Source: Neisseria yangbaofengii (GTDB taxonomy: Bacteria; Pseudomonadota; Gammaproteobacteria; Burkholderiales; Neisseriaceae). Taken from it: a DNA stretch of 64,000 bases. Under the pieces are notes generated by a model that did not search any database, was not told the DNA's origin, and saw nothing but the letters and a program-made list of their open reading frames with translations. Shown here piece by piece: positions 1-64,000 of the stretch; position 1 is the stretch's first letter, and the number at the start of each line of letters is the position of its first letter. The DNA is taken from positions 496,001 through 560,000 of the forward strand of contig NZ_CP062976.1 in assembly GCF_014898075.1 (NCBI RefSeq). Direction: 5' to 3'. The position numbers and the translations under genes are program-made.

Positions 1-30
1 CCACGGTAGCAGAGACCAGCTATGCTTATA

Positions 31-2913
31 TCAGCCGCCTTCGGGCGGCTGTGTGTTGAAACTAAAACCGTTGGCGATAGAGCTTACAGATACGCTCAGC
101 CGCCTTCGGGCGGCTGTGTGTTGAAACTTCGTCTATCCATGCAATATCTGCCGTTGTGCAGTCAGCCGCCTTCGGGCGGCTGTGTGTTGAAACCTATTCA
201 AAGATTTGACAACCTGCTTTTGGGTAGTCAGCCGCCTTCGGGCGGCTGTGTGTTGAAACTGCTGGTGCAGGAAGCCCGTCTGAAAGCCTTGTTTCAGCCG
301 CCTTCGGGCGGCTGTGTGTTGAAACACGGAACTGCCTGTCTATCAGGAACATAAATCGAATCAGCCGCCTTCGGGCGGCTGTGTGTTGAAACACGGAACT
401 GCCTGTCTATCAGGAACATAAATCGAATCAGCCGCCTTCGGGCGGCTGTGTGTTGAAACGTTTGTTACCAACCACCACACACGGCAGGGGATAATCAGCC
501 GCCTTCGGGCGGCTGTGTGTTGAAACATTAATATATTAACGGAAGTATAAATAAAACAGTGTCAGCCGCCTTCGGGCGGCTGTGTGTTGAAACGGAACTG
601 ACTGAGCAACACTGCCTGCAAGTCTTCTTCAGCCGCCTTCGGGCGGCTGTGTGTTGAAACCCGAAGTAAACGACAAAATTATTCCGAACCTGCCCTCAGC
701 CGCCTTCGGGCGGCTGTGTGTTGAAACGCCGTCTCGGTGCGGATATACACCGCCTTGCGTGTCAGCCGCCTTCGGGCGGCTGTGTGTTGAAACTTTAACA
801 ATTAGGAAAAACCCGCGTTACGTGGGCTCAGCCGCCTTCGGGCGGCTGTGTGTTGAAACGACGGCTACGGGTTCCCCGGGCGTAACCGCCCGTTTCAGCC
901 GCCTTCGGGCGGCTGTGTGTTGAAACGATGTATACACATGCTCGGGTCGGTGCATAGACTGCATCAGCCGCCTTCGGGCGGCTGTGTGTTGAAACCGAGA
1001 ACGCCGAGCGAAAAAGCGGAGATAAGCAATTCAGCCGCCTTCGGGCGGCTGTGTGTTGAAACATACGGTTCTCGAAAGTGTAGATACTATCCTCCTGCTC
1101 AGCCGCCTTCGGGCGGCTGTGTGTTGAAACTCTATGGACTTATCCAGCACTGCACTGTTCGGTATCAGCCGCCTTCGGGCGGCTGTGTGTTGAAACTCGG
1201 CGATGTGGTGCTGACCCGTGTCGGTACACTCAGCCGCCTTCGGGCGGCTGTGTGTTGAAACCAGTTGCCGTATTTGCTGTCGTAATCTTCCGGATTCAGC
1301 CGCCTTCGGGCGGCTGTGTGTTGAAACACTGCCTTAGAATATATGCTTACCCAACAGCATGCTGTCAGCCGCCTTCGGGCGGCTGTGTGTTGAAACAACC
1401 CATCAACAGTATCTGCGCAAAAGTGGTCTTCAGCCGCCTTCGGGCGGCTGTGTGTTGAAACTGTAGTGTTGACCGAGACGAGTGGGTACACCGCATCAGC
1501 CGCCTTCGGGCGGCTGTGTGTTGAAACACTTGTCAGACTGCCCTGCGGGTGTTCGGCGACCTCAGCCGCCTTCGGGCGGCTGTGTGTTGAAACAGGTTGG
1601 TTGCGAACGGATACAAGGCGGCCAGTTCATCAGCCGCCTTCGGGCGGCTGTGTGTTGAAACCGCATAATCATAGCCTAGCAGTCCGCATAAGCTGTCTCA
1701 GCCGCCTTCGGGCGGCTGTGTGTTGAAACTGCTTACCCAACATCCGCGCCTGATTGACAGCAACGTCAGCCGCCTTCGGGCGGCTGTGTGTTGAAACAAT
1801 GGAGTATCCTGTAGCCTGTGTTGACTCTGACAATCAGCCGCCTTCGGGCGGCTGTGTGTTGAAACGGACATAGCGTTTACTGATTTGCAAATCGCAAACG
1901 ATCAGCCGCCTTCGGGCGGCTGTGTGTTGAAACCAGGTCAACCAGAATGCCTGATGAATGCCAAAAATTCAGCCGCCTTCGGGCGGCTGTGTGTTGAAAC
2001 AGATTTGAATCCTCGTCATTCAGATTTGAATCCTCTCAGCCGCCTTCGGGCGGCTGTGTGTTGAAACTCCATCAATCGATAACTGGCATACTTCTTGCCG
2101 CTTTCAGCCGCCTTCGGGCGGCTGTGTGTTGAAACAGCAAGTGTGTGATAATTTCGTAGGGTGTCGGCTGTGTGTTGAAACTACAACTGCCCGAAATAAG
2201 TTAAAAGATTACGGACTCAGCCGCCTTCGGGCGGCTGTGTGTTGAAACTTTACGGTACCCCTTGACGCTAGCCCACCCAAAATCAGCCGCCTTCGGGCGG
2301 CTGTGTGTTGAAACTCGAACTCAACGCCATAGAGTTTAGTCAGTAATTCAGCCGCCTTCGGGCGGCTGTGTGTTGAAACCTTTGCGGGAGGCTGTCTGAA
2401 AATACAGCCTTGTTCAGCCGCCTTCGGGCGGCTGTGTGTTGAAACGCAGGGTACGTTCTCTGTTGTTTGCACTGTCAAATCAGCCGCCTTCGGGCGGCTG
2501 TGTGTTGAAACTATGGGCTTTTGTCCTCCATTGCTTTCAAGAAGAGTCAGCCGCCTTCGGGCGGCTGTGTGTTGAAACAAGATGCCGAAGGCCGTATTTA
2601 CGCGGCCATGCAGTCAGCCGCCTTCGGGCGGCTGTGTGTTGAAACACTTTTCTGATATTGCCTATTGTTGCAGCCATCTGTCAGCCGCCTTCGGGCGGCT
2701 GTGTGTTGAAACCACCGTTCGGATGGATAAACAGAAAAAGACCGCCGTCAGCCGCCTTCGGGCGGCTGTGTGTTGAAACACGGATAAAATGCCCATGGAA
2801 CCCGAATGGATAAGCTCAGCCGCCTTTGGGCGGCTGTGTGTTGAAACCAGACATTGAATTCCGACACGATAAGCCACAATTTCAGCCGCCTTCGGGCGGC
2901 TGTGTGTTGAAAC
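31..2913 (+). CRISPR. Type I-C-like CRISPR array, 44 visible repeats
   Basis: A 32-bp repeat starting TCAGCCGCCTTCGGGCGGCT and ending GTGTTGAAAC recurs every 65-69 bp; the palindromic GCCGCC/GGCGGC core and GAAAC end are typical of subtype I-C. I count 43 full repeats, one of them with a single change (2816-2847), plus a half repeat at 2165-2181. Spacers are 33-36 bp and almost all unique. Bases 1-30 look like the tail of a further spacer, so the array continues left. Repeat orientation and the degenerate copies near the right end place the leader, and probably the cas genes, off the left edge. Short ORFs here are repeat read-through, not genes. Subtype is inferred from the repeat alone. Confidence 0.97.
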
Positions 2914-2937
2914 ATTCTCCGAATAAAAGTATTATAG

Positions 2938-3719
2938 TTAATTAAAATAAAAACTACTCATTAATGCGGCCATAAAATTGCCTATTTCAGGCAGCACTTT
3001 TCGTAGATGCTTTTTAAGTAGATGCTTTTTAATGTTCGCCCATGCTTTTTCAATCGGATTAAGCTCTGGCGAATAAGGTGCAAGAGCTAAGATTTTATGC
3101 CCCTCTTTTTCTGAAATCTCTGCTAAAACAGACATCCGATGAAAGCGGGCATTATCCATCACGATAACAGATTGTTCAGTTAATTCAGGCAGCAATACGC
3201 CTTCAAACCATGCTTCAAATAAACGGCTATCCATCGTGCCTGAATAAATCATGGGTGTAATTAGATTACTTTGGTCTTTGATTTGAGCTGCAACCGGTGA
3301 TGTGCGCCGGTATCGTTTACCACTGATTTGCGCTTTAACTGGAAGCCCTTTTGGTGAATAGGCATAAGGACGGTAGTAAAAAGTATCAAATCCTGTTTCA
3401 TCAAGGAAAACAACTTGATAATCAGCATATTGATTTAATGCTTGTTGATAAGCGGCTACCTGTTCTGGTTTTTGTTCTTTGTAGCTCGTGGTCTTTTTTT
3501 ACGCGTCATACCCAATACTTTGAACAAATAACAAATATTAGCCGGCGTACACCCAAAATGAGCTGCAATTTCATGCTGGTATGCACCAGGGTGTTCTTTA
3601 ACATATTCTATGAGCAGGTTTTTATTGACTTTGGTTGCATTGCCACCTTTGACTTGATGTTCAAATGAACCGGTTTGCTCATAGCGTTTTCTCCAACTTC
3701 GACAGGTAAGAGTGCCTCA
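2938..3719 (-). mobile_element. IS630-family transposase, 5'-truncated, with -1 frameshift site
   Basis: Two overlapping reading frames on the minus strand make an IS630/Tc1-mariner-type DDE transposase. The orfA part (3719 to about 3450) carries RSWRKRYEQTGSFEH and a helix-turn-helix (PGAYQHEIAAHFGCTP). The orfB part (about 3498 to 2938) carries the DDE triad motifs FLDETGFDT, VMDNARFHR and LAPYSPELNPIEKAW. They are joined at an A7G run (plus-strand 3493-3500) that fits programmed -1 frameshifting as in other IS630 elements. The first 30 or so residues are missing: upstream of RSWRKR the frame hits a stop and the DNA becomes the neighbouring cupin pseudogene. The 3' end lies 24 bp from the last CRISPR repeat. 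Probably not autonomous. Confidence 0.85.
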
Positions 3720-4122
3720 TTGTATTGTCGAGATAACAGGCATCGCTTATATCAAGTCTGAGTGGGATATAAAATTCAGTAATCAGTAATCGGAGTTACC
3801 TTGCCGCACAATACATAAGAAAATCCTTTCCCCATCATGGAGGTACAGTTTAGGAAAATCGCTGCGTTCCCGTGCTTTCAGGTGTGATAATAGTGTGAAA
3901 CATTTGTTTTTCAAATTGGCATTGAGCAATTTAATCCCTTTTTTTGGTGCGGTAATTTTTTCGTAAGTCGGGGAAAGTTGGCTGTTTTTTGATTTTGGAT
4001 AAAGTCGAAGTGGAAATGCCGATGCGTTGGTTGAGTGTTTTCAGAATCAGACTGTTTCTTTGATGTAAGAATTTGAGTTTGTTGGATAAGGCATGGTGGT
4101 GGTCGAGAAATATTTTTAGCAT
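3703..4122 (-). pseudogene. Decayed XRE-cupin regulator, paralogue of the gene at 7705-8307
   Basis: Frame-by-frame reading shows pieces colinear with the intact regulator at 7705-8307. GISTSTLSKIKKQ matches GISVSTLSKIEKG; LLNANLKNKCFTLLSHLKA matches the segment CAELTNKQFVPLLTTVKA; LHDGE matches QHDGE; and, after a frameshift, TEFYIPLRLDISDACYLDN matches TDFYQPIELGSGDCCYFDS. The middle, covering the linker and start of the cupin, is deleted, and the end is replaced by the IS630 remnant. The first part is still open as a 63-residue ORF (3931-4122) but cannot make a full regulator. Similarity was judged by eye. Confidence 0.75.
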
Positions 4123-4133
4123 TTAAGTTCATA

Positions 4134-4389
4134 TATAGTGAATCAACCAAATTTTCTGTACAAACCGGTAAATCAATGATAGTTGAAATATGGTTTTGGT
4201 GGGCAACAAGTTGCCCACCCTACGGCAGCTAATCCCTTGCCGCCAACGGTAGGGTGCGTGCCAAAGCACGCACGGGTTCTTTAACTCACATTGATGCCGT
4301 CTGAAAACCGAAGGTTTCGCTAAAATTGGGAACAGGCCGTTTACGTTGTCATACTTTTAAAGTGGATTCACTATAGTGAACCCACTATA
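4134..4389. repeat. Palindrome-rich intergenic region with Correia-type ends
   Basis: The gap between the pseudogene and the MHS transporter holds no gene. It starts with TATAGTGAATCAA (4134) and ends with AAGTGGATTCACTATA (to 4374), the terminal sequences of Correia elements, followed by a second TATAGTG/CACTATA pair (4372-4389). The interior is not the usual Correia core. It holds a 10-bp-arm palindrome (4198-4219, GGTGGGCAAC/GTTGCCCACC), an 8-bp-arm hairpin (4254-4273, GTGCGTGC/GCACGCAC) nested in a CCCTAC/GTAGGG pair, and a DUS at about 4292. Confidence 0.55.
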
Positions 4390-4448
4390 GTAATAGCATA
4401 AATGCTGCCAGCTATTGATATGACCGGCAGCATTATTAATCGGGGTTG

Positions 4449-5729
4449 CTATTCCTCCAACGGTTGGTTGGCATAGTCGTCCGCCGCACGGACGGCAATC
4501 AGGGAAATGATGCCGGTAATGATGATGTAGCAGGCAATCGGTACATATGATCCGTTAAATGTTTTGAGCAGGAAGGTTGCTACCAACGGTGCAGTACCAC
4601 CGGCTAAAGCAGCGCCGATTTGATAGCCTAAGGTAATGCCGGTATAACGGACGTTGCTTTTGAAAATTTCAGAAAACATCGTTCCCAATACGGCGGTTGT
4701 CGGTGCCCAAATCACACCCAGCCCCAACACTGTGGCGCAGATTAAGCCGATAAAGGTTTTGCTTTGTAGCAGCCAGAAATAGGGAAAGGCGTAGACCATC
4801 ATCAATAATACGCCGCCGGTGTATACGGTTTTACGGCCGATTTTATCGGACAGTGCGCCCATTACCGGAATCAGAAAAGTAGTGATAATGGTAGCGATGG
4901 TTACGGCATTGAGTACCTGTGTCCGTGAAAAACCAAGTTCGCTGGTGGCATAGAACACGATAAAGGTCGACATGATGTAAAACGGTGCGGTTTCGACAAA
5001 TTTGGCACCAACTGCAATCAGAACTTCCCGTTTATGGTGGCGCAGGGTTTCAAATAAAGGTACAGCAACCACTTTCCCTTCGGCTTTATTTTTCTTAAAT
5101 GCAGGAGTTTCATCAATACCTTTACGTATCCATAGGCCGAGAAAAACCAATACTGCGCTCAAAACAAAGGGTACGCGCCAGCCCCACGATAAAAACTGAT
5201 CGTCGGGTAAGGCAGTCATTGCGGTAAGTGCCAAAGTTGCCAATAGCATACCGACTGTTACGCCCATTTGCGGTACGCTGCCGAAATAGCCCCGTTTTTC
5301 ATTTGAGGCATATTCTACCGCCAACAACATAGCGCCACCCCATTCACCGCCGATGCCCAAACCCTGTATTAGTCTCAATGTAACCATCAGAACCGGTGCA
5401 GCAATACCGATGGCCTGATAAGTCGGTAACAGTCCCATCAGTACGGTTGCTCCGCCCATTAAAGACAAGGTCAGTACTAGAGTTTGTTTGCGGCCGATTT
5501 TGTCACCTATATGACTGAACAGGATTCCGCCAAAAGGACGTATGAAGAAAGATAGGGCAAATGAAGCAAATGCCAGCATGGTTCCGACGGTTGGGTCTTC
5601 GGCCGGGAAAAACAGTTGGTTGAATACCAAAGCAGCAACAGTGCCGTAGAGGAAATAGTCAAACCATTCGATGGAACTGCCGATCAGGCTGGCGAGCAAT
5701 ACGCGGTTGGATACTTTTTGTGTAGGCAT
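4449..5729 (-). CDS. MFS transporter, metabolite:H+ symporter (MHS) family
   Basis: A 426-residue inner-membrane symporter of the ShiA/ProP/KgtP-like MHS branch. It has about 12 hydrophobic segments, the N-terminal GSSIEWFDYFLYG signature, the loop 2-3 MFS motif GDKIGRKQ and its C-domain repeat SDKIGRKT, and RLIQGLGIGGEWGG in TM4-5. The family imports organic or amino acids (shikimate, proline/betaine, dicarboxylates) with protons; the substrate here cannot be read from sequence. I use the second ATG (MPTQK), which has AGGAG eight bases upstream, rather than MIHRRK. It is transcribed divergently from brnQ across a 565-bp gap holding two copies of the putative XRE-cupin operator, so co-regulation with the catabolic genes to the right is likely. 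Confidence 0.85.
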   Translation of the reverse strand: MPTQKVSNRVLLASLIGSSIEWFDYFLYGTVAALVFNQLFFPAEDPTVGTMLAFASFALSFFIRPFGGILFSHIGDKIGRKQTLVLTLSLMGGATVLMGLLPTYQAIGIAAPVLMVTLRLIQGLGIGGEWGGAMLLAVEYASNEKRGYFGSVPQMGVTVGMLLATLALTAMTALPDDQFLSWGWRVPFVLSAVLVFLGLWIRKGIDETPAFKKNKAEGKVVAVPLFETLRHHKREVLIAVGAKFVETAPFYIMSTFIVFYATSELGFSRTQVLNAVTIATIITTFLIPVMGALSDKIGRKTVYTGGVLLMMVYAFPYFWLLQSKTFIGLICATVLGLGVIWAPTTAVLGTMFSEIFKSNVRYTGITLGYQIGAALAGGTAPLVATFLLKTFNGSYVPIACYIIITGIISLIAVRAADDYANQPLEE

Positions 5730-5939
5730 GATTTTTCTCCTGTGAATCATTTTTTGTATAGAGGAAATACTTTCTTTCCCAATGCGGCGTTATTGTGTTT
5801 TAGTTTGAAAAGAAGGGTTTGATAACCGGTCAGAAATGATTCGGACAATTATCGGTTTTGTGCCGAACTGTATAGCCCAAACCGGTTGTTTTGTATGGAA
5901 AGTAACCGTTGCCGATATCGTTCAAACATCTTAATTCAG

Positions 5940-5970
5940 GGCCGTCTGAAAATGCACTTTTCAGACGGCC
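5940..5970. terminator. DUS inverted repeat in the MHS/brnQ gap
   Basis: GGCCGTCTGAAAA and TTTTCAGACGGCC form a hairpin. It lies between divergent genes, so a terminator role is doubtful; it also serves as a DNA uptake sequence. Confidence 0.6.
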
Positions 5971-5987
5971 TTGCTCTGAAAATTTCT

Positions 5988-6010
5988 TATACGAAAAAAT
6001 TTATCTTGTA
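5988..6010. promoter_or_regulatory. Putative XRE-cupin operator, site 1
   Basis: TTATACGAAAAAATTTATC in the MHS/brnQ gap shares the core TATACGAAAAAATT with the site between the XRE-cupin gene and the dadA-like gene (around 8395-8410). No gene lies in the surrounding AT-rich stretch 5971-6294. The regulator assignment is inference from position. Confidence 0.5.
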
Positions 6011-6199
6011 AAAAGAATAGTGTCAACCATTTAATATGTCTGTCAGAGAAAAAGTATAGTGAACGAAAATAGAAAATACAGACTATTGCTGTGTTTTATA
6101 GAGCTGCCTGTATTGTTTTTGCTTATATTTTTCGGTAAGAAGTGATAGGCATACTGAATGATTTTCGCACGAATTCTTTACATCATTTATAAAAATTTC

Positions 6200-6224
6200 T
6201 TGTACGAAAATAATTTATCGTATA
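6200..6224. promoter_or_regulatory. Putative XRE-cupin operator, site 2
   Basis: Near-palindrome TACGAAAATAATTTATCGTA, 70-95 bp upstream of the brnQ start. Its reverse strand reads TCCTATACGATAAATTA, close to TCCTATACGAAAAAATTA at 8394-8411. Confidence 0.5.
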
Positions 6225-6294
6225 GGATAATTTGTAGCGGACAATATTGTTTTCCGTTTAGAAAAAAAGATTTAGGAATGATGGAGGGGCAGTT

Positions 6295-7638
6295 ATGCGA
6301 GTTTTAACGTTCAGACAGTTTATAACGTTGTCGTTTTTCTTATTCGCCATGTTTTTGGGGGCGGGCAATATTATTTTTGCGCCCGTTGTCGGGCAAAGTG
6401 CGGGCAGCCATACTTGGTTGGCGATGTCGGGTTTTCTGATTACCGGTGTGGGTTTGGTATTGCTGGCGATTATCACGTTGGCGCTTTCGGGTGGGGCGGT
6501 TGAAAAACTGGCAGGCCGGATTCATCCGGTGTTTGCGGTTGTATTTTCAGTTGCCCTGTTTCTGGTGCTGGGGCCGGTTTATGTTTTGCCGCGCACCGGA
6601 GCCGTGGTATATGAAGTGGCGGTTACACCGTTTGTCGGGCAGGCGGAAGAAGGGGCATTTAATCTGCCGTTGTTGGTTTTTTCGCTGCTGTTTTTTGTGT
6701 TGACGGTATATCTGACTGCCGATATCGGTAAATTGGTGCGCCGTGTGGGCGAAATCATCACGCCGGTATTTGTCGGATTGTTGCTGATTATTGTGGCGGT
6801 TTCCTTTTTCAGACCTTTGGGCGAAATCGCAGAGCCGACCGGTGTCTATATCAATCAGGCGTTTGGTAAGGGTTTCACACAAGGCTATTTTACGATGGAT
6901 GTATTGGCGGCATTTGTGTTTGGCAAAATCTTTTTGGACGCTACCGCCCGAACCGGCATTGCTGCTGAAAAACTGTCGGGTATTTTTATCAAATGCGGCA
7001 TTTTTTCCATGCTGGCGTTGGCATTTGTGCAGGTATCGCTGGCGTGGCTGGGTGCGACCAGTGTCGGGCAGCTTGGCGTTTCTGCCAACGGCGGACAGGC
7101 ACTGACCGGTATAGTCGGCCTGCTTTTGGGTGATTTGGGCGTGGTAGTGTTGGCAGTCGTGATTTTTCTGACCGGCCTGACAACGGCAATCGGTTGTTTG
7201 AGTGCCGTGAGTGAATATTTCAGCCGCCTGTTTACTGCATTGTCGTACAAACAGTGGGTGGTGGTATTCGGTGCCATCAGTTTTGCCGTTACCAATTTCG
7301 GGCTGACAAAAATTTTGCAGCTTTCCTCGCCGTTGCTCTATATTCTGTATCCGATTTCGATTACCCTGATTGTGTTGGTTTTGGGCAACCGTTGGTTTGG
7401 TCGGAAATCAGTGTATCTCGGTGCCGTTGCGGGAGCAGCGCTGATGGGTGTGGTAGATGGTTTGCAGGAGGCAGGCGTGCTGCCGCCGGCAGTTCACCAA
7501 TGGCTGGGTAATACGCTGCCGTTCTATTCCGAAGGTATGGGCTGGATTTTGATTGCCTTAGTCGGCGGTATTATCGGGTTGGTTGCGGAGAAAACAGGCC
7601 GTCTGAAACCGGTATTTTTCCAAAACGAGAAAATTTAA
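6295..7638 (+). CDS. brnQ: Branched-chain amino acid:cation symporter (BrnQ/LIVCS family)
   Basis: A 447-residue inner-membrane carrier that takes up leucine, isoleucine and valine with Na+ or H+. The N-terminus (FFLFAMFLGAGNIIFAPVVG) is the family hallmark, and about 12 hydrophobic segments follow, with LPRTGAVVYEVAV in the middle. Length is normal for the family (about 430-450). ATG at 6295 follows GATGGAGGGGCAGTT, a good ribosome site. It stands alone, divergent from the MHS transporter and convergent with the XRE-cupin regulator, and is closed by a strong DUS hairpin. Two predicted operator copies upstream link it to the regulator at 7705. Confidence 0.9.
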   Translation: MRVLTFRQFITLSFFLFAMFLGAGNIIFAPVVGQSAGSHTWLAMSGFLITGVGLVLLAIITLALSGGAVEKLAGRIHPVFAVVFSVALFLVLGPVYVLPRTGAVVYEVAVTPFVGQAEEGAFNLPLLVFSLLFFVLTVYLTADIGKLVRRVGEIITPVFVGLLLIIVAVSFFRPLGEIAEPTGVYINQAFGKGFTQGYFTMDVLAAFVFGKIFLDATARTGIAAEKLSGIFIKCGIFSMLALAFVQVSLAWLGATSVGQLGVSANGGQALTGIVGLLLGDLGVVVLAVVIFLTGLTTAIGCLSAVSEYFSRLFTALSYKQWVVVFGAISFAVTNFGLTKILQLSSPLLYILYPISITLIVLVLGNRWFGRKSVYLGAVAGAALMGVVDGLQEAGVLPPAVHQWLGNTLPFYSEGMGWILIALVGGIIGLVAEKTGRLKPVFFQNEKI

Positions 7639-7653
7639 GCCATTAAAGATAAA

Positions 7654-7692
7654 CCAAGGCCGTCTGAAAATACGTTTTTCAGACGGCCTTGG
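7654..7692. terminator. Bidirectional DUS terminator
   Basis: Arms CCAAGGCCGTCTGAAAA and TTTTCAGACGGCCTTGG form a 17-bp perfect stem between the convergent brnQ and XRE-cupin genes. Confidence 0.85.
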
Positions 7693-7704
7693 TTTTACCG
7701 GAAA

Positions 7705-8307
7705 TTATTTCGGTGTGATGGTGGTGTGCGAACATACCCATAAGATTTGTGTATCTTCTTCACCGGCGATGCAGGCGTGCCCCATTGAGCTGTCGAAATA
7801 GCAGCAGTCGCCGCTGCCGAGTTCAATCGGTTGGTAGAAATCGGTATGAATGGTCAGCGAGCCGCTGATAACATAAATAAATTCCTCTCCGTCGTGTTGC
7901 AGCAGTGAGGGAAATTCTTTTACATTGTGTGCCTTAACCGTGGTCAGCAGCGGCACAAACTGCTTATTGGTCAGTTCGGCGCACAGCATACGGTAATCGT
8001 ATTGGGCGGTGCTGTGGATACGGCCGCTGCCGGCACGGGTAACCGTCAGCCTGCCGTTGGGAATCGTATGATTTTCCTCATAAAATAAATCGGCTACATG
8101 AATATCAAGTCCTCGTGCGAGTGCAGCGATTTTTTCGTAGGTTGGTGAGAGTTGGCCTTTTTCTATTTTAGATAAGGTCGAAACAGAAATGCCGCTTTTC
8201 TGACTAAGTTGTTGCAGGGTCAGTTGGCGTTCTTTGCGCAGGCGGTGCAGTTGTTCGGCCAAGAAGCTGTCATTTTCTGCTGCTTGTATATTTGAATGGG
8301 ATTTCAT
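7705..8307 (-). CDS. XRE-family transcriptional regulator with C-terminal cupin
   Basis: A 200-residue DNA-binding regulator of the PuuR type. An N-terminal helix-turn-helix (about residues 20-68) includes QLSQKSGISVSTLSKIEKGQ, and a C-terminal cupin (about 110-195) includes HDGEEFIYVISGSL, DCCYFDSSMGHA and ILWVC. Such proteins usually repress or activate amine or amino-acid catabolism genes and sense a small ligand in the cupin barrel. I start at MKSHSN (8307) because upstream codons are AT-rich, unlike protein, and overlap the operator; the ribosome site is weak. Divergent from the dadA-like gene, with a predicted operator in the 156-bp gap, so autoregulation is likely. A decayed paralogue lies at 3703-4122. 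Confidence 0.85.
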   Translation of the reverse strand: MKSHSNIQAAENDSFLAEQLHRLRKERQLTLQQLSQKSGISVSTLSKIEKGQLSPTYEKIAALARGLDIHVADLFYEENHTIPNGRLTVTRAGSGRIHSTAQYDYRMLCAELTNKQFVPLLTTVKAHNVKEFPSLLQHDGEEFIYVISGSLTIHTDFYQPIELGSGDCCYFDSSMGHACIAGEEDTQILWVCSHTTITPK

Positions 8308-8376
8308 ATATTTTGGTAGAAGCCGGTAATGGTTTGGGTGGAATTGTAAACCAGAAGCCGTTTCTATAAAACGGTA

Positions 8377-8411
8377 TTTTACGAATAAAATTTTCCTATA
8401 CGAAAAAATTA
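8377..8411. promoter_or_regulatory. Putative XRE-cupin operator, site 3, in a divergent promoter
   Basis: TTTTACGAATAAAATTTTCC followed directly by TATACGAAAAAATTA lies between the regulator and the dadA-like gene. The right half repeats the core of sites 1 and 2 before brnQ. AAAGTATAATCA just after it is a plausible -10 for the dadA-like gene. Confidence 0.5.
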
Positions 8412-8463
8412 AAGTATAATCAGCGTGCAAAGTCTATAGTCTATAAAGGAAAAGAGGTCAATC

Positions 8464-9714
8464 ATGTCCGACAGACAGGCATTGATTATCGGCGCAGGAA
8501 TCGTCGGCATCAGTTGCGGACTCTATCTGCAAAAACAGGGTTACCGGGTAACGCTGGCCGATCCCGGAGGTTTGGCCGGCGGCGCATCGTATGGCAATGC
8601 GGGTGTGTTGGCAGTCAGTGAATGTCTGCCGCTGGCAACGCCCGAACTCATCCGCCAACTGCCCAAACTTTTATTGGATAAAAACAGCCCGCTGACTCTG
8701 CGTTGGTTGTATGCACCGAAAATGACGGCTTGGTTTTATCGTTTTTTAAAAGCCGCCAAACCGCAGCAAGTTGCCCGTGCGGCCGAACATTTGAGCTTGC
8801 TGCTGCAACATTCTGCTACTGCACACGATGAGTTGGCACAATGGGCGGATTGCCGGGACAGGATACGCCAAACCGGGTGGATTAAAGCATTCGAGCATGA
8901 GCATTCGTTTCAAGCAGCGAAAAGTGATTTTCGTATGATGGAAAAATATGGTGTCCGCTGCGATTATCTGAATGCTGCTGCATTGCAGGCACAGCAGCCG
9001 AATCTTGCGCCGATATTCAAACATGCAGTCAACAACAGTGATTGTCGGCAGATTATTAATCCGGGTGGTTATGTGCGGCATTTGGGTGAACATTTCCTGC
9101 AAAACGGCGGACGGCTGCTGCTGACCGAAATTGATGCGTTACAAGTGAAAAACGGTACGGTTCAGGCGGCATGCAGCCAAACCGAGCAGTATCGTGCCGA
9201 TGTGTTTGTGATTGCCGCCGGTGCCTGGTCGAAAAAACTCAGCAGCGATGTCGGAACCTATGTGCCGCTGGATACCGAACGCGGCTACCATATTGAGTTT
9301 GCGGCAGATGATACCCGATTGGCGGATGCACCGGTTTTTTGGGCGGAACAGTCGGTCGTGATGTCGCCCGGCGGCGGTAAATTGAGGGTAACCAGCAGCG
9401 TGGAATTTGCCGGCTTGCAACGCAGGGCGGATTTCAGAAAATTAACTGCTCAAATTGCCGATATACGCCGCAGCCACCGCCACTCTTTGGGCGAAGTGGT
9501 CGGGCAGTGGTTGGGTTTCAGACCTTCCATTCCTGATTCGCTGCCGGTAATCGGCAGGGCTTCGGGGGCAGACAATGCGTTTTTGGCATTCGGGCACGGC
9601 CATTTGGGTCTGACCTTGGGGCCGCTGACAGGACGCCTAATTGCCGAAATGATTGCAGGAAAAATACCGGAATGGGATTTGTCGGCGTATTCGCCTTCCC
9701 GTTTTGGCCGCTAA
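8464..9714 (+). CDS. FAD-dependent D-amino-acid dehydrogenase-like oxidoreductase
   Basis: A 416-residue DAO-superfamily flavoprotein related to DadA. The Rossmann FAD motif is at the N-terminus (IIGAGIVGISCGLYL), followed by GGASYGNAGVL, and FGHGHLGLTLGPLTGRLIAEM closes the FAD site. DadA-type enzymes deaminate D-amino acids to 2-oxo or cyclic imino acids, passing electrons to the quinone pool. The next gene is a ketimine-reductase/ornithine-cyclodeaminase homologue and the next but one is putA. A D-proline or hydroxyproline-like substrate giving pyrroline-2-carboxylate is therefore a reasonable inference, but D-alanine or others cannot be excluded. ATG 8464 follows AAGGAAAAGAGGTCAATC. Confidence 0.82.
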   Translation: MSDRQALIIGAGIVGISCGLYLQKQGYRVTLADPGGLAGGASYGNAGVLAVSECLPLATPELIRQLPKLLLDKNSPLTLRWLYAPKMTAWFYRFLKAAKPQQVARAAEHLSLLLQHSATAHDELAQWADCRDRIRQTGWIKAFEHEHSFQAAKSDFRMMEKYGVRCDYLNAAALQAQQPNLAPIFKHAVNNSDCRQIINPGGYVRHLGEHFLQNGGRLLLTEIDALQVKNGTVQAACSQTEQYRADVFVIAAGAWSKKLSSDVGTYVPLDTERGYHIEFAADDTRLADAPVFWAEQSVVMSPGGGKLRVTSSVEFAGLQRRADFRKLTAQIADIRRSHRHSLGEVVGQWLGFRPSIPDSLPVIGRASGADNAFLAFGHGHLGLTLGPLTGRLIAEMIAGKIPEWDLSAYSPSRFGR

Positions 9715-9744
9715 ATGTTTTTTAAATTTCCAAGGAAAAATACG

Positions 9745-10686
9745 ATGAAGATTTTTGACCGGACTTCTACTGCCGCCGCTATGGCGTTTGCCGGGTTGAT
9801 TGCGGCGATTAAAACCATTTTCACCGAAGGCTGCCAAGTACCGCGCCGACATATTCATGCGTTGGACAGCGATGATTCGGCAGCAACCTTGCTGATTATG
9901 CCTGCATGGCAGAAAAACCGTTATCTGGGTATCAAACACGTGACGATTTATCCTGAAAACAGTCAGAAATACGGTTTGGCGGGGTTGCATTCGACTTATA
10001 CACTGTTTGATGCGAATAATGGTGTGCCGCTGGCAGTGTTGGACGGTAATGTGATTACCTGCCGCCGTACGGCCGCCGCTTCGGCTCTGGCTGCCGACTA
10101 TCTTGCCCGAAAAGACGCTTCCAAGCTGCTGATTGTCGGATCGGGCAATGTGGCACGGGAATTGGCGCAGGCGTATGCGGCAGTACGCAAATTGTCGAGG
10201 GTGCAGATTTGGAATGTCCGCCAAGACCGTGCCGAGACATTGGCGGAAGAGCTGCGTCAGCAGGGCTTTGCGGCGGAGGCCGTTGGCAATTTGGCGGAGG
10301 CGGTAGCGGATAACGATATTATCAGTTGCGCCACATTGTCGGGGCAGCCGCTGGTTTTGCGCAAGTGGGTCAAACCGGGCAGCCATATCGATTTAATCGG
10401 CAGTTTCAAGCCGGATATGCGCGAATCCGATGATGCCATGTTTGCCGATACGTCCGTATTTGTCGATACCTCTGAGGCCTTGGACAAATCAGGCGATTTA
10501 CTCTCACCGATGGCAGCCGGCGTGTTTGCCCGGGAAAACGTACAGGCAGATTTAGAGGCTTTGTGTCAGGGCAGACATTCGGGTCGGAAATCTGATGATG
10601 AAATTACGGTTTATAAAGCAGTGGGTGCGGCTTCTGAGGATTTGGCGGCAGCGGTGCTGGTTTATGAATCGCAAAACGGAGCATAA
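9745..10686 (+). CDS. Ornithine cyclodeaminase / mu-crystallin family ketimine reductase
   Basis: A 313-residue NAD(P)-dependent enzyme of the OCD/CRYM family, which includes ornithine cyclodeaminase, pyrroline-2-carboxylate reductase and alanine dehydrogenase. Visible are ITCRRTAAASALAADYLA (substrate-binding Arg region), the nucleotide-binding LLIVGSGNVARELA (about residue 131) and DLIGSFKPDMRE. I use MKIFDR (AAGGA nine bases upstream) rather than the ATG at 9715, which nearly abuts the previous stop. It is 30 bp after the dadA-like gene and surely in its operon. Reduction of pyrroline-2-carboxylate to L-proline would feed PutA, encoded next; this is inference from order. Confidence 0.82.
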   Translation: MKIFDRTSTAAAMAFAGLIAAIKTIFTEGCQVPRRHIHALDSDDSAATLLIMPAWQKNRYLGIKHVTIYPENSQKYGLAGLHSTYTLFDANNGVPLAVLDGNVITCRRTAAASALAADYLARKDASKLLIVGSGNVARELAQAYAAVRKLSRVQIWNVRQDRAETLAEELRQQGFAAEAVGNLAEAVADNDIISCATLSGQPLVLRKWVKPGSHIDLIGSFKPDMRESDDAMFADTSVFVDTSEALDKSGDLLSPMAAGVFARENVQADLEALCQGRHSGRKSDDEITVYKAVGAASEDLAAAVLVYESQNGA

Positions 10687-10961
10687 GGCCGTCTGAAAAC
10701 GAACGTCATGCATTTCTTAAAGCGAAATATGGTTGGCAGTGTGGTAGAAAGTTTAGCGGCCATATTTTGGGAAACATCAGTCGTGTAGTGTCGTGTAAGC
10801 AATTTTATGCTGTTATTCGCCGTTTTTTTGATGATAGTTAACTTAAATCAAAAAATAATAAGAAAATCGCTTTCATTTGCATTAAAATGTCAAAGTCCGG
10901 TCGCTTGGCGGCTGCCTTTAAAAAATCAAGCATTTTAATTTTGTTCAGGAGAAACCCTATT
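10687..10961. other. Gap before putA
   Basis: Opens with an AG-type DUS (AGGCCGTCTGAAAAC, 10686) directly after the ornithine cyclodeaminase-like gene. The rest is AT-rich with no gene; a putA promoter probably lies in 10790-10900. Confidence 0.4.
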
Positions 10962-13900
10962 ATGTTCCACTTTGCCCATCAGCAACAAAGCGCTTTGCGC
11001 GATGCGGTAACCCGTGCCTACCGTCGTGATGAAATCGAAGCCGTGCAGGATATGCTGCAACAGGCGCAGATGACGGATGAAGAGCGTCGTGCCGCTGATG
11101 GTTTGGCGCGCCGTTTGGTCACGCAGGTGCGGACGAGCCGTACTAAGGCCAGCGGCGTAGATGCGCTGATGCACGAGTTTTCGCTGTCGAGCGAGGAGGG
11201 TGTGGCGCTGATGTGTCTGGCGGAGGCGTTGCTGCGGATTCCGGATAAGGCAACCCGGGATAAATTGATTGCCGACAAACTTTCAGACGGCAACTGGAAA
11301 CAGCATCTTAACAACAGCCCGTCTTTATTTGTCAATGCGGCGGCGTGGGGTTTGTTGGTAACGGGTAAGCTGACGGTGAAAAGTGACGAACAAACCCTCG
11401 GTGCGGCGCTGACCCGCATGATGGGCAAGGGCGGTGCGCCGTTAATCCGCAAGGGCGTGGATTATGCGATGCGGCTGCTGGGTAAGCAGTTTGTTACCGG
11501 ACAGACGATTGAAGAAGCGCTGCAAAACGGCAAAGAGCGTGAAAAAATGGGTTACCGTTTTTCGTTCGATATGTTGGGCGAGGCGGCTTATACGCAGGCG
11601 GATGCCGACCGTTATTACCAAGACTATATCAATGCGATTCACGCCATCGGCAAAGATGCGGGTGCGGCGGGCGTGTATGAAGGCAACGGTATTTCGGTGA
11701 AACTGTCTGCCATCCACCCCCGCTATGTGCGTGCGCAGCACAAGAGGGTGATGGAGGAATTGCTGCCCCGCCTCAAAGCGCTGTATCTCTTGGGCAAACA
11801 ATACAATATCGGTATCAATATCGATGCCGAAGAGGCCAACCGTTTGGAACTGTCGCTGGATTTGATGGAAGCGTTGGTGTCCGATCCGGATTTGGCAGGT
11901 TACAACGGCATTGGTTTTGTGGTGCAGGCATATCAGAAACGCTGTCCGTTTGTGATTGATTATCTGATTGATCTGGCTCGCCGCAACAATCAGAAACTGA
12001 TGATTCGTCTGGTTAAAGGCGCATATTGGGACAGCGAAATCAAATGGGCGCAGGTGGACGGCTTGAACGGCTATCCGACCTACACCCGCAAAGTACATAC
12101 CGATATTTCCTACCTTGCCTGCGCCCGCAAACTGCTGGCGGCGCAAGATGCCGTGTTCCCGCAGTTTGCCACCCACAATGCCTACACGCTGGCGGCGATT
12201 TACCAAATGGGCAAAGGCAAGGATTTTGAACACCAATGTCTGCACGGCATGGGCGAAACCCTATACGACCAAGTGGTCGGCGAGAAAAACCTCGGCCGCA
12301 GAGTGCGGATTTATGCGCCGGTCGGAACGCATGAAACGCTGCTGGCGTATCTGGTGCGCCGACTGCTCGAAAACGGGGCAAACTCTTCGTTTGTCAATCA
12401 AATCGTTGATGAAAAAATCAGCATTGACGAATTAATCCGCAGCCCGTTTGACACAGTGGCGGAACAAGGTATCCACCTGCATCCGGCGTTGCCGCTGCCG
12501 AGGGATTTATACGGCAAAGGCCGTCTGAATTCGCAAGGTTTGGATTTGAGCAACGAACATATCCTACAGACATTGCAGGAACAGATGAACCAAGCGGCGC
12601 AACAGCATTTTCAGACGGCCTCTCTGGTGAACGGCGAAAGCCGCAGCGTTACTGCCGGACAGCCGGTACGCAATCCGGCGGATCACAGCGATGTGGTCGG
12701 CACGGTCAGCTTTGCCGATGCCGCTTTGGCGCACGAAGCCGTTGCCGCCGCCGTTGCCGCCCAACCGCAATGGAACGCAACGCCTGCCGCCGAACGTGCC
12801 GCCTGCCTGCGCCGCATTGCCGATTTGTTTGAACAGAATATGCCGGTGCTGATGATGCTGGCGGTGCGAGAAGCGGGCAAAACGCTCAACAACGCCATTG
12901 CCGAAGTGCGGGAAGCCGTCGATTTCTGCCGCTATTATGCCGACGAAGCCGAGCAGACTCTGCCGCAAAACAGCCAAAGTCTGGGTACGGTTGCCGCCAT
13001 CAGCCCGTGGAACTTCCCGTTGGCAATTTTCACCGGCGAAGTCGTGTCCGCACTGGCCGCAGGCAATACCGTGGTTGCCAAACCCGCCGAACAAACCAGC
13101 CTGATTGCCGCCTACGCCGTATCCTTAATGCACCAAGCCGGCATTCCGGCCGCCGCATTGCAGCTGGTGTTGGGCGCAGGCGATGTCGGTGCCGCATTGA
13201 CGCAGGACGAACGCATCGGCGGCGTGATTTTCACCGGTTCGACCGAAGTAGCACGCCTGATTAACCAAACCTTGGCCAAACGTGCCGACCAGCCGGTATT
13301 GATTGCCGAAACCGGCGGCCAAAACGCCATGATTGTCGATTCCACCGCCTTGGCCGAACAAGTGTGCGCCGATGTACTGAATTCCGCCTTCGATTCGGCC
13401 GGCCAACGCTGTTCCGCCCTGCGGATTTTATGCGTACAAGAAGACGTTGCCGACCACATGATCGGCATGATTAAAGGCGCAATGAACGAACTGAATGTCG
13501 GCAACCCGCGCTGCCTGACCACCGATGTCGGCCCGGTAATCGATGCCGAAGCGCAGCAAAATTTGGCGGCACACATTGCCAAAATGAAAACCGCTGCCAA
13601 GGCATACCACGAAATCAGGCCGTCTGAAAACGTTGATGCGGCACAATCCACCTTTATTGCGCCGGTGTTGTTTGAGCTGAACAACCTCAACGAATTGCAA
13701 CGGGAAGTGTTCGGCCCGGTATTGCACGTTATCCGCTACCGTGCCGACCAACTCGACAACCTGATCGACCAAATCAACAGCAAAGGCTATGCCCTCACAC
13801 ACGGCATACACAGCCGTATCGATGCCACCATCGACCATATCCGCAGCCGTATCGAAGCCGGTAACGTTTACGTAAACCGCAACATCGTCGGCGCAGTTGT

Positions 13901-14570
13901 CGGCGTACAACCGTTCGGCGGCCACGGCTTGTCAGGCACCGGCCCGAAAGCCGGCGGCCCGTTCTACCTGCAACGCCTGAGCCGTCTGCAAGAATGGGTT
14001 ATGCCGACCCTGAGTAAAATCGGTCAGGCAGACCAAACCGCCCTAAAACGCCTGGAAGACGTGTTGCACAGCCTGCCATTGTCGGCAGACGAACAAAAAG
14101 CCGCCGCAGCCGCATTGGGTCAGGCACGAATCCGCACCCTGCGCCAAGCCCAAAGCATATTGAGCGGCCCGACCGGCGAACGCAACATCCTGAGCTGGCA
14201 TGCCCCGAAACGGGTGTGGGTATATGGCGGCACACTGGCACAAGCCTTTACCGCACTGACCTACCTTGCCGCCGCAGGCGTGATGACCGTAGTCGGCAGC
14301 GACAGCCCGTTGGCCGAACATGCCGACAAACTGAACGGCTTATTGCTCGTCAGCGCCCAACCGCAGCAAGCCGGTATCAGCCACATCGCCGCACTTGAAA
14401 CCCTGCCGGTTGCAATCAAACAAACCGCCGCCGCCACCGACGGCCCGCTGATTCGAATCCTGCCGTCTGAAAACGGCTTGGACATCGTGCAGGTGTTTGA
14501 AGAAATCTCATGCAGCATCAACACCACCGCCGCCGGCGGTAATGCCAGCCTGATGGCGATGTCGGATTAA
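10962..14570 (+). CDS. putA: Bifunctional proline dehydrogenase / P5C dehydrogenase PutA
   Basis: A 1202-residue enzyme that oxidises L-proline to glutamate through pyrroline-5-carboxylate with internal channelling. Order: helical arm domain; FAD-binding proline dehydrogenase barrel (DAEEANRLELSLDLMEAL about 288, RLVKGAYWDSEIKWAQ about 348, APVGTHETLLAYLVRRLLE); aldehyde dehydrogenase (ISPWNFPLAIFTGEV about 680, ETGGQNAM about 782, catalytic Cys in SAGQRCSALR about 817, PFGGHGLSGTGPKAGG); and a C-terminal ALDH-superfamily-like domain. It lacks the N-terminal ribbon-helix-helix of E. coli PutA, so it does not repress itself that way. I use MFHFAH at 10962, preceded by CAGGAGAAACCC. DUS copies lie inside the gene at about 12516 and 13617. 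Confidence 0.97.
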   Translation: MFHFAHQQQSALRDAVTRAYRRDEIEAVQDMLQQAQMTDEERRAADGLARRLVTQVRTSRTKASGVDALMHEFSLSSEEGVALMCLAEALLRIPDKATRDKLIADKLSDGNWKQHLNNSPSLFVNAAAWGLLVTGKLTVKSDEQTLGAALTRMMGKGGAPLIRKGVDYAMRLLGKQFVTGQTIEEALQNGKEREKMGYRFSFDMLGEAAYTQADADRYYQDYINAIHAIGKDAGAAGVYEGNGISVKLSAIHPRYVRAQHKRVMEELLPRLKALYLLGKQYNIGINIDAEEANRLELSLDLMEALVSDPDLAGYNGIGFVVQAYQKRCPFVIDYLIDLARRNNQKLMIRLVKGAYWDSEIKWAQVDGLNGYPTYTRKVHTDISYLACARKLLAAQDAVFPQFATHNAYTLAAIYQMGKGKDFEHQCLHGMGETLYDQVVGEKNLGRRVRIYAPVGTHETLLAYLVRRLLENGANSSFVNQIVDEKISIDELIRSPFDTVAEQGIHLHPALPLPRDLYGKGRLNSQGLDLSNEHILQTLQEQMNQAAQQHFQTASLVNGESRSVTAGQPVRNPADHSDVVGTVSFADAALAHEAVAAAVAAQPQWNATPAAERAACLRRIADLFEQNMPVLMMLAVREAGKTLNNAIAEVREAVDFCRYYADEAEQTLPQNSQSLGTVAAISPWNFPLAIFTGEVVSALAAGNTVVAKPAEQTSLIAAYAVSLMHQAGIPAAALQLVLGAGDVGAALTQDERIGGVIFTGSTEVARLINQTLAKRADQPVLIAETGGQNAMIVDSTALAEQVCADVLNSAFDSAGQRCSALRILCVQEDVADHMIGMIKGAMNELNVGNPRCLTTDVGPVIDAEAQQNLAAHIAKMKTAAKAYHEIRPSENVDAAQSTFIAPVLFELNNLNELQREVFGPVLHVIRYRADQLDNLIDQINSKGYALTHGIHSRIDATIDHIRSRIEAGNVYVNRNIVGAVVGVQPFGGHGLSGTGPKAGGPFYLQRLSRLQEWVMPTLSKIGQADQTALKRLEDVLHSLPLSADEQKAAAAALGQARIRTLRQAQSILSGPTGERNILSWHAPKRVWVYGGTLAQAFTALTYLAAAGVMTVVGSDSPLAEHADKLNGLLLVSAQPQQAGISHIAALETLPVAIKQTAAATDGPLIRILPSENGLDIVQVFEEISCSINTTAAGGNASLMAMSD

Positions 14571-14583
14571 TTTTATAAACGTT

Positions 14584-14626
14584 AAGGCCGTCTGAAAGAT
14601 TGGGGGAACAGCCTTTCAGACGGCCT
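14584..14626 (+). terminator. putA DUS terminator
   Basis: AAGGCCGTCTGAAAG and CTTTCAGACGGCCT pair around a short loop, 14 bp after the putA stop. AG-type DUS, as in most of the flanking chromosome. Confidence 0.8.
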
Positions 14627-14634
14627 GAGAACTT

Positions 14635-14837
14635 TTCGGGATGCGGCAAAGCGTGGGCTGGGTTTGGGCTATGTGCCACAAGATATGGTGGAAGGCGAAC
14701 TGGCTCGGGGCGAGCTTATTCAGGTGTTGCAACCCTTTAGCCATACGTTCACTGGCTTTCACCTGTATTACCCACACCGCAATGTGTCTTATGCCTTAAG
14801 GTGCGTGATTGATTATTTGAAGGTGTGGCCTGTGTAA
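14635..14837 (+). pseudogene. 3' fragment of lysR, exact copy of 23158-23349
   Basis: 192 bp (14635-14826) match 23158-23349 without a visible difference and encode the last 63 or so residues of the LysR regulator at 22473-23351, ending DYLKV and then WPV and a stop. There is no start codon or DNA-binding domain. The fragment begins immediately after the putA terminator and is followed by the first island-type module, so it marks the left edge of the accessory region. Confidence 0.92.
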
Positions 14838-14838
14838 A

Positions 14839-14948
14839 ATGCCGTCTGAAAATTGGTTTCAGACGGCATTTATCATTTAAAAAACTTTCAAAAAACCGCC
14901 CGCTCTTTTTAACAAGCGGTCAAAAACCGCCAATTTTCTGCCAAAAAC
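14839..14948. terminator. Composite module A: AT-DUS hairpin plus Pasteurellaceae-type USS
   Basis: ATGCCGTCTGAA (14839) and TTCAGACGGCAT (14858) form a hairpin, followed by TTATCATTTAAAAAACTTTC, then ACCGCCCGCT...AACAAGCGGT, itself a weak inverted repeat ending in the 9-mer ACAAGCGGT at 14912-14920 with CAAAAACCGCCAATTTTCTG behind it. Convergent genes end on both sides. Confidence 0.75.
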
Positions 14949-14954
14949 TACCCG

Positions 14955-15827
14955 CTACGCTGAAATTTTTTCCCGTAAAAACGCCACCATACTCTGCACC
15001 GTCGGCACGGCTCCGCGATTTTTGTAGTACACGGCGTACAGCGGTACGCTTTGGATTTCCCATTCAGGCAAAATCTGCACCATATTTGGCAAAATCATCG
15101 TATCAAAAATTGGCAGCAGGGCAATGCCAGTAGCGTCGGTGACCATTTTGCCGAGAAAATTGGCATCGTTACTGCTGATACTGCTGTGTGGCTGGATATG
15201 CACTTGATGTCCTTTGTGGCTAAATTGCCATTCTATGCCGTCATATTTATACAATAGCGAATGCTGGTGCAATTCGTGCGGACTGTTGGGCGTGCCGTGT
15301 TTTTGCAGATAATCTTGATGGGCGAACAAGCCGAATTTAATCTCAGTCAGCTTGCGGGCGACCACATTTTCATCGTCAATCACGCCGACCCGCAGGGCAA
15401 TATCCACGCCTTCGTGGATCATATTCACCCGCTTGTTGTTGATTTCCACGGCAAGGCGGACACCAGGATAGCGTTCACGATACTCAGCCAAATGGTGCAT
15501 CAAAATACCCCTGCCGATTTCGGTGGACACCGACATTCGCAATAAACCGCTCGGCTCGCTTAAGCGTTGTTGCACGCTGTCTAAGGCAAGCTGTGCCGCC
15601 TGCATCATCTCTTTGGCTTTTAGGTAAAACTGTTCGCCCACTTCATTTAGCACCACGCCTTTTTTACTTCTGCCGATTAACGCCGTGCCGAGATTTTTTT
15701 CCAGTTCGCTGATACGGCGGCTTAGGCGGGATTTGGGAATGGCGGTAATCTCTTCGGCTTTGCTAAAACTACCCGCCTGCACCACGGTAACAAACAGGCT
15801 GATGTCGTTTAAATTCACATTGTTCAT
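14955..15827 (-). CDS. LysR-family transcriptional regulator
   Basis: A 290-residue LysR protein. The N-terminal winged helix-turn-helix (about 1-65: FVTVVQAGSFSKAEEITAIP, SRLSRRISELEKNLGTALI) is followed by a linker helix and a periplasmic-binding-like effector domain (about 90-290: VDIALRVGVIDDENVVARKL). It diverges from the pirin gene at 15978 across 150 bp, the usual arrangement of a LysR regulator and its target. Effector unknown. ATG 15827 is the only sensible start; the next possible Met would cut into the DNA-binding domain. Confidence 0.9.
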   Translation of the reverse strand: MNNVNLNDISLFVTVVQAGSFSKAEEITAIPKSRLSRRISELEKNLGTALIGRSKKGVVLNEVGEQFYLKAKEMMQAAQLALDSVQQRLSEPSGLLRMSVSTEIGRGILMHHLAEYRERYPGVRLAVEINNKRVNMIHEGVDIALRVGVIDDENVVARKLTEIKFGLFAHQDYLQKHGTPNSPHELHQHSLLYKYDGIEWQFSHKGHQVHIQPHSSISSNDANFLGKMVTDATGIALLPIFDTMILPNMVQILPEWEIQSVPLYAVYYKNRGAVPTVQSMVAFLREKISA

Positions 15828-15977
15828 ATTTCATAACCTATTTTTGCAACATAATGTTTGAGATTTGTATCTTGTTGCGTTTTTATTAAATTATATAATA
15901 CGAACATCTTAACGGCAAAGCGATAAACAGCGATTTATCGTTTTGTTTTCAACAATTTGTAACTGCAAGGAAAAACG

Positions 15978-16697
15978 ATGAAAACCATTTATCACGCCGC
16001 AGACACTCGGGGCAACGCCAACCATGGCTGGCTCAAAAGCCGTCATACTTTCAGTTTCGCCGATTATTACAATCCGGAACGGATGAATTTCGGCGTATTG
16101 CGAGTGATTAACGATGACCACGTTGAAGGCAGTATGGGCTTTGACACGCACCCGCACAACAATATGGAAATTATCTCTATTCCATTAAGCGGAAACCTTG
16201 CCCACAAAGACAGTATGGGCAACGGCAGCATCATCAAAAACGGCGAAATCCAAGTGATGTCGGCAGGCACTGGCATTACCCACAGCGAAATGAACCCGAA
16301 TGCGGATATGCCCGTTCAACTCCTGCAAATTTGGGTGTTCCCAAAAACCCGCAACGTAACCCCACGCTACCAGCAAATCAGCCTTGCCGAGAACGCCAAG
16401 CCGAACGGCTTTCAGCAAATCCTCTCGCCCAACGCCGACGACGAAGGCGTATGGATTCACCAAGACGCTTGGTTTAATCTGGCAAAATGGGACAAAGGCA
16501 CCAGCGGGCAATACCGCCTGCACGACAGCAAAAACGGCGTGTATGTTTTTGTTATCAAAGGAAAAGTACAAATCGGCGAGCAAACCTTAAACCAACGGGA
16601 CGGGCTGGGCGTATGGGACACCGATCGCTTTGAGCTGACCGCCAGCGAAAATGCCGAAATCTTGTTGATGGAAGTGCCGATGAGTTTGAATGCTTAA
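15978..16697 (+). CDS. Pirin family protein (YhaK/YhhW type)
   Basis: A 239-residue bicupin-fold cytosolic protein. The N-terminal cupin carries the metal ligands in THPHNNMEIISIPLSG (about 56-71) and GTGITHSEMN (about 95-105), the two His, His, Glu set of pirins. The start MKTIYHAADTRGNANHGWLK and HTFSFADYYNPERMNFGVLR are typical of YhaK/YhhW proteins, some of which have quercetinase activity and some of which respond to redox or acid stress. ATG 15978 has AAGGAAAAACG upstream. Probably controlled by the divergent LysR gene. A second, more distant pirin is at 34317-35189. Confidence 0.9.
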   Translation: MKTIYHAADTRGNANHGWLKSRHTFSFADYYNPERMNFGVLRVINDDHVEGSMGFDTHPHNNMEIISIPLSGNLAHKDSMGNGSIIKNGEIQVMSAGTGITHSEMNPNADMPVQLLQIWVFPKTRNVTPRYQQISLAENAKPNGFQQILSPNADDEGVWIHQDAWFNLAKWDKGTSGQYRLHDSKNGVYVFVIKGKVQIGEQTLNQRDGLGVWDTDRFELTASENAEILLMEVPMSLNA

Positions 16698-16705
16698 CTG
16701 TTTAA

Positions 16706-16786
16706 ATGCCGTCTGAAAATCGGTTCAGACGGCATTTATCATTTCAAAAACTTAGAAAAAACCGCCCGCTCTTTTTAACACGCGGT
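16706..16786. terminator. Composite module B: AT-DUS hairpin plus degenerate USS
   Basis: ATGCCGTCTGAA (16706) with TTCAGACGGCAT (16724), then CATTTCAAAAACTTAGAAAA, ACCGCCCGCTCTTTTTAACA and CGCGGTCAG. The USS core is ACACGCGGT (16778-16786), one base off ACAAGCGGT. The rest of this 289-bp gap (16787-16986) has no gene. Confidence 0.65.
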
Positions 16787-16986
16787 CAGTTTTTATGGAT
16801 TTTCTGTGAGAAAACCAGCTATTCACCACTTAATAAAGTTCATCATAAGCATCTACAATGTAGCTTGAATATGCATAAGTGGCACTGGTGTTTAAGGCGA
16901 TTGCTGTGCCGAAATACAGCTGTCGTATTGAGCTGGTGGATAGTTCTTCCTCGGAGGATTTGATACAAAAACTTAATTTTGGTTTT

Positions 16987-17538
16987 TTATGCGTAATGTG
17001 TTGCGATTTTTAACATCAAATCCCAGTCTGCAAACACTTGTTTAATCGGGATTTGTTCATCACGCTCCCAATAATAACGTGCGCTATTAAGCAACAATTT
17101 TGCAAACATTTCGCCAATAAAATCCCAATTTTGATCAGCCTGTTGTGCTTGAGCGTATTGAATAAACCGTTGTTTTATCATATTTTCTATCTCTGCAAAG
17201 ACATTCAAACTTCGGCTATTGATACGCCACAACGTCAAAATAAAATGGCGTTTAGAAAACATCGTTGAGTTACTTTGCTGGATTAAATCTTGGAAGTTGT
17301 TGCTAAAATAGTTGTTAAGCATTTGTTCGTATTCATTTTTCAAGCGATCAGCCAATGATTTTGCTAAGCCTTGTTTACCATAATAGTATTTGTAAAACGT
17401 GTTGCGATTAACATTGGCACGCTTGATAATGGCTTGTGTGGTGATTTCATCAAAATCCATTTCTTGCATCAGCTCAATAAACGCCGTTTCAATTGCCAAT
17501 AACGTGCGTTCTGCCCGTGGATCTAATGATGTACTCAT
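16987..17538 (-). CDS. TetR-family transcriptional regulator
   Basis: A 183-residue TetR/AcrR-type repressor. The N-terminal helix-turn-helix (about 10-55) includes TLLAIETAFIELMQEMDFDE and QAIIKRANVNRNTFYKYYYG; the rest is the helical ligand-binding and dimerisation domain. It is divergent from the GXWXG/DUF4334 gene at 17694, whose promoter gap holds a 6-bp-arm palindrome (CAGACA/TGTCTG, 17568-17592), a plausible operator. ATG 17538 is preceded by CGGAGTAATTATT. The coding text is AT-rich compared with the flanks. Confidence 0.88.
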   Translation of the reverse strand: MSTSLDPRAERTLLAIETAFIELMQEMDFDEITTQAIIKRANVNRNTFYKYYYGKQGLAKSLADRLKNEYEQMLNNYFSNNFQDLIQQSNSTMFSKRHFILTLWRINSRSLNVFAEIENMIKQRFIQYAQAQQADQNWDFIGEMFAKLLLNSARYYWERDEQIPIKQVFADWDLMLKIATHYA

Positions 17539-17567
17539 AATAATTACTCCGTTGTTACTAATCTATT

Positions 17568-17592
17568 CAGACAAAATCGTCAAATCTGTCTG
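17568..17592. promoter_or_regulatory. Candidate TetR operator
   Basis: Inverted repeat CAGACA-N13-TGTCTG in the divergent gap between the TetR gene and the DUF4334 gene, with a further TTTGTCTAATTTTG at 17605-17618. Assignment rests on position only. Confidence 0.4.
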
Positions 17593-17693
17593 TGTTATGG
17601 GACACTTTGTCTAATTTTGCCTGTATTCAGCCGATAAAAAGTTTAATAAACTACGCACATCTTTTCGACAACAGCAAATAAGCGAGTAAAACG

Positions 17694-18194
17694 ATGAACT
17701 TAAAGCAAGAATTTGAGCAATTAAAAGCCCAAAACCATTTTGAAGATGAAACCATTTTAATGAATTTCTTTGATAAATTACCGCCAGTTGGCGTGGACGA
17801 AATTTTAGCAAAATGGCAAGGCGGTGATTTTGATACTGGACACTGGGGAACGCCTGAACTGAAAAAACAAAAATGGTTTGGTAAATGGTTCCGTTCTCAA
17901 TTAGATGGCTCACCATTAGTTTGCTATAACGATGAAGGCAAATTATATGCCAATCAACTTATGAACGGGGAATGTTCATTGTGGATGATTGAATTTCGTG
18001 GCAAAGTGTCCGCTACGATGGTTTACGATGGCGCACCGATTTTTGACCATTTCCGCAAAGTGGACGATAACACATTGATGGGGGTGATGAATGGCAAATC
18101 GCCAGCAGGATTCCCCGCTGTGGCGGAAAACGGCAAGTATTATTATTTCTTCTTAGAACGCATTGCTGATTTCCCTGCTGAATTTGTTCGCTAA
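17694..18194 (+). CDS. GXWXG/DUF4334 domain protein
   Basis: A 166-residue soluble protein with the GXWXG domain (WQGGDFDTGHWG, about 40-52) followed by DUF4334 (LDGSPLVCYNDEGKLYAN, FRGKVSATMVYDGAPIFDHF). This pair is found in small proteins of unknown activity, often beside TetR regulators or oxidoreductases. No signal peptide. It diverges from the TetR gene and is probably its target. ATG 17694 gives a full domain start; the ribosome site is weak. Confidence 0.82.
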   Translation: MNLKQEFEQLKAQNHFEDETILMNFFDKLPPVGVDEILAKWQGGDFDTGHWGTPELKKQKWFGKWFRSQLDGSPLVCYNDEGKLYANQLMNGECSLWMIEFRGKVSATMVYDGAPIFDHFRKVDDNTLMGVMNGKSPAGFPAVAENGKYYYFFLERIADFPAEFVR

Positions 18195-18209
18195 ACTTAA
18201 AAGACAGCG

Positions 18210-18275
18210 ACAAGCGGTCGAATTTTGGGGATTTTTTGCAAAAATGCCGTCTGAAATTGGATTTTCAGACGGCAT
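18210..18275. terminator. Composite module C: USS followed by AT-DUS hairpin
   Basis: ACAAGCGGTCGAATTTTGGG (18210 on) followed by GATTTTTTGCAAAA is a near-ideal Actinobacillus-type USS with its two AT-rich tails. It runs directly into ATGCCGTCTGAA (18244) and TTCAGACGGCAT (18264-18275). Confidence 0.8.
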
Positions 18276-18312
18276 TTATCATTTCAAAAACTTTCAAAAA
18301 CCCACCCGTTCT

Positions 18313-19389
18313 TTACTTCAAATTCTCCCTAAAAAACGCGGCCAATTTATCAAACGGGATTTTGCTGGTGTTATCGTACAAATCCACGTGGTTGGCATTT
18401 GGGATAATCAGCAGTTCTTTGTTACTGCCGGTGAGTTTTTTAAACGCATCTTCGGAAAAATAGCGGGAATGGGCGTTTTCACCGTGGATCATCAATACGG
18501 GGGATTGGATTTCGTTGCTGTAGTTTAGTAGCGGCATATTGGCGAATGAATAAGCGTTGGTTGCTGTCCACGCGCCGTTTGAATTGATGCTGCGTGGGTG
18601 GAAACCGCGTGGGGTTTTGTAGTATTGCCAGTAATCTTGCACAAACTGCGGTTCATCGCCGTTTAGTTTTTCAGGCAGGCGGACGCTGCTTTCTGCGGGC
18701 GTGCCGTTTTGGGCGTCTTTGGTGCGTTGGTTGCCAATCTCTTGACGCATGGCGTAACGCTGTGCGGGCGTGGTGCTGTCGTTGTAGCCGTTTGCCATCA
18801 CACGTGCCATGTCGTACATGGTGCTGGCAACGGTGGCTTTGATGCGCGGGTCGGCAGCGGCGGCGTTGAGTGCCATGCCGCCCCAACCGCAAATGCCTAA
18901 AATGCCGATATTACCGCCGTCCACGCCGTCTAGATTGGCAAGAAAATCCACGGCAGCGGAAAAGTCTTCGGTGTTAATGTCAGGCGAAGCGACATTTCTC
19001 GGCAAGCCGCCGCTTTCGCCCGTGTAAGACGGGTCAAAGGCAAGGGTAACAAAGCCGCGTTCGGCTAAGGTTTGGGCATATAAGCCTGAAGATTGCTCTT
19101 TTACCGCACCGAACGGACCACTTACCGCAATCGCTGGCAGTTTGCCTTGGGCGTGTTTCGGCATATATAAATCGGCGACCAAGGTAATACCGTAGCGGTT
19201 GGTAAAATGCACTTTGCGGTGCGTAACTTTATCCGATTGAGCAAATACTTTGTCCCATTGTTGGGTGATGGTCAGCGTTTGGGCGGGGATTTTGATTTGA
19301 GTCATTGGACTTTCCTTTGCATATAAAGTGGAACTGAACGCCATCGCCATTGCAGCGACAAGCGTGTTTGTTATCAAGGTTTTCTTCAT
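18313..19389 (-). CDS. Exported alpha/beta hydrolase (dienelactone hydrolase-like)
   Basis: A 358-residue hydrolase with an N-terminal signal peptide (TLVAAMAMAFSSTLYA, cleavage about residue 24), so periplasmic or secreted. The nucleophile elbow reads GILGICGWGGMAL, with Cys in the nucleophile position as in dienelactone hydrolases; the late His is in IPNANHVDLYD. Substrate unknown; YcjY-like proteins resemble it. Last gene of a probable three-gene operon with the cyclophilin-like and acetyltransferase genes (18- and 9-bp gaps). ATG 19389 is followed by a clean signal peptide and preceded by AAAGGAAAGC. Confidence 0.85.
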   Translation of the reverse strand: MKKTLITNTLVAAMAMAFSSTLYAKESPMTQIKIPAQTLTITQQWDKVFAQSDKVTHRKVHFTNRYGITLVADLYMPKHAQGKLPAIAVSGPFGAVKEQSSGLYAQTLAERGFVTLAFDPSYTGESGGLPRNVASPDINTEDFSAAVDFLANLDGVDGGNIGILGICGWGGMALNAAAADPRIKATVASTMYDMARVMANGYNDSTTPAQRYAMRQEIGNQRTKDAQNGTPAESSVRLPEKLNGDEPQFVQDYWQYYKTPRGFHPRSINSNGAWTATNAYSFANMPLLNYSNEIQSPVLMIHGENAHSRYFSEDAFKKLTGSNKELLIIPNANHVDLYDNTSKIPFDKLAAFFRENLK

Positions 19390-19407
19390 TATTTTGCTTT
19401 CCTTTCT

Positions 19408-19839
19408 TTATTTAAGGCTAAAACCAACCGTTGCCATTCCTGTGCCTAAGGCGTTTTTGAGTTGCTCGGTGTGGGTAATTTTGCCGATACGGGTATAACG
19501 GTAAGGCGTGGAAAAACTTTCATAAAACACCACCAGCGTATCGCCCTGATACAGCAATATATCGCCTGCTTCAATCCGCCCGACCGCTTGATCGTTGCGT
19601 GGCAACGCGTGGGGCAGGGCAGCGTATTTTTCGTTGCGGTGTAAATCCGTCATTGTTAGCGTTAGCGGTAGGTATTTTTTAAATTCGGCGGTAGTTGGGT
19701 TGTCCTCTAATTTAGCGTCAAACTGTTGGTTGCCTATTTGAATGTGCATCATTGCTCCTTGTGCTGTTGTGGTTTGGGGTTGTGCTTGGGTGCAAGCGGC
19801 GAAGATTAAGCCAAATAGGGCGAGAGTGAGTTTTTTCAT
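19408..19839 (-). CDS. Cyclophilin-like lipoprotein
   Basis: A 143-residue protein with a lipoprotein signal (ALFGLIFAACTQA; lipobox FAAC, lipidated Cys about residue 16). The mature part MMHIQIGNQQFDAKLEDNPT, LPLTLTMTDLHRNEKYAAL, GDILLYQGDTLVVFYES and YTRIGKI matches the cyclophilin-like fold family (Cyclophil_like type) often encoded with flavin reductases or hydrolases. No prolyl-isomerase activity should be assumed. It sits between the acetyltransferase and hydrolase genes, co-oriented with very short gaps. Confidence 0.82.
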   Translation of the reverse strand: MKKLTLALFGLIFAACTQAQPQTTTAQGAMMHIQIGNQQFDAKLEDNPTTAEFKKYLPLTLTMTDLHRNEKYAALPHALPRNDQAVGRIEAGDILLYQGDTLVVFYESFSTPYRYTRIGKITHTEQLKNALGTGMATVGFSLK

Positions 19840-19848
19840 TGTGCTGCC

Positions 19849-20406
19849 TTACAGTTGTTTGACAATTTTTGCCGGTACGCCGGCGACTACGCAGTTTGGC
19901 GGTACGTCTTTATTCACCACCGCGCCCGCCGCCACTATCGCATTTTCGCCCACGGTAACGCCCGGTAAAACTGTCGCATTTGCGCCGATCCACGCATTGC
20001 GTTTAATGTGAACAGGGGCAAGTAACACACCGTGGCGTTCGGCGGGATCTAGCGGGTGATTAACGCTGATGATGTTGGCGCGGGGAGCGATCTGCACGCC
20101 GTCTTCAATCACAATGCCGCCCAAATCGGTAAACATCACGCCTACATTGATAAATATATTTTTGCCAAGTGAAATATGGCGACCAAAATCGCTGTAAAGC
20201 GGTGTATTAAACACCACGCTTTCATCTACGTTTTCACCGATAATTTCGCCCAGCAAGGCACGGCGTGCATCGGGTTCGTGATAATTCTGATTTAAGCGGG
20301 CAAGCCGTTCGCTGTTTTCTGCCACGATGTGATGAATTTCATCAAAAAGCGGGCTGTTGCGTGGGATAAATCCTTGTTGCGCTGGTTGGGATAATGCGTA
20401 TTTCAT
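19849..20406 (-). CDS. Maltose/galactoside O-acetyltransferase family (hexapeptide repeat)
   Basis: A 185-residue left-handed beta-helix acetyltransferase like Maa/LacA. The N-terminal mac helix region ([16 protein letters not shown]) precedes hexapeptide repeats ([64 protein letters not shown]). The catalytic His is probably in [12 protein letters not shown]. It transfers acetyl from acetyl-CoA to a sugar hydroxyl; the acceptor is not known. I start at MKYALSQ (20406), with AGGAAAACG upstream, dropping 34 AT-rich codons of a longer frame. First gene of the operon running to 18313. Confidence 0.85.
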
Positions 20407-20713
20407 TAGTTTCGTTTTCCTAAATAACAAAATTGACCAGCGATCTACTTTGATCAATTTTTTGCAAATTTCTGATATAACACCCATTATAAAAAACGCC
20501 AGATACAATGATAATACATAAAATTTGCATAAGATTTATTTGCTCAGGTTCTAAATCAATGTTTAAATTTTAATCTAGAAAATTCGCTATAAATTGTCTA
20601 GAATATGACTAAATACGGTTAAATTTATACAATCATTTTCTTTATATCTTTATAGAACAATGAGTTAGGTTGTCTAGAATCAGGAATTTAGACGAAATGT
20701 AGATAGGATTTAT
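20407..20713. other. AT-rich divergent gap with TTGTCTAG motifs
   Basis: No gene. TTGTCTAG occurs at 20594-20601 and 20670-20677, with TTAGACGAA at 20688, ahead of the AlbA_2 gene. The same heptamer recurs downstream of that gene. Confidence 0.45.
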
Positions 20714-22342
20714 ATGAATGCCAATATAAAACTGAAGCAATTGTTATCTGCGACTGAAAACGAGATTATTGAGTTTAAAGAAGCCAAAACACAATTCGAT
20801 AAACGTAAATTGGGAAAGTATTTTTCAGCGTTAAGTAATGAAGCCAATTTGCAAGGCTTGCCAAATGCGTGGTTGGTGTTTGGGGTAAATGACCACAAAC
20901 AGATTGTCGGTACACAATGTTATTCAACACAATTAGATATCAATGAAATTAAAAAGGAAATTACCGACAAAACAGGTGTTGGATTTATTGAAATTCATCA
21001 GGTAATTCATCCTAATGGAAGAGTGTTATTATTAGAAATTCCAGCAGCACCGCAGGGGATGCCTGTAGCCTATGATGGGCATTTTTACGGGCGGAGTGGC
21101 GAATCTTTAGGGGCGTTGGCATTGTCTGAATTGGAACGAATTCGCCATCAGACCCAGATGGATTGGAGTATCGGTATTGTTCCTGAAGCGACTTTTGATG
21201 ATTTAGATCCACAAGCGATTTTGGTTGCTCGGCAAAAATTTAGTCTGAAAAATCCCAAGCTGGCACAAGAGTTACAACATTGGGATGACATTACCTTTTT
21301 AAACAAAGCTAAAATTACCATCAACAATAAAATTACTCGCACCGCACTATTATTGTTGGGTAAAAGCGAATCGGCATATTTACTTAACCCAGCAAGCAGT
21401 CAGATTACCTGGATTTTAAAAGATCGAAATGGCATTGAAAAAGATTATCAACATTTTGAATGTCCGCTGTTGCTAAATGTGGACAAGGTTTTCGCTAAAA
21501 TTCGCCGAATTACTTACCGATATATTCGAGAAGATAATCTTTTTCCTGAAGAGGTGGAACAATACGCTACCTATATTATTCGTGAAGCCTTACATAATGC
21601 TATCGCCCATCAAGATTACACACTTGGCGGAAAAATTAGTTTGATTGAATTTGAAGATGATCGCTTAGTTTTTTGTAATGCAGGGCATTTTATTCCTGAA
21701 AGCGTTGAAAATGTGATTCAGTCGGATGCCCCTGAAATCCGTTATCGTAATCGCTTTCTTGCCGATGCAATGGTTAATTTAAATATGATAGACACCATTG
21801 GCAGTGGTATTAGAAAGATGTTTTTATTACAAAAAGAACGTTTTTTCCCTTTACCTGAATATGATCTGAGTCATAACCGTGTGCAAGTTACCATTATCGG
21901 TAGAGTATTAGACATTAACTATGCCCGTCAATTGGCTCAAATGCCTGATTTAACCCTTGAACAAATTATGCTACTAGATAGGGTGCAAAAAAAGAAAACG
22001 CTTACTAATGAACAGGCAAAATACTTAAAGCAGCATAGATTGATTGAAGGCAGAAAACCGAATTATTATTTATCTAAAATGGTTGCACAATCAACTGGAG
22101 AAACTGGGCAATACATCCGCAATAGGGCTTTTCACGATCAATTCTATAAACAGAAAATTCTCAATTACCTTGAACAGTTTGGTTCGGCAAAGCGAGAACA
22201 AATCAATGAGTTGCTTGTGCCACATTTGCCTGATGTGCTGGATGCACAGCAAAAATACAATAAAGTCAAAAACTTATTACAGGCTTTAAAGGCGGATGGG
22301 ACAATTCGTGTTCACCAACGTCTATGGTACTTGTCTAAATAG
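20714..22342 (+). CDS. AlbA_2-domain ATP-binding protein (putative regulator)
   Basis: A 542-residue cytosolic protein. An N-terminal AlbA_2/divergent AAA-4 domain (about 1-140: TENEIIEFKEAKTQFDKRKL, AWLVFGVND, HFYGRSGESLGAL) is followed by a GHKL-like ATPase region (about 285-390: REALHNAIAHQDYTLGG, IDTIGSGIRKMF) and a C-terminal winged-helix-like tail. Related proteins are annotated as RecG-like or Schlafen-AlbA transcription factors; some act in phage defence, but that is not shown here. ATG 20714 follows AGGATTTAT. Repeated TTGTCTA/TAGACAA motifs flank it on both sides, suggesting DNA binding and autoregulation. AT-rich relative to the chromosome. Confidence 0.8.
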   Translation: MNANIKLKQLLSATENEIIEFKEAKTQFDKRKLGKYFSALSNEANLQGLPNAWLVFGVNDHKQIVGTQCYSTQLDINEIKKEITDKTGVGFIEIHQVIHPNGRVLLLEIPAAPQGMPVAYDGHFYGRSGESLGALALSELERIRHQTQMDWSIGIVPEATFDDLDPQAILVARQKFSLKNPKLAQELQHWDDITFLNKAKITINNKITRTALLLLGKSESAYLLNPASSQITWILKDRNGIEKDYQHFECPLLLNVDKVFAKIRRITYRYIREDNLFPEEVEQYATYIIREALHNAIAHQDYTLGGKISLIEFEDDRLVFCNAGHFIPESVENVIQSDAPEIRYRNRFLADAMVNLNMIDTIGSGIRKMFLLQKERFFPLPEYDLSHNRVQVTIIGRVLDINYARQLAQMPDLTLEQIMLLDRVQKKKTLTNEQAKYLKQHRLIEGRKPNYYLSKMVAQSTGETGQYIRNRAFHDQFYKQKILNYLEQFGSAKREQINELLVPHLPDVLDAQQKYNKVKNLLQALKADGTIRVHQRLWYLSK

Positions 22343-22347
22343 ACAAG
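22330..22347. promoter_or_regulatory. CTTGTCTA-AA-TAGACAAG palindrome
   Basis: Perfect 8-bp arms with a 2-bp centre, overlapping the AlbA_2 stop codon. Half-sites follow at 22361 (TTAGACAA), 22419 (TTGTCTAA) and 22458 (TTAGACAA), the last ending eight bases before the lysR start. Confidence 0.55.
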
Positions 22348-22472
22348 ATAAAAGAAAAAATTAGACAAAATCAACCCCAAAATTTTACAAAAACATAGAT
22401 AAAACAATTGGTTATGATTTGTCTAAATTTGATATAGAGAAAACAGACTATCCTAAATTAGACAAAATTACA

Positions 22473-23351
22473 ATGCCAACTAACTACAACGACCTTTACG
22501 CCTTTCTTGCCGTGGCAAAATCAGGCAGTTTTACTCAAGCGGCGAATGGGCTGGGGATTTCGCAATCGGCACTCAGTCGCACGGTGAAATTGTTGGAACA
22601 ACGGCTCGGCGTGCAACTGTTTCACCGCACCACTCGCAGTCTGTCGCTGACTCATTCAGGCGAACAGCTGTTTGCCGTTGCCGAGCAAAGTTTTGAGCGA
22701 TTGGATCGGCAACTGACGATGCTTGGGCATTTGAGCGATACGCCGTCTGGCTTGGTGCGGATTACCGCCAGTCAATACGCCATTGATAAGGTGTTGTTGC
22801 CGAAACTGGCAGGCTTTAAAACCGATTATCCGCAAATCCAGCTTGAGCTGATCAGCGATACGGCACTCACCAACATCATCAGCGAACGCTTTGATGCGGG
22901 CGTGCGTTTTGGCGATGTGGTGGCGGAAGGAATGATTGCGGTGCGGATCGGCGATGATGAGAAAATGGCGGTGGTCGGCTCACCTGATTATTTCCACGCC
23001 TACGGTTTCCCCAAAACGCCTGACGATTTACGCCACCATCAATGTATCGGCTACCGTTACGCCAGCGGAGCGATGTATGACTGGGATTTGGTGCAAGACG
23101 GCAAACCGATTCAAATTAAAACGCAGGGGCAATGGACGTTTTCCAACGATTATTCCATTCGGGATGCGGCAAAGCGTGGGCTGGGTTTGGGCTATGTGCC
23201 ACAAGATATGGTGGAAGGCGAACTGGCTCGGGGCGAGCTTATTCAGGTGTTGCAACCCTTTAGCCATACGTTCACTGGCTTTCACCTGTATTACCCACAC
23301 CGCAATGTGTCTTATGCCTTAAGGTGCGTGATTGATTATTTGAAGGTGTAG
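22473..23351 (+). CDS. LysR-family transcriptional regulator
   Basis: A 292-residue LysR protein: helix-turn-helix (LYAFLAVAKSGSFTQAANGL, SQSALSRTVKLLEQRLGVQL) then effector-binding domain (FDAGVRFGDVVAEGMIAVRI, GYVPQDMVEGELARGELIQV). I start at MPTNYN (22473) because the upstream frame begins with TTG and reads through the TTGTCTA motif cluster. Its last 192 bp are repeated exactly at 14635-14826. By protein type it resembles the LysR at 24720. Convergent with the SnoaL gene. Confidence 0.88.
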   Translation: MPTNYNDLYAFLAVAKSGSFTQAANGLGISQSALSRTVKLLEQRLGVQLFHRTTRSLSLTHSGEQLFAVAEQSFERLDRQLTMLGHLSDTPSGLVRITASQYAIDKVLLPKLAGFKTDYPQIQLELISDTALTNIISERFDAGVRFGDVVAEGMIAVRIGDDEKMAVVGSPDYFHAYGFPKTPDDLRHHQCIGYRYASGAMYDWDLVQDGKPIQIKTQGQWTFSNDYSIRDAAKRGLGLGYVPQDMVEGELARGELIQVLQPFSHTFTGFHLYYPHRNVSYALRCVIDYLKV

Positions 23352-23361
23352 CTGGTGTAAA

Positions 23362-23400
23362 ATGCCGTCTGAAAATGTACGCTTGTCTTTCAGACGGCAT
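23362..23400. terminator. AT-DUS hairpin, module D
   Basis: ATGCCGTCTGAA (23362) and TTCAGACGGCAT (23389) between convergent genes, followed by a truncated ACCGCCCGCTCTTTTA tail without a USS core. Confidence 0.75.
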
Positions 23401-23437
23401 TTGTCAGCAAAAAACTCTAAAAAAACCGCCCGCTCTT

Positions 23438-23875
23438 TTACATTTCCGCCTGTTCGCTCACCATAAAATGAGCAATGCGGCGGCTGATTAGCCAGTTGCC
23501 GTTGTGTTTTTGATAGCTGTCTTGATAACGCACGCTGTGGGTATGCACGATATTTTGGCCGTCTTTGCTTTCTACCAGTTTGACTAAGCAATAGTTAATG
23601 GCGTCGGCACGGTTTTCAGCGGTAAAGGTAACGGTATGCTGTCCGTTGAGATGGTAAACCGTGTGGAAATTTGCCAAAAAATTGCTAAAAACCCGCTCGA
23701 TTTCGGCTCGTCCTGTCATATCGGCGAACAGTTCGCCGCCGATATAGGTGGTTACGCGGGCGTCTTCGGTGAATAAGGGCATTTGTTCGGCGACTTTTTT
23801 CTCGTCTGCGAGATTGGAAAAAGTGTCCACCAAATCTTTTAATGCCAAACGATCTTGAATGTGTTGAAGGTTCAT
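23438..23875 (-). CDS. SnoaL-like / NTF2-fold protein
   Basis: A 145-residue cystatin-like alpha+beta barrel protein of the SnoaL_4 group: MNLQHIQDRLALKDLVDTFS, FTEDARVTTYIGGEL, NGQHTVTFTAENRADAINY and HNGNWLISRRIAHF. Members are polyketide cyclases, dehydratases or ligand-binding proteins; no catalytic claim is made. AAGGAGTAAAA precedes ATG 23875. Co-oriented with the NAD(P)-binding gene at 24026 and divergent, together with it, from the LysR at 24720. Confidence 0.82.
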   Translation of the reverse strand: MNLQHIQDRLALKDLVDTFSNLADEKKVAEQMPLFTEDARVTTYIGGELFADMTGRAEIERVFSNFLANFHTVYHLNGQHTVTFTAENRADAINYCLVKLVESKDGQNIVHTHSVRYQDSYQKHNGNWLISRRIAHFMVSEQAEM

Positions 23876-24025
23876 TTTTACTCCTTAATAGATAGTTTGA
23901 TGTGATTGTGTTGGCAAAATCTTTACTTCAGATGGACGGGAAATACTACCCGAAGTAAATGATTTTGCGTTGATGCAAGCGGTTTTTTTGTTTAAACCTG
24001 CAAAATGTCGTCTGAAAGTCGGGGG

Positions 24026-24607
24026 CTACACTTTGCCAATTCCCAAACTTTGTCCGCTATAACGCTCTGGATCGGCGATAATTTTGCTGATTAAATCGGC
24101 AATACTGCGTTTGGAGACTTGCGAACCTTGAAACGGCTCGCCTTTTTGTGTCAGTTGGTAATCAATTTCAGGGCTGTTGGTAAACCACGCCGGGCGGATC
24201 AGAGTGTACGCCAAACCGCTGTTTTCCACGATGGCAGCCGAGCGTTTATAGGGCTGCAAAATCACCCCGTGATCTTCGCCTGTTTCGTTGTAAATGCCCA
24301 TTGAACTGATCCAAATCAAGCGTTTTACACCGCTTTTTTCCATCGCTTTGACGACATTGTCCGCCATTGGCTCAAGGTTGCCGGCAAGGTTGGCATAGAC
24401 CAAATCTTGTCCTGCCATTGCCGAACATAATGCGTCAAAATCCAATACATCGCCTTTGACAATCCGCACATTCGGGGCGGCAAATTCTGCCAAAGGTTCG
24501 CTACGACGGGCAAATAAGGTGAGATGAATATCTGGTTTGGCAAGTAATACAGGGATCACTTGACGAGCCAAACCGCCCGTTGCTCCTAAAATTAAGATGT
24601 TTTTCAT
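24026..24607 (-). CDS. NAD(P)H-binding atypical SDR (NmrA/YwnB-like)
   Basis: A 193-residue Rossmann-fold protein. GATGGLARQVIPVLL at residues 8-22 binds the dinucleotide; VKGDVLDFDALCSAM, VKRLIWISSMGIYNE, YTLIRPAWFTN and QVSKRSIADLISKII are typical of NmrA-like NAD(P)-binding family proteins. Probably a reductase or redox sensor; substrate unknown. AAAGGAAAACGA precedes ATG 24607. The 112-bp gap to the divergent LysR (24720) is a likely regulated promoter. Confidence 0.85.
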   Translation of the reverse strand: MKNILILGATGGLARQVIPVLLAKPDIHLTLFARRSEPLAEFAAPNVRIVKGDVLDFDALCSAMAGQDLVYANLAGNLEPMADNVVKAMEKSGVKRLIWISSMGIYNETGEDHGVILQPYKRSAAIVENSGLAYTLIRPAWFTNSPEIDYQLTQKGEPFQGSQVSKRSIADLISKIIADPERYSGQSLGIGKV

Positions 24608-24719
24608 TCGTTTTCCTTTGTTGTTTGACGATGGGGTTATTCTAAACTAAGTGATTTCATTTGATTAGTAGGGTAAAATTGCATAGGTTTATGAATAAAA
24701 TTCATCAATGGAAATAGCG

Positions 24720-25613
24720 ATGTCTGAAAATTTAAACGATTTACGCACTTTTTTATTGGTCGCCGAAACAGGCAGTTTTACCAAAGCGGCGGCACAGCTT
24801 GGTGTATCGCAATCGGCGTTAAGCCACGCCGTTCGTGGCTTGGAAACACGGCTGGGGGTGAAGTTGCTCAACCGCACCACCCGCAATGTGTCCACGACGG
24901 CAGCTGGCGAGCAGTTGCAACAGCGGTTACGCCCACTGTTTGACGATATTGACGAACAGCTCAACGCCCTTGGCACTTTTCGCAACAGCCTAAGCGGAAC
25001 ATTGCGGATCAACAGCACAGAACACGCCTTAAGCACGGTGTTATGGCAGAAATTTCAACAGTTTATGCACCGCTACCCCGATATACAGCTTGAGCTGACC
25101 TGCGAAACCCGCTTTACCAACATTGTGGCGGAACGTTTTGATGCGGGTATTCGGCTGGGCGATGATGTGGAAAAAGATATGATTGCGGTGCGAGTGTCGG
25201 ACGATTTGCGAATGTGCGTGGCGGCAAGTCCTGCTTATCTGGCAAGGCACGGCACGCCAAAAACACCGTTTGAGCTGACCGAACACCAATGCGGTGCAAT
25301 GCGACTGATGACGCTCGGTAACTTGCTGGTGTGGGAATTTGCCGATCCGCTGAATAAAGGCAAGGTGGTTAAGGTGCAACCGCAAGGACAATTTATCGCC
25401 AATCAAACCAATCTGTTGGTGCAATTTGACTTAGCCGATTTGGGGCTGATTTGGATACCCACCGACAGCATTCAGGCACAATTAGCGGACGGGCGTTTGC
25501 TAACTGTGCTGGACGATTGGGCGATGGTTTATCAAGGCTACCATCTCTATTACCCTTCCCGCCGTGCCGACTCGCCGATATTTCAAGCCTTGGTCAAATC
25601 GTTGAAAGTGTAA
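24720..25613 (+). CDS. LysR-family transcriptional regulator
   Basis: A 297-residue LysR protein: helix-turn-helix (TFLLVAETGSFTKAAAQLG, SQSALSHAVRGLETRLGVKL) and effector domain (FDAGIRLGDDVEKDMIAVRV, DLADLGLIWIPTDSIQAQL). I choose MSENLN at 24720 because GGAAATAGCG precedes it; MEIAM, four codons earlier, would lack a ribosome site. Likely regulates the divergent NmrA-like gene. The final A of the stop codon is the first base of a degenerate USS (ACAAGCGGG, 25613). Confidence 0.88.
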   Translation: MSENLNDLRTFLLVAETGSFTKAAAQLGVSQSALSHAVRGLETRLGVKLLNRTTRNVSTTAAGEQLQQRLRPLFDDIDEQLNALGTFRNSLSGTLRINSTEHALSTVLWQKFQQFMHRYPDIQLELTCETRFTNIVAERFDAGIRLGDDVEKDMIAVRVSDDLRMCVAASPAYLARHGTPKTPFELTEHQCGAMRLMTLGNLLVWEFADPLNKGKVVKVQPQGQFIANQTNLLVQFDLADLGLIWIPTDSIQAQLADGRLLTVLDDWAMVYQGYHLYYPSRRADSPIFQALVKSLKV

Positions 25614-25679
25614 CAAGCGGGTGGGTTTTGGGGGATTTTTTGCAAAAATGCCGTCTGAAAATTCCCTTTCAGACGGTAT
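25613..25679. terminator. Composite module E: degenerate USS plus AT-DUS hairpin
   Basis: ACAAGCGGG (25613-25621) with GATTTTTTGCAAAA behind it, then ATGCCGTCTGAA (25648) and TTCAGACGGTAT (25668-25679). Same layout as module C, with one base lost in each signal. Confidence 0.7.
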
Positions 25680-25722
25680 TTATCATTTAAAAAACTTTCA
25701 AAAAATTAAGCGGGGTTTTTAG

Positions 25723-26469
25723 TTAAAACTCTTGCTTAGTTGGGCGGATAGTAATCTCGTTAATCGCTACATCTGCTGGTTGTTCAAGGGCGTAGATGAC
25801 GGCACGGGCGATGCTGTCGGGGGTGATTTCGTTTTGTTGGTAGAACTGTTCCATTGCTTCACGGGCTTGACCGTGTTGAATGCTTTGGGTCAGTTCGGTT
25901 TGGATTGCCCCTGGGTAGAGCGTGGTAACGCGAATGTTGTCGCCCGCCACTTCTTCCCGCAAGCCTTCGGCAATGGTTTTCACGGCAAATTTTGTCGCTG
26001 AATAAACCGTGCCGACCCCGCTGGCGACTTTTAATCCCGCAACAGACGATAAGTTGATAATGTGTCCGCTTTGCTGGGCTTTCATCGTTGGCAATACGGA
26101 CGCAATGCCGTAAAGCACGCCTTTGATGTTGACATCAATCAATTTGTCCCATTCATCCACTCGGCAATCACTCATCGGTGCCATTGGCATAATGCCTGCG
26201 TTGTTAATCAGCACGTCAATGCGTCCGAAGGTGGTAAGGGCTTGTTGGGCTAAATGTTCCATTTCGCAGTGGCGACTGACATCGGTGGCGACCGCAATGG
26301 CTTGTCCGCCGTTAGCTTGAATATCGGCAACTAAGGTTTCAAGGCGATCTAAACGGCGGGCGGCTAATACCAATTTTGCCCCTTTCGGTGCAAGATGGCG
26401 AGCCATTGCTTCGCCTAGCCCACTGGACGCGCCAGTAATGATGATAACCTTATCTTGAATGTGGTTCAT
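25723..26469 (-). CDS. SDR family oxidoreductase (YdfG-like)
   Basis: A 248-residue classical short-chain dehydrogenase. Cofactor motif IITGASSGLGEAMA (about 10-23), NNAGIMP (about 88), catalytic INLSSVAG Ser and YSATKFAVK Tyr/Lys. It reduces or oxidises a hydroxy/keto group with NAD(P)H; the C-terminus TIRPTKQEF resembles serine 3-dehydrogenase/YdfG-like enzymes, but substrate is uncertain. AGAAGGATAAACA precedes ATG 26469. Separated from the upstream KefF-like gene by a USS-bearing gap of 98 bp. Confidence 0.87.
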   Translation of the reverse strand: MNHIQDKVIIITGASSGLGEAMARHLAPKGAKLVLAARRLDRLETLVADIQANGGQAIAVATDVSRHCEMEHLAQQALTTFGRIDVLINNAGIMPMAPMSDCRVDEWDKLIDVNIKGVLYGIASVLPTMKAQQSGHIINLSSVAGLKVASGVGTVYSATKFAVKTIAEGLREEVAGDNIRVTTLYPGAIQTELTQSIQHGQAREAMEQFYQQNEITPDSIARAVIYALEQPADVAINEITIRPTKQEF

Positions 26470-26489
26470 TGTTTATCCTTCTTATCAAA

Positions 26490-26550
26490 ACTCTTAAAAA
26501 ACCGCCCGCTCTTTTTGTGCAAGCGGTCTAAAATCGGCAATTTTCTGCAA
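26490..26550. other. Pasteurellaceae-type USS module F, no DUS
   Basis: ACCGCCCGCTCTTTTTGTGC, then AAGCGGTCTAAAATCGGC, then AATTTTCTGCAA. The USS core is GCAAGCGGT (26519-26527). No DUS accompanies it, unlike the neighbouring modules. Confidence 0.65.
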
Positions 26551-26567
26551 CGTCGTTTTCAACGACC

Positions 26568-27119
26568 TTATTTTTCCAACGCCTGCAACTGTGCAATCAC
26601 TCGCTCCGCGTGTTGCTCGGCTTGGCTACGTTGGGCGTCAAGGGCGTTTTGGTCGGTGCGGGCAATGTAGCTAATCCCGTGGGTGTAAACAGACGGTAAC
26701 CATTCTAAGTTGCATAATTTGGCAGTGCTTTTGAGCGGTAGTAATAAGTCGTCAATGTTGCCCATTGCATCCGCTATATAGGCTTGTTCGGGGGCGCCAG
26801 TGGTGAATGAGAGCAACAGTTTTTTCCCGCCCAGTTTGGCGGTTGAGCCGTGGGCAAAGCCGTGCAGGAATACGTCATCAAGATATTTTTTCAGCAATGC
26901 TGGCAAGCTGTACCAGTAAAACGGGAATTGCCACACAATCACATCGGCGTTTAATAAGGCTTGTTGTTCGCTTGCCACATCAATAGCGTTCTCGCTGTAA
27001 AGAGTATCCAGACGGCGGATTTCGGCATTTGGTAAGCCTTCGGCTAAACGGTTCAAAATGGCTTGATTGGCAACGGATTGTGCTAAATTTGGGTGTCCAG
27101 AAATAATTAAGATGTTCAT
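26568..27119 (-). CDS. NAD(P)H:quinone reductase, flavodoxin-like fold (KefF/KefG-like)
   Basis: A 183-residue FMN flavoprotein: MNILIISGHPNLAQS at the N-terminus, IVWQFPFYWYSLPALLKKYL at about 80-100, LLLSFTTGAPEQAY. It transfers two electrons from NAD(P)H to quinones or other electrophiles. In Enterobacteria KefF and KefG, of this fold, bind and activate Kef potassium efflux antiporters; a Kef-type antiporter lies 2.1 kb away (29230-31035), which makes that role attractive but unproven. AAGGAGTAACC precedes ATG 27119. Third in an operon with the ABM and YciI genes (9-bp gaps). Confidence 0.85.
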   Translation of the reverse strand: MNILIISGHPNLAQSVANQAILNRLAEGLPNAEIRRLDTLYSENAIDVASEQQALLNADVIVWQFPFYWYSLPALLKKYLDDVFLHGFAHGSTAKLGGKKLLLSFTTGAPEQAYIADAMGNIDDLLLPLKSTAKLCNLEWLPSVYTHGISYIARTDQNALDAQRSQAEQHAERVIAQLQALEK

Positions 27120-27128
27120 GGTTACTCC

Positions 27129-27407
27129 TTAAACGTTGAGAATATCGGCGGAAATTTTGCCGACGTGGAATGCTTGAATATCGCACTGGGCAACGCCGTG
27201 GATCATATAAGGATCTTGGGCAAGCAGAGCGTGCAAGTTGGCTTCGCTTTCCGCTTTGGCGATAATCAGCCCGCCAGCACTGGCTTCAAAGCGTCCGAAC
27301 AGCAAAAATGTGCCTTGCTCAAAATGGCGGTTGAGAAAATCTAAGTGGGCTTGGCGGTATTGATCCGCGGTTTCGCTTGGGGTTACGCTTACATTGATTA
27401 AAAACAT
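27129..27407 (-). CDS. YciI-like protein
   Basis: A 92-residue YCII-domain protein: MFLINVSVTPSETADQYRQA, FLNRHFEQGTFLLFGRFEAS, GGLIIAKA, LLAQDPYMIHGVAQCDIQAF. The fold is ferredoxin-like and resembles ABM monooxygenases; function unknown, with a conserved His-Asp pair proposed as an active site in relatives. AAGGAGTAAAG precedes ATG 27407. Located between the ABM-domain and KefF-like genes with 9-bp gaps, so translated from one message. Confidence 0.85.
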   Translation of the reverse strand: MFLINVSVTPSETADQYRQAHLDFLNRHFEQGTFLLFGRFEASAGGLIIAKAESEANLHALLAQDPYMIHGVAQCDIQAFHVGKISADILNV

Positions 27408-27416
27408 CTTTACTCC

Positions 27417-28136
27417 TTATTGTTGGATAAACGTTAAATTGCCTTTGCTCCCCAGTGTGTTTGGGGTGAGTTCAAACAGTTGTTTGTCGCTCAACATACT
27501 TTTGGTTTGGCTTAAATAATCTTGAAACCACGCCGTTTGGCGGTGTTGCTGATAGGCATCGGCGTTGCGGTAAAGCTCAAAAAATAGCCACTGATTCGCC
27601 TGCTCGGCATTGGTAACCGCATACATCGCCAGTACGCCCGCTTCGTTAGCCATAGTTTGTTGCATTTCATTCAACACAATTTGGCGGAAGGCTTGATTAT
27701 GCTCGGGCTTTACTGTGATTTTGGCGAATTTCACCAGTACGCCCTTTGCCTGCAATAGCTCGGCTAAATCCGCCCGCTCGACGATAAATTGCGGGGCGGT
27801 TTCCCATATTTGCTTCGGCTTGACCGCTTTTTTCGCCAGTGCCAGATAGTTTAAAAATTGTGGCGAACGGCGGTGTATTTGGTAGGCGTTGTCATCTTGA
27901 TAAATCTCCAATACATATTGCGTTTGCGGATTGTCTGCCAACTGCGCCGAATACATTGCCAGCGTGCCTTTTTCATTGGTGATAGACGTTTTAATGTTGT
28001 GCTGTCCGACTTGCTGAAACTCGGTAAGATGTGTTGTATCCAACTGCATTTCAAAAATTCGCAAAATCGGTGTCGCTTGTGCGATTTGTGCAAGGGATAA
28101 ACTGCCAGCGAGCAGTAAAGTTTGCCATTTTTTCAT
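27417..28136 (-). CDS. Exported tandem ABM-domain protein
   Basis: A 239-residue protein with a signal peptide (MKKWQTLLLAGSLSLAQIAQ, cleaved near ATP) and two antibiotic-biosynthesis-monooxygenase-like ferredoxin domains. The first (about 22-115) has LRIFEMQLDTTHLTEFQQVG and QYVLEIYQDDNAYQIHRRSP; the second (about 130-225) has VKFAKITVKPEHNQAFRQIV and QWLFFELYRNADAYQQHRQT. ABM proteins are often quinol or haem oxygenases; exported tandem copies are uncharacterised. I start at MKKWQ (28136), dropping 14 residues (MVILRP...) that spoil the signal peptide. Divergent from the LysR at 28249. Confidence 0.82.
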   Translation of the reverse strand: MKKWQTLLLAGSLSLAQIAQATPILRIFEMQLDTTHLTEFQQVGQHNIKTSITNEKGTLAMYSAQLADNPQTQYVLEIYQDDNAYQIHRRSPQFLNYLALAKKAVKPKQIWETAPQFIVERADLAELLQAKGVLVKFAKITVKPEHNQAFRQIVLNEMQQTMANEAGVLAMYAVTNAEQANQWLFFELYRNADAYQQHRQTAWFQDYLSQTKSMLSDKQLFELTPNTLGSKGNLTFIQQ

Positions 28137-28248
28137 TTTTTCTCTCTTTGCGTGAAATTTTGGGCGTAGTATAACCAATACATTTACCCTTGATAAGACA
28201 AAGAATAGCTAATACACTATTAGTTAAAAGCTAATAATTGGAGCAAAA

Positions 28249-29154
28249 ATGAATAGTGCATTGTATGGTTATTTACGCATTTTTCACGCTATCGCCACAG
28301 AAGGGAGCATTGTCGGCGCATCAAAACACCTACAAATTAGTTCACCGTCGGTCAGCACGGCATTGAAATCCTTAGAACAGCAACTTGGCTTGCCGTTATT
28401 TCACCGCACGACCCGTCATATTGAGCTGACGGACGCGGGTAAAAAGCTGTTTGACGATACTCAACAGGCAATGCAACGCCTAAGCAATGCCGTGGACGAT
28501 GTGAAACAGTTGCAACAAGCACCGAGTGGTAACTTGCGGATCACGCTTTCCCGTTTTGCTTTTGGGCTGATTATCCAGCCTTATTACGCCGAATTTTGTC
28601 GCCGTTATCCCCATATTCAACTGGAAATTTCTATCAATGACGCCACCATAGACATTATTCAACAGGGGTTTGATTTTGGTATCCGTTTCGGCGATAAACT
28701 GGCGGATAATATGATTGCTCGTTGTCTGTTGCCAAGTTTTAAGCTCGGTTTATACGCCAACGCGGATTATCTCGCCAATCACGGCACGCCTAACAGCCTG
28801 CCAGAACTCGCTCAACACCGTTTTATCAGCTTCCGCCTAAAGACGGCAAACCGTGTGTTGCCGTTGGTGATGATGCAAGATGGGCATCCGCTGAATATAG
28901 AAATGGAAAATGGATTGATTACTAACGATATTGATGTCGTCATGGATGCTATCCGCCAAGGGATCGGTATTGGGCAAATGTTTGAGCCTGTCATTGCTCT
29001 ACAAGCCGATAAAGCGTGCTTTATTCCATTGCTTGGCGATCACTGGCAAAGCTATCCGCCCGTTTATCTCTATTACCCCAAAGATAGCCAAAAAGCCAAA
29101 CGCATTCAGGTTTTTGTTGAATTTTTACAGGAAAAGCTAGGGCAAGTAGGGTGA
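28249..29154 (+). CDS. LysR-family transcriptional regulator
   Basis: A 301-residue LysR protein: helix-turn-helix (YLRIFHAIATEGSIVGASKH, SPSVSTALKSLEQQLGLPL) and effector domain (IQQGFDFGIRFGDKLADNMI, MDAIRQGIGIGQMFEPV). TTGGAGCAAAA precedes ATG 28249. It diverges from the ABM-YciI-KefF-like operon across 112 bp and is its likely regulator. Ends shortly before an AT-DUS hairpin that also serves the convergent Kef gene. Confidence 0.88.
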   Translation: MNSALYGYLRIFHAIATEGSIVGASKHLQISSPSVSTALKSLEQQLGLPLFHRTTRHIELTDAGKKLFDDTQQAMQRLSNAVDDVKQLQQAPSGNLRITLSRFAFGLIIQPYYAEFCRRYPHIQLEISINDATIDIIQQGFDFGIRFGDKLADNMIARCLLPSFKLGLYANADYLANHGTPNSLPELAQHRFISFRLKTANRVLPLVMMQDGHPLNIEMENGLITNDIDVVMDAIRQGIGIGQMFEPVIALQADKACFIPLLGDHWQSYPPVYLYYPKDSQKAKRIQVFVEFLQEKLGQVG

Positions 29155-29175
29155 AATTGTAGATTTTCCGAAAAA

Positions 29176-29206
29176 ATGCCGTCTGAAAATCGGTTTCAGA
29201 CGGCAT
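29176..29206. terminator. AT-DUS terminator, module G
   Basis: ATGCCGTCTGAAA and TTTCAGACGGCAT between the convergent lysR and Kef genes; no USS here. Confidence 0.8.
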
Positions 29207-29229
29207 TAACGATTGTTTGGCAATTCAAC

Positions 29230-31035
29230 CTACTTCTCTTCTGCCAAAATCTGCTGGACGGCAAGGGCGATTTGTTCGTCTTGTTCTATGGCGAGTTTGT
29301 TCATCGCGTCGTTTTGGTAGGCGGCGATGTTTGGATCGTACACGTCCGCCATCAGCTTGACATTGTGGCGGTCAATGCCGAAGAACATATCGCCGATTTC
29401 GTGTACTTTATCCCGCTCTATGCCCAGTGCCTGCAAGGCTTGTTTGCCGGTGCGGAGGGCGGAGTCGAAGGTTTCCCGTATTTGCACGTCCGCCCCCGCT
29501 TGTGCCAATTCAAAGACGTGATGGCGGTCGTGGGCTCTGGCGATGATTTTGGTGTGCGGATTAACCATTCGCACGTGATGGGCGATTTTGGTGGCTTTTG
29601 CCACATCGTCAATGGCGATAATCACCAGTTTGGCATTTTGCACGCCTGCGGTTTTGAGCAAATCAGGGTGGGACGCGTCGCCGTAATAGCTTTTCATTCC
29701 GATTTTTTTCAGTCCGTCTACTAAGGTCGGGTTTTTGTCGATAATCGTGGCGTTAAAGCCTGCCGCTCGCAGCAGTTTGCTGACAATCTGCCCGTATCGT
29801 CCGATACCAATGAGCAAAATCGCATTTTGTTCGTCAATGGTATCGGCGGCACGCTCGCCGGTGTTGGCAAAGCGTGGTGCGATAAATTTGTTATGGATAA
29901 TCATAAACAGCGGCGTTAATGCCATCGACAGCACCACAATCGCCGTCATATTGGCGTGAACTTCTTGGCTGATTACACCTTGTGCGGTGGCAGCGGCGAA
30001 CAGTACAAAGGCGAACTCGCCCCCTTGAGCCATCACCACAGCACGATCAAGGGCATCGGCATTGTTTGAACCAGTCAGACGAGCCACGATAAAGATAACC
30101 AAGCCTTTGACCAACATCATCGCAAACACGGCGGACACAATCACCACCCAGTTGCTGATAACGTGGGCAAGGTTTAAGCTCATACCCACGCCAAGGAAAA
30201 ACAAGCCCAATAACAAGCCTTTAAACGGATCAATATCCACTTCCAACTGATGGCGGAAACTGGAATTAGACAGCAATACGCCTGCCAAAAACGCCCCCAT
30301 CGCCATAGACAAACCGCTGGCTTCCATCAATAACGCCGACCCCAGCACCACAAACAGGGCAACGGCAGTCATCAGCTCACGGATTTTGGTGTTGGCGATA
30401 ATGCGAAACAGCGGATTAAGCAACCAAACGCCAGCCACCACCAGTGCCACTACCGCCCCTAAAGCCGTGCCGATGTGCTGCCACAGCGGGGTATCGTTTA
30501 CCTGCCCCGTTTCGGGAGCTAAGAATGCCACCAACGCCAGCAACGGCACAATCAGCAAATCTTCAAACAACAGCACCGCAATAATCCGCCGTCCCCGCTC
30601 GCTGGTCATCTCGCCCCGTTCCGCCAAGGTTTGCATCACAATCGCCGTGGATGTCAGCACAAAGCCCGACGCAGCAATAAAGGAAAACTGCAACGAAAAA
30701 CCATAGAGCATAGACACCGCCGTCAAGCCGGCAATGGCGGTGAGAATCTGCATACTGCCCATACCGAAAATATATTTACGCAAGCCCCATAAGTGCTTCG
30801 GTTGCATTTCCAGCCCAACCAAAAACAGGAACATCACCACGCCGAGTTCTGCCAAATGGATAATGGCCTCGGCATCGTTAAACAGACCCAAACCAAAAGG
30901 CCCGATGGCAAGCCCTGCGGCAAAATAGCCCAGCACCGCCCCCAAGCCTAAGCGTTTAAAAATCGGCACGGCAACCACTGCCGCCCCCAACAGCGTAACC
31001 ACGCTGACCAATTGACTTGCACCTTCTACGGCCAT
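29230..31035 (-). CDS. Glutathione-regulated-type K+/H+ antiporter (KefB/KefC family)
   Basis: A 601-residue CPA2 antiporter. About 12-13 membrane segments (LGAVLGYFAAGLAIGPFGL; VVMFLFLVGLEMQPKHLWGL; VVMAQGGEFAFVLFAAATA) occupy residues 1-385. A cytosolic KTN/RCK domain follows (NAILLIGIGRYGQIVSKLL, IDKNPTLVDGLKKIG, IIARAHDRHHVFELAQAGA). KefB/C exchange K+ for H+ to acidify the cytoplasm and are opened by glutathione adducts of electrophiles. I start at MAVEGAS (31035), preceded by CGGAGGAATA. Glutathione transferases and a KefF-like reductase nearby fit the role; glutathione gating is not proven by sequence. Confidence 0.88.
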   Translation of the reverse strand: MAVEGASQLVSVVTLLGAAVVAVPIFKRLGLGAVLGYFAAGLAIGPFGLGLFNDAEAIIHLAELGVVMFLFLVGLEMQPKHLWGLRKYIFGMGSMQILTAIAGLTAVSMLYGFSLQFSFIAASGFVLTSTAIVMQTLAERGEMTSERGRRIIAVLLFEDLLIVPLLALVAFLAPETGQVNDTPLWQHIGTALGAVVALVVAGVWLLNPLFRIIANTKIRELMTAVALFVVLGSALLMEASGLSMAMGAFLAGVLLSNSSFRHQLEVDIDPFKGLLLGLFFLGVGMSLNLAHVISNWVVIVSAVFAMMLVKGLVIFIVARLTGSNNADALDRAVVMAQGGEFAFVLFAAATAQGVISQEVHANMTAIVVLSMALTPLFMIIHNKFIAPRFANTGERAADTIDEQNAILLIGIGRYGQIVSKLLRAAGFNATIIDKNPTLVDGLKKIGMKSYYGDASHPDLLKTAGVQNAKLVIIAIDDVAKATKIAHHVRMVNPHTKIIARAHDRHHVFELAQAGADVQIRETFDSALRTGKQALQALGIERDKVHEIGDMFFGIDRHNVKLMADVYDPNIAAYQNDAMNKLAIEQDEQIALAVQQILAEEK

Positions 31036-31303
31036 TATTCCTCCGACAAATAAAAAAGAAAGGCAAAAAATGCCCAAAATGAATTTTTCAACATGAATTT
31101 AAAACGGCGGATTTCGCCGTATCCGCCAAACGGCATCTATTCGGTTTGACGAACTATATTGCCCCGTATTTTACTTGAAAACGCAGTAAAAATCTCTGAA
31201 TTGCCACGAAAATCCGACAAAAATCAAGACTGATTAAACAATGCTTTTTTGTTAAAATAACCGCCCGTTCCAAGCATTTCATTCTGACTAAGGAAAACGA
31301 TTT

Positions 31304-31636
31304 ATGAACCCGTGGATTTTATTAGCAGCTGCAATTGTTTCCGAAGTTATCGGCACAAGTAGCTTAAAAGCCAGCGAAGGCTTTACCAAACCGCTGTATG
31401 CAGGGATTGCCATCGTTGCCTTTGTCGTTGCCTTGTATTTAATGTCGATAATTACCCGCACCTTGCCGCTCGGGCTTGTGTACGCCATCTGGTCGGGTGT
31501 AGGCATTGTGCTGACCGCCATTGTCGCCTTCTTTGCTTTCGGGCAAAAACCCGATCTTGCCGGACTTATCGGCATGGCGATGATTATCGGCGGCGTGCTG
31601 GTGATTAACCTGTTTTCCCAGTCGTCCGCCCATTGA
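31304..31636 (+). CDS. Small multidrug resistance (SMR) transporter
   Basis: A 110-residue, four-helix inner-membrane protein of the EmrE/QacE type. The proton-coupling Glu is in LAAAIVSEVIGTSSLKASEG (E14), with TRTLPLGLVYAIWSGVGIV in helix 3 and GLIGMAMIIGGVLVINLF in helix 4. Such dimers exchange protons for lipophilic cations or guanidinium. Helix 3 GLVYAIWSGVG favours the QacC/EmrE branch over the guanidinium exporter (Gdx/SugE) branch. Single-gene unit; AAGGAAAACGATTT precedes ATG 31304. The 220-bp gap before it holds no gene. Confidence 0.9.
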   Translation: MNPWILLAAAIVSEVIGTSSLKASEGFTKPLYAGIAIVAFVVALYLMSIITRTLPLGLVYAIWSGVGIVLTAIVAFFAFGQKPDLAGLIGMAMIIGGVLVINLFSQSSAH

Positions 31637-31664
31637 TAAGCGCTTAGACCCGCCGATTTGGGCA

Positions 31665-31703
31665 AAGGCCGTCTGAAAACCGATTGGGAACTTTCAGACG
31701 GCA
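31665..31703. terminator. DUS terminator with mixed AG/AT arms
   Basis: AAGGCCGTCTGAAA (AG type) pairs with TTTCAGACGGCAT (AT type), between the convergent SMR and LLM oxidoreductase genes. Confidence 0.7.
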
Positions 31704-31740
31704 TTTACAAAACGCTACGCTTTGAGTTTGTTTTCACATC

Positions 31741-32781
31741 TTAGTTCATCTCATCAACCACTTCTTTTAACAAAGTATAAGAATAAGCCTGTTTGTCTTC
31801 ATCAAAGATAAAACTTTGGGCGATGATTTCGTCAAATTCCACTTGTGTCCGCAGGGCGTGTAGCTGGGCTTTGACGCTCGCCTTTGTGCCTTTGAGCGTG
31901 CAACCGGTCATTTTATCCACCAAACGGCGATAACTGTTATGCTGACCCAGCTCGCTAATATCCACAGGGCCAAAATGAACGGAGCGGTTGGAACTAATGA
32001 TTTCGTCCCACAGGGCATCATCGGATTTTGCCGGCGGTTGCAGTTTATTTTGGGCGTTAGTAACCACATTCAAATAAAACTGGCTTTGCGTGGTCGCCAG
32101 GCTCTCGGCTTCTTCATCGCTGTCGGCGACAATCGCATTTACCCCCACGATCACATAAGGCTTGGCTAGATATTGGCTCGGTTTGAAATGCTGACGGTAA
32201 ATTTTCACCGCATCAACCAACATCGCCGGGGCAAAATGCGAGGCAAAAGCGTAGGGCAAACCAAGTTCTGCCGCCAAATAGGCGCTTTCGGTGCTTGAGC
32301 CGAGAATATAAAACGGCACATCTACGTTTTTGGCAGGATAGGCATTGACTTCTGCTGTGCCGTCAAAATAGCTTCGCAGTTCGGCGATTTCTTGCCTAAA
32401 ATCACCGTGCTGGCGACCTTTTCGCAAGGCAAAGGCGGTCAGCCCGTCAGTGCCGGGGGCTCGCCCCAGTCCCAGTTCCACACGCTCTGGGAAAATGGTT
32501 GCCAGCGTGCCGTATTGCTCCGCCACCACATAAGGACTGTGGTTGGGCAACATCACGCCACCTGAGCCTACTTTGAGCGTTTGCGTGTTGGCAAGGGTGT
32601 GCATAATCAACAGCTGGGTGGACGAACTCGCCAGATTTTGCATATTGTGATGTTCGGCGATCCACATTCGCTCAATGCCGATTTTTTCCAAATGTTGGGC
32701 AAGTTTGATGTGCGATGCAATGGCATCTTGGGCATTTTGCCCTTCACGGATAGGCACAAGATTTAAAGCGGATAATTTCAT
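31741..32781 (-). CDS. LLM-class flavin-dependent oxidoreductase
   Basis: A 346-residue luciferase-like monooxygenase fold protein (YhbW type): MKLSALNLVPIREG, IERMWIAEHHNMQNLASSST, VGSGGVMLPNHSPYVVAEQY, ERVELGLGRAPGTDG, PFYILGSSTESAYLAAELGL, YAFASHFAP. It uses reduced FMN to oxidise an unknown substrate. I start at MKLSAL (32781), where GGAGAACGCT gives a ribosome site; MENAM four codons earlier is less likely. Stands alone between the SMR gene and the thioredoxin gene. Confidence 0.88.
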   Translation of the reverse strand: MKLSALNLVPIREGQNAQDAIASHIKLAQHLEKIGIERMWIAEHHNMQNLASSSTQLLIMHTLANTQTLKVGSGGVMLPNHSPYVVAEQYGTLATIFPERVELGLGRAPGTDGLTAFALRKGRQHGDFRQEIAELRSYFDGTAEVNAYPAKNVDVPFYILGSSTESAYLAAELGLPYAFASHFAPAMLVDAVKIYRQHFKPSQYLAKPYVIVGVNAIVADSDEEAESLATTQSQFYLNVVTNAQNKLQPPAKSDDALWDEIISSNRSVHFGPVDISELGQHNSYRRLVDKMTGCTLKGTKASVKAQLHALRTQVEFDEIIAQSFIFDEDKQAYSYTLLKEVVDEMN

Positions 32782-32934
32782 AGCGTTCTCCAAATCGGTA
32801 TTTTGATAGCGTTTATTATAGGACGAACCTGATCCAAAACCTTGCTTAAAATAAGCGGATTTTTGCCTAATTTGCCAAATGATAAAACAAAGCCAGATTT
32901 GGCTATTTCAAATCTGGGCTTTGCGTGATTTACC

Positions 32935-33264
32935 TTAAGCGGCAAGGGCGTGCTTGATCAATTTTTCAATTTCGGATTTCGGTCTGGCACCTTCGCTGCG
33001 TAGCAACATTTTGCCATTTTTAAATGCCATCAGTTGTGGCACGGCACGAATGTTGTAGTTGGCCGCAGTGTGTCCGGATTGAAATACATTGACTTTAACC
33101 ACTCGCAGTTTGCCGGCATATTCATCGGACAGCTCATCCAAAGACGATGAAATGGCATTGCAAGGCGGACAACCGTCGGCATAAAAATCCACCAAAACAG
33201 GCAGTTGGCTATTCAGCACGGCTTTTTCAAAACCTTCGTCATTGGTATAAATTACTTGGCTCAT
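32935..33264 (-). CDS. Thioredoxin-fold protein with CPPC active site
   Basis: A 109-residue thioredoxin: LPVLVDFYADGCPPCNAISS (active-site Cys-Pro-Pro-Cys at about 30-33), VVKVNVFQSGHTAANYNIRA and the cis-Pro loop VPQLMAFKNGK. Canonical thioredoxin has CGPC; CPPC shifts the redox potential and can change activity between reductase and isomerase. No signal peptide, so cytosolic. Start MSQVI (33264) rather than the GTG two codons earlier. It is 10 bp downstream of an SDR gene and so co-transcribed with it. Confidence 0.88.
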   Translation of the reverse strand: MSQVIYTNDEGFEKAVLNSQLPVLVDFYADGCPPCNAISSSLDELSDEYAGKLRVVKVNVFQSGHTAANYNIRAVPQLMAFKNGKMLLRSEGARPKSEIEKLIKHALAA

Positions 33265-33274
33265 AAACACCCCC

Positions 33275-34063
33275 TTAGCCTGCTTTACGGCTAGCCATCA
33301 AACCGCCGTCCACATCCCAGATGGCACCTGTGATCCAGCTTGCCTGTTCTGACAACAAAAAGGCGATGGTTTGTGCCACTTCTTCTGGCTGACCATTGCG
33401 ACCGAGCGGGTGGATTTTGGCAAACGCCGCCATTGCCCCTTTGATCTGCTCATCGTCCATAATGCGAGAAAGCAAGCGGGTTTCCATCATCGCTGGGGCG
33501 ACCGAATTGACACGGATATTGTGGGCGGCAAGTTCGGCCGCTGCGTGTTTGGTTAAAGTATCCAAGCCGATTTTTGCCATTGAATAAGCCGCCATCGGCG
33601 TGCCTTCCAGCGGCAGGCGAGAAAGCACCGCAGAGATATTCACGATTGATCCTGACTTGCCACGGGCGATCAGATTTTTTGCTACCGCTTGCGTGATAAA
33701 GAAAATCGCACGGTTAAAATCAAGGAAATTATCATAATCTTGACGGCTATGATCAACAAAGTTTACTGGATAAAAAATCCCAGCCGAGTTTAGCAATAAA
33801 TCAATATCGCTATGCTCATCAGTAATTTGCGTAATCAGTTTTTCCACTTCGGCAAAATTTGTCAAATTCGCCGAATAGGCAAAGGCGTTATCATTGCCGG
33901 CAATCGCCGCTAATTTTTGGCGTGCATCTTCGGCTTTTTGCGGATTACTGCCCACAACCACCACGCTACCGCCTTGCCGAGCAATCAGCTCCGCTGTGGC
34001 AAAACCCACGCCAGCAGTACCGCCGAGCACTAATAATTTACGATTTGCAAAAGATTTGTTCAT
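33275..34063 (-). CDS. SDR family oxidoreductase, paralogue of 37007-37795
   Basis: A 262-residue short-chain dehydrogenase: [20 protein letters not shown] (cofactor motif), [27 protein letters not shown], catalytic Tyr/Lys in [59 protein letters not shown]. Substrate unknown. I start at MNKSFA (34063), preceded by TGAGGTAATGATA; the longer frame adds 28 unconvincing residues. Thioredoxin follows at 10 bp. Long DNA stretches match the SDR gene at 37007, so the two arose by duplication. Confidence 0.88.
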
Positions 34064-34189
34064 TATCATTACCTCATCAGTTAAGCACAAATGTGCGTTT
34101 TGTTTGTGAGTATATGATAGGGGATTTGTGGCGGGATTACTTGCCAAAACCAGCAGAAAAATTGCCTAATTTGATAAGTTGCTCTTAAA

Positions 34190-34294
34190 AGCTTTTAAAA
34201 AAACCGCCTGCTTTTTTTGTACAAGCGGTCAAAAATCACCAATTTTCTGCAAACTTCTACAAAAATGCCGTCTGAAATTCTTTTTCAGACGGCC
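34190..34294. terminator. Composite module H: USS plus AT-DUS hairpin
   Basis: AAACCGCCTGCTTTTTTTGT then ACAAGCGGTC (34221-34230), AAAAATCACCAATTTTCTGC, then ATGCCGTCTGAA (34265) and TTCAGACGGCC (34284-34294). Lies between the start of the SDR gene and the end of the pirin gene. Confidence 0.78.
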
Positions 34295-34316
34295 TCTTTG
34301 ATTTTGGCAAATCACT

Positions 34317-35189
34317 TTAATCGATTTTGCCGAATTTTCCGCTTTGGAAATCGCTGAAGGCTTGGCGGATTTCTTCGGCGGTGTTCATCACGAATGGACC
34401 GTAGCCGACAACGGGTTCGTCAATCGGAATACCGGAAAGCAGTAAGATTTTGACTTCTTCACTACCGACTTTGATGTGTATGTCGCCACCGGTTTTTTCA
34501 AAACTCACCAACTGTCCTGCCGTTGCCTGTTCTTTATCGTTAAAGACAGCATTGCCCCGCAGGACGACCACAGACAGGTTGTGGGTTTCGGGTATTGCCA
34601 ATACAGCGTCTTTACCGGCGTGAATGACACCATCCCACACGTTCATTTCGGTAAAGGTGTCGGCCGCACCTTTTACACCGTCTTTTTCGCCTGCAATCAG
34701 ACGCAAGTAGCCTGATTGGTCGGGCAATCCGACAATGGGAATGTTTGCTTTGGCAAGATGTTGGTAGCGTGGCGGTGTATTTTTGTCTTTGGCTGGAAGA
34801 TTTACCCAAAGCTGCACCATTTCAAAAAGCCCGCCTTTTTTGCTGAAGTTTTCAGAGTGGAACTCTTCGTGGATAATGCCCGAGCCTGCGGTCATCCATT
34901 GCACATCACCTTCATAAATGATTCCGCCACCACCACTGGAGTCACGGTGTGCTACTTCGCCGTGATAGGCGATGGTTACGGTTTCAAAACCTTTGTGCGG
35001 ATGTTGTCCGACACCCCGTGGGCTGCGTGCTTCGTTGGGTGCAAATTGGTAAGGTGCGGCGTAATCAAGCATCAGAAACGGATTGGTACCTCTATCGTCT
35101 GCCATATGGGAGAAGAGCGGTTGGACGAGAAAGCCGTCGCCGACCCAATGTTTGCTGTTGGCTTGGTAGATTTGTTTAACGTTGCGCAT
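34317..35189 (-). CDS. Pirin family protein
   Basis: A 290-residue bicupin pirin. GVGQHPHKGFETVTIAYHG and the later GSGIIHEEF supply the His, His, His, Glu metal site; the C-terminal pirin domain has GNAVFNDKEQATAGQLVSFE and GIPIDEPVVGYGPFVMNT. Pirins act as redox-sensing co-regulators or quercetin dioxygenases; the role here is open. Three ATG codons are stacked; I take the third (35189), eight bases from AAGGA. Diverges from the HxlR gene with the DUF896 gene between, a common pirin-regulator neighbourhood. DUS flank it, and codon text looks like the host chromosome. Confidence 0.88.
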   Translation of the reverse strand: MRNVKQIYQANSKHWVGDGFLVQPLFSHMADDRGTNPFLMLDYAAPYQFAPNEARSPRGVGQHPHKGFETVTIAYHGEVAHRDSSGGGGIIYEGDVQWMTAGSGIIHEEFHSENFSKKGGLFEMVQLWVNLPAKDKNTPPRYQHLAKANIPIVGLPDQSGYLRLIAGEKDGVKGAADTFTEMNVWDGVIHAGKDAVLAIPETHNLSVVVLRGNAVFNDKEQATAGQLVSFEKTGGDIHIKVGSEEVKILLLSGIPIDEPVVGYGPFVMNTAEEIRQAFSDFQSGKFGKID

Positions 35190-35255
35190 CATCATATTCC
35201 TTCTTTTGAGGCCGTCTGAAATTGTTCAGACGACGATAATCTATATTTGATTGGG

Positions 35256-35489
35256 TTACTGTATCTGCATTCCGGCGGCTTGCGCACGGCGGAGTTTGGC
35301 GGGGGTAATGTCGTTGCCTTCGCTGTCCACTACGCTGACGACCGATAGAATGTTGGTCATTTGTCCGAGAATCTGTTTCAAATAGATTTGGCGCAGTTGT
35401 TCCCGTTCGGTAAGTTCGGCGGCGGTAAGACCTGTGGTTTGGTGTTTTCGCGCCAGTTCGTTGATGCAGTCTAATTCTTGGATACGCAT
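35256..35489 (-). CDS. DUF896 family small protein
   Basis: A 77-residue protein: MRIQELDCINELARKHQTTG, LTAAELTEREQLRQIYLKQI and a hydrophobic tail. The N-terminal two-helix part matches DUF896 (YnzC-like), small proteins of unknown function in Firmicutes and some Neisseria. CAGGAGACATC precedes ATG 35489; a longer upstream frame has no support. Located 66 bp upstream of the pirin gene in the same direction. Confidence 0.75.
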   Translation of the reverse strand: MRIQELDCINELARKHQTTGLTAAELTEREQLRQIYLKQILGQMTNILSVVSVVDSEGNDITPAKLRRAQAAGMQIQ

Positions 35490-35587
35490 GATGTCTCCTG
35501 TTTTGCTTGTGGGCGTTGTGTTGATGGATGTATTATATGGGGAACGTATTTTTTTACAAGTACGCACATTTTTTATACTGTTAAAAA

Positions 35588-35694
35588 TATAGTGGATTAA
35601 AATAAGAAAGGTGCAAGGCGACTACGCCCGCCGTGTACAAGTAGTACATAAGGACGTAGGCAACGAATCAGATTTCTTATTTGAATTCACTATA
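35588..35694. repeat. Correia repeat enclosed element (CREE/NEMIS), 107 bp
   Basis: Begins TATAGTGGATTAAAATAAGA and ends TTTGAATTCACTATA; the interior has GTGCAAGGCGACTACGCCCG and GTACAAGTAGTACATAAGGA, like the classic Correia core. It ends 18 bp before the HxlR start codon and may supply promoter or RNA-processing signals to that gene. Confidence 0.9.
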
Positions 35695-35712
35695 GAATGT
35701 TTGGAGGAAACG

Positions 35713-36069
35713 ATGTCGGAAACAGAATACGAACACAGTGCTTGCGCCCCTGTTGTTAACACTTTGAATATAATCGGCGGGAAATGGAAGGTATTGATTT
35801 TATATTATTTGAGCAGAGATACCCGCCGCTTCAACGAATTGCAGCGGCTGCTTGCCGGCATTACCCAGCGTATGCTGACATTGCAGCTGCGTGAGTTGGA
35901 AAACGATGGGATTGTTCATCGGGAAGTGTATCCGCAAATTCCGCCTAAAGTGGAGTATTCGCTGACCGAATTCGGCAAAACGCTGATGCCGGTAATCGAG
36001 GCAATGCACGTTTGGGGCGGGCAGTATGCGGCGGAATGTATAAAGCATAAAAAGCCGTTGCAGGAATGA
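35713..36069 (+). CDS. HxlR-family transcriptional regulator
   Basis: A 118-residue winged helix-turn-helix regulator: [75 protein letters not shown]. HxlR proteins often sense quinones or electrophiles through a Cys near the N-terminus, and this one has Cys in [22 protein letters not shown] precedes ATG 35713; the earlier in-frame ATG at 35611 lies inside the Correia element and is rejected. Probably regulates the divergent pirin/DUF896 genes. Confidence 0.9.
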
Positions 36070-36075
36070 GTTGTT

Positions 36076-36087
36076 TTCAGACGACCT
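36076..36087. other. AG-mucDUS-type uptake sequence
   Basis: TTCAGACGACCT, the complement of AGGTCGTCTGAA, a DUS dialect known from the N. mucosa group. It follows the HxlR stop codon. Confidence 0.55.
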
Positions 36088-36095
36088 TTAACGAC

Positions 36096-36150
36096 ATAGT
36101 GAATTTGCTTTAAAAACAGGACAAGGCAAGCCGTAACAAACCGCAGTCGG
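36096..36150. repeat. Correia element remnant
   Basis: ATAGTGAATTTGCTTTAAAA followed by ACAGGACAAGGC resembles one half of a Correia element, without the opposite end. Confidence 0.5.
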
Positions 36151-36159
36151 AAAAGTAGA

Positions 36160-36270
36160 AAAAACCGCCTGCTCTTTTTCTGCAAGCGGTTTGATTTTTT
36201 AGATTTTTGGCAAAAATACCGTGCGAAACCTAAATTTTACACGGTTTTATCATTCAAAAAACTTTCAAAA
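36160..36270. terminator. Module I: USS with a non-DUS hairpin
   Basis: AAACCGCCTGCTCTTTTTCT, then GCAAGCGGT (36182-36190), TTGATTTTTTAGATTTTTGG and a hairpin ACCGTG...CACGGT (36219-36246). It is followed by TTTATCATTCAAAAAACTTT, the same tail that follows DUS hairpins in other modules. Here ACCGTG stands where the others have GCCGTCTGAA. Confidence 0.6.
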
Positions 36271-36275
36271 AATTA

Positions 36276-36355
36276 CTCACAATCGCAAAAGCGATTGTTC
36301 GCTACTTAGTAGCCGTTGGCAAAGCCAACGTTCAAAAAACTTTGTTTTTTGTGAG
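36276..36355. repeat. Four perfect hairpins inside a closing stem
   Basis: CTCA (36276) pairs with TGAG (36352). In between sit CAATCGC-AAAA-GCGATTG (36280-36297), GCTAC-TTA-GTAGC (36301-36313), CGTTGGC-AAA-GCCAACG (36314-36330) and CAAAAAAC-TTT-GTTTTTTG (36333-36351). It is not a tRNA (wrong arm sizes, no anticodon arm or CCA region). Function unknown; it lies 15 bp from the end of the GNAT gene and could act as a compound terminator or mobile palindrome. Confidence 0.7.
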
Positions 36356-36369
36356 CGGGGTTTGGGGCT

Positions 36370-36801
36370 TTATAGGTTTAAGATCATCTGAACATGCGGT
36401 ATGCCATCTTCCAAGAATTCTTCCGAGCAGACACTAAAACCTTCTCGCTCATAATAGCCGACCACATAGCTTTGTGCTTCAATATAAATCTGCTTTGGTG
36501 CAAAGCGTTTTTGAATTTGGTGAATGCCTTCTTTTAAAATTTTCCCGCCTAAGCCCGTTCCACGTTGCACGGTCAGCACTCTGCCCATATGCACGAGATC
36601 GGCGTCTTTGGCAAAAGCACGCAAATATGCCACAACTTGCCCATTTTGCTCATAAAAAATATGTAGGCTCGCATAATCTTTATCGTCCATATCCTGATAA
36701 ACGCAGTTTTGTTCAAGGACAAATATCGCACTACGTGCTTTTAAAATTTCATATAGCTCTGTTGTGGTGAGTTCGTGAAAGAATTTCGCTTTGATTTCCA
36801 T
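36370..36801 (-). CDS. GNAT family N-acetyltransferase (ElaA-like)
   Basis: A 143-residue acetyltransferase: FFHELTTTELYEILKARSAI, FVLEQNCVYQDMDDKDYASL (the ElaA signature), and the acetyl-CoA loop VLTVQRGTGLGGKIL at about 77-91; ends with YYEREGFSVCSEEFLEDGIP. ElaA proteins acetylate an unknown substrate. Stand-alone gene; the start at 36801 gives the full family N-terminus. USS modules lie on both sides. Confidence 0.87.
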   Translation of the reverse strand: MEIKAKFFHELTTTELYEILKARSAIFVLEQNCVYQDMDDKDYASLHIFYEQNGQVVAYLRAFAKDADLVHMGRVLTVQRGTGLGGKILKEGIHQIQKRFAPKQIYIEAQSYVVGYYEREGFSVCSEEFLEDGIPHVQMILNL

Positions 36802-36889
36802 TGGTTATATCTCTTTTAACGCGTGCTTATTTTTGAATTTATATCATATCAGTTTGTAGCTACAATAAGCCAATCTAAGCAAAAACTCT

Positions 36890-36989
36890 CAAAAAACCGC
36901 CTGCTCTTTTTGTGCAAGCGGTCAAAAATCGCCAATTTTCTGTAAACTTCTACAAAAATGCCGTCTGAAAACTGACTTTCAAACGGCAT
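36890..36989. terminator. Composite module J: USS plus mutated AT-DUS hairpin
   Basis: AAACCGCCTGCTCTTTTTGT, GCAAGCGGTC (36914-36923), AAAAATCGCCAATTTTCTGT, ATGCCGTCTGAA (36958) and TTCAAACGGCAT (36978), in which one base of the right DUS arm is changed. It is nearly the same text as module H, also beside an SDR gene. Confidence 0.75.
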
Positions 36990-37006
36990 TATTTTATGCG
37001 ATGAAC

Positions 37007-37795
37007 TTAATTCCCTTGTTTACGCTGTGCCATTGCACCGCCGTCCACGTCCCAGATTGCCCCTGTTACCCACGATGTTTTGTCCGATAACAAGAACACA
37101 ATGGTTTCGGCGACATCTTGCGGTGTGCCGTTGCGACCGAGCGGATGGAAATTTTTGAAACTCTCTAAGGTGTCGTTCACCTGTTCGGCACTGGCGAATT
37201 TTTCAAAAATTTTAGTTTCAATCATCGCTGGGGCGACCGAATTGACACGGATATTATGGGCGGCAAGTTCGGCGGCAGCGTGTTTGGTCAAGGTGTCCAA
37301 GCCGATTTTCGCCATTGAGTAGGCGGACGCTGGCACGGTATCAATCGGCAGGCGAGCTGGCACAGCGGTTACATTAACAAAAGATCCGCCACGCTTTTTC
37401 GCCACTAAGTTTTTCGCCACCGCTTGAGTGATGAAAAAGGTTGCACGGTTTAAGTCCAAGAATTTATCGTAATCGGCACGGCTGTGTTCCAAAAAGGTGA
37501 TGGGGAAATACACGCCGGCGGAATTGACCAGCAAATCAATGTCGCTGTGGTTTTGGTTTAACTCGGCGATCAAATTTTCCACGCTGGCAAAATCGGTCAA
37601 ATCGGCGGTTAGGGCAAAGGCTTTGTCATCGCCTGCGATTTTTGCCAAGTCTTGACGAGCGGTTTCGGCTTTGGCAGGGTTACTGCCGACAATCACCACC
37701 GAGCCACCTTGTTCGGCAACCATTTTGGCGGTTTCAAAACCGATACCGCTTGAGCCACCGACCACGAGTAATTTATGTTGTTCAAATGCTTTCAT
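37007..37795 (-). CDS. SDR family oxidoreductase, paralogue of 33275-34063
   Basis: A 262-residue short-chain dehydrogenase: [119 protein letters not shown]. Same length and order as the SDR at 33275, with identical DNA stretches (for instance around 37222 and 33489), so a recent duplication that also copied the flanking USS-DUS module. Substrate unknown. Start 37795 gives [14 protein letters not shown], the normal SDR beginning. Confidence 0.88.
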
Positions 37796-37904
37796 TTTTT
37801 ACCTTCTATTTGCTATGGTTAATCAATACGCTTAATTGCGTTAAGTGTGCTTATTATAGTGAGCGTTGTTCGCCGTTGTTTGCCTAAAACACGCAAATTC
37901 TTGC

Positions 37905-38795
37905 CTAATTTGATAAATCTGCTTTTAGCCAAGGCAACACAGGTTTTGGCACGTTGTCAGGGCTTAGTCCGCCACTGTTCACATAATAAAATTGCATTGT
38001 AAAATCTATATCCACCGTTGCCTGAATGCGTGGATCGGCATATAACGCCAACATATAGCGATACAGATGTTGAAAGTCGGCAAGCGGTTTTAAGTTTGTG
38101 CGGAACAAATCGGCATACACCGCTTCAAAGCGGATCAAGGTTGGAAACAGCCAAAAATCCGACAGCGTAATCTGCTCGCCAAATAAATAGCGTTGCTCGG
38201 CTAGGCGTTGATCCAGCTTGCTTAGGCTTTGGAACAATTCTTGCAACTGTTTTTGGTATTTTTCTGGCGTATCGGCATAGCCCACTTGATAGACTTTGCG
38301 GTTAATTTTCACATCCAGCCAATCGTTTAGTTTGGCAATCTCATTGCGTAAATGAGATGGAATTAAATCCGCTGGATTATTGCCCAATTCGGCAAATTTC
38401 TCGGCAATCTCCCACGCCATTTCCCCTGAATTATGGCTGGCAATGGTTTGGGTTTGCTTGTCCCACAATAACGGCACGCTGGCTCGCCCTGAAAAATCGG
38501 CTTTGCCTTTTAAATAAACATCACGCAAAAAGGGCAAATGGTTGGCGGTATCGTAAAAATCTTTGTTAAACGCCAAGCCGTCTGCGGTCATTATTGGGGC
38601 GGTGCTGGACGCTGAAATCACATCGGTCAGCCCCAAATAATGGCGAACCAAATTCGCACGGTGTGCAAAAGGGCAACCGTAGGCAAAATAAAAATGATAG
38701 CGGTCTTTTTCGGCGATTAACGGCTGTGCGATTTGATCAACCTGCTCCAACTGCACATCGTCGCCTTGCCATTGACCTTTATTCAAAACACCCAT
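37905..38795 (-). CDS. Xi-class glutathione S-transferase / glutathionyl-hydroquinone reductase
   Basis: A 296-residue enzyme of the YqjG/ECM4 family. The thioredoxin-like N-domain carries the catalytic Cys in FYFAYGCPFAHRANLVRHYL (about residue 40), and the helical C-domain has LPFLRDVYLKG, QTIASHNSGEMAWEI and FGEQITLSDFWLFPTLIRFE. It reduces glutathionyl-quinones, releasing hydroquinone. Second gene after the GST at 38856 (60-bp gap). With gshA and the Kef antiporter in the same window it fits quinone and electrophile detoxification. Confidence 0.88.
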   Translation of the reverse strand: MGVLNKGQWQGDDVQLEQVDQIAQPLIAEKDRYHFYFAYGCPFAHRANLVRHYLGLTDVISASSTAPIMTADGLAFNKDFYDTANHLPFLRDVYLKGKADFSGRASVPLLWDKQTQTIASHNSGEMAWEIAEKFAELGNNPADLIPSHLRNEIAKLNDWLDVKINRKVYQVGYADTPEKYQKQLQELFQSLSKLDQRLAEQRYLFGEQITLSDFWLFPTLIRFEAVYADLFRTNLKPLADFQHLYRYMLALYADPRIQATVDIDFTMQFYYVNSGGLSPDNVPKPVLPWLKADLSN

Positions 38796-38855
38796 TTTTT
38801 CTCCTTATATGGACGGCATCGCCAACGTCGGCAATGCCGTATCACGGTGAAGCGG

Positions 38856-39470
38856 TTATAATTTATGCAACTCTAATGCACCAACTCGGCTTTCTGCTCG
38901 TTGATAAGTGTCGCTTTGTTCCACTTGACTGACAAAGCGAGCGATGTTTGGATAGGCTTGCTCTGGCAACATAAAAATCGCCACTTGCAGCGGAAAACTC
39001 ATCATAATATCAGCACCAGTGAGTTGCTCGCCGCAGAACCATTTTTTATCGGCAAGATATTGCTCAATATAATCAAGGTGCAAGGCAACCTGACCGTTGA
39101 TATAGTCGGCTTTGTTGCTGTCGCCTGCGACCAGTTTGAGCGTAAAATTCGGCATAATTGAGCCTTCGGCGTAGTGTATCCACTGTTTATACTGGGCGTA
39201 ATCGGCGTAATTCTCGGCAGGCAAAAATCTGCCGTTGCCGTAGCGTTTGATCAGGTATTCCACGATCGCACCGCTTTCGGCTAGCACCAAATCACCATCG
39301 GTTAAAATCGGCGACTTGCCCAATGGGTGCAAGGTTTTAAAAATCGCCGGTGCGGCACGAGTTATCGGCTCACGCTCAAAGTTTTTCACTTCATACGGCA
39401 CGCCCAACTCTTCAAGCAGCCACACGATACGCTGTGAACGGGATTGTTTAAGAGAATAAATCGTAATCAT
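38856..39470 (-). CDS. Glutathione S-transferase family protein
   Basis: A 204-residue canonical GST. The N-terminal thioredoxin domain (MITIYSLKQSRSQRIVWLLE, with Ser11 or Arg13 near the glutathione) and ILTDGDLVLAESGAIVEYLI hold the gamma-glutamyl-binding Glu-Ser pair; the helical C-domain has CGEQLTGADIMMSFPLQVAI. It conjugates or reduces electrophiles with glutathione; substrate unknown. First of two co-oriented GST genes. Confidence 0.88.
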   Translation of the reverse strand: MITIYSLKQSRSQRIVWLLEELGVPYEVKNFEREPITRAAPAIFKTLHPLGKSPILTDGDLVLAESGAIVEYLIKRYGNGRFLPAENYADYAQYKQWIHYAEGSIMPNFTLKLVAGDSNKADYINGQVALHLDYIEQYLADKKWFCGEQLTGADIMMSFPLQVAIFMLPEQAYPNIARFVSQVEQSDTYQRAESRVGALELHKL

Positions 39471-39616
39471 AATTTTGTCCTTTTGGTTTGGGTTAATGGC
39501 GATATTATAGGCAAAACCAGCGGCAAATCTTTGCCTAAAATACGCAGATTATTGCCTAATTTGATAAATGAGGTTGGGGGAGGGGTGGGGAATTTTGGAA
39601 GTTTGCAAATAATAAT

Positions 39617-39648
39617 GCCGTCTGAGGGTTGAGTTTCAGACGGCATTG
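39617..39648. terminator. AT-DUS hairpin
   Basis: ATGCCGTCTGA and TCAGACGGCAT around a short loop, in the 532-bp gap between the GST and AAA ATPase promoters. The hairpin lies upstream of both divergent genes, so it may be only an uptake signal. Confidence 0.6.
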
Positions 39649-39712
39649 TTTGTAGGAAATTGTCAGGTTTTATGCAAAACAGCTTGTGTTTTTTGATCGA
39701 ATGATTGCTTTA

Positions 39713-39787
39713 GGATTTTTGAGCATTATCAATAACCATGCGGCTTTGCAGTGCCTTTTGGCATTCTTTGACAACACTCAAAAATCC
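39713..39787. other. Long-range stem in the gap before the AAA ATPase
   Basis: GGATTTTTGAG (39713-39723) and CTCAAAAATCC (39777-39787) are perfect 11-bp inverted arms around 53 bases that contain a GTGCCTTTTGGCA mini-hairpin. A further AACAATG/CATTGTT pair lies at about 39820-39853. No gene in 39471-40002; this may be a leader RNA of the downstream operon or an IS scar. Confidence 0.4.
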
Positions 39788-39892
39788 CAAAATGGGTCTT
39801 CAGGCAAAAAAGCAAAAGTGTAAACAATGCTAGGATTTTCTACACATTGTTATTTAAAAAAAACTCTGAAAAAAAACGCTCTTTTGCTTGCT

Positions 39893-39925
39893 ACAAGCGG
39901 TCAAAAATCGCCAATTTTTTGCAAC
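39893..39925. other. Pasteurellaceae-type USS, module K
   Basis: ACAAGCGGTCAAAAATCGCC followed by AATTTTTTGCAA, a full USS with AT tails, 100 bp before the AAA ATPase gene. The DUS position is taken by ATCGTGTGAAG. Confidence 0.75.
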
Positions 39926-40002
39926 AATATCGTGTGAAGTTTTGTTTTTAGACAGGATCATTATTCTCTTGCCTACAAACATTCCTTAGAAAAAGTGTCA
40001 TT

Positions 40003-41298
40003 ATGCAACGAAAAATCATTCAATCCTTAGAAAAATGGAAGCAAAATCCTAGCCGTAAGCCTTTGATTATTCAAGGGGCAAGGCAGGTTGGAAAAACTTG
40101 GGCGATAAAGCATTTTGGCAAGCAGTCATTTGAACAAGTGGCGTATATCAATTTTGATAACAATAGCCGAATGAAAACCTTGTTTACCGGCGATTACGAC
40201 ATCAACCGCCTAATTCTTGGCTTAAAAATTGAAAGCGGTGTGGATATTCAAGCCCAAAACACGCTGATTATTTTTGATGAGGTGCAAGAAGTACCGCAGG
40301 CGTTGTCATCGCTCAAATACTTTTATGAAAACGCACCGCAGTTTTATATCGTGGCGGCAGGGTCGTTACCGGGCATATCGTTACATCATCAGGTTTCATT
40401 TCCTGTGGGCAAAGTGGATTTTCTGCCGATGTATCCGATGGATTTCCACGAATTTCTAACCGTACTTGGCAAGCAGGATTTGGTTGAATTGCTTAATATG
40501 CAAGATTGGGCGTTGATTGCTGCGATGAAAATGACCTATATTGATTTGTTGCGACAATACTATTTTGTCGGCGGAATGCCTGAAGCGGTGCAAACTTTTA
40601 TTGATAGGCAAAATTTTGATGCGGTTCGCCAAGTGCAACGAAATCTATTGATGGCGTATGAACAGGATTTTTCCAAACATATTAAAGATGGGCAGACGGT
40701 GCAAAAAGTGCGGTCAATTTGGGCGTCCATTCCTGAACAACTTGCCAAAGAAAATAAAAAATTTATGTATTCACAGCTACAAAAAGGGGCGAGAAGCAAA
40801 GACTACGAGATCGCCTTACAATGGCTCAAAGACAGCGGTTTGGTGCATCGTGTGCCACGCATTAAAAAGCCCCATTTGCCACTTTCGGCATACCAAGATA
40901 ACGCCTTTAAATTATACGCTTTGGACGTAGGGTTGCTGGCGGCACAAAGTCATTTAGATGTTAGCGTTTTGTTAGAGGGGAGCCGTATTTTTAGCGAATT
41001 TAAAGGGGCTTTAACCGAGCAATATGTGCTGCAACAGCTGATTGCCAACCAAGAAAACCCTGTTTTCTACTGGACAACGGAAAAAGGCACGGCGGAAGTG
41101 GATTTTGTGCTGCAACGTAAACAAGCAGTGATCCCGATTGAAGTGAAAGCCGAAGAAAATCTAAAAGCCAAAAGCCTGAAAGTCTATGTGGAACAGTTCC
41201 AGCCTGAACAAGCGATTCGTTTTTCAATGGCGGATTATCGTAAGCAAGATTGGCTGGTGAACGTGCCGTTGTATGGATGTGATATAACAAAAATTTGA
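40003..41298 (+). CDS. AAA-family ATPase with DUF4143 C-terminus
   Basis: A 431-residue AAA_14/DUF4143 protein. Walker A IQGARQVGKTWAIKHFGK (about 23-40), Walker B TLIIFDEVQEVPQALSSLKY (about 88-107), sensor region YIVAAGSLPGISLHH; the C-terminal DUF4143 has YALDVGLLAAQSHLDVSVLL and a nuclease-like EVDFVLQRKQAVIPIEVKAE. The last has the D...E-x-K pattern of PD-(D/E)XK nucleases, as in many members. Such proteins are widespread and poorly understood; some behave as toxin/defence ATPases. Only 30 bp before the helicase gene and co-oriented, so it may belong to the same operon. Confidence 0.85.
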   Translation: MQRKIIQSLEKWKQNPSRKPLIIQGARQVGKTWAIKHFGKQSFEQVAYINFDNNSRMKTLFTGDYDINRLILGLKIESGVDIQAQNTLIIFDEVQEVPQALSSLKYFYENAPQFYIVAAGSLPGISLHHQVSFPVGKVDFLPMYPMDFHEFLTVLGKQDLVELLNMQDWALIAAMKMTYIDLLRQYYFVGGMPEAVQTFIDRQNFDAVRQVQRNLLMAYEQDFSKHIKDGQTVQKVRSIWASIPEQLAKENKKFMYSQLQKGARSKDYEIALQWLKDSGLVHRVPRIKKPHLPLSAYQDNAFKLYALDVGLLAAQSHLDVSVLLEGSRIFSEFKGALTEQYVLQQLIANQENPVFYWTTEKGTAEVDFVLQRKQAVIPIEVKAEENLKAKSLKVYVEQFQPEQAIRFSMADYRKQDWLVNVPLYGCDITKI

Positions 41299-41331
41299 TA
41301 GAATATGCTGATATTTATTGTGAGGTGAATG

Positions 41332-44300
41332 ATGGAAGTACAAGATTGGGGTGGTGGCTTAACTGCACACGAAGTAGAAGCAATTGAAAAAATTAAGCAA
41401 GCTTTTTCAGTTCCTGCTAATAGGACAAATCAACCCTTGAAAGGGGAAGGATTAAAAGTATTAGGGGCATTAAAATCTATGTTCCCTTGGAAAGGATATT
41501 CAGGTTTTCGCTTTGCCGACGTGAAAGAACACAAAGAAGGTGAATTTGACTTGGTAATTATTACGCATTGCAATGTATTGATTGTGGAATTAAAGCATTG
41601 GAATGGTGAATCGATTACTAATGATGGTTTACGCTGGTTCAAGGGAAAACAGGATATGGAGTATTCTCCTGTTGAGGTTACTCGGAAAAAATCCTACCTC
41701 CTAAAAAAGAAATTAGAAAAGTTTCGTGGGAAATTTGCCAATTCTACGGAGAAATTCCCTATTCCCAAAATAGAATTTTTGGTTGTGATGACAGGAAATT
41801 CTGATTTTAGTGGTTTATCAGATAAAGAAAAAATGCACACCATTAGTTTAAATGATTTTTTATTATTGGCTGATAATCAAAAATTTACGGAACAATTTGG
41901 AGAATATACAAAATATCCAAATAACCAAACATTAAATAATGATTTCTCTGTATTTGATGAAATTTTCAATGGTAATTCTGTTAAGCCCAAATCCATTAAT
42001 ACAAATGGCTATTATGCTGAAGATACGCCTATTTTTAATCACCCTAAACAGATTTTTCAAGAATATCTTGCTCAAACTGAAAATAAAAAACACCAAGATC
42101 AGGCGTTATTACGCCGTTGGAATTTTACTAAAATTAACCGCCCAGAGGCTCAAACTCCAGATGGTCGCTATCGTTTAGTTAGTCGTGAATATGATGTATT
42201 AAACCATATAAAACTACAAAATAAAGACTTATATCACACCTGTTTAAATTACAAATCCACACCGCAAAAAGGCGAGATTACTGCCGAACATATTGATTTG
42301 TTTGAATTTTTTCCGCAGCAAAAACGCTTTAATCAATTTGTCGGTGGTGTCAGTGGCGAGAATTTAAGCCAAGAACGTCGTTTGGGATTGGTGCAATTGT
42401 TGTTAGACAAATTTGCCCAGTTGCACAAAATAGGTATTGCTCATCGAGATTTGGGTGAACATAGCATTTGGCTGTCGGCAGACGATACCATTACTTTGTC
42501 AGGATTTGCAACAGCATATTTCAAAGATGAACAAACTGTTGGTGATATTCGTGAGATTTTGGAAGTATCAGGCGATTTGGCAAAAGATGCATTTAAACTT
42601 TCAGACAACATTAAACTTACCCCTTATCAATATGATGTGCGTTCATTGGCAGTGTTAGCTTGGCATATTATCAAAGCTGAGCGGATTTCTCCCGCTAGTA
42701 TCACCGATATGAAAACAAAATTGAGTCAAGCAACCGAATGGTATAGTGATTTATTGCGAGAAGCATTATCTGAAAAAACCTTTAAAAGTGCTGTAGAGTT
42801 TTTGGATCAATTTAATCAACATAAACCCGAACAAGCGGTCGATTTTTCCTTTGATTTTGCAAAATTAGATCCATTTATCCACGATATCAACCATTCCCGT
42901 GCTTATCGTGAAGATAATGATTTTATTGTTGAAACCAGTGAAAAAGAAGTTTATCAATCTAACGGCTTATTGGTGAAAGCATGGCTGAATGCGGACCCGC
43001 AACAAGACCAAACCAAAGCACGAGTGGTATTAAATTGGTTGGAAAACATGGCGAAGCTGGCAAATTTATCGCCTGACTATGTGCCGAAAATCCGAGAATT
43101 TGGTATTGCCAAAAAATCTGGCTGCCTGTTTGCCGTGAGTGATTTTATTGATGGGCAGACATGGCAAGCGGTTTGTCAATTGGATTTGCCTGACGAACAG
43201 AAATTGACGATTATTCAAAAATTTATTCAGAATATTGAACATTTACACAGTTTGGGTTTTACGCACGGCGATTTGAAACCTGACAATGTGTTGGTAACGC
43301 TTGATGACGACAATATCCAGCTTCATATTTTGGATATTCTGGATTTTTCGTCAAGTGGACAAAGCCAGTTCAATACCGAATATTCGCCTGAATTTGACCA
43401 CGCTACCGAAAAACAACGGGACAATTTTGCCGTCATGAAAATGGCGTGTGAGCTATTAGACGTAGCGTGGAATATGCCGTCTGAAAAACTTGCCAACATC
43501 AGCGATGTAGTACAGCAAGAATATTCAGACAGCCAAACAGCGTTTATTTCATTGGTTCGTTTTAAGGAAGCACTTAATCCAAAACCGACCATACCGATGA
43601 TAAATATTACGGTTGGCGGGCGAGATTCGTTTTTACCGATTGAGATTTATCCTGAAAATGGCGAGTTGTTTGTTCAATTTGAAAAAAGCAAACAAGGCGA
43701 TGTATTGGTGCAATTCATCGGTTTTGGTGGCGTGTTAAAAGTATTTTATTCTGTCCAAGATAAGCAATTTACTCACGCCTTATCTCCGATTGAACGTAGC
43801 TATATCAGCAAGCGAGACCGTGATAACAGTGTGATGAGTTTAAGACTTGGTCTGAATATTACTTATGGTCCTTATAGCGAAATGAAGGCACTCAATGACG
43901 CACTAAAAGATGATGAGCTATTTAACCAAACTATCAATCAATTCATTGATGAGCAAATTTCTAGGTTGCCTGAAAAAGAATTGATTGAGGAAGTTAAAGT
44001 TTTTGAAACTGATTTTGAAATAGAAATTGCCGATATTGATGCCACAGAACCACTAATTGAGCAACGCCCAAGTATTCAAAAATTGTGGCAAGCAATTTTG
44101 GATACGGAAACCGAAGCTTTACCGTCTGTTACTGCAAATGAAGCATTGCAAAAAACTGAAAATGGTGAGATCTATATCCCGTATGACGGTGAAATCAATC
44201 CAATTGATCAGTTTCAACGTGATGAAATCGTGGAAGCCATCGGTAAAAGTGAAGATGGCGAAAAAACATTTAAATATGGTGTAGTGGATATTGCTAAAAG

Positions 44301-46323
44301 CCAGTTAAATGAATTACATATCAAGCCGAAAAGCCTGACCAATTCAGCAAATAATATTCAAGCGGATACGCCTGTTTATCTGCAAAGTGTACAAAATAAA
44401 GCGTCATATAAACGCCGTAAAAATGCTTTGCAACGTATTTTAGACGGCGAAAGTGCAGTCAAAGGTTTGGTACATTATTTTGATGAAAGCTGTACGTTGC
44501 CGTCTGAAAAATACGATGTTCAAGTAAGTGATAAAGAATTTGCTCGTTATGACCAACCTGAAAAAGGTGTGAGTTTGAATGACGCACAGCGTATCGCTTT
44601 TCAAAAACTGATTGCCAATGGACCGCTCTCGTTATTACAAGGTCCGCCGGGAACGGGAAAAACCGAATTTATTTCGGCTTTTGTGCATTATCTGTTTGAT
44701 GTGCAGAAAGTTCGTAATATTTTGCTGGTCAGCCAATCGCATGAAGCCGTGAATACGGCTGCCGAACGTATCCGTAAACACTGTCGGCGTTTGGGGACAG
44801 ATTTGCAACTGGTGCGGTTTAGTAACCGTGAAGTAGCGGATTCGGAAATTCTGGAAGATGTGTTTTCGCCGAATTTAGTCAGCCAAAAACGAGCGCAATT
44901 AAATGTAAACAAGATTGGTAATATCTGTCAGCTTGGGCGCAGTATGGGGCTGCCTGAAAGCTATTTGCGTGAGCGTGCCGAATTGGCATTTGAGATGGGG
45001 ACACAAATCCGCCGTTATCAAAAAATCGTCAAATCAAGTAAAGATGAAATTATTGATGAGGACGAAAAACGTTTACGTAAAAAATTAGAAAAAAGTATTA
45101 AAGAACAAGCTCAAACAAAGGGACTGCGTGAATTAGTGGAAATTGATGAGATTTTGCCGAAACTGATTGGAGAATTAAATCAAAAACACAATATTCAACC
45201 AAGTGAAGATGTACAGGCAGGCAAGCTTATTGATTTAACCCAAGATATGTTAGAAGCTCTTTCCAACGAACGCACCAATTATGATGAGTTTTTGGCTCGT
45301 TCCCGCCAGCTTGTGATTGGTACTTGCGTTGGTATTGGGCAAAAACATATCGGCATTGCCGATAATCTTTATGATTGGGTAATTGTGGACGAAGCGGCGC
45401 GTTCTATTTCCAGTGAATTGGCGATTGCAATGCAGTCTGGTACTCGGATTTTGCTGGTAGGCGATCATAAGCAGTTACCGCCGTTATATTCGGAAGAACA
45501 TAAAAATGCACTAGCCCGTCGTTTGGGCATTTCCAAGCGTGGCGAAGAGTTAGATCAAGCATTGGGCAGTGATTTTGAACGGGTATTCCAATCCGAATAT
45601 GGCAAGCAGACTTGTGCCACGCTCAAAATCCAATACCGCATGGCTCCTGCCATTGGTAGCTTGGTGTCATCTTGCTTTTACGGCAATGTTTTGGAAAACG
45701 GTAAACAGGACAGCGATGTGCCGAACAGTTATGACAAGCTGCCTGAAAAACTTAAAGCTTGCGTAACGTGGTTAGATACGGCTTCATTGCCGAAAGCGTA
45801 TCACGAACAAGGCAAAAAAGGTAGTTTGTCCAACCGTGCCGAAGCCGATGTAATTATTGGTGTATTACAAGACTTGGCGGAAGATGAAACGTTTATGAAC
45901 AGTAAAACCGTTCATAAATGCTTAGAAAAAAACGAACAAGCCATCGGTGTTATCTGTATGTATGGCGATCAGAAACAGTTGATTCGAAAAAAATTCAATG
46001 AACGCAGTTGGAGCGATGATTTCCGCCGTTTGGTTAAAATTGATAGTGTGGATAGCTATCAGGGTAAAGAAAACCGTGTGATTATATTGTCGCTGACACG
46101 CTACGATAAATCATACAGTACAGGCTTTTTACATTTGCCGAACCGTATCAATGTAGCCTTATCTCGTGCGATGGACAAACTTGTGATTGTCGGGGCAAAA
46201 ACCGTATGGGAACAACCGAAAAACAGCAAAGCACCATTGGCAATGGTATTACGCTTTATGCAAGAACAAACAAATAAGCAATATTACGCCATTAAGACCT
46301 TAAAAAACGGAGCGAAAAAATGA
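41332..46323 (+). CDS. NERD - pseudokinase - kinase - SF1 helicase fusion (putative defence protein)
   Basis: A 1663-residue multidomain protein. Order: NERD nuclease-related domain (about 35-160: GEFDLVIITHCNVLIVELKH, the D and E-x-K pattern); a first kinase fold with catalytic loop HRDLGEHSIW (about 372), which lacks the Lys, Asn and DFG Asp and is probably inactive; a second kinase with intact HGDLKPDN (about 650) and a DILDF Mg-binding motif; then an UPF1-like/COG1112 SF1 helicase with Walker A LLQGPPGTGKTEF (about 1105), Walker B VIVDEAARS (about 1354), GDHKQLPPLY, YQGKEN (about 1575) and NVALSRAMDKLVIVG (about 1607). I start at the second ATG, six bases from GAGG. It carries a USS (42831) and two DUS (43474, 44499). 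The combination recalls Mokosh MkoA and PglW; role in phage defence is inferred. Confidence 0.85.
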   Translation: MEVQDWGGGLTAHEVEAIEKIKQAFSVPANRTNQPLKGEGLKVLGALKSMFPWKGYSGFRFADVKEHKEGEFDLVIITHCNVLIVELKHWNGESITNDGLRWFKGKQDMEYSPVEVTRKKSYLLKKKLEKFRGKFANSTEKFPIPKIEFLVVMTGNSDFSGLSDKEKMHTISLNDFLLLADNQKFTEQFGEYTKYPNNQTLNNDFSVFDEIFNGNSVKPKSINTNGYYAEDTPIFNHPKQIFQEYLAQTENKKHQDQALLRRWNFTKINRPEAQTPDGRYRLVSREYDVLNHIKLQNKDLYHTCLNYKSTPQKGEITAEHIDLFEFFPQQKRFNQFVGGVSGENLSQERRLGLVQLLLDKFAQLHKIGIAHRDLGEHSIWLSADDTITLSGFATAYFKDEQTVGDIREILEVSGDLAKDAFKLSDNIKLTPYQYDVRSLAVLAWHIIKAERISPASITDMKTKLSQATEWYSDLLREALSEKTFKSAVEFLDQFNQHKPEQAVDFSFDFAKLDPFIHDINHSRAYREDNDFIVETSEKEVYQSNGLLVKAWLNADPQQDQTKARVVLNWLENMAKLANLSPDYVPKIREFGIAKKSGCLFAVSDFIDGQTWQAVCQLDLPDEQKLTIIQKFIQNIEHLHSLGFTHGDLKPDNVLVTLDDDNIQLHILDILDFSSSGQSQFNTEYSPEFDHATEKQRDNFAVMKMACELLDVAWNMPSEKLANISDVVQQEYSDSQTAFISLVRFKEALNPKPTIPMINITVGGRDSFLPIEIYPENGELFVQFEKSKQGDVLVQFIGFGGVLKVFYSVQDKQFTHALSPIERSYISKRDRDNSVMSLRLGLNITYGPYSEMKALNDALKDDELFNQTINQFIDEQISRLPEKELIEEVKVFETDFEIEIADIDATEPLIEQRPSIQKLWQAILDTETEALPSVTANEALQKTENGEIYIPYDGEINPIDQFQRDEIVEAIGKSEDGEKTFKYGVVDIAKSQLNELHIKPKSLTNSANNIQADTPVYLQSVQNKASYKRRKNALQRILDGESAVKGLVHYFDESCTLPSEKYDVQVSDKEFARYDQPEKGVSLNDAQRIAFQKLIANGPLSLLQGPPGTGKTEFISAFVHYLFDVQKVRNILLVSQSHEAVNTAAERIRKHCRRLGTDLQLVRFSNREVADSEILEDVFSPNLVSQKRAQLNVNKIGNICQLGRSMGLPESYLRERAELAFEMGTQIRRYQKIVKSSKDEIIDEDEKRLRKKLEKSIKEQAQTKGLRELVEIDEILPKLIGELNQKHNIQPSEDVQAGKLIDLTQDMLEALSNERTNYDEFLARSRQLVIGTCVGIGQKHIGIADNLYDWVIVDEAARSISSELAIAMQSGTRILLVGDHKQLPPLYSEEHKNALARRLGISKRGEELDQALGSDFERVFQSEYGKQTCATLKIQYRMAPAIGSLVSSCFYGNVLENGKQDSDVPNSYDKLPEKLKACVTWLDTASLPKAYHEQGKKGSLSNRAEADVIIGVLQDLAEDETFMNSKTVHKCLEKNEQAIGVICMYGDQKQLIRKKFNERSWSDDFRRLVKIDSVDSYQGKENRVIILSLTRYDKSYSTGFLHLPNRINVALSRAMDKLVIVGAKTVWEQPKNSKAPLAMVLRFMQEQTNKQYYAIKTLKNGAKK
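42831..42839 (+). other. USS inside the helicase gene
   Basis: ACAAGCGGTCGATTTTTCC with GATTTTGCAAAA shortly after, inside the coding sequence (encoding EQAVDFSFDFAK). Two DUS lie further on in the same gene, at 43474-43485 (ATGCCGTCTGAA) and 44499-44508 (GCCGTCTGAA). Confidence 0.65.
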
Positions 46324-47780
46324 ATGAACAAAAAACGCCGTACAATCAAATAGATTTTGTAATCAAAGCTCCACGCTTCCGAATTGTGTTTTCGTATATG
46401 AGTGATAAAGGAGTGGCGTTTGTACGTGAATATTTATTGCGGTTACTTAAAATAACGCCATGCAAACCTGCACAAATTGCTCAATATTTCGGTTTCAATC
46501 AATACGAAACCGAAGTAGCTTTGGCAGATTTAGAGCAAAACAAATGGATTGTTTGGCGAGATGACGGTTTGATAGCCTTATCTGCGGAAGGTTTACGTTT
46601 GTTTCAAAACGATGGACAAGATTCTCCACAAATCCCCACATTAAAAGAATTGGGTGGCGAATACCGTATGGAGTTACTGGATAATAATTTTTTGCAGAAA
46701 AAAGATTGTGATAAAGTCCGTCAGCAAGCGATAGAATTGGATATTGAACCGAAAGTGTTATCCGAAAGCAGTGAAATTGCCCGAAAATCGTTTCAAAACC
46801 GTTTCCGCCAATTAATGGAAGATGATATCGTTGAGGTAAAAAATGAAAAGGGAGAGATTGAAAAAGATATTTCATTGTACAAAATTGATGTCATCGAACC
46901 CAAAGGCTCGCCTGAATATTTTCGTTTTACGCAGGCATTTGAGCTACTGCCTGAAACAGGCGAAGCCAAAGAACGCCACGATGTACAGACTATTATTCAT
47001 CAGGATAATATCCGACAAGCCATTACCGCCCAGCTGGAACAGTTTGGTAATTATGATAATTTGCGTGAATTACGCAAAAGTATGGAAGAAATTGGTGATG
47101 ATGATACCTTGAGAGTATTGTTTGGTGGACGATTTGATATTATTAAGTTTAAGAAAATTCAATATCAATTTGAGCAAGAAAAAGGCTTGTATTTTTTAGG
47201 GCAGATTTATCATCAATCAAAGAACAATAAGGAACCTCAATCAAAGAACAATCAGGAACCTCCTGATATGGTTTTTGATAAAATTGACACTATATTAGGT
47301 CAGCTTAAAAAAACATCAGAAACTAAAAAACTCTATTGGCTTGCACCAAGCGATATTTATTGGGCAAAACAACGCAAAATTCACGATAAACTGCAAAATT
47401 TGGTAGATAAGCAAAAACAAGGTTATGAATTCCGTTTGTATCTGCCATTATCCGACAAGCAAAACCAGCGTGAGCGTGAAAAGAAGAGGTGGCTAAATGA
47501 ATTTAGAGATATTTCTGACGACAAAATCTTGTACGGATTTTGTGAAGGATTTTTGAACGGTAATACAGAAATTCTACTTTTAGAAGATAAATTTGCAGTG
47601 GTCTGTTATCACGCTAAATTAACAGGTTATCCTGTTACTCTACCGATTGGTTTTATGACAACAAAAACAGATAAAGTAAGACATATTATCGAATTGGCAG
47701 AAAAATATCTTAATTCAACAATATTCTCTGATATAGATGAGGGAGAGAAAAGAGATTTTGGACTATTGAGCAAACGTTAA
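46320..47780 (+). CDS. Translationally coupled partner protein, winged helix plus possible PLD-like C-domain
   Basis: A 486-residue protein of no family I can name with confidence. Its ATG overlaps the helicase stop (ATGA), so the two are made together. Residues about 25-100 look like a winged helix-turn-helix (FVREYLLRLLKITPCKPAQI, FNQYETEVALADLEQNKWIV). The middle is highly charged with a tandem QSKNN repeat (about 302-317). The C-terminal part has KIHDKLQNLVDKQ and YHAKLTGYPVTLPIGFMTT, the latter faintly like the HxK...G(S) core of phospholipase-D nucleases but degenerate. A PLD partner would match Mokosh type I; this is weak inference. AT-rich throughout. Confidence 0.7.
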   Translation: MNEQKTPYNQIDFVIKAPRFRIVFSYMSDKGVAFVREYLLRLLKITPCKPAQIAQYFGFNQYETEVALADLEQNKWIVWRDDGLIALSAEGLRLFQNDGQDSPQIPTLKELGGEYRMELLDNNFLQKKDCDKVRQQAIELDIEPKVLSESSEIARKSFQNRFRQLMEDDIVEVKNEKGEIEKDISLYKIDVIEPKGSPEYFRFTQAFELLPETGEAKERHDVQTIIHQDNIRQAITAQLEQFGNYDNLRELRKSMEEIGDDDTLRVLFGGRFDIIKFKKIQYQFEQEKGLYFLGQIYHQSKNNKEPQSKNNQEPPDMVFDKIDTILGQLKKTSETKKLYWLAPSDIYWAKQRKIHDKLQNLVDKQKQGYEFRLYLPLSDKQNQREREKKRWLNEFRDISDDKILYGFCEGFLNGNTEILLLEDKFAVVCYHAKLTGYPVTLPIGFMTTKTDKVRHIIELAEKYLNSTIFSDIDEGEKRDFGLLSKR

Positions 47781-48050
47781 AGTGATCCAAGCTATATAAC
47801 ACGCCATTTCTGGCATCGATCCGAGCGTTTGGCCGATTTTCTTCGCGCCGGTGCGGATTGGTTTGTACGGTTTGGTAGCGGTGTAAAGCTTCTTCAAATA
47901 CCGGCGCACATAAAATCGACATCATTCCCGCGTAGGCGGGAATGACGATCTTTCTGTTTTTTACTGGTTGTTCATGGGGCAAAGATCTTAGCCTTTTATC
48001 GGATAAAATTTATCTTATTCTTTTGTAATCTGATTGATTCAGATAAAGAA
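47781..48050. other. Gene debris at the right edge of the island
   Basis: No intact gene. On the minus strand 47710-47982 gives a short frame reading APVFEEALHRYQTVQTNPHR and PNARIDARNGVLYSL, probably a gene fragment of unknown origin, broken by a dRS3 element. Composition changes here from AT-rich island text to chromosome-like text. Confidence 0.4.
47924..47943. repeat. dRS3 element
   Basis: ATTCCCGCGTAGGCGGGAAT, the 20-bp Neisseria dRS3 palindrome (ATTCCC-N8-GGGAAT), a known target for filamentous prophage and other insertions. Confidence 0.85.
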
Positions 48051-48087
48051 AAACCATGCCGTCTGAAACGTTCAGACGGCATGGTTT
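48051..48087. terminator. AT-DUS terminator of gshA
   Basis: AAACCATGCCGTCTGAA and TTCAGACGGCATGGTTT form a 17-bp perfect stem with a 3-base loop, 12 bp after the gshA stop. Confidence 0.85.
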
Positions 48088-48099
48088 TATTAATTGCTG

Positions 48100-49647
48100 T
48101 TAAACCGTTAATTTCGCCAAACACTCATGCAGCGGATTGAAATAGTTGGCCAAATAGTCGTCAAACGGGATTTCATCGGCGGCCTTCGCTTCGATTTCGG
48201 CAAATTCCTGCAAGGATTGTTGGCTTTGCGCTTCCAGTTCGGCTTGTACGTCTTCTGGCAGCGGTTGCTTTAAGGTTTCCAAATGTTGCGCGGTCAAGGC
48301 CATTGCCCACGGCAGGAACTCTTGTCCGGCCATTTCGGCTTGTACACGTTGCGGCAGGCGCAGGGTTTCGCCGCTGTTGGCGCGGATTTGGTTTTGTACG
48401 GCTTCGCGGTAGCCGATGTTTGCAGAACTTTGGTCAAGGCGCTCGGCAATCGGCAGGATTTCGTGCAGGATTTCATCCGCCCAATCTTGCGCGGAAATGC
48501 TGCGGCCGTTTTTAAACAGGCTGAACCCTTCGCTCAAGCCCAAGCAGGCGGTGCGCAGGCGGTTGTGGTTGGCTTCGTTGTAGTCGGCGGTGGTAAATGC
48601 GGGCGAATCTTTCAGCAAACACCACAGCATAAAGCCTTCCAAGAAATGGATTTGTTCCAGGCTGATGCCAGCAGGGTCATACGGATTGTTGTCGAGCAGG
48701 CGCAATTCGATATAGGCAATACCGCGTGCGCTCAAGGCGCTGATCGGCAGTTCGCCTTTTTTCATCACTTGTTTCGGACGTGCGCCGCTGTAATATTCGT
48801 TGGCGATTTGCAGGATATTGGTGCTGATTTGGCGGTAAGAACCGGCCGGGCCGCGCAAACCTAAGTATTCGTACACCGGCGCCGGAGTCAGCACTGCCGC
48901 ACCCAAATCGCGGACGTATTCGTTCAAATGATTGAAGCTGACGCTGAAATCGACTTTGTTTTGGTAGCCGAGCTGGCTCATGCGCAGGGTAGTGGCGTTT
49001 TTCCAGGTAAAGCTTTGCTCGTGCAGACGGTCGAGCACATTTTGCGCCGGTTGGAAACTTTGGTCGCAGGCAGGGGCGGCGCCGAACAGGTGGCAAATCA
49101 GCCAGCCGTGGCGCTGGATGTTGCGAATCATGCCCATGTAGCGTTCGTTGCGCCAAGCGTCGGTCGGTTCCACGCCTTCTTGCTCGGCTAAGGCTGCCCA
49201 CAAGTTTTCCGGAGGCGAATAGTTGAAATGCACGCCGGCAATCATTTGCATGGTGCGACCGTAGCGGTAAGAAAGGCCGACGCGGTAAAGGCGTTTCAAT
49301 TTCGCGCCGTTGCTTTGGCCGAAGTAGCCGATTTCGATGTGTTCGGGGTTGTCGGGCAGACGGCAAGGCATGCTGGCCGCCCACATGCGTTCTTCACCGA
49401 TGTTTTGCGCGCTGAATTGGTGTAATTCCAGAAGCTGCCGGTACACGGCTTTCGGGGATTGATGCGGATCGGTAACCAGTTCCAACAACGCTTCGCCATA
49501 ATCGATGGTGATGTTCGGATGGGTATAGACGTTGCCCAAGGCTTCCGGGTGGCGTGTTCCGGCAAGGTGGCCGTCGGCGGTGGTGCGCAAGCTTTCACGC
49601 TCGATGCCGATGTTGCCGCCGGATAGTGGAAGGGTCTCGATGTTCAT
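48100..49647 (-). CDS. gshA: Glutamate-cysteine ligase
   Basis: A 515-residue enzyme of the E. coli GshA type that joins glutamate and cysteine with ATP, the first step of glutathione synthesis. GNIGIERESLRTTADGHLAG at the N-terminus binds glutamate and Mg; then DYGEALLELVTDPH, YRYGRTMQMIAGVHFNYSPP, LRMSQLGYQNK and AYIELRLLDNNPYDPAG. Length matches the family (about 518). I use MNIETLPLSGG (49647), preceded by CCAAGGAACATAC; the longer frame overlaps unlikely codons. A core gene just outside the island; its product feeds the GSTs and would gate the Kef antiporter. Confidence 0.96.
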   Translation of the reverse strand: MNIETLPLSGGNIGIERESLRTTADGHLAGTRHPEALGNVYTHPNITIDYGEALLELVTDPHQSPKAVYRQLLELHQFSAQNIGEERMWAASMPCRLPDNPEHIEIGYFGQSNGAKLKRLYRVGLSYRYGRTMQMIAGVHFNYSPPENLWAALAEQEGVEPTDAWRNERYMGMIRNIQRHGWLICHLFGAAPACDQSFQPAQNVLDRLHEQSFTWKNATTLRMSQLGYQNKVDFSVSFNHLNEYVRDLGAAVLTPAPVYEYLGLRGPAGSYRQISTNILQIANEYYSGARPKQVMKKGELPISALSARGIAYIELRLLDNNPYDPAGISLEQIHFLEGFMLWCLLKDSPAFTTADYNEANHNRLRTACLGLSEGFSLFKNGRSISAQDWADEILHEILPIAERLDQSSANIGYREAVQNQIRANSGETLRLPQRVQAEMAGQEFLPWAMALTAQHLETLKQPLPEDVQAELEAQSQQSLQEFAEIEAKAADEIPFDDYLANYFNPLHECLAKLTV

Positions 49648-49895
49648 GTATGTTCCTTGGCAGAAAATGCGGGCTTCTGCGAAAAGTAGATATCGGGATG
49701 GCCGTTTGCTGCCATCAAACAAGGCAATTCTAGCACGGAACGGCAGCGGCGGAATATGGTTATGTGTGAGTGAACGGAGGATATTCAGACGGCCAAACGG
49801 TTATTCGCAAGCTATCTGTAAAGATAAGCGGATGAGATGGTTATCAGCAAAGTGATTTCAGACGGCATGAATAAAAATATCAGGCCGTCTGAACG
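49648..49895. other. gshA upstream gap with AG-type DUS
   Basis: No gene. The DUS CAGGCCGTCTGAACG lies at about 49872, directly downstream of the CitE-like stop, and TTCAGACGGCAT at 49858 pairs loosely with it as a terminator. Confidence 0.5.
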
Positions 49896-50717
49896 TTAGC
49901 TTTGTCGCAAAATCCATTTTGCCCGCTCGATAACCGGCGCATCAATCATTTGCCCGTCCACTTGGAAAACTGCTTGGCCGTTGTGTTCTGCTTCGGCAAC
50001 GACTTTGGCCGCAAAAGCCAACAAGTTTTCAGACGGCCTTAACGCTTCTTTTACCGCAGCAACTTGTTTCGGGTGGATACACAAAACCCCGCCGAAACCC
50101 ATGTCGCGCCAGTATTCGGCATTGCGGCGGTTGGCTTCGTGGTCGTTGAAATCGGGGAAGGTGGTTTCGATGGGCGGATGCAGGTTGTTGATGCGACTGT
50201 GCAGCAGCATGTCGGTGCGCAAACGGTCGAACACGGTTTGCGCGGCGGCGGTGCCGTAGCTCATGCCCAAGTCATTGGCCAAATCCAAGCAGCCGTAGGT
50301 GAGTGCGAACAGGCCGTCTGAACGCGCCAATTGCCCCATATCGGCCATGCCTTGCGCCGATTCGATGTCGGCGATAACCGGCTTGCCGGCGGCATGGTAC
50401 AGCGAAGAAATTTCGTCGGCGCGAACGGTTTTGGAAAGCAGTATCCCTTTGATTTCAGGCATAGTCTTTAGTGCCGCCACATCGTCCGCATAAAACGCGC
50501 TGCGCGGATTATTGATTCTGATCCATACCGAAGGCTGACCGGTCTGGCGGCAATATTCGGCGATGTTGGTGCGGGCGGCGGCTTTGTCTTCCGGTGCGAC
50601 CGTATCTTCCCAGTCTGCAATCACTTCGTCCGCACCGCTGGCAAACGCTTTGGCAATCCGCTCAGGACGTGTGGCGGGAACGAACAGGAAAATTTTCGGA
50701 ATCGGGCGGTTCAGCAT
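49896..50717 (-). CDS. HpcH/HpaI aldolase / CitE-like lyase beta subunit
   Basis: A 273-residue TIM-barrel lyase: KIFLFVPATRPERIAKAFAS, GADEVIADWEDTVAPEDKAA (metal Glu/Asp), RTNIAEYCRQ, VWIRINNPRSAFYADDVAAL, KGILLSKT, VIADIESAQGMADM, GGVLCIHPKQVAAVKEAL. The family cleaves citryl-CoA, malyl-CoA or similar. Without citD and citF neighbours it is a stand-alone CitE-like enzyme, substrate unknown. I use MLNRPIP (50717), with GGAGGAGCC. It follows the TRAP genes in the same direction, so may act on the imported acid. Confidence 0.85.
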   Translation of the reverse strand: MLNRPIPKIFLFVPATRPERIAKAFASGADEVIADWEDTVAPEDKAAARTNIAEYCRQTGQPSVWIRINNPRSAFYADDVAALKTMPEIKGILLSKTVRADEISSLYHAAGKPVIADIESAQGMADMGQLARSDGLFALTYGCLDLANDLGMSYGTAAAQTVFDRLRTDMLLHSRINNLHPPIETTFPDFNDHEANRRNAEYWRDMGFGGVLCIHPKQVAAVKEALRPSENLLAFAAKVVAEAEHNGQAVFQVDGQMIDAPVIERAKWILRQS

Positions 50718-50777
50718 GGCTCCTCCTTTGGTTTTTGATGGCTTTATGCGAAGCATTGTAGCGGATTTTGATGAAAA

Positions 50778-50812
50778 CAGGCCGTCTGAAAACGCAGTTT
50801 TCAGACGGCCTG
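50778..50812. terminator. AG-DUS terminator
   Basis: AGGCCGTCTGAAAAC and GTTTTCAGACGGCCT pair, between the TRAP permease stop and the CitE-like start. Confidence 0.8.
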
Positions 50813-50825
50813 TTTATTTCAGCGA

Positions 50826-52814
50826 TTAAGCAGCTTTGATTTGTTTTTTCGCCGCCCAAATATTCAAGCCCAAGATGGCGGCAACCATGGCGATACCGAT
50901 TAAATCGGTCGTCAGTTCCGGCACAATCATCATCAGGCCGCCGGCAGCCAACGGCAGACGTTGCCATGTCGGAATGCCGGTTTTAAACCAACCCTCCACG
51001 GCGGCCGACAAACTCAATACGCCGACAATGGAAGTGATGCTTACCGATACAATTGTCCACCAATGCGGCAGCGGGAATTCGGTGGCGGTTACGGCGGTGC
51101 CGGCCACGTCAATCATCAGCATATTCGGGTTATACACAAACATAAACGGCACGATAAATCCGGCCAGCGCCAATTTGAGCGATTGGAAACCCGTTTTCAT
51201 CGGGTCTCCACCCGCAATGCCTGCACCGGCAAAAGCAGCCAAAGCCACAGGCGGGGTGATGTTGGCGAAAATACCGAAATAGAACACAAACATATGCGCC
51301 ACCAATACCGGTACGTCAAACGAAGCCAGCGCAGGGGCAGCCATGGTTGCGGTGATGATGTAGGCCGGAATCGACGGCAAGCCCATGCCCAAAATCATCG
51401 AGGCTATCATGGTCAGAAACAGGGTGAAAAACAGCGAACCTGCACCCAAGGTAACGATGGAAGAAGTCATTACCGTGCCGAAGCTGGTGAGGTTGACCAC
51501 GCCAATCACAATGCCCACCACCACACATGCCGCCATCACCGACAGCGATTGTTTGGCACCGTCTTCCAAGGCGGCCAAAATATCGCGCCAGCCCATACGG
51601 GTTTGCGGGCGCAGCCAGCTGACGACGACCGTAATCGCAATGGTATAAGCCGCGGCATAGCCCACCGGCACGGATTCGGCCAACATGACTACCAGTGCGA
51701 CAATCGGCAGCAGCATATGGCCGCGTGCTTTCAATACTTCTTTCAACCGTGGTAAATCGGCTTTCGGAATGCCTTTCAAGTCGCGTTTGCCGGCGCGGAA
51801 ATGCACTTGCGCAATCACGCCCAAATAGTAAAGCAGAGCGGGCAACAGTGCCGCCAACGCAATGGTACTGTATTTCACGCCTGTTGTTTCAGCCATGATG
51901 AACGCAGCCGCCCCCATAATCGGCGGCAGAATCTGGCCGCCCACCGATGCGCTGGCTTCAACCGCACCTGCAAAATCTCGGTGGTAACCGATTTTCTTCA
52001 TCAACGGAATGGTAAATGCACCCGTGCCGACCACATTGGCCACCGCAGCACCGTTGATGCTGCCCATAAAACCGCTGGAAATCACCGCCACTTTGGCAGG
52101 GCCGCCCTGTTTGTGTCCGGCCAATGCAAGCGCCATATCGTTAAACAATTGCCCCATACCGGAACGCGCCAAAAATGCGCCGAACAGGATAAACAGGAAA
52201 ATAAACGTTACCGATGCACCGATGGCAGTGGAGTACAGACCTTCTGTTTTCAGGTAAAGTTGGCCGAAAATATCACCCAAATCATAAGGCCGGGTGAGCA
52301 GGCGGTCGGGCATGAAATCCATATGGCTGATAAACGGATAAGCTAAGAAGAGCAGCGCAAACACCGGTAAAATCCAGCCGGTAATGCGGCGTGCGGCTTC
52401 GATCACGACAACCGTGGTGATCATCGAAAACACGATATCGAGCGTGTTCGGAATGCCGCCGCGCACGGTCATAATTGCGTCGTATTGCCATATCAGATAG
52501 CCGGCGCCGGAGAATGCGGCGACAAACCACAGCCAATCATACCAAACCACTTTTTGGCGGCTGCTTTTTTGAGCCGGAGGATAAATCAGGAAAATCAGCG
52601 CACAGCCGGCGGCAACGTGAATCGAGCGTTGCAGCAGCGTGGGCATGGGAAAAAAGGTAATGTAAACGTGGAACAGCGAATACAACACCGCAATCGCACC
52701 GATGATGTAGCGTACGGTTGAGTTTTGCAGGGTACGCGTTACCGATTCGCGGTCGTATTTTTCTAAAATCTCTTGGCTGTCGGGTGCAGTATCGGTTTTC
52801 AGAGGTTCGGTCAT
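50826..52814 (-). CDS. TRAP transporter fused permease (DctQM, TAXI type)
   Basis: A 662-residue inner-membrane protein joining a 4-helix DctQ-like part (about 30-165: VRYIIGAIAVLYSLFHVYIT, LWFVAAFSGAGYLIWQYDAI) to a 12-helix DctM part (ASVTFIFLFILFGAFLARSG, VISSGFMGSINGAAVANVVG, ASASVGGQILPPIMGAAAFI, NITPPVALAAFAGAGIAGGD). It works with the TAXI binding protein at 53423 to import an organic acid with Na+ or H+. Substrate not determined; glutamate and related acids are known for TAXI systems. Overlaps the DUF1850 gene by 4 bp, so translation is coupled. Confidence 0.9.
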   Translation of the reverse strand: MTEPLKTDTAPDSQEILEKYDRESVTRTLQNSTVRYIIGAIAVLYSLFHVYITFFPMPTLLQRSIHVAAGCALIFLIYPPAQKSSRQKVVWYDWLWFVAAFSGAGYLIWQYDAIMTVRGGIPNTLDIVFSMITTVVVIEAARRITGWILPVFALLFLAYPFISHMDFMPDRLLTRPYDLGDIFGQLYLKTEGLYSTAIGASVTFIFLFILFGAFLARSGMGQLFNDMALALAGHKQGGPAKVAVISSGFMGSINGAAVANVVGTGAFTIPLMKKIGYHRDFAGAVEASASVGGQILPPIMGAAAFIMAETTGVKYSTIALAALLPALLYYLGVIAQVHFRAGKRDLKGIPKADLPRLKEVLKARGHMLLPIVALVVMLAESVPVGYAAAYTIAITVVVSWLRPQTRMGWRDILAALEDGAKQSLSVMAACVVVGIVIGVVNLTSFGTVMTSSIVTLGAGSLFFTLFLTMIASMILGMGLPSIPAYIITATMAAPALASFDVPVLVAHMFVFYFGIFANITPPVALAAFAGAGIAGGDPMKTGFQSLKLALAGFIVPFMFVYNPNMLMIDVAGTAVTATEFPLPHWWTIVSVSITSIVGVLSLSAAVEGWFKTGIPTWQRLPLAAGGLMMIVPELTTDLIGIAMVAAILGLNIWAAKKQIKAA

Positions 52815-53266
52815 AAACAGTGTCCAAAATAAATAAAGATGCGCGGCTTCTTAATGGGAGCGAGGCGCACGGCAGTATAATCGGGCAGGCTGGCAGCCAG
52901 CGGCCAAATCTGCCCGTCAACATGGATTTCACCCTGCATATTGCGCGAAACCGTCCAATTTAATTCGAGCAGTTTCAGACGGCCTTGCTGTGCCACAAAG
53001 CCTTTATCGGCGGCAACAGGCAGGCCGTCCGAAGGCATACCGGCACCGAAAGTCTGCATTTGCGTGCGCGTTAAGTGCAGCTTTTTGCCATCGGAACGGT
53101 ATGATTCGCGCCAAAGCTGGTGTTCGACCGAGTGCCGCCATTGCAGCGTAAATTCAGGTGGCAGATAACATTGCCTGCCCTGCAACGATATTTCCACGGC
53201 AGCCTGCGGCCAAAGCATAAAGCCGGTGGCAGCAATCAGCAAAACGGCGGTCATGAAACGCAGCAT
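52811..53266 (-). CDS. DUF1850 protein of the TRAP operon
   Basis: A 151-residue protein with an N-terminal hydrophobic segment or signal (LRFMTAVLLIAATGFMLWPQ). The body, FTLQWRHSVEHQLWRESY, LHLTRTQMQTFGAGMPSDG and NMQGEIHVDGQIWPL, matches DUF1850, a family found almost only beside TAXI-TRAP permeases; an accessory or assembly role is usually guessed. Overlaps the permease start by 4 bp; separated from the binding-protein gene by 156 bp with two DUS. Confidence 0.85.
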   Translation of the reverse strand: MLRFMTAVLLIAATGFMLWPQAAVEISLQGRQCYLPPEFTLQWRHSVEHQLWRESYRSDGKKLHLTRTQMQTFGAGMPSDGLPVAADKGFVAQQGRLKLLELNWTVSRNMQGEIHVDGQIWPLAASLPDYTAVRLAPIKKPRIFIYFGHCL

Positions 53267-53299
53267 AGGCAGGGAAAGGACAGATCCGGTTTTTCAGAC

Positions 53300-53422
53300 G
53301 GCATGTGATAATCAGGCCGTCTGAAAACTTATTATCATGTTGATTAATCAAAATAAAAGCTTAAGCGTGAAACAGTTCAGACGGCCTGATGACTACCGGA
53401 GGCCGTCTGAAACACAAAACGC
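53300..53422. other. TAXI/DUF1850 gap with DUS copies
   Basis: CAGGCCGTCTGAAAAC at about 53313 and GAGGCCGTCTGAAAC at about 53400, with TTCAGACGGC partners at 53294 and 53377, form two attenuator-like hairpins between the binding-protein gene and the permease genes. Confidence 0.55.
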
Positions 53423-54418
53423 TTATTTGGCTTCGTCAAAATACTTTTTCGCACCCGGATGCATTGGAGCGACAAAGCCTTCTTTGGCAGTGGCCGGGTC
53501 GATTTCCTTAGCTGCTTGGTGTGCAGTTTGCAACACGCCCAGGTTGGCAAAGAATGATTTGGTCAGCTTATACACATCGTCTTCGCTCAATTCGCTACTC
53601 ACCACCAAAGCATTGCGGATGGCGGCGGTCGGTATGTCTTCGGCGTTGCCGTAGGTACCTTTCGGAATATTCATCGCCACGAAATAAGGTTTGTCTTTGG
53701 CGATTTCTCTGATTTTGTCGGCAGGGATGGAGACCAGTTGCAAATCGAAACCTTGCTGCAATTCCATCAGCGACGAGTTTGGCAAGCCGCTGGTTAAAAA
53801 TGCGGCATCGATTTTGCCGGCCTTCAGTGCATCGGCTGCCTCGGCGTAGCCCAAATAATCGATTTTCAAATCATCGTAGGTCATCCCGAAACCGTTAATC
53901 AGGTTGCGTGCGTTCACTTCAACGCCGGAATTTTGCGCGCCCACGGCCACACGTTTGCCGCGTAAGTCTTCCAGAGTTTTAATGCCGGATTTGGCCGAAG
54001 CCACGACTTGAACATAGTTCGGATACAACGCAGCAATTTGCGAAACGCTGCCGATTTTTTCTTTAAAGCTGTTTTGGCCGTTGACCGCATCGCTCAATAC
54101 ATCACTCATCACAAAGGCCATTTCGGCTTTTTTCTGATTGATTAGGTTGATATTTTCGACTGAAGCCCCGGTAGTTTGGGTTTTGGAATTGACGCCGAAT
54201 TCTTTGGTATAGGCTTCGGCTAAAGAAGTGGCCAAGATATTGTAAGGGCCGGATGCGCCTCCTGTAGCGATGGTGACAAATTTGGTTTGCAGCTTGTCGG
54301 CAGCGGCGGCAGCGGCATTTTCTTTTGGTGCACTGCCGGCGGATTTACCGTTGTCGGAACAAGCGGTCAGGGCAAGTAATGCTGCGGCTGCAATGGCAGC
54401 GGAACGTTTGAATTTCAT
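53423..54418 (-). CDS. TAXI-family TRAP solute-binding lipoprotein
   Basis: A 331-residue periplasmic binding protein. MKFKRSAAIAAAALLALTAC is a lipoprotein signal with the lipobox Cys at residue 20. The mature part FVTIATGGASGPYNILATSL, VASAKSGIKTLEDLRGKRVA, GAQNSGVEVNARNLI and FVAPMHPGAKKYFDEAK is typical of TAXI proteins. It captures an organic acid such as glutamate for the DctQM permease encoded downstream. I use MKFKRS (54418), after AGAGGAAAAGATC. Confidence 0.92.
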   Translation of the reverse strand: MKFKRSAAIAAAALLALTACSDNGKSAGSAPKENAAAAAADKLQTKFVTIATGGASGPYNILATSLAEAYTKEFGVNSKTQTTGASVENINLINQKKAEMAFVMSDVLSDAVNGQNSFKEKIGSVSQIAALYPNYVQVVASAKSGIKTLEDLRGKRVAVGAQNSGVEVNARNLINGFGMTYDDLKIDYLGYAEAADALKAGKIDAAFLTSGLPNSSLMELQQGFDLQLVSIPADKIREIAKDKPYFVAMNIPKGTYGNAEDIPTAAIRNALVVSSELSEDDVYKLTKSFFANLGVLQTAHQAAKEIDPATAKEGFVAPMHPGAKKYFDEAK

Positions 54419-54651
54419 GATCTTTTCCTCTATGGTAAAAGGACGTTTGCTCATAGAAAAGCAGAATGTCCGATAAAGCTTTTCAAGTGTCCGATACCAT
54501 CTTAAATACGATAAATCGGCATGAACATTTGAATGCGTATTTTTATCAAAATTGCACGCTAAGAGTAGCGGAATTCAAATAGCTTGGCAAGCATAAAGAA
54601 GGGCTTAGGAAAATATCGTTTGAAATTAAACGATATGCCTTAAGAATAAAA

Positions 54652-54684
54652 ATGCCGTCTGAAATTGAATTTTCAGACGGCATT
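54652..54684. terminator. AT-DUS terminator of dusA
   Basis: ATGCCGTCTGAAATTGAA and TTCAGACGGCAT form a hairpin just after the dusA stop. Confidence 0.8.
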
Positions 54685-54691
54685 TTATGAT

Positions 54692-55705
54692 TTATTCACT
54701 CAACCCAAACCGGTTGGCTTTTTCCACTTCGTGCCATGCTTCCAGGATCAGTGTGCCGTCGTTGTCTTTGAGTAGTGTGGCATCGGAGAGCATACGTCGC
54801 CAAGTACGTGCGCCTTTGAGGCTGTGCATCAAGCCTAAGCTGTGGCGGGCGATGTGGCGCAAGATGGTGCCGCGGCCGCTTTGGATTTGCGCTTGGCTGT
54901 AGGTAAGCAGGCGTTGCACCAAGTCGGCGTATTCGATGGGGGCGTGGCTGCTGCCGTAAAACAGTTGATCCCATTCGCGCATCACCATCGGGTTGTGGTA
55001 AGCCTCGCGGCCAATCATCACGCCGTCAACGTGTTGGAGATGTTCGGCGATTTGTTCGTTGGTGGTGATGCCGCCGTTAATCAGGATTTCCAGATCGGGG
55101 AATTCTTGTTTCAGGCGGTAAACGTAGTCGTATTTCAGCGGCGGGACTTCGCGGTTTTCTTTGGGTGATAAGCCGTCGAGCCATGCATTGCGGGCGTGGA
55201 CGATAAAGGTTTTGCAGGCGGTTTTGTCACGCAGGGTGCCGACAAAATCGGCTACGGTTTGGTATTCGGTTTGGCGGTCGACACCGATGCGGTGTTTGAT
55301 TGTGACCGGAATCTGCACGGCATCTTGCATGGCGTTTAAGCAATCGGCCACTAAATCAACTTCATTCATCAAACATGCGCCGAATGCGCCTTTTTGCACG
55401 CGTGGGCTGGGGCAGCCGCAGTTGAGATTGACTTCGTCATAGCCGTATTCTTCCACTGCTTTGGCAGCTTTGGCCAGATCGGCAGGTTCACTGCCGCCCA
55501 GTTGCAGCGCAACGGGATTTTCGCCTTCGTTAAACATGAGAAATCGGTTTTTGTCGCCATACACAATCGCGCCGGAGTTGATCATTTCGCTGTAAAGCCA
55601 AGTGTTTTGCGTGATTTGGCGTGCCATGTGGCGGTAGTGGCGATCGGTCCAGTCGAGCATGGGGGCCACGGAAAGGCGGCGTGCGGGTAGGATATTTGTT
55701 GTCAT
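54692..55705 (-). CDS. dusA: tRNA-dihydrouridine synthase A
   Basis: A 337-residue FMN enzyme that reduces uridine 20/20a in the tRNA D-loop. RRLSVAPMLDWTDRHYRHMA and NTWLYSEMINSGAIVYGD at the N-terminus are DusA signatures; NLNCGCPSPRVQKGAFGACL holds the catalytic Cys; then TIKHRIGVD, FIVHARNAWLDGLSPKENR, ILINGGITTNEQIAEHL and GVMIGREAYHNP. Length is normal for DusA. ATG 55705 gives a sound start. Monocistronic. Confidence 0.96.
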   Translation of the reverse strand: MTTNILPARRLSVAPMLDWTDRHYRHMARQITQNTWLYSEMINSGAIVYGDKNRFLMFNEGENPVALQLGGSEPADLAKAAKAVEEYGYDEVNLNCGCPSPRVQKGAFGACLMNEVDLVADCLNAMQDAVQIPVTIKHRIGVDRQTEYQTVADFVGTLRDKTACKTFIVHARNAWLDGLSPKENREVPPLKYDYVYRLKQEFPDLEILINGGITTNEQIAEHLQHVDGVMIGREAYHNPMVMREWDQLFYGSSHAPIEYADLVQRLLTYSQAQIQSGRGTILRHIARHSLGLMHSLKGARTWRRMLSDATLLKDNDGTLILEAWHEVEKANRFGLSE

Positions 55706-56034
55706 GTCAAGGTGTTAAGCGGGTGTAAATGGATATGATTATAACAGAGGCGAACGCGGCGATATGGCCGGTGCTGACTATATTATTTGGGCGGAGTCTC
55801 TTTGTGATATGTTGCCGATTAAGTGAATTAAGTGAATATTTCAACGAAGTTTGATTTAAAGCATATTTCTTTTTATGTAATATTGTGTAGTCGTATAAAT
55901 ATGTTAGTATTTGTCAAAATAAATATTTATTTAATAATACCATGTTTTATATAATAAATATTTTAACTTTTGAATTTCTATATTTATTTATATAATATTC
56001 TTGTTTATTTCTTAACATTTTAAAAGGACATGTC
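55706..56034. promoter_or_regulatory. Very AT-rich leader of cstA
   Basis: 329 bp with no gene. From 55790 to 56020 the text is almost entirely A and T, including a tandem AATTAAGTG pair (about 55821-55840) and many TTTATTTA runs, in sharp contrast with the GC-richer genes on both sides. It probably holds the cstA promoter and regulator or nucleoid-protein sites. Confidence 0.5.
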
Positions 56035-58113
56035 ATGAAAGCGTTGAAATCGTTTCTGATATGGGGCTTGGTGGTGTTGGCAGGGGTATTTGCTTTCGCC
56101 ACTTTAGCGCTCAGCCGCGGCGAACACGTCAGTGCTATTTGGCTGGTGGTGGCTGCGGTATCGGTGTATTGTATTGCCTATCGTTTTTACAGCCTTTATA
56201 TCTGTAAAAATATTTTGGAATTGGACACACGCCGTATGACACCGGCGGAACGCAACAACAACGGTGTCGATTATGTGCCGACCGATAAAAAAGTATTGTT
56301 CGGTCACCACTTTGCTGCGATTGCCGGCGCAGGTCCGTTGGTAGGTCCTGTGTTGGCATCGCAAATGGGTTACCTGCCGGGCACGTTGTGGATTATTTTC
56401 GGCGTGGTATTGGCCGGTGCCGTGCAGGATATGATGGTATTGTTTGTGTCTATGCGCCGCGACGGTAAATCCTTGGGCGACATCATCAAACAAGAATTGG
56501 GTACTGCCGCCGGTGTGATTGCATCTATCGGTATTCTGATGATTATGATCATCATCACGTCGGTATTGGCCTTGATCGTGGTGAAAGCGCTGACCCACAG
56601 CCCTTGGGGTACGTTTACCATTGCCGTGACTGTGCCGATTGCGCTGTTTATGGGTTTTTACGCCCGCTTTATCCGCCCGGGCCGTTTGGGTGAAATCGCA
56701 ATTGTCGGCTTTATCGCCATGATGAGTGCAGTGATTTTCGGTAACCATGTGGCCGAAAGCGCAATTGGTCCTTGGTTCGACTTAAACGGCGTGCAATTGG
56801 CCTTCGGCATTATGCTGTATGGCGGTATTTCTTCGCTGTTGCCGGTGTGGTTTTTGATGACTCCGCGCGATTATCTGGCGACTTTCCTGAAAATCGGTAC
56901 CATTATTGCGTTGGCCATCGGTATTATTGTGGTTGGTCCTGTGCTGAAAATGCCGGCCGTGACCCACTTTATCGACGGTACCGGCCCGGTATTTTCAGGT
57001 AAGCTGTTCCCGTTCTTATTCATTACCATTGCTTGTGGTGCGGTATCCGGTTTCCATGCGCTGATTTCTTCCGGTACGACACCTAAAATGATTGAAAACG
57101 AAACCCACGTCCGCGCCATCGGTTATGGCGGTATGTTGATGGAAAGTTTCGTCGCCGTTATGGCTTTGGCAGCGGCTTGCGTTTTGGAGCCCGGCGTGTA
57201 CTTCGCCATGAACAGCCCGGCAGCCTTGATTGGTACCGACCCTGCAACCGCGGCACATGCCATCACCACCCATCTGCAAATTCCGGTGGATGCGGCAACT
57301 TTGGCCGATACCGCGCGTGAAGTAGGTGAGAATTCGATTCTGTCCCGCGCCGGCGGTGCGCCGACTTTAGCAGTCGGTATGGCACATATCATGAGCCAAC
57401 TGATTCCGGGCGAAGCAATGATGGCTTTCTGGTATCATTTTGCGCTGTTGTTTGAAGCCATGTTTATTTTGACTGCGGTGGATGCGGGTACCCGTACTTC
57501 ACGTTTTATGGTGCAAGATTTGCTGGGTATTTTTGTGAAACCTTTAGGCACCGGTCAGGGCATGTTCTCGAATCTGGTGGCGACTTTCTTAACCGTCGGC
57601 GCATGGGGCTACTTCCTGTATACCGGTGTAACCGACCCGCTGGGCGGCATCAATTCGCTGTGGCCTTTATTCGGTATCGGTAACCAAATGCTCGCCGGTA
57701 TGGCATTGATTATGGTAGCGGTTGTGTTGGTGAAAATGAAAAAAGAGCATTATGTGTGGGTGCCGTTGGTGCCGGCCTTGGGCTTGTTGATTGTAACCGC
57801 CGTGGCTTCCATGCAGAAACTGTTTGATTCCGACCCGCGTGTCAGCTTCTTGGCACACGCTGCGCAATACCGTGAAGCAGCTGCCCGCGGCGAAGTGTTG
57901 GCGCCGGCCAAAGACGTGGCGCAAATGGGGCAGATTGTCTTCAACGACTATGTCAACTCAGGCTTGTGTGCGGCATTTATGCTGGTTGTGATTTTCATCG
58001 CCATCTACGGCTTGATGACTGCCATGAAAGCGCGTAAAGTGGCTTGGCCGACTGCTAAGGAGGTTCCTGCCGTTTACCGTGACGAGGTTCAAACCAATGA
58101 GAAAATTGCTTAA
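56035..58113 (+). CDS. cstA: CstA-family carbon starvation / pyruvate transporter
   Basis: A 692-residue inner-membrane protein with 16 or more hydrophobic segments: FYSLYICKNILELDTRRMTP, LFGHHFAAIAGAGPLVGPVL, LGDIIKQELGTAAGVIASIG, GFHALISSGTTPKMIENETH, LFEAMFILTAVDAGTRTSRF. Family members CstA and BtsT (YjiY) take up pyruvate or peptides under carbon limitation; this length and C-terminus resemble both. The small YbdD-type gene overlaps its end, the normal family arrangement. AAAAGGACATGTC precedes ATG 56035. Confidence 0.93.
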   Translation: MKALKSFLIWGLVVLAGVFAFATLALSRGEHVSAIWLVVAAVSVYCIAYRFYSLYICKNILELDTRRMTPAERNNNGVDYVPTDKKVLFGHHFAAIAGAGPLVGPVLASQMGYLPGTLWIIFGVVLAGAVQDMMVLFVSMRRDGKSLGDIIKQELGTAAGVIASIGILMIMIIITSVLALIVVKALTHSPWGTFTIAVTVPIALFMGFYARFIRPGRLGEIAIVGFIAMMSAVIFGNHVAESAIGPWFDLNGVQLAFGIMLYGGISSLLPVWFLMTPRDYLATFLKIGTIIALAIGIIVVGPVLKMPAVTHFIDGTGPVFSGKLFPFLFITIACGAVSGFHALISSGTTPKMIENETHVRAIGYGGMLMESFVAVMALAAACVLEPGVYFAMNSPAALIGTDPATAAHAITTHLQIPVDAATLADTAREVGENSILSRAGGAPTLAVGMAHIMSQLIPGEAMMAFWYHFALLFEAMFILTAVDAGTRTSRFMVQDLLGIFVKPLGTGQGMFSNLVATFLTVGAWGYFLYTGVTDPLGGINSLWPLFGIGNQMLAGMALIMVAVVLVKMKKEHYVWVPLVPALGLLIVTAVASMQKLFDSDPRVSFLAHAAQYREAAARGEVLAPAKDVAQMGQIVFNDYVNSGLCAAFMLVVIFIAIYGLMTAMKARKVAWPTAKEVPAVYRDEVQTNEKIA

Positions 58114-58303
58114 TCATCCTTTAATAGGCCGTCTGAAAAAAGTGCATAAAAGCTTTTGTATTGCTGCCAATTATATGGCCGGTATTCCCGATTATGACCG
58201 CTACGTTGCCCAACAACGCAAATATAATCCGAATACGCCGGTGATGACTCGGGCGCAGTTTATCGAGTATTGCCGAATCAAAAGCGGAGGCGGTTGCTGT
58301 TGA
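58097..58303 (+). CDS. YbdD/YjiX family small protein (DUF466)
   Basis: A 68-residue soluble protein: LLNHPLIGRLKKVHKSFCIA, GIPDYDRYVAQQRKYNPNTP, FIEYCRIKSGGGCC. This family is nearly always encoded right after cstA/btsT and is thought to assist transport. It starts inside cstA (17-bp overlap) at ATG 58097, so expression is coupled. The GGGCC tail of two Cys could bind metal; this is speculation. A DUS lies within the gene at about 58126. Confidence 0.9.
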   Translation: MRKLLNHPLIGRLKKVHKSFCIAANYMAGIPDYDRYVAQQRKYNPNTPVMTRAQFIEYCRIKSGGGCC

Positions 58304-58310
58304 AAGATAA

Positions 58311-58345
58311 AAAAAGCCCTGTATGGTTGCATGCAGGGCTTTTTC
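58311..58345 (+). terminator. Intrinsic terminator of cstA-ybdD
   Basis: AAAAAGCCCTG and CAGGGCTTTTT around a TATGGTTGCATG loop, followed by T-run; not DUS-based. Confidence 0.88.
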
Positions 58346-58619
58346 TGTTGATTAAGATAATAAGCAGAGACCTTTGCTTAATCTCCGCTATCTTTGGTAT
58401 ATGTTTTCGTTATGTATAGTGGGTTCGCTATACTAATCAATATTTTAGCATTTTAAGTGCTATGTTTTCGCCTTCTGTACTGCGCTAACTTTAAAATAAC
58501 GCTCAAATCTGGGATTTGGCCAAAGGTTGCAGTTTTTGATTGATTAAGTAAAAGCCGTCTGAAACATTTCGATAATAAAACGGTTCAGACGGCCTTGGTT
58601 TAATCAGAGTTTAATTTGA
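58346..58619. other. Gap between cstA-ybdD and glnA with Correia ends
   Basis: No gene. TATAGTGGGTTCGCTATA at about 58416-58433 looks like a collapsed pair of Correia ends. GCCGTCTGAAAC (58554) and GTTCAGACGGCC (58582) form the glnA terminator hairpin. Confidence 0.6.
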
Positions 58620-60038
58620 TTACAGGCTGTAATACATCTCAAATTCCAGCGGGTGAGGTGCCATGCGAATGCGGCGGACATCTTCTTCTTTGAAGGCGAT
58701 GTAGCTCTCAATCCAGTCTTTGCTGAACACGCCGCCGCGGGTCAGGAATTCGTGGTCTTCGTTCAACGCAGCCAAGGCTTCGTCTAAAGAGGCGCACACG
58801 GTCGGCACCAAAGCGTCTTCTTCCGGCGGCAGGTCGTAGAGGTTTTTGGTTGCCGGATCGCCCGGGTGGATTTTGTTTTGGATACCGTCCAAGCCGGCCA
58901 TCAGTAAGGCGGCGAAACACAAGTAAGGGTTGGCCGTCGGGTCAGGGAAGCGTGCTTCTATGCGGCGGGCTTTCACGCTGTTCGCCGATGGAATGCGGAT
59001 AGAGGCCGAGCGGTTTTTCGCTGAGTAAGCCAGTTTTACCGGTGCTTCAAAGTGTGGCACCAAGCGTTTGTACGAGTTGGTTGATGGGTTACAAATAGCG
59101 TTCAGGGCTTTGGCGTGTTTGATGATGCCGCCGATGTAGTAGAGCGCGGTTTCGCTCAAACCCGCATAGCCGTCACCGGCAAACAGGTTTTGGCCGTCTT
59201 TCCAAATCGATTGGTGCACGTGCATACCCGATCCGTTGTCTCCCATAATCGGTTTCGGCATGAAAGTGGCGGTTTTACCGAAGTTGTGTGCCACGTTCCA
59301 AATCACGTATTTCATGTCTTGGGTTTGGTCGGCGCGACGGACTAAGGTGCCGAATTTGGTGCCTAATTCCATTTGCGAACCGGTGCCTACTTCGCCGTGA
59401 TGCACTTCGACTTCAATGCCGATTTCTTCCAAAATGTTGGCCATAGCCGAACGCAAGTCCTGGCCTTGATCAACCGGTGCCACAGGCGCGTAGCCGCCTT
59501 TGACCATCGGGCGGTGGCCGGTGTTTTGGCCGTCGAGGCGGGCACCGCTTGACCATGCGCCGCTTTCGGAAGTGATTTCGTAACGGGTTTTATGCATGGC
59601 GGTTTCAAATGCCACGCCGTCAAATACAAAAAATTCAGGTTCGGGGCCGAAGAAGGCGGTGTCGCCGATGCCGGAAAATTTCAGGTAGGCTTCGGCGCGT
59701 TTGGCGATGGAACGCGGGTCTCGGTCGTAGCCTTGGCCGTCGGCAGGATCGATGACGTCGCAGGTAATCACGACGGTGGTGTCATCGTAAAAAGGGTCGA
59801 TAAAGGCAGTTGACGCATCCGGGCGCAACTGCATGTCGGAAGCCTGAACGCCTTTCCAGCCGCCCATAGAAGAGCCATCAAAGGCTTGGCCGTTTTCAAA
59901 CCAGTCTTCAGGGTCTTCCAATACAATGTGCGATGGAATGGTAAAGTGGTGTTGTTTACCTTTGGTGTCGGTAAAACGCAAATCAACGAAGCGCGCTTCG
60001 CTTTCTTCAATCAGTTTTACAACGTCTTTAATAGACAT
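58620..60038 (-). CDS. glnA: Glutamine synthetase type I
   Basis: A 472-residue GS-I beta enzyme making glutamine from glutamate, ammonia and ATP as a dodecamer. [90 protein letters not shown] and the adenylylation loop NLYDLPPEE (Tyr modified by GlnE) are all present. Length is normal. I use ATG 60038, six bases after GGAGC. The 5' leader holds a 13-bp perfect stem-loop. Confidence 0.97.
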
Positions 60039-60072
60039 GTTCAAGCTCCTAAAATAGGGAAATCAGCCAATC

Positions 60073-60120
60073 CAAATAAACATGCGCCGCAGCAGCTGCA
60101 TTTGGTTGCATGTTTATTTG
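60073..60120 (-). promoter_or_regulatory. Stem-loop in the glnA 5' leader
   Basis: CAAATAAACATGC (60073-60085) and GCATGTTTATTTG (60108-60120) are perfect 13-bp arms around 22 bases containing GCAGCTGC. It lies about 35 nt upstream of the glnA start on the glnA strand. It lacks a T-run, so it is not an ordinary terminator. Could be an operator or RNA control element. Confidence 0.55.
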
Positions 60121-60437
60121 AATAAACCGGATCGGCAGGCATTAAAAATCGGGTGGGCTATTTTATCACGTTTAAGGGCTTGTCAGTAGCCGTTAAAAAA
60201 TAGTGCATGAAGGTTTGGAGCCGTCTGAAAACAGCGGTAAATATAACCATTGCGCTGTGTTTTGCTCGATTCAAACCAATGCTTGAAATATAATTTCAGA
60301 CGGTCTGATTGTCAACAATTTGCTGCTCAAACGGCACAATACGCCAACTTGCGGTATTTAACGCAACATCCGCTCTTTAATCCTGACAAAATCCCGTTAT
60401 AATAACGCTTTTTCCTGATGAGTGAAGGAAACCAACC
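60121..60437. other. Promoter region between glnA and aroE
   Basis: No gene. Contains a DUS-like GAGCCGTCTGAAAAC (about 60219) and TTCAGACGGTCTG (60296). Divergent promoters for glnA and aroE must lie here; none is clear enough to mark. Confidence 0.4.
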
Positions 60438-61250
60438 ATGAGCAGCAAACCGCGTTACGCCGTATTCGGCAATCCTGTGCAACACAGCAAATCGCCACAA
60501 ATCCATCAAGAATTTGCCAAACAGGAAAACGTTGCCATTGACTACGACCGCATTTATGCCGAAATCGGCGGATTTGCCGAAGCTGCTGCCGCATTTTTTG
60601 CCGAAGGCGGGCAGGGCGCAAACGTGACCGTGCCGTTTAAATTGGATGCTTTCAATTTTGTTGACGAACATTCCGAGCGCGCTTTGGCCGCCGGTGCGGT
60701 GAACACCATTATTCCTTTGGGCAACGGCAAATTCCGCGGCGACAATAGCGACGGCGTGGGCATGGTTAACGACATCATTCAGGCACAGGGCGTGCCGGTA
60801 GCGGGCAAACGCGTGTTGCTGATTGGGGCAGGCGGCGCGGTGCGCGGCGTGATTCCGGTATTGCAAGGCCATCAACCGGCTGAAATCGTCGTCACCAACC
60901 GCACCCATGCCAAAGCGGAAGAAGTGGCCGGGCGCTTCGGTATTCGCGCCATTGCCATGAGTGAATTACCGGAAAACCATTTCGACATTATCATCAACGG
61001 CACATCGGGCGGCTTAAGCGGCGAATTGCCAGACATCGCACCGGCCGTGTTCGGCGTGTGTGCCTTGGCGTACGACATGGTTTACGGCAAAGATTCCGAA
61101 CCGTTTTTAAAATTTGCCGCCGAATCGGGCGCGCGCCAAACCGCCGACGGCTTGGGCATGCTGGTCGGACAGGCCGCGTTTTCCTACCAATTGTGGCGCG
61201 GTTTCGAGCCGGACATCAAACCTGTGTTTGAATACATGAAAGACTTGTGA
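60438..61250 (+). CDS. aroE: Shikimate dehydrogenase
   Basis: A 270-residue NADPH enzyme reducing 3-dehydroshikimate in aromatic amino acid synthesis. [20 protein letters not shown] binds shikimate; [13 protein letters not shown] has the catalytic Lys; [16 protein letters not shown] and [17 protein letters not shown] bind [18 protein letters not shown] and [20 protein letters not shown] close the site. AAGGAAACCAACC precedes ATG 60438. The mtgA start overlaps its stop. Confidence 0.97.
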
Positions 61251-61951
61251 TGTTGCGCATTCTTAAATGGCTGATTGCGCTGCCGGTGGCAGGCTTTATC
61301 TTGTTCAACGCGTATGTGTACGGCAACATCATCACTTACCGCGCCGTCGCGCCGCACCAAACTGCATTTATGAGCATGCGCATGGGCCAGTTCCAGCAAG
61401 AAGGGCGCAGCGAAACGCTGGATTACCGATGGGTGCCGTATGAACGCATTTCGACCAACCTGAAAAAAGCGCTGATTGCTTCGGAAGATGCCAAATTTGC
61501 CGCGCACGACGGTTTTGATTGGAGCGGCATTCAAAACGCCATCAAGCGCAACCAAAAAAGCGGCGAAGTGAAGGCCGGTGGCTCGACCATCAGCCAGCAA
61601 TTGGCGAAAAACCTGTTTCTCAACGACAGCCGCAGCTATATCCGCAAAGCTGAAGAAGCCGCCATTACCGCGATGATGGAAGCCGTGACCGACAAAGACC
61701 GTATTTTCGAGCTGTATCTCAATACCATCGAATGGCATTACGGCGTGTTTGGTGCCGAAGCTGCGTCGCAATATTTCTATAAAAAACCGGCGGCCGAATT
61801 GACCAAACAGCAAGCCGCCAAGCTCGCCGCCCGCGTACCCGCGCCTTTGTTTTACGCCGAAAACCCGAAAAGCAAACGCCTGCACGGTAAAACCAACATT
61901 ATCTTGCGGCGCATGGGTTCGGCAGAATTACCGGTTAGCGATACCGAATAA
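61250..61951 (+). CDS. mtgA: Monofunctional peptidoglycan glycosyltransferase
   Basis: A 233-residue membrane-anchored enzyme polymerising lipid II glycan strands. One N-terminal membrane helix (ILKWLIALPVAGFILFNAYV) precedes a GT51 domain: IASEDAKFAAHDGFDWSGIQ (catalytic Glu), GGSTISQQLAKNLFLNDSRS, RKAEEAAITAMMEAVTDKDR, LYLNTIEWHYGVFGAEAASQ. No transpeptidase domain, so monofunctional. ATG 61250 shares its A with the aroE TGA stop (TGATG), so translation is coupled. Confidence 0.95.
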   Translation: MLRILKWLIALPVAGFILFNAYVYGNIITYRAVAPHQTAFMSMRMGQFQQEGRSETLDYRWVPYERISTNLKKALIASEDAKFAAHDGFDWSGIQNAIKRNQKSGEVKAGGSTISQQLAKNLFLNDSRSYIRKAEEAAITAMMEAVTDKDRIFELYLNTIEWHYGVFGAEAASQYFYKKPAAELTKQQAAKLAARVPAPLFYAENPKSKRLHGKTNIILRRMGSAELPVSDTE

Positions 61952-61975
61952 TGCCAAATCGCTTATTAATGAAAA

Positions 61976-62006
61976 AGGCCGTCTGAACACTATTTTTCAG
62001 ACGGTC
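61976..62006 (+). terminator. DUS terminator of mtgA
   Basis: AAGGCCGTCTGAACA and TTCAGACGGTCTT around a short loop, 25 bp after the mtgA stop. Confidence 0.78.
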
Positions 62007-62104
62007 TTGGTTTTATCATATAGTCACACAAATAAAAATGATAAGCGTTGAGAAGCTTAATCACGCTTGACCTGTTGACCGACGATTCACCGACCGAGAA
62101 GCTT

Positions 62105-62518
62105 ATGGAAAAAATCACACACAGCGCGCACATCAACTTAGCAACCGCGCACAAACTGATTCAATTCGGCATGGAATACGCCGAGCACAAACACCTTCAT
62201 CTCGCCATAGCCATCGTCGATGCCGGTGGTCATCTGCTTGCCTTTGCCCGCATGGACGAAGCCGCTTTAATTTCCATCGATACCGCCGTCAACAAAGCCA
62301 AAACCGCTGTTTACCTGAAAGCCCCATCGAAGCAATTAGCCGACTTTAGCGGTCAAACCGCGCCGCGTATTTTCCCGGCCGATAAGCTCACCGCCCGGCA
62401 AGGTGGCATGCCGTTGCTGCACCAAGGCCGCATGGTCGGTGCCGTAGGCGTGAGTGGTGCTGATGGTGAAAGTGACAACCGTACCGCCGAAATGATTGCC
62501 GCCGCATTTGCCGGATAA
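62105..62518 (+). CDS. GlcG/HbpS family haem-degrading-type protein
   Basis: A 137-residue protein of the GlcG/HbpS family: INLATAHKLIQFGMEYAEHK, HLAIAIVDAGGHLLAFARMD, AALISIDTAVNKAKTAVYLK, FPADKLTARQGGMPLLHQGR, GAVGVSGADGESDNRTAEMI. Family members bind haem or cobalamin or accompany glycolate oxidase; no glc genes are nearby. I use ATG 62105 (MEKITHS); the earlier ATG adds 19 unlikely residues. Single-gene unit closed by a DUS hairpin. Confidence 0.87.
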   Translation: MEKITHSAHINLATAHKLIQFGMEYAEHKHLHLAIAIVDAGGHLLAFARMDEAALISIDTAVNKAKTAVYLKAPSKQLADFSGQTAPRIFPADKLTARQGGMPLLHQGRMVGAVGVSGADGESDNRTAEMIAAAFAG

Positions 62519-62551
62519 GTTGGTTGGTACATAAAAATAAAGCGATACATA

Positions 62552-62580
62552 AGGCCGTCTGAAGTTTCAGACGGCCTTGC
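62552..62580 (+). terminator. AG-DUS terminator
   Basis: AAGGCCGTCTGAAG and TTTCAGACGGCCTT pair shortly after the GlcG/HbpS gene. Another DUS lies at about 62615; the remaining text to 62780 has no recognisable gene. Confidence 0.75.
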
Positions 62581-62782
62581 CGCCTATCGTTGCAACGCCT
62601 TTCCCGACTTTAATAGGCCGTCTGAAAGCAAAAGGCAAACCTCAATCAAGCTGATACTGGCCGCGCTCATGCGTAAGCAGGCCGTGACGGCATTCATGTT
62701 GTTGGCCACAACGGCCAAGACTTCGACAAAGTCCGATACATATGTAAATAAAAAACGCCCTGAATAAATCAGGGAGGCATTG

Positions 62783-62821
62783 TTGCACCGTCAAGAAATG
62801 TAAGCATTATTGACGGTGCAA
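62783..62821. repeat. 12-bp-arm inverted repeat beside a Correia element
   Basis: TTGCACCGTCAA (62783-62794) and TTGACGGTGCAA (62810-62821) with a 15-base loop, ending six bases before the Correia element. It could be a terminator or an IS scar. Confidence 0.5.
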
Positions 62822-62826
62822 TATAC

Positions 62827-62933
62827 TATAGTGAATCCACTTTAAAATAGTACGGCGTTGGTTCGCCCGGCCGTATTATCTATACTGTCTTCGGCTCGCC
62901 GCCTTGTCCTATTTTTAAAGTGAACCCACTATA
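62827..62933. repeat. Correia repeat enclosed element (CREE/NEMIS), 107 bp
   Basis: Begins TATAGTGAATCCACTTTAAA and ends TTTTTAAAGTGAACCCACTATA when read in two pieces; the interior TAGTACGGCGTTGG and GCCGCCTTGTCCT matches the Correia core in reverse. It lies 110 bp upstream of the EamA gene. Confidence 0.9.
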
Positions 62934-63042
62934 TCTTTCCATGGCTTTAAAATAAAACGCTAAAACGCGCAGTCTTGATTCAAATCAAGCGGCTTTATTT
63001 GTATAATAACGGAAAAATACAGCAGCAATAACAAAGGAACAA

Positions 63043-63939
63043 ATGGAGAAGCAGACTATAGGCATGATTCAGATTACTGTGGCGGCGGTGTGTTGGGGTT
63101 CGCTCGGTTTTTTAGGCATTTTGCTCAACCGCGCCGGTTTTGACGGTGTGCAGGTGGCGACTTTGCGCATTGTGATTGCGGCGGCGATTTTGCTGCTGTT
63201 ACTGCCTTATTTCATGCGCTTTTTGTGCGGATTGGACATCAAGCGCTTACCGATGCTGACGGCTCAATCGCTCATTGGCATGTTGGGCATGAGTTTGCTG
63301 TATTTTGCGGCAGTAGCCAAAGTCGGCTCGTCGCTGGCGGTGGCTTTACTGTATACCGCACCGGTATGGAGCTTGATTTTCAGCCGTATGCTGTTGGGTG
63401 AACCGATTACGCGGAAAGCTGCCATGCTTACGGTGGTGGCTGCACTGGGGGTGGGCTTGACCATGGCCGGCGGCATGAGTTTTGATGCGGTCGGGATTAT
63501 GATTGGGCTGGGATCGGGTATTTGCTACGCGCTTTATGGCGTGTTGGGCAAAAAAGTTATGACGGGTGTGCCTCCGATGATGTTGCTGTTTACATCGGTG
63601 ATCATTTCTGCACTGGCTTTGCTGTGTCTGCCTGCTACGCACCAAACCTTGGTGCAATTGGCTGCGCTGGATTTTTCGGTATGGCTGACCGCGTTTGCCT
63701 TGTCTTTGGTTGGCACTATTATTGCATTCGGCTTATTTGTCAAAGGTTTGGAAAAAATGTCTGCCGCCAAAGCCGCTGTGTTTACTGTGTTTGAGCCGTT
63801 TACCGCGGTTATGCTGGCGGTGTTCCTGTTGGGCGAACAATTGGGCGCATTGCAATCGGTGGGTGTGTTTTTGATTATTGCGGTGGCGGTGTTGAATGCG
63901 GTGGGGAAGAAAGAAAAGATGGAACGGGCATTGGGATAA
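63043..63939 (+). CDS. EamA/DMT-family transporter
   Basis: A 298-residue inner-membrane carrier with ten hydrophobic segments in two EamA halves: ITVAAVCWGSLGFLGILLNR and VATLRIVIAAAILLLLLPYF in the first; IMIGLGSGICYALYGVLGKK and GTIIAFGLFVKGLEKMSAAK, AAVFTVFEPFTAVMLAVFLL in the second. The family exports metabolites or amino acids; substrate unknown. AAAGGAACAA precedes ATG 63043. Last gene in the window. Confidence 0.88.
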   Translation: MEKQTIGMIQITVAAVCWGSLGFLGILLNRAGFDGVQVATLRIVIAAAILLLLLPYFMRFLCGLDIKRLPMLTAQSLIGMLGMSLLYFAAVAKVGSSLAVALLYTAPVWSLIFSRMLLGEPITRKAAMLTVVAALGVGLTMAGGMSFDAVGIMIGLGSGICYALYGVLGKKVMTGVPPMMLLFTSVIISALALLCLPATHQTLVQLAALDFSVWLTAFALSLVGTIIAFGLFVKGLEKMSAAKAAVFTVFEPFTAVMLAVFLLGEQLGALQSVGVFLIIAVAVLNAVGKKEKMERALG

Positions 63940-63968
63940 GTGACACCGGCAAACTTTTCACACTTAAA

Positions 63969-63990
63969 TATAGTGGATTCACTATAAAAA
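63969..63990. repeat. Correia-type terminal sequence at the window end
   Basis: TATAGTGGATTCACTATAAA resembles two Correia ends back to back, followed by AAAAGGCCG, probably the start of a DUS cut by the window edge. Confidence 0.55.
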
Positions 63991-64000
63991 TAAAAGGCCG

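What the first reader, a model, noticed from the sequence alone, without database searches (positions are those of the whole stretch)
14635..47780. Island with two uptake languages: Pasteurellaceae USS inside a Neisseria chromosome
Exact ACAAGCGGT occurs at 14912, 18210, 34221, 39893 and 42831, with near copies at 16778, 25613, 26519, 36182 and 36914. Most are followed by the AT-rich tails (AATTTTCTGC, GATTTTTTGCAAAA) that characterise the Actinobacillus-type Pasteurellaceae USS. Many stand directly beside an AT-type neisserial DUS hairpin. Outside the island I found only one ACAAGCGGT, inside the TAXI coding sequence and without the tail. This suggests DNA of Pasteurellaceae origin that has since acquired DUS and so can move by transformation in either family.
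Basis: partly seen in the sequence, partly recalled or inferred. Interest (0 to 1): 0.85.

Follow-up and report, generated by a model that had tools for sequence, protein, structure and literature searches.

The report
Gene island bearing two uptake signals
A 33-kb stretch of a Neisseria chromosome carries, between its genes, both the Neisseria and the Actinobacillus-type "take me up" DNA tags, and similar islands in both bacterial families, two of them sharing 42 kb of nearly identical DNA, indicate that such two-tagged DNA crosses between them.

Summary
All ten listed sites are real. A model of Actinobacillus/Mannheimia USS flanks, trained on 65 Pasteurellaceae sites with the core left out, picks exactly those ten from 32 near-matches in the window, all in the island. 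Outside the window 2 of 32 exact sites pass. Six of ten lie within 60 bp of an exact DUS.

The reading "DNA of Pasteurellaceae origin" is only partly right. The island is a mosaic: the best listed relative is Pasteurellaceae for some genes and Neisseriaceae for others, none above 87% DNA identity. In nine gene trees neither family is one clade. It holds one RNA family known from Aggregatibacter.

The larger result lies outside the window. Two other Neisseria genomes and four Pasteurellaceae genomes carry stretches whose DUS hairpins contain the Haemophilus-type USS (72 of 98 hairpins). One Pasteurellaceae contig shares 42 kb (ten segments, 95.7-99.1%) with three loci of a single-contig Neisseria genome, and segment ends fall at DUS. 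So the window holds a member of a gene pool shared by both families. Uptake by either family was not tested; assembly error in the key contig is unlikely but not excluded.

The parts
14635..47780 (.). Bilingual island between putA (10887-14570) and gshA (48100-49722); GC 0.441 against 0.507 and 0.510 in the flanks; DUS 0.60/kb against 1.23/kb
14635..14853 (+). Left-edge fragment: copy of the 3' end of the LysR gene at 23158-23376 (3 differences in 219), with a DUS hairpin at or near each end
14841..14944 (.). Composite module: DUS hairpin (14841-14867), then USS hairpin with right arm ACAAGCGGT at 14912 and AT tail; minus-strand RNA folds with a T run
16708..16810 (.). Composite module: DUS hairpin, then USS-like ACACGCGGT at 16778
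18210..18273 (+). USS ACAAGCGGTC with AT tail running into DUS hairpin 18246-18273, directly after the GXWXG gene
25613..25676 (+). USS-like ACAAGCGGG with tail running into a DUS hairpin (one arm mutated), directly after LysR 24708
26496..26550 (.). USS hairpin module (GCAAGCGGT at 26519), no DUS within 60 bp
34198..34293 (.). Composite module: USS hairpin (ACAAGCGGT 34221) then DUS hairpin 34267-34293
36159..36213 (.). USS hairpin module (GCAAGCGGT 36182) beside a mutated DUS-like hairpin; not folded
36262..36360 (-). Rfam RF02902 AaHKsRNA22 (Aggregatibacter sRNA 22), 81.8 bits, gathering 39.8
36891..36990 (.). Composite module: USS hairpin (GCAAGCGGT 36914) then DUS 36960 (second arm mutated)
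39870..39924 (.). USS ACAAGCGGT 39893 with strong tail; hairpin not supported by folding (z 0.17)
42831..42863 (+). USS ACAAGCGGT with tail inside the mkoA coding sequence
14955..20508 (.). LysR, pirin, TetR, GXWXG/DUF4334, alpha/beta hydrolase, cyclophilin-like, hexapeptide acetyltransferase
20714..29154 (.). SLFN/AlbA_2, LysR, SnoaL, NAD(P)H-binding, LysR, SDR, flavodoxin-fold, YCII, ABM, LysR
29230..39470 (.). Na/H exchanger-TrkA_N, ORF of unknown family, luciferase-like, thioredoxin, SDR, pirin, DUF896, HxlR, GNAT, SDR, two GST
40003..47780 (+). AAA_14/DUF4143 protein and Mokosh-type mkoA (41329-46323) and mkoB (46320-47780)

Best explanation
The island is an accreted set of small gene cassettes (redox and detoxification enzymes with their LysR/TetR/HxlR regulators, an antiporter, a Mokosh defence pair) from a pool shared by Neisseriaceae and Pasteurellaceae. 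Part of it passed through an Apl-type (Actinobacillus/Mannheimia-like) host, where the intergenic hairpins were or became USS; part carries DUS from Neisseria hosts. Composite hairpins probably end transcription and should let the same DNA be taken up by competent cells of either family; homologous recombination at the repeated hairpins then adds, swaps or duplicates cassettes. Shown: the sites, their flanks, mosaic gene relationships, DNA with both signals in both families, near-identical segments in one Neisseria-Pasteurellaceae pair, segment ends at DUS. Inferred: transformation as the route, terminator activity, and uptake of these exact modules.
For: USS flank model; DUS proximity; tail pattern RCAAGCGGTCNAAAATCNNNAATTTTYTGCAA: 3 stretches in two named genomes of the 84,980-species collection, both Pasteurellaceae (Mannheimia sp., Actinobacillus vicugnae). 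Gene order: SnoaL, NAD(P)H-binding, LysR in Pasteurellaceae G450 as in the window; a cluster of the same families (cyclophilin, acetyltransferase, hydrolase, LysR, USS, Kef) in A. vicugnae, in a different order. Nine trees: neither family one clade in the best tree; starred branches force at least 2 changes in 7 of 9. Hin-type USS inside DUS hairpins in 4 of 83 Neisseriaceae (G043 28 hits, G047 23, two with one) and 4 of 140 Pasteurellaceae (G392 18, G394 5, G391 3, G393 3) (hairpins with the USS on both arms are counted on both strands). G392 contig C13 and G047: 42,214 bp in ten segments, 95.7-99.1%; 13 of 20 segment ends within 100 bp of a DUS, 3.7 expected, 0 of 5,000 draws. Ten of 140 Pasteurellaceae have 18 to 90 DUS against 1 to 8 for the reversed control. 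Relatives of the window's mko in G359 and of its AAA_14 in G401 lie in DUS-bearing stretches. RF02902 in the window island and twice in a G043 stretch with fused hairpins, in none of seven Neisseria control stretches of 111.5 kb. Of 32 island proteins scanned none has an integrase or transposase match; the thioredoxin also just reaches the TraF model (23.3 bits, cut-off 23), which I read as fold overlap.
Against: No other genome in the scanned collection carries the window's own composite hairpin (0 matches), and the best long match in Pasteurellaceae is 79% over 6.5 kb, so the window's transfer is old, many-stepped or from an unsampled donor. In Pasteurellaceae G395, G396, G401 and G359 DUS do not sit beside USS more than by chance (0 of 11, 0 of 10, 0 of 6, and 1 of 13 over three stretches), so tight pairing is not universal. 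Four of ten window USS have no exact DUS within 60 bp. Trees hold 8 to 23 rows chosen by similarity to the window; in the Kef tree only the window row breaks the family split, and in the pirin tree 18% of bootstrap trees keep each family whole. RF02902 is absent from the G047 and G392 stretches. USS alone did not give significant transformation of N. meningitidis in Frye et al. 2013 (passage), so entry into Neisseria must rest on the DUS.
Confidence: 0.74

Rival explanations
1. One-way relic: genes arrived once from an Apl-type Pasteurellaceae with their USS; DUS spread in later; USS now have no use and decay.
For: Lower GC and half the DUS density of the flanks; five of ten USS cores differ by one base; left arms of the USS hairpins differ from a perfect match.
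Against: Several genes have their best listed match in Neisseriaceae; relatives in Pasteurellaceae lie in DUS-bearing stretches; other islands show traffic between the families.
Confidence: 0.15
2. Terminator convergence: both motifs form G+C-rich hairpins, so selection for terminators, not for uptake, keeps them side by side.
For: Five of six USS hairpin modules folded on the minus strand form hairpins with T runs, and six of the seven hairpin-type modules sit on the 3' side of a minus-strand gene (coordinates).
Against: Does not explain the USS-like AT tails, the exact tailed USS inside mkoA, the absence of the Hin-type fusion from 79 of 83 and 136 of 140 genomes, or near-identical DNA in two families.
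Confidence: 0.06
3. Assembly contamination explains the cross-family copies, and the window island is a local oddity.
Against: G047 is one contig with 12-16 Hin-USS per 20 kb in three separate stretches, against 0-1 in five other stretches and 3 in a sixth. The C13 stretch is one 72-kb block on a 185-kb contig with USS-bearing, DUS-free flanks, reordered against G047 and 1-4% diverged; G391 has DUS at 95-135 kb and none in two flanking 20-kb stretches of a 365-kb contig. The window genome is one contig.
Confidence: 0.05

Closest known systems
Apl-type uptake signal sequence (USS) of Actinobacillus, Mannheimia and relatives (Redfield et al. 2006, PMC1626085, passages read)
   Same: Core ACAAGCGGT and AT-rich downstream segments; ten sites fit the flank model
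   Different: They lie in a Neisseria chromosome, mostly as one arm of an imperfect hairpin and often beside a DUS
Neisserial DNA uptake sequence and its dialects (Frye et al. 2013, PMC3630211, passages read)
   Same: GCCGTCTGAA, often as an inverted repeat with ATGCCGTCTGAA
   Different: Paired with, or in other genomes fused to, the signal of another family
Haemophilus-Neisseria intergeneric transfer (Kroll et al. 1998; seen only as a reference-list entry in PMC2397512; text not held; content recalled)
   Same: Chromosomal genes shared between the families with the donor's uptake signal nearby (recalled)
   Different: Here tens of kilobases, both signals in one module, both families, Apl-type as well as Hin-type USS
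Mokosh (mkoA/mkoB) defence system, PADLOC models
   Same: mkoA matched over its whole length at 1784.9 bits, mkoB at 296.2 bits
   Different: Carries an Apl-type USS inside mkoA; relatives at 73-79% DNA identity in both families

Membership tests
Apl-type USS | 9-bp core ACAAGCGGT | tested here: met
   5 exact; the other five differ by one base
Apl-type USS | AT-rich downstream segments | tested here: met
   10 of 10 above the 99.9% random level in a model trained on Pasteurellaceae
Apl-type USS | promotes uptake by an Apl-type Pasteurellaceae | not testable with these tools
   needs a bench assay
Apl-type USS | enriched genome-wide in its host | tested here: not met
   38 exact in 2.65 Mb against 32 for the reversed pattern; only 7 exact sites with tails: foreign signals in this genome
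Neisserial DUS | GCCGTCTGAA far above chance | tested here: met
   58 in window, 0.09 expected; 20 in island
Intrinsic terminator | stable hairpin followed by T run | tested here: inconclusive
   five USS hairpins fold on the minus strand with T runs, z -1.6 to -3.2; 39893 does not (z 0.17); 36159 not folded; termination not measured
Integrative or conjugative element, prophage | integrase or transfer genes within | tested here: not met
   32 island proteins scanned (30 with Pfam; mkoA and mkoB with PADLOC): no integrase or transposase; one borderline TraF match of the thioredoxin; no tRNA in the window. Smaller or overlapping ORFs were not scanned
Gene transfer between Haemophilus-like and Neisseria bacteria | near-identical DNA in both families | tested here: not met
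   not met for the window (best listed 86% in Pasteurellaceae, AAA_14); met for G047-G392
Mokosh | full-length MkoA and MkoB side by side | tested here: met

The most novel reading that the evidence does not exclude
Composite DUS-USS hairpins are selected boundary elements of a mobile class of gene cassette: DNA without any transfer gene of its own that spreads between two bacterial families by carrying the uptake password of both, and is shuffled at those hairpins. In one branch of the pool the two signals have fused into a single 19-bp word, GCCGTCTGAA-ACCGCACTT.
Probability: 0.4. Interest if true: 0.92.

Novelty: new variant of a known kind. Interest (0 to 1): 0.8.

Why it matters
Uptake sequences are seen as a barrier that keeps transformation within a family; Frye et al. 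say this of H. influenzae and N. meningitidis (passage). DNA that bears both signals would pass the barrier in both directions. Islands of this kind name concrete genes and hairpins with which one can test whether signals spread by uptake bias, and whether uptake specificity shapes gene flow between Neisseria and Pasteurellaceae.

Tried and rejected
A donor with the window's own hairpin: pattern scan of the species-genome collection gave 0 matches (the own genome may be left out there). A class-wide pattern search over 274 genomes to find Pasteurellaceae gave one single-site genome besides the own. Plasmid or phage carriage: no match for the 141-bp module in 72,556 plasmid records; a 7-kb piece of the G047 island matched 183 plasmid records, each over at most 9% of it among the rows listed and none over 80%, and no phage record; the fused 19-mer was absent from viral contigs; one viral contig with USS and DUS spaced alike (L208) shows no USS tail by eye and is taken as chance. 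Raw one-mismatch enrichment was rejected as proof. A guess that G047 is N. musculi was rejected: published length 2,928,421 bp (whole text read), G047 is 2,949,123. Rfam found no family in the G047 and G392 stretches given. Searches for N. musculi/Rodentibacter transfer papers gave nothing used here.

Full report
WHAT WAS CLAIMED AND WHAT IS THERE. The window is G000:C1:496001-560000 of a single-contig genome of 2,645,607 bp. Handles G... are unnamed. That the window's family is Neisseriaceae and its genus Neisseria is inferred from its DUS (58 GCCGTCTGAA in 64 kb, 0.09 expected). The Pasteurellaceae set is anchored by a named record, Mannheimia sp. USDA-ARS-USMARC-1261 (L058), which lies in G356; 140 genomes of its family were searched.

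ARE THEY USS? I built a weight matrix from 65 exact sites in 24 Pasteurellaceae loci and scored flanks only, without the 9-bp core. Outside the window 2 of 32 exact sites pass. The choice of training loci was mine; four (L147, L148, L156, L207) come from G359, which itself has DUS. The tail expression was written after seeing the sites and is not an independent test.

ANATOMY. Six of ten USS lie within 60 bp of an exact DUS (0.53 expected; 0 of 20,000 draws). Two layouts recur: (a) DUS hairpin and USS hairpin with starts 46-54 bp apart, in either order, with AAAAAACCGCCYGCTYTTTTT as the left arm of the USS hairpin (14841-14944, 16708-16810, 34198-34293, 36891-36990; USS hairpin without exact DUS at 26496 and 36159); (b) a USS at the end of a + strand gene running straight into a DUS hairpin (18210, 25613). 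On the minus strand five of layout (a) fold as a hairpin followed by a T run (z -1.6 to -3.2). All six modules of type (a) lie on the 3' side of a minus-strand gene, which may explain their common direction. Site 39893 does not fold so (z 0.17) and stands before a + strand gene; 42831 lies inside mkoA.

The island (GC 0.441; flanks 0.507 and 0.510) sits between putA and gshA. Its left edge, 14635-14853, is a 219-bp copy (3 differences) of the end of the LysR gene at 23158-23376, with DUS hairpins at 14587-14624 and 14841-14867. Gene families. I scanned 32 island proteins (30 with Pfam; mkoA and mkoB with PADLOC, and 3 of the Pfam set also with PADLOC); none matched an integrase or transposase; the thioredoxin just reached the TraF model (23.3 bits, cut-off 23), read as fold overlap.

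WHERE DO THE GENES COME FROM? DNA searches against 83 Neisseriaceae (the own genome is one of the 83) and 140 Pasteurellaceae. Best listed bits, Neisseriaceae/Pasteurellaceae: LysR 14955 379/none listed; pirin 15978 408/431; TetR-GXWXG 865/none listed; hydrolase 506/617; cyclophilin-acetyltransferase 1021/none listed; SLFN none listed/338; LysR 22446 150/454; SnoaL 250/244; NAD(P)H-binding-LysR 145/308; SDR 25723 406/233; flavodoxin 199/206; Kef 493/788; ORF 31288 369/205; luciferase-like 304/338; pirin 34317 898/489; SDR 37007 603/221; AAA_14 1610/1478; mko 6392/5526 (the former includes AAA_14). Two limits: the tool scored only three (Neisseriaceae) or two (Pasteurellaceae) candidate places per genome, and lists were cut ("more matches are not listed"; near 199 bits, near 60), so "none listed" is not "none" and a better match may have been missed. 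The highest listed DNA identity over a gene is 87%. No listed genome carries the island as a whole.

Trees of nine genes (8-23 rows, picked by similarity to the window): in no best tree is either family one side of a branch; starred branches alone force at least 2 changes in seven (hydrolase, LysR 22446, LysR 24708, mkoA, AAA_14, Kef, SnoaL) and leave one origin possible in two (luciferase-like, pirin; for pirin 18% of bootstrap trees keep each family whole). Labels are nevertheless clustered in AAA_14 and Kef (at most 17 of 500 shuffles as low), and in Kef only the window row breaks the split, nesting among Pasteurellaceae. AAA_14 of the window pairs with Neisseria G026 (92/88, not starred); the AAA_14 proteins of Neisseriaceae G044 and Pasteurellaceae G436 are almost identical (branches 0 and 0.011, 99/96 starred). 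Long branches make the places of some LysR rows unsure.

Gene order: in Pasteurellaceae G450 SnoaL, NAD(P)H-binding and LysR stand as in 23438-25613, with a USS in the same gap (opposite in direction to the near-copy 23975 of the window, which has no tail). In A. vicugnae cyclophilin, acetyltransferase, hydrolase, LysR, a USS and Kef stand in one run, in an order different from the window's.

An independent marker: Rfam RF02902, AaHKsRNA22 (Aggregatibacter sRNA 22), at 36262-36360, 81.8 bits. Of the stretches given to Rfam it is at gathering score twice in G043's L138 and in single stretches of Pasteurellaceae G359 and G391 and twice in one of G396, in none of seven Neisseria control stretches of 111.5 kb, and in none of the seven G047/G392 stretches. 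The same window DNA matched many Pasteurellaceae and no printed row apart from the own genome.

OTHER ISLANDS WITH BOTH LANGUAGES. Pattern DUS-(0-25)-AAGTGCGGT-(0-25)-DUS reversed: 4 of 83 Neisseriaceae (G043 28 hits, G047 23, G018 1, G042 1) and 4 of 140 Pasteurellaceae (G392 18, G394 5, G391 3, G393 3); hairpins with the USS on both arms count on both strands. The reversed pattern gave 0, a weak control because it destroys the DUS. A better one: in 18 stretches chosen because they hold or adjoin such hits, 72 of 98 DUS hairpins enclose a Hin-type USS, against 2 of 29 in five other stretches of G047 and 0 of 15 in the window. Rotation tests on 17 stretches give P 0.001-0.0075 for nine of them (chosen for such hits, so partly circular); L140 (P 0.18), L085 (0.08), and the stretches of G359 (0.41, 1, 1), G395, G396 and G401 (1 each) are not significant. 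So DUS-bearing stretches in Pasteurellaceae come in two forms: with fused hairpins and without.

DUS alone: 127 of 140 Pasteurellaceae have at least one GCCGTCTGAA; ten have 18 or more (G392 90 against control 4, G394 74/3, G401 59/4, G396 35/8, G395 30/3, G393 29/1, G359 28/4, G488 22/3, G391 18/3, G402 18/4). Ten genomes (nine of these and G364) were searched for DUS hairpins and nine have them (G488 none; G402 not searched).

RECENT CROSSING. G047 is one contig of 2,949,123 bp. I compared nine of its stretches with the first 120 kb of G392:C13 (185 kb). Ten segments, from three loci, match at 95.7-99.1%, covering 42,214 bp of 72,236 bp between 18,034 and 90,269. C13 has 74 DUS in that block and 0 in 1-10 kb, 90-120 kb and 140-160 kb (120-140 kb and beyond 160 kb not read), while Hin-USS stay frequent in the flanks. 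20 of 21 fused cores lie in the shared parts. 13 of 20 segment ends are within 100 bp of a DUS (3.7 expected) and 10 of 20 within 100 bp of a Hin-USS (2.6 expected); two of the 13 mark one junction. Alignment ends may creep into hairpins because hairpins resemble each other; that is also what recombination at hairpins would leave. Gene content of one shared stretch (ten proteins scanned, one without family) is of the window's kind: LysR, SDR, hydrolases, DsbA-like, aldehyde dehydrogenase, nitronate monooxygenase.

HOW IT MOST LIKELY WORKS. Competent cells of each family bind and import DNA with their own signal. DNA with both should be imported by both. The hairpins, being repeated, supply homology for recombination, so cassettes are added or swapped between hairpins. 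Steps shown: signals, location, shared DNA, end positions. Steps inferred: uptake of these molecules, the order in which signals were gained, terminator activity.

LITERATURE. Searches over the held open-access library listed no paper whose title or abstract start describes joined DUS-USS hairpins or such islands; two searches found no paper at all. I read listings and passages of seven papers and one short paper whole. Kroll et al. 1998, recalled as describing Haemophilus-Neisseria transfer with uptake signals, is not held. Hence 'new variant of a known kind'.

Noticed in passing
L044 (G000:C1:422000-440000), 9043-9667: A NAD(P)H-binding gene is followed by Hin-type and Apl-type USS back to back, then a small ORF and a USS running into a DUS: a third two-signal spot in the own genome.
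   Followed up: partly
L045/L046 (G000:C1:2100726 and 2113639): Two more copies of the window's USS hairpin module stand on either side of a type I restriction locus with integrase, Fic and RhuM-type genes, next to LysR and HxlR genes.
   Followed up: partly
L147 (G359, Pasteurellaceae), 6050-6140: About 1.2 kb from the Mokosh match of this Pasteurellaceae an Apl-USS arm stands 10 bp from a DUS hairpin.
   Followed up: partly
window, about 47925-47945: dRS3-like repeat (ATTCCC...GGGAAT; name recalled) near the right edge of the island.
   Followed up: no
window 39669-39846: About 180 bp matching a number of Neisseria genomes and two other places in the own genome at 75-86%; looks like a dispersed intergenic repeat.
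   Followed up: no
window 35584-35700: About 110 bp over the start of the HxlR gene matches many Neisseriaceae at 75-91%, in some genomes at several places.
   Followed up: no
G000 whole genome: ACAAGCGGT is skewed 29 forward to 9 reverse, control 18 to 14; the all-forward tailed sites explain only part of it.
   Followed up: no
L168 (G044) and L176 (G436): AAA_14/DUF4143 proteins of a Neisseriaceae and a Pasteurellaceae genome are nearly identical: probably a second recent crossing between the families.
   Followed up: no
window 33275-34147 and 37007-37795: The two SDR genes are diverged paralogues (80% over 173 bp, 71% over 136 bp).
   Followed up: no
window 40706: A Hin-type USS core AAGTGCGGT inside the AAA_14 gene; not above chance alone.
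   Followed up: no
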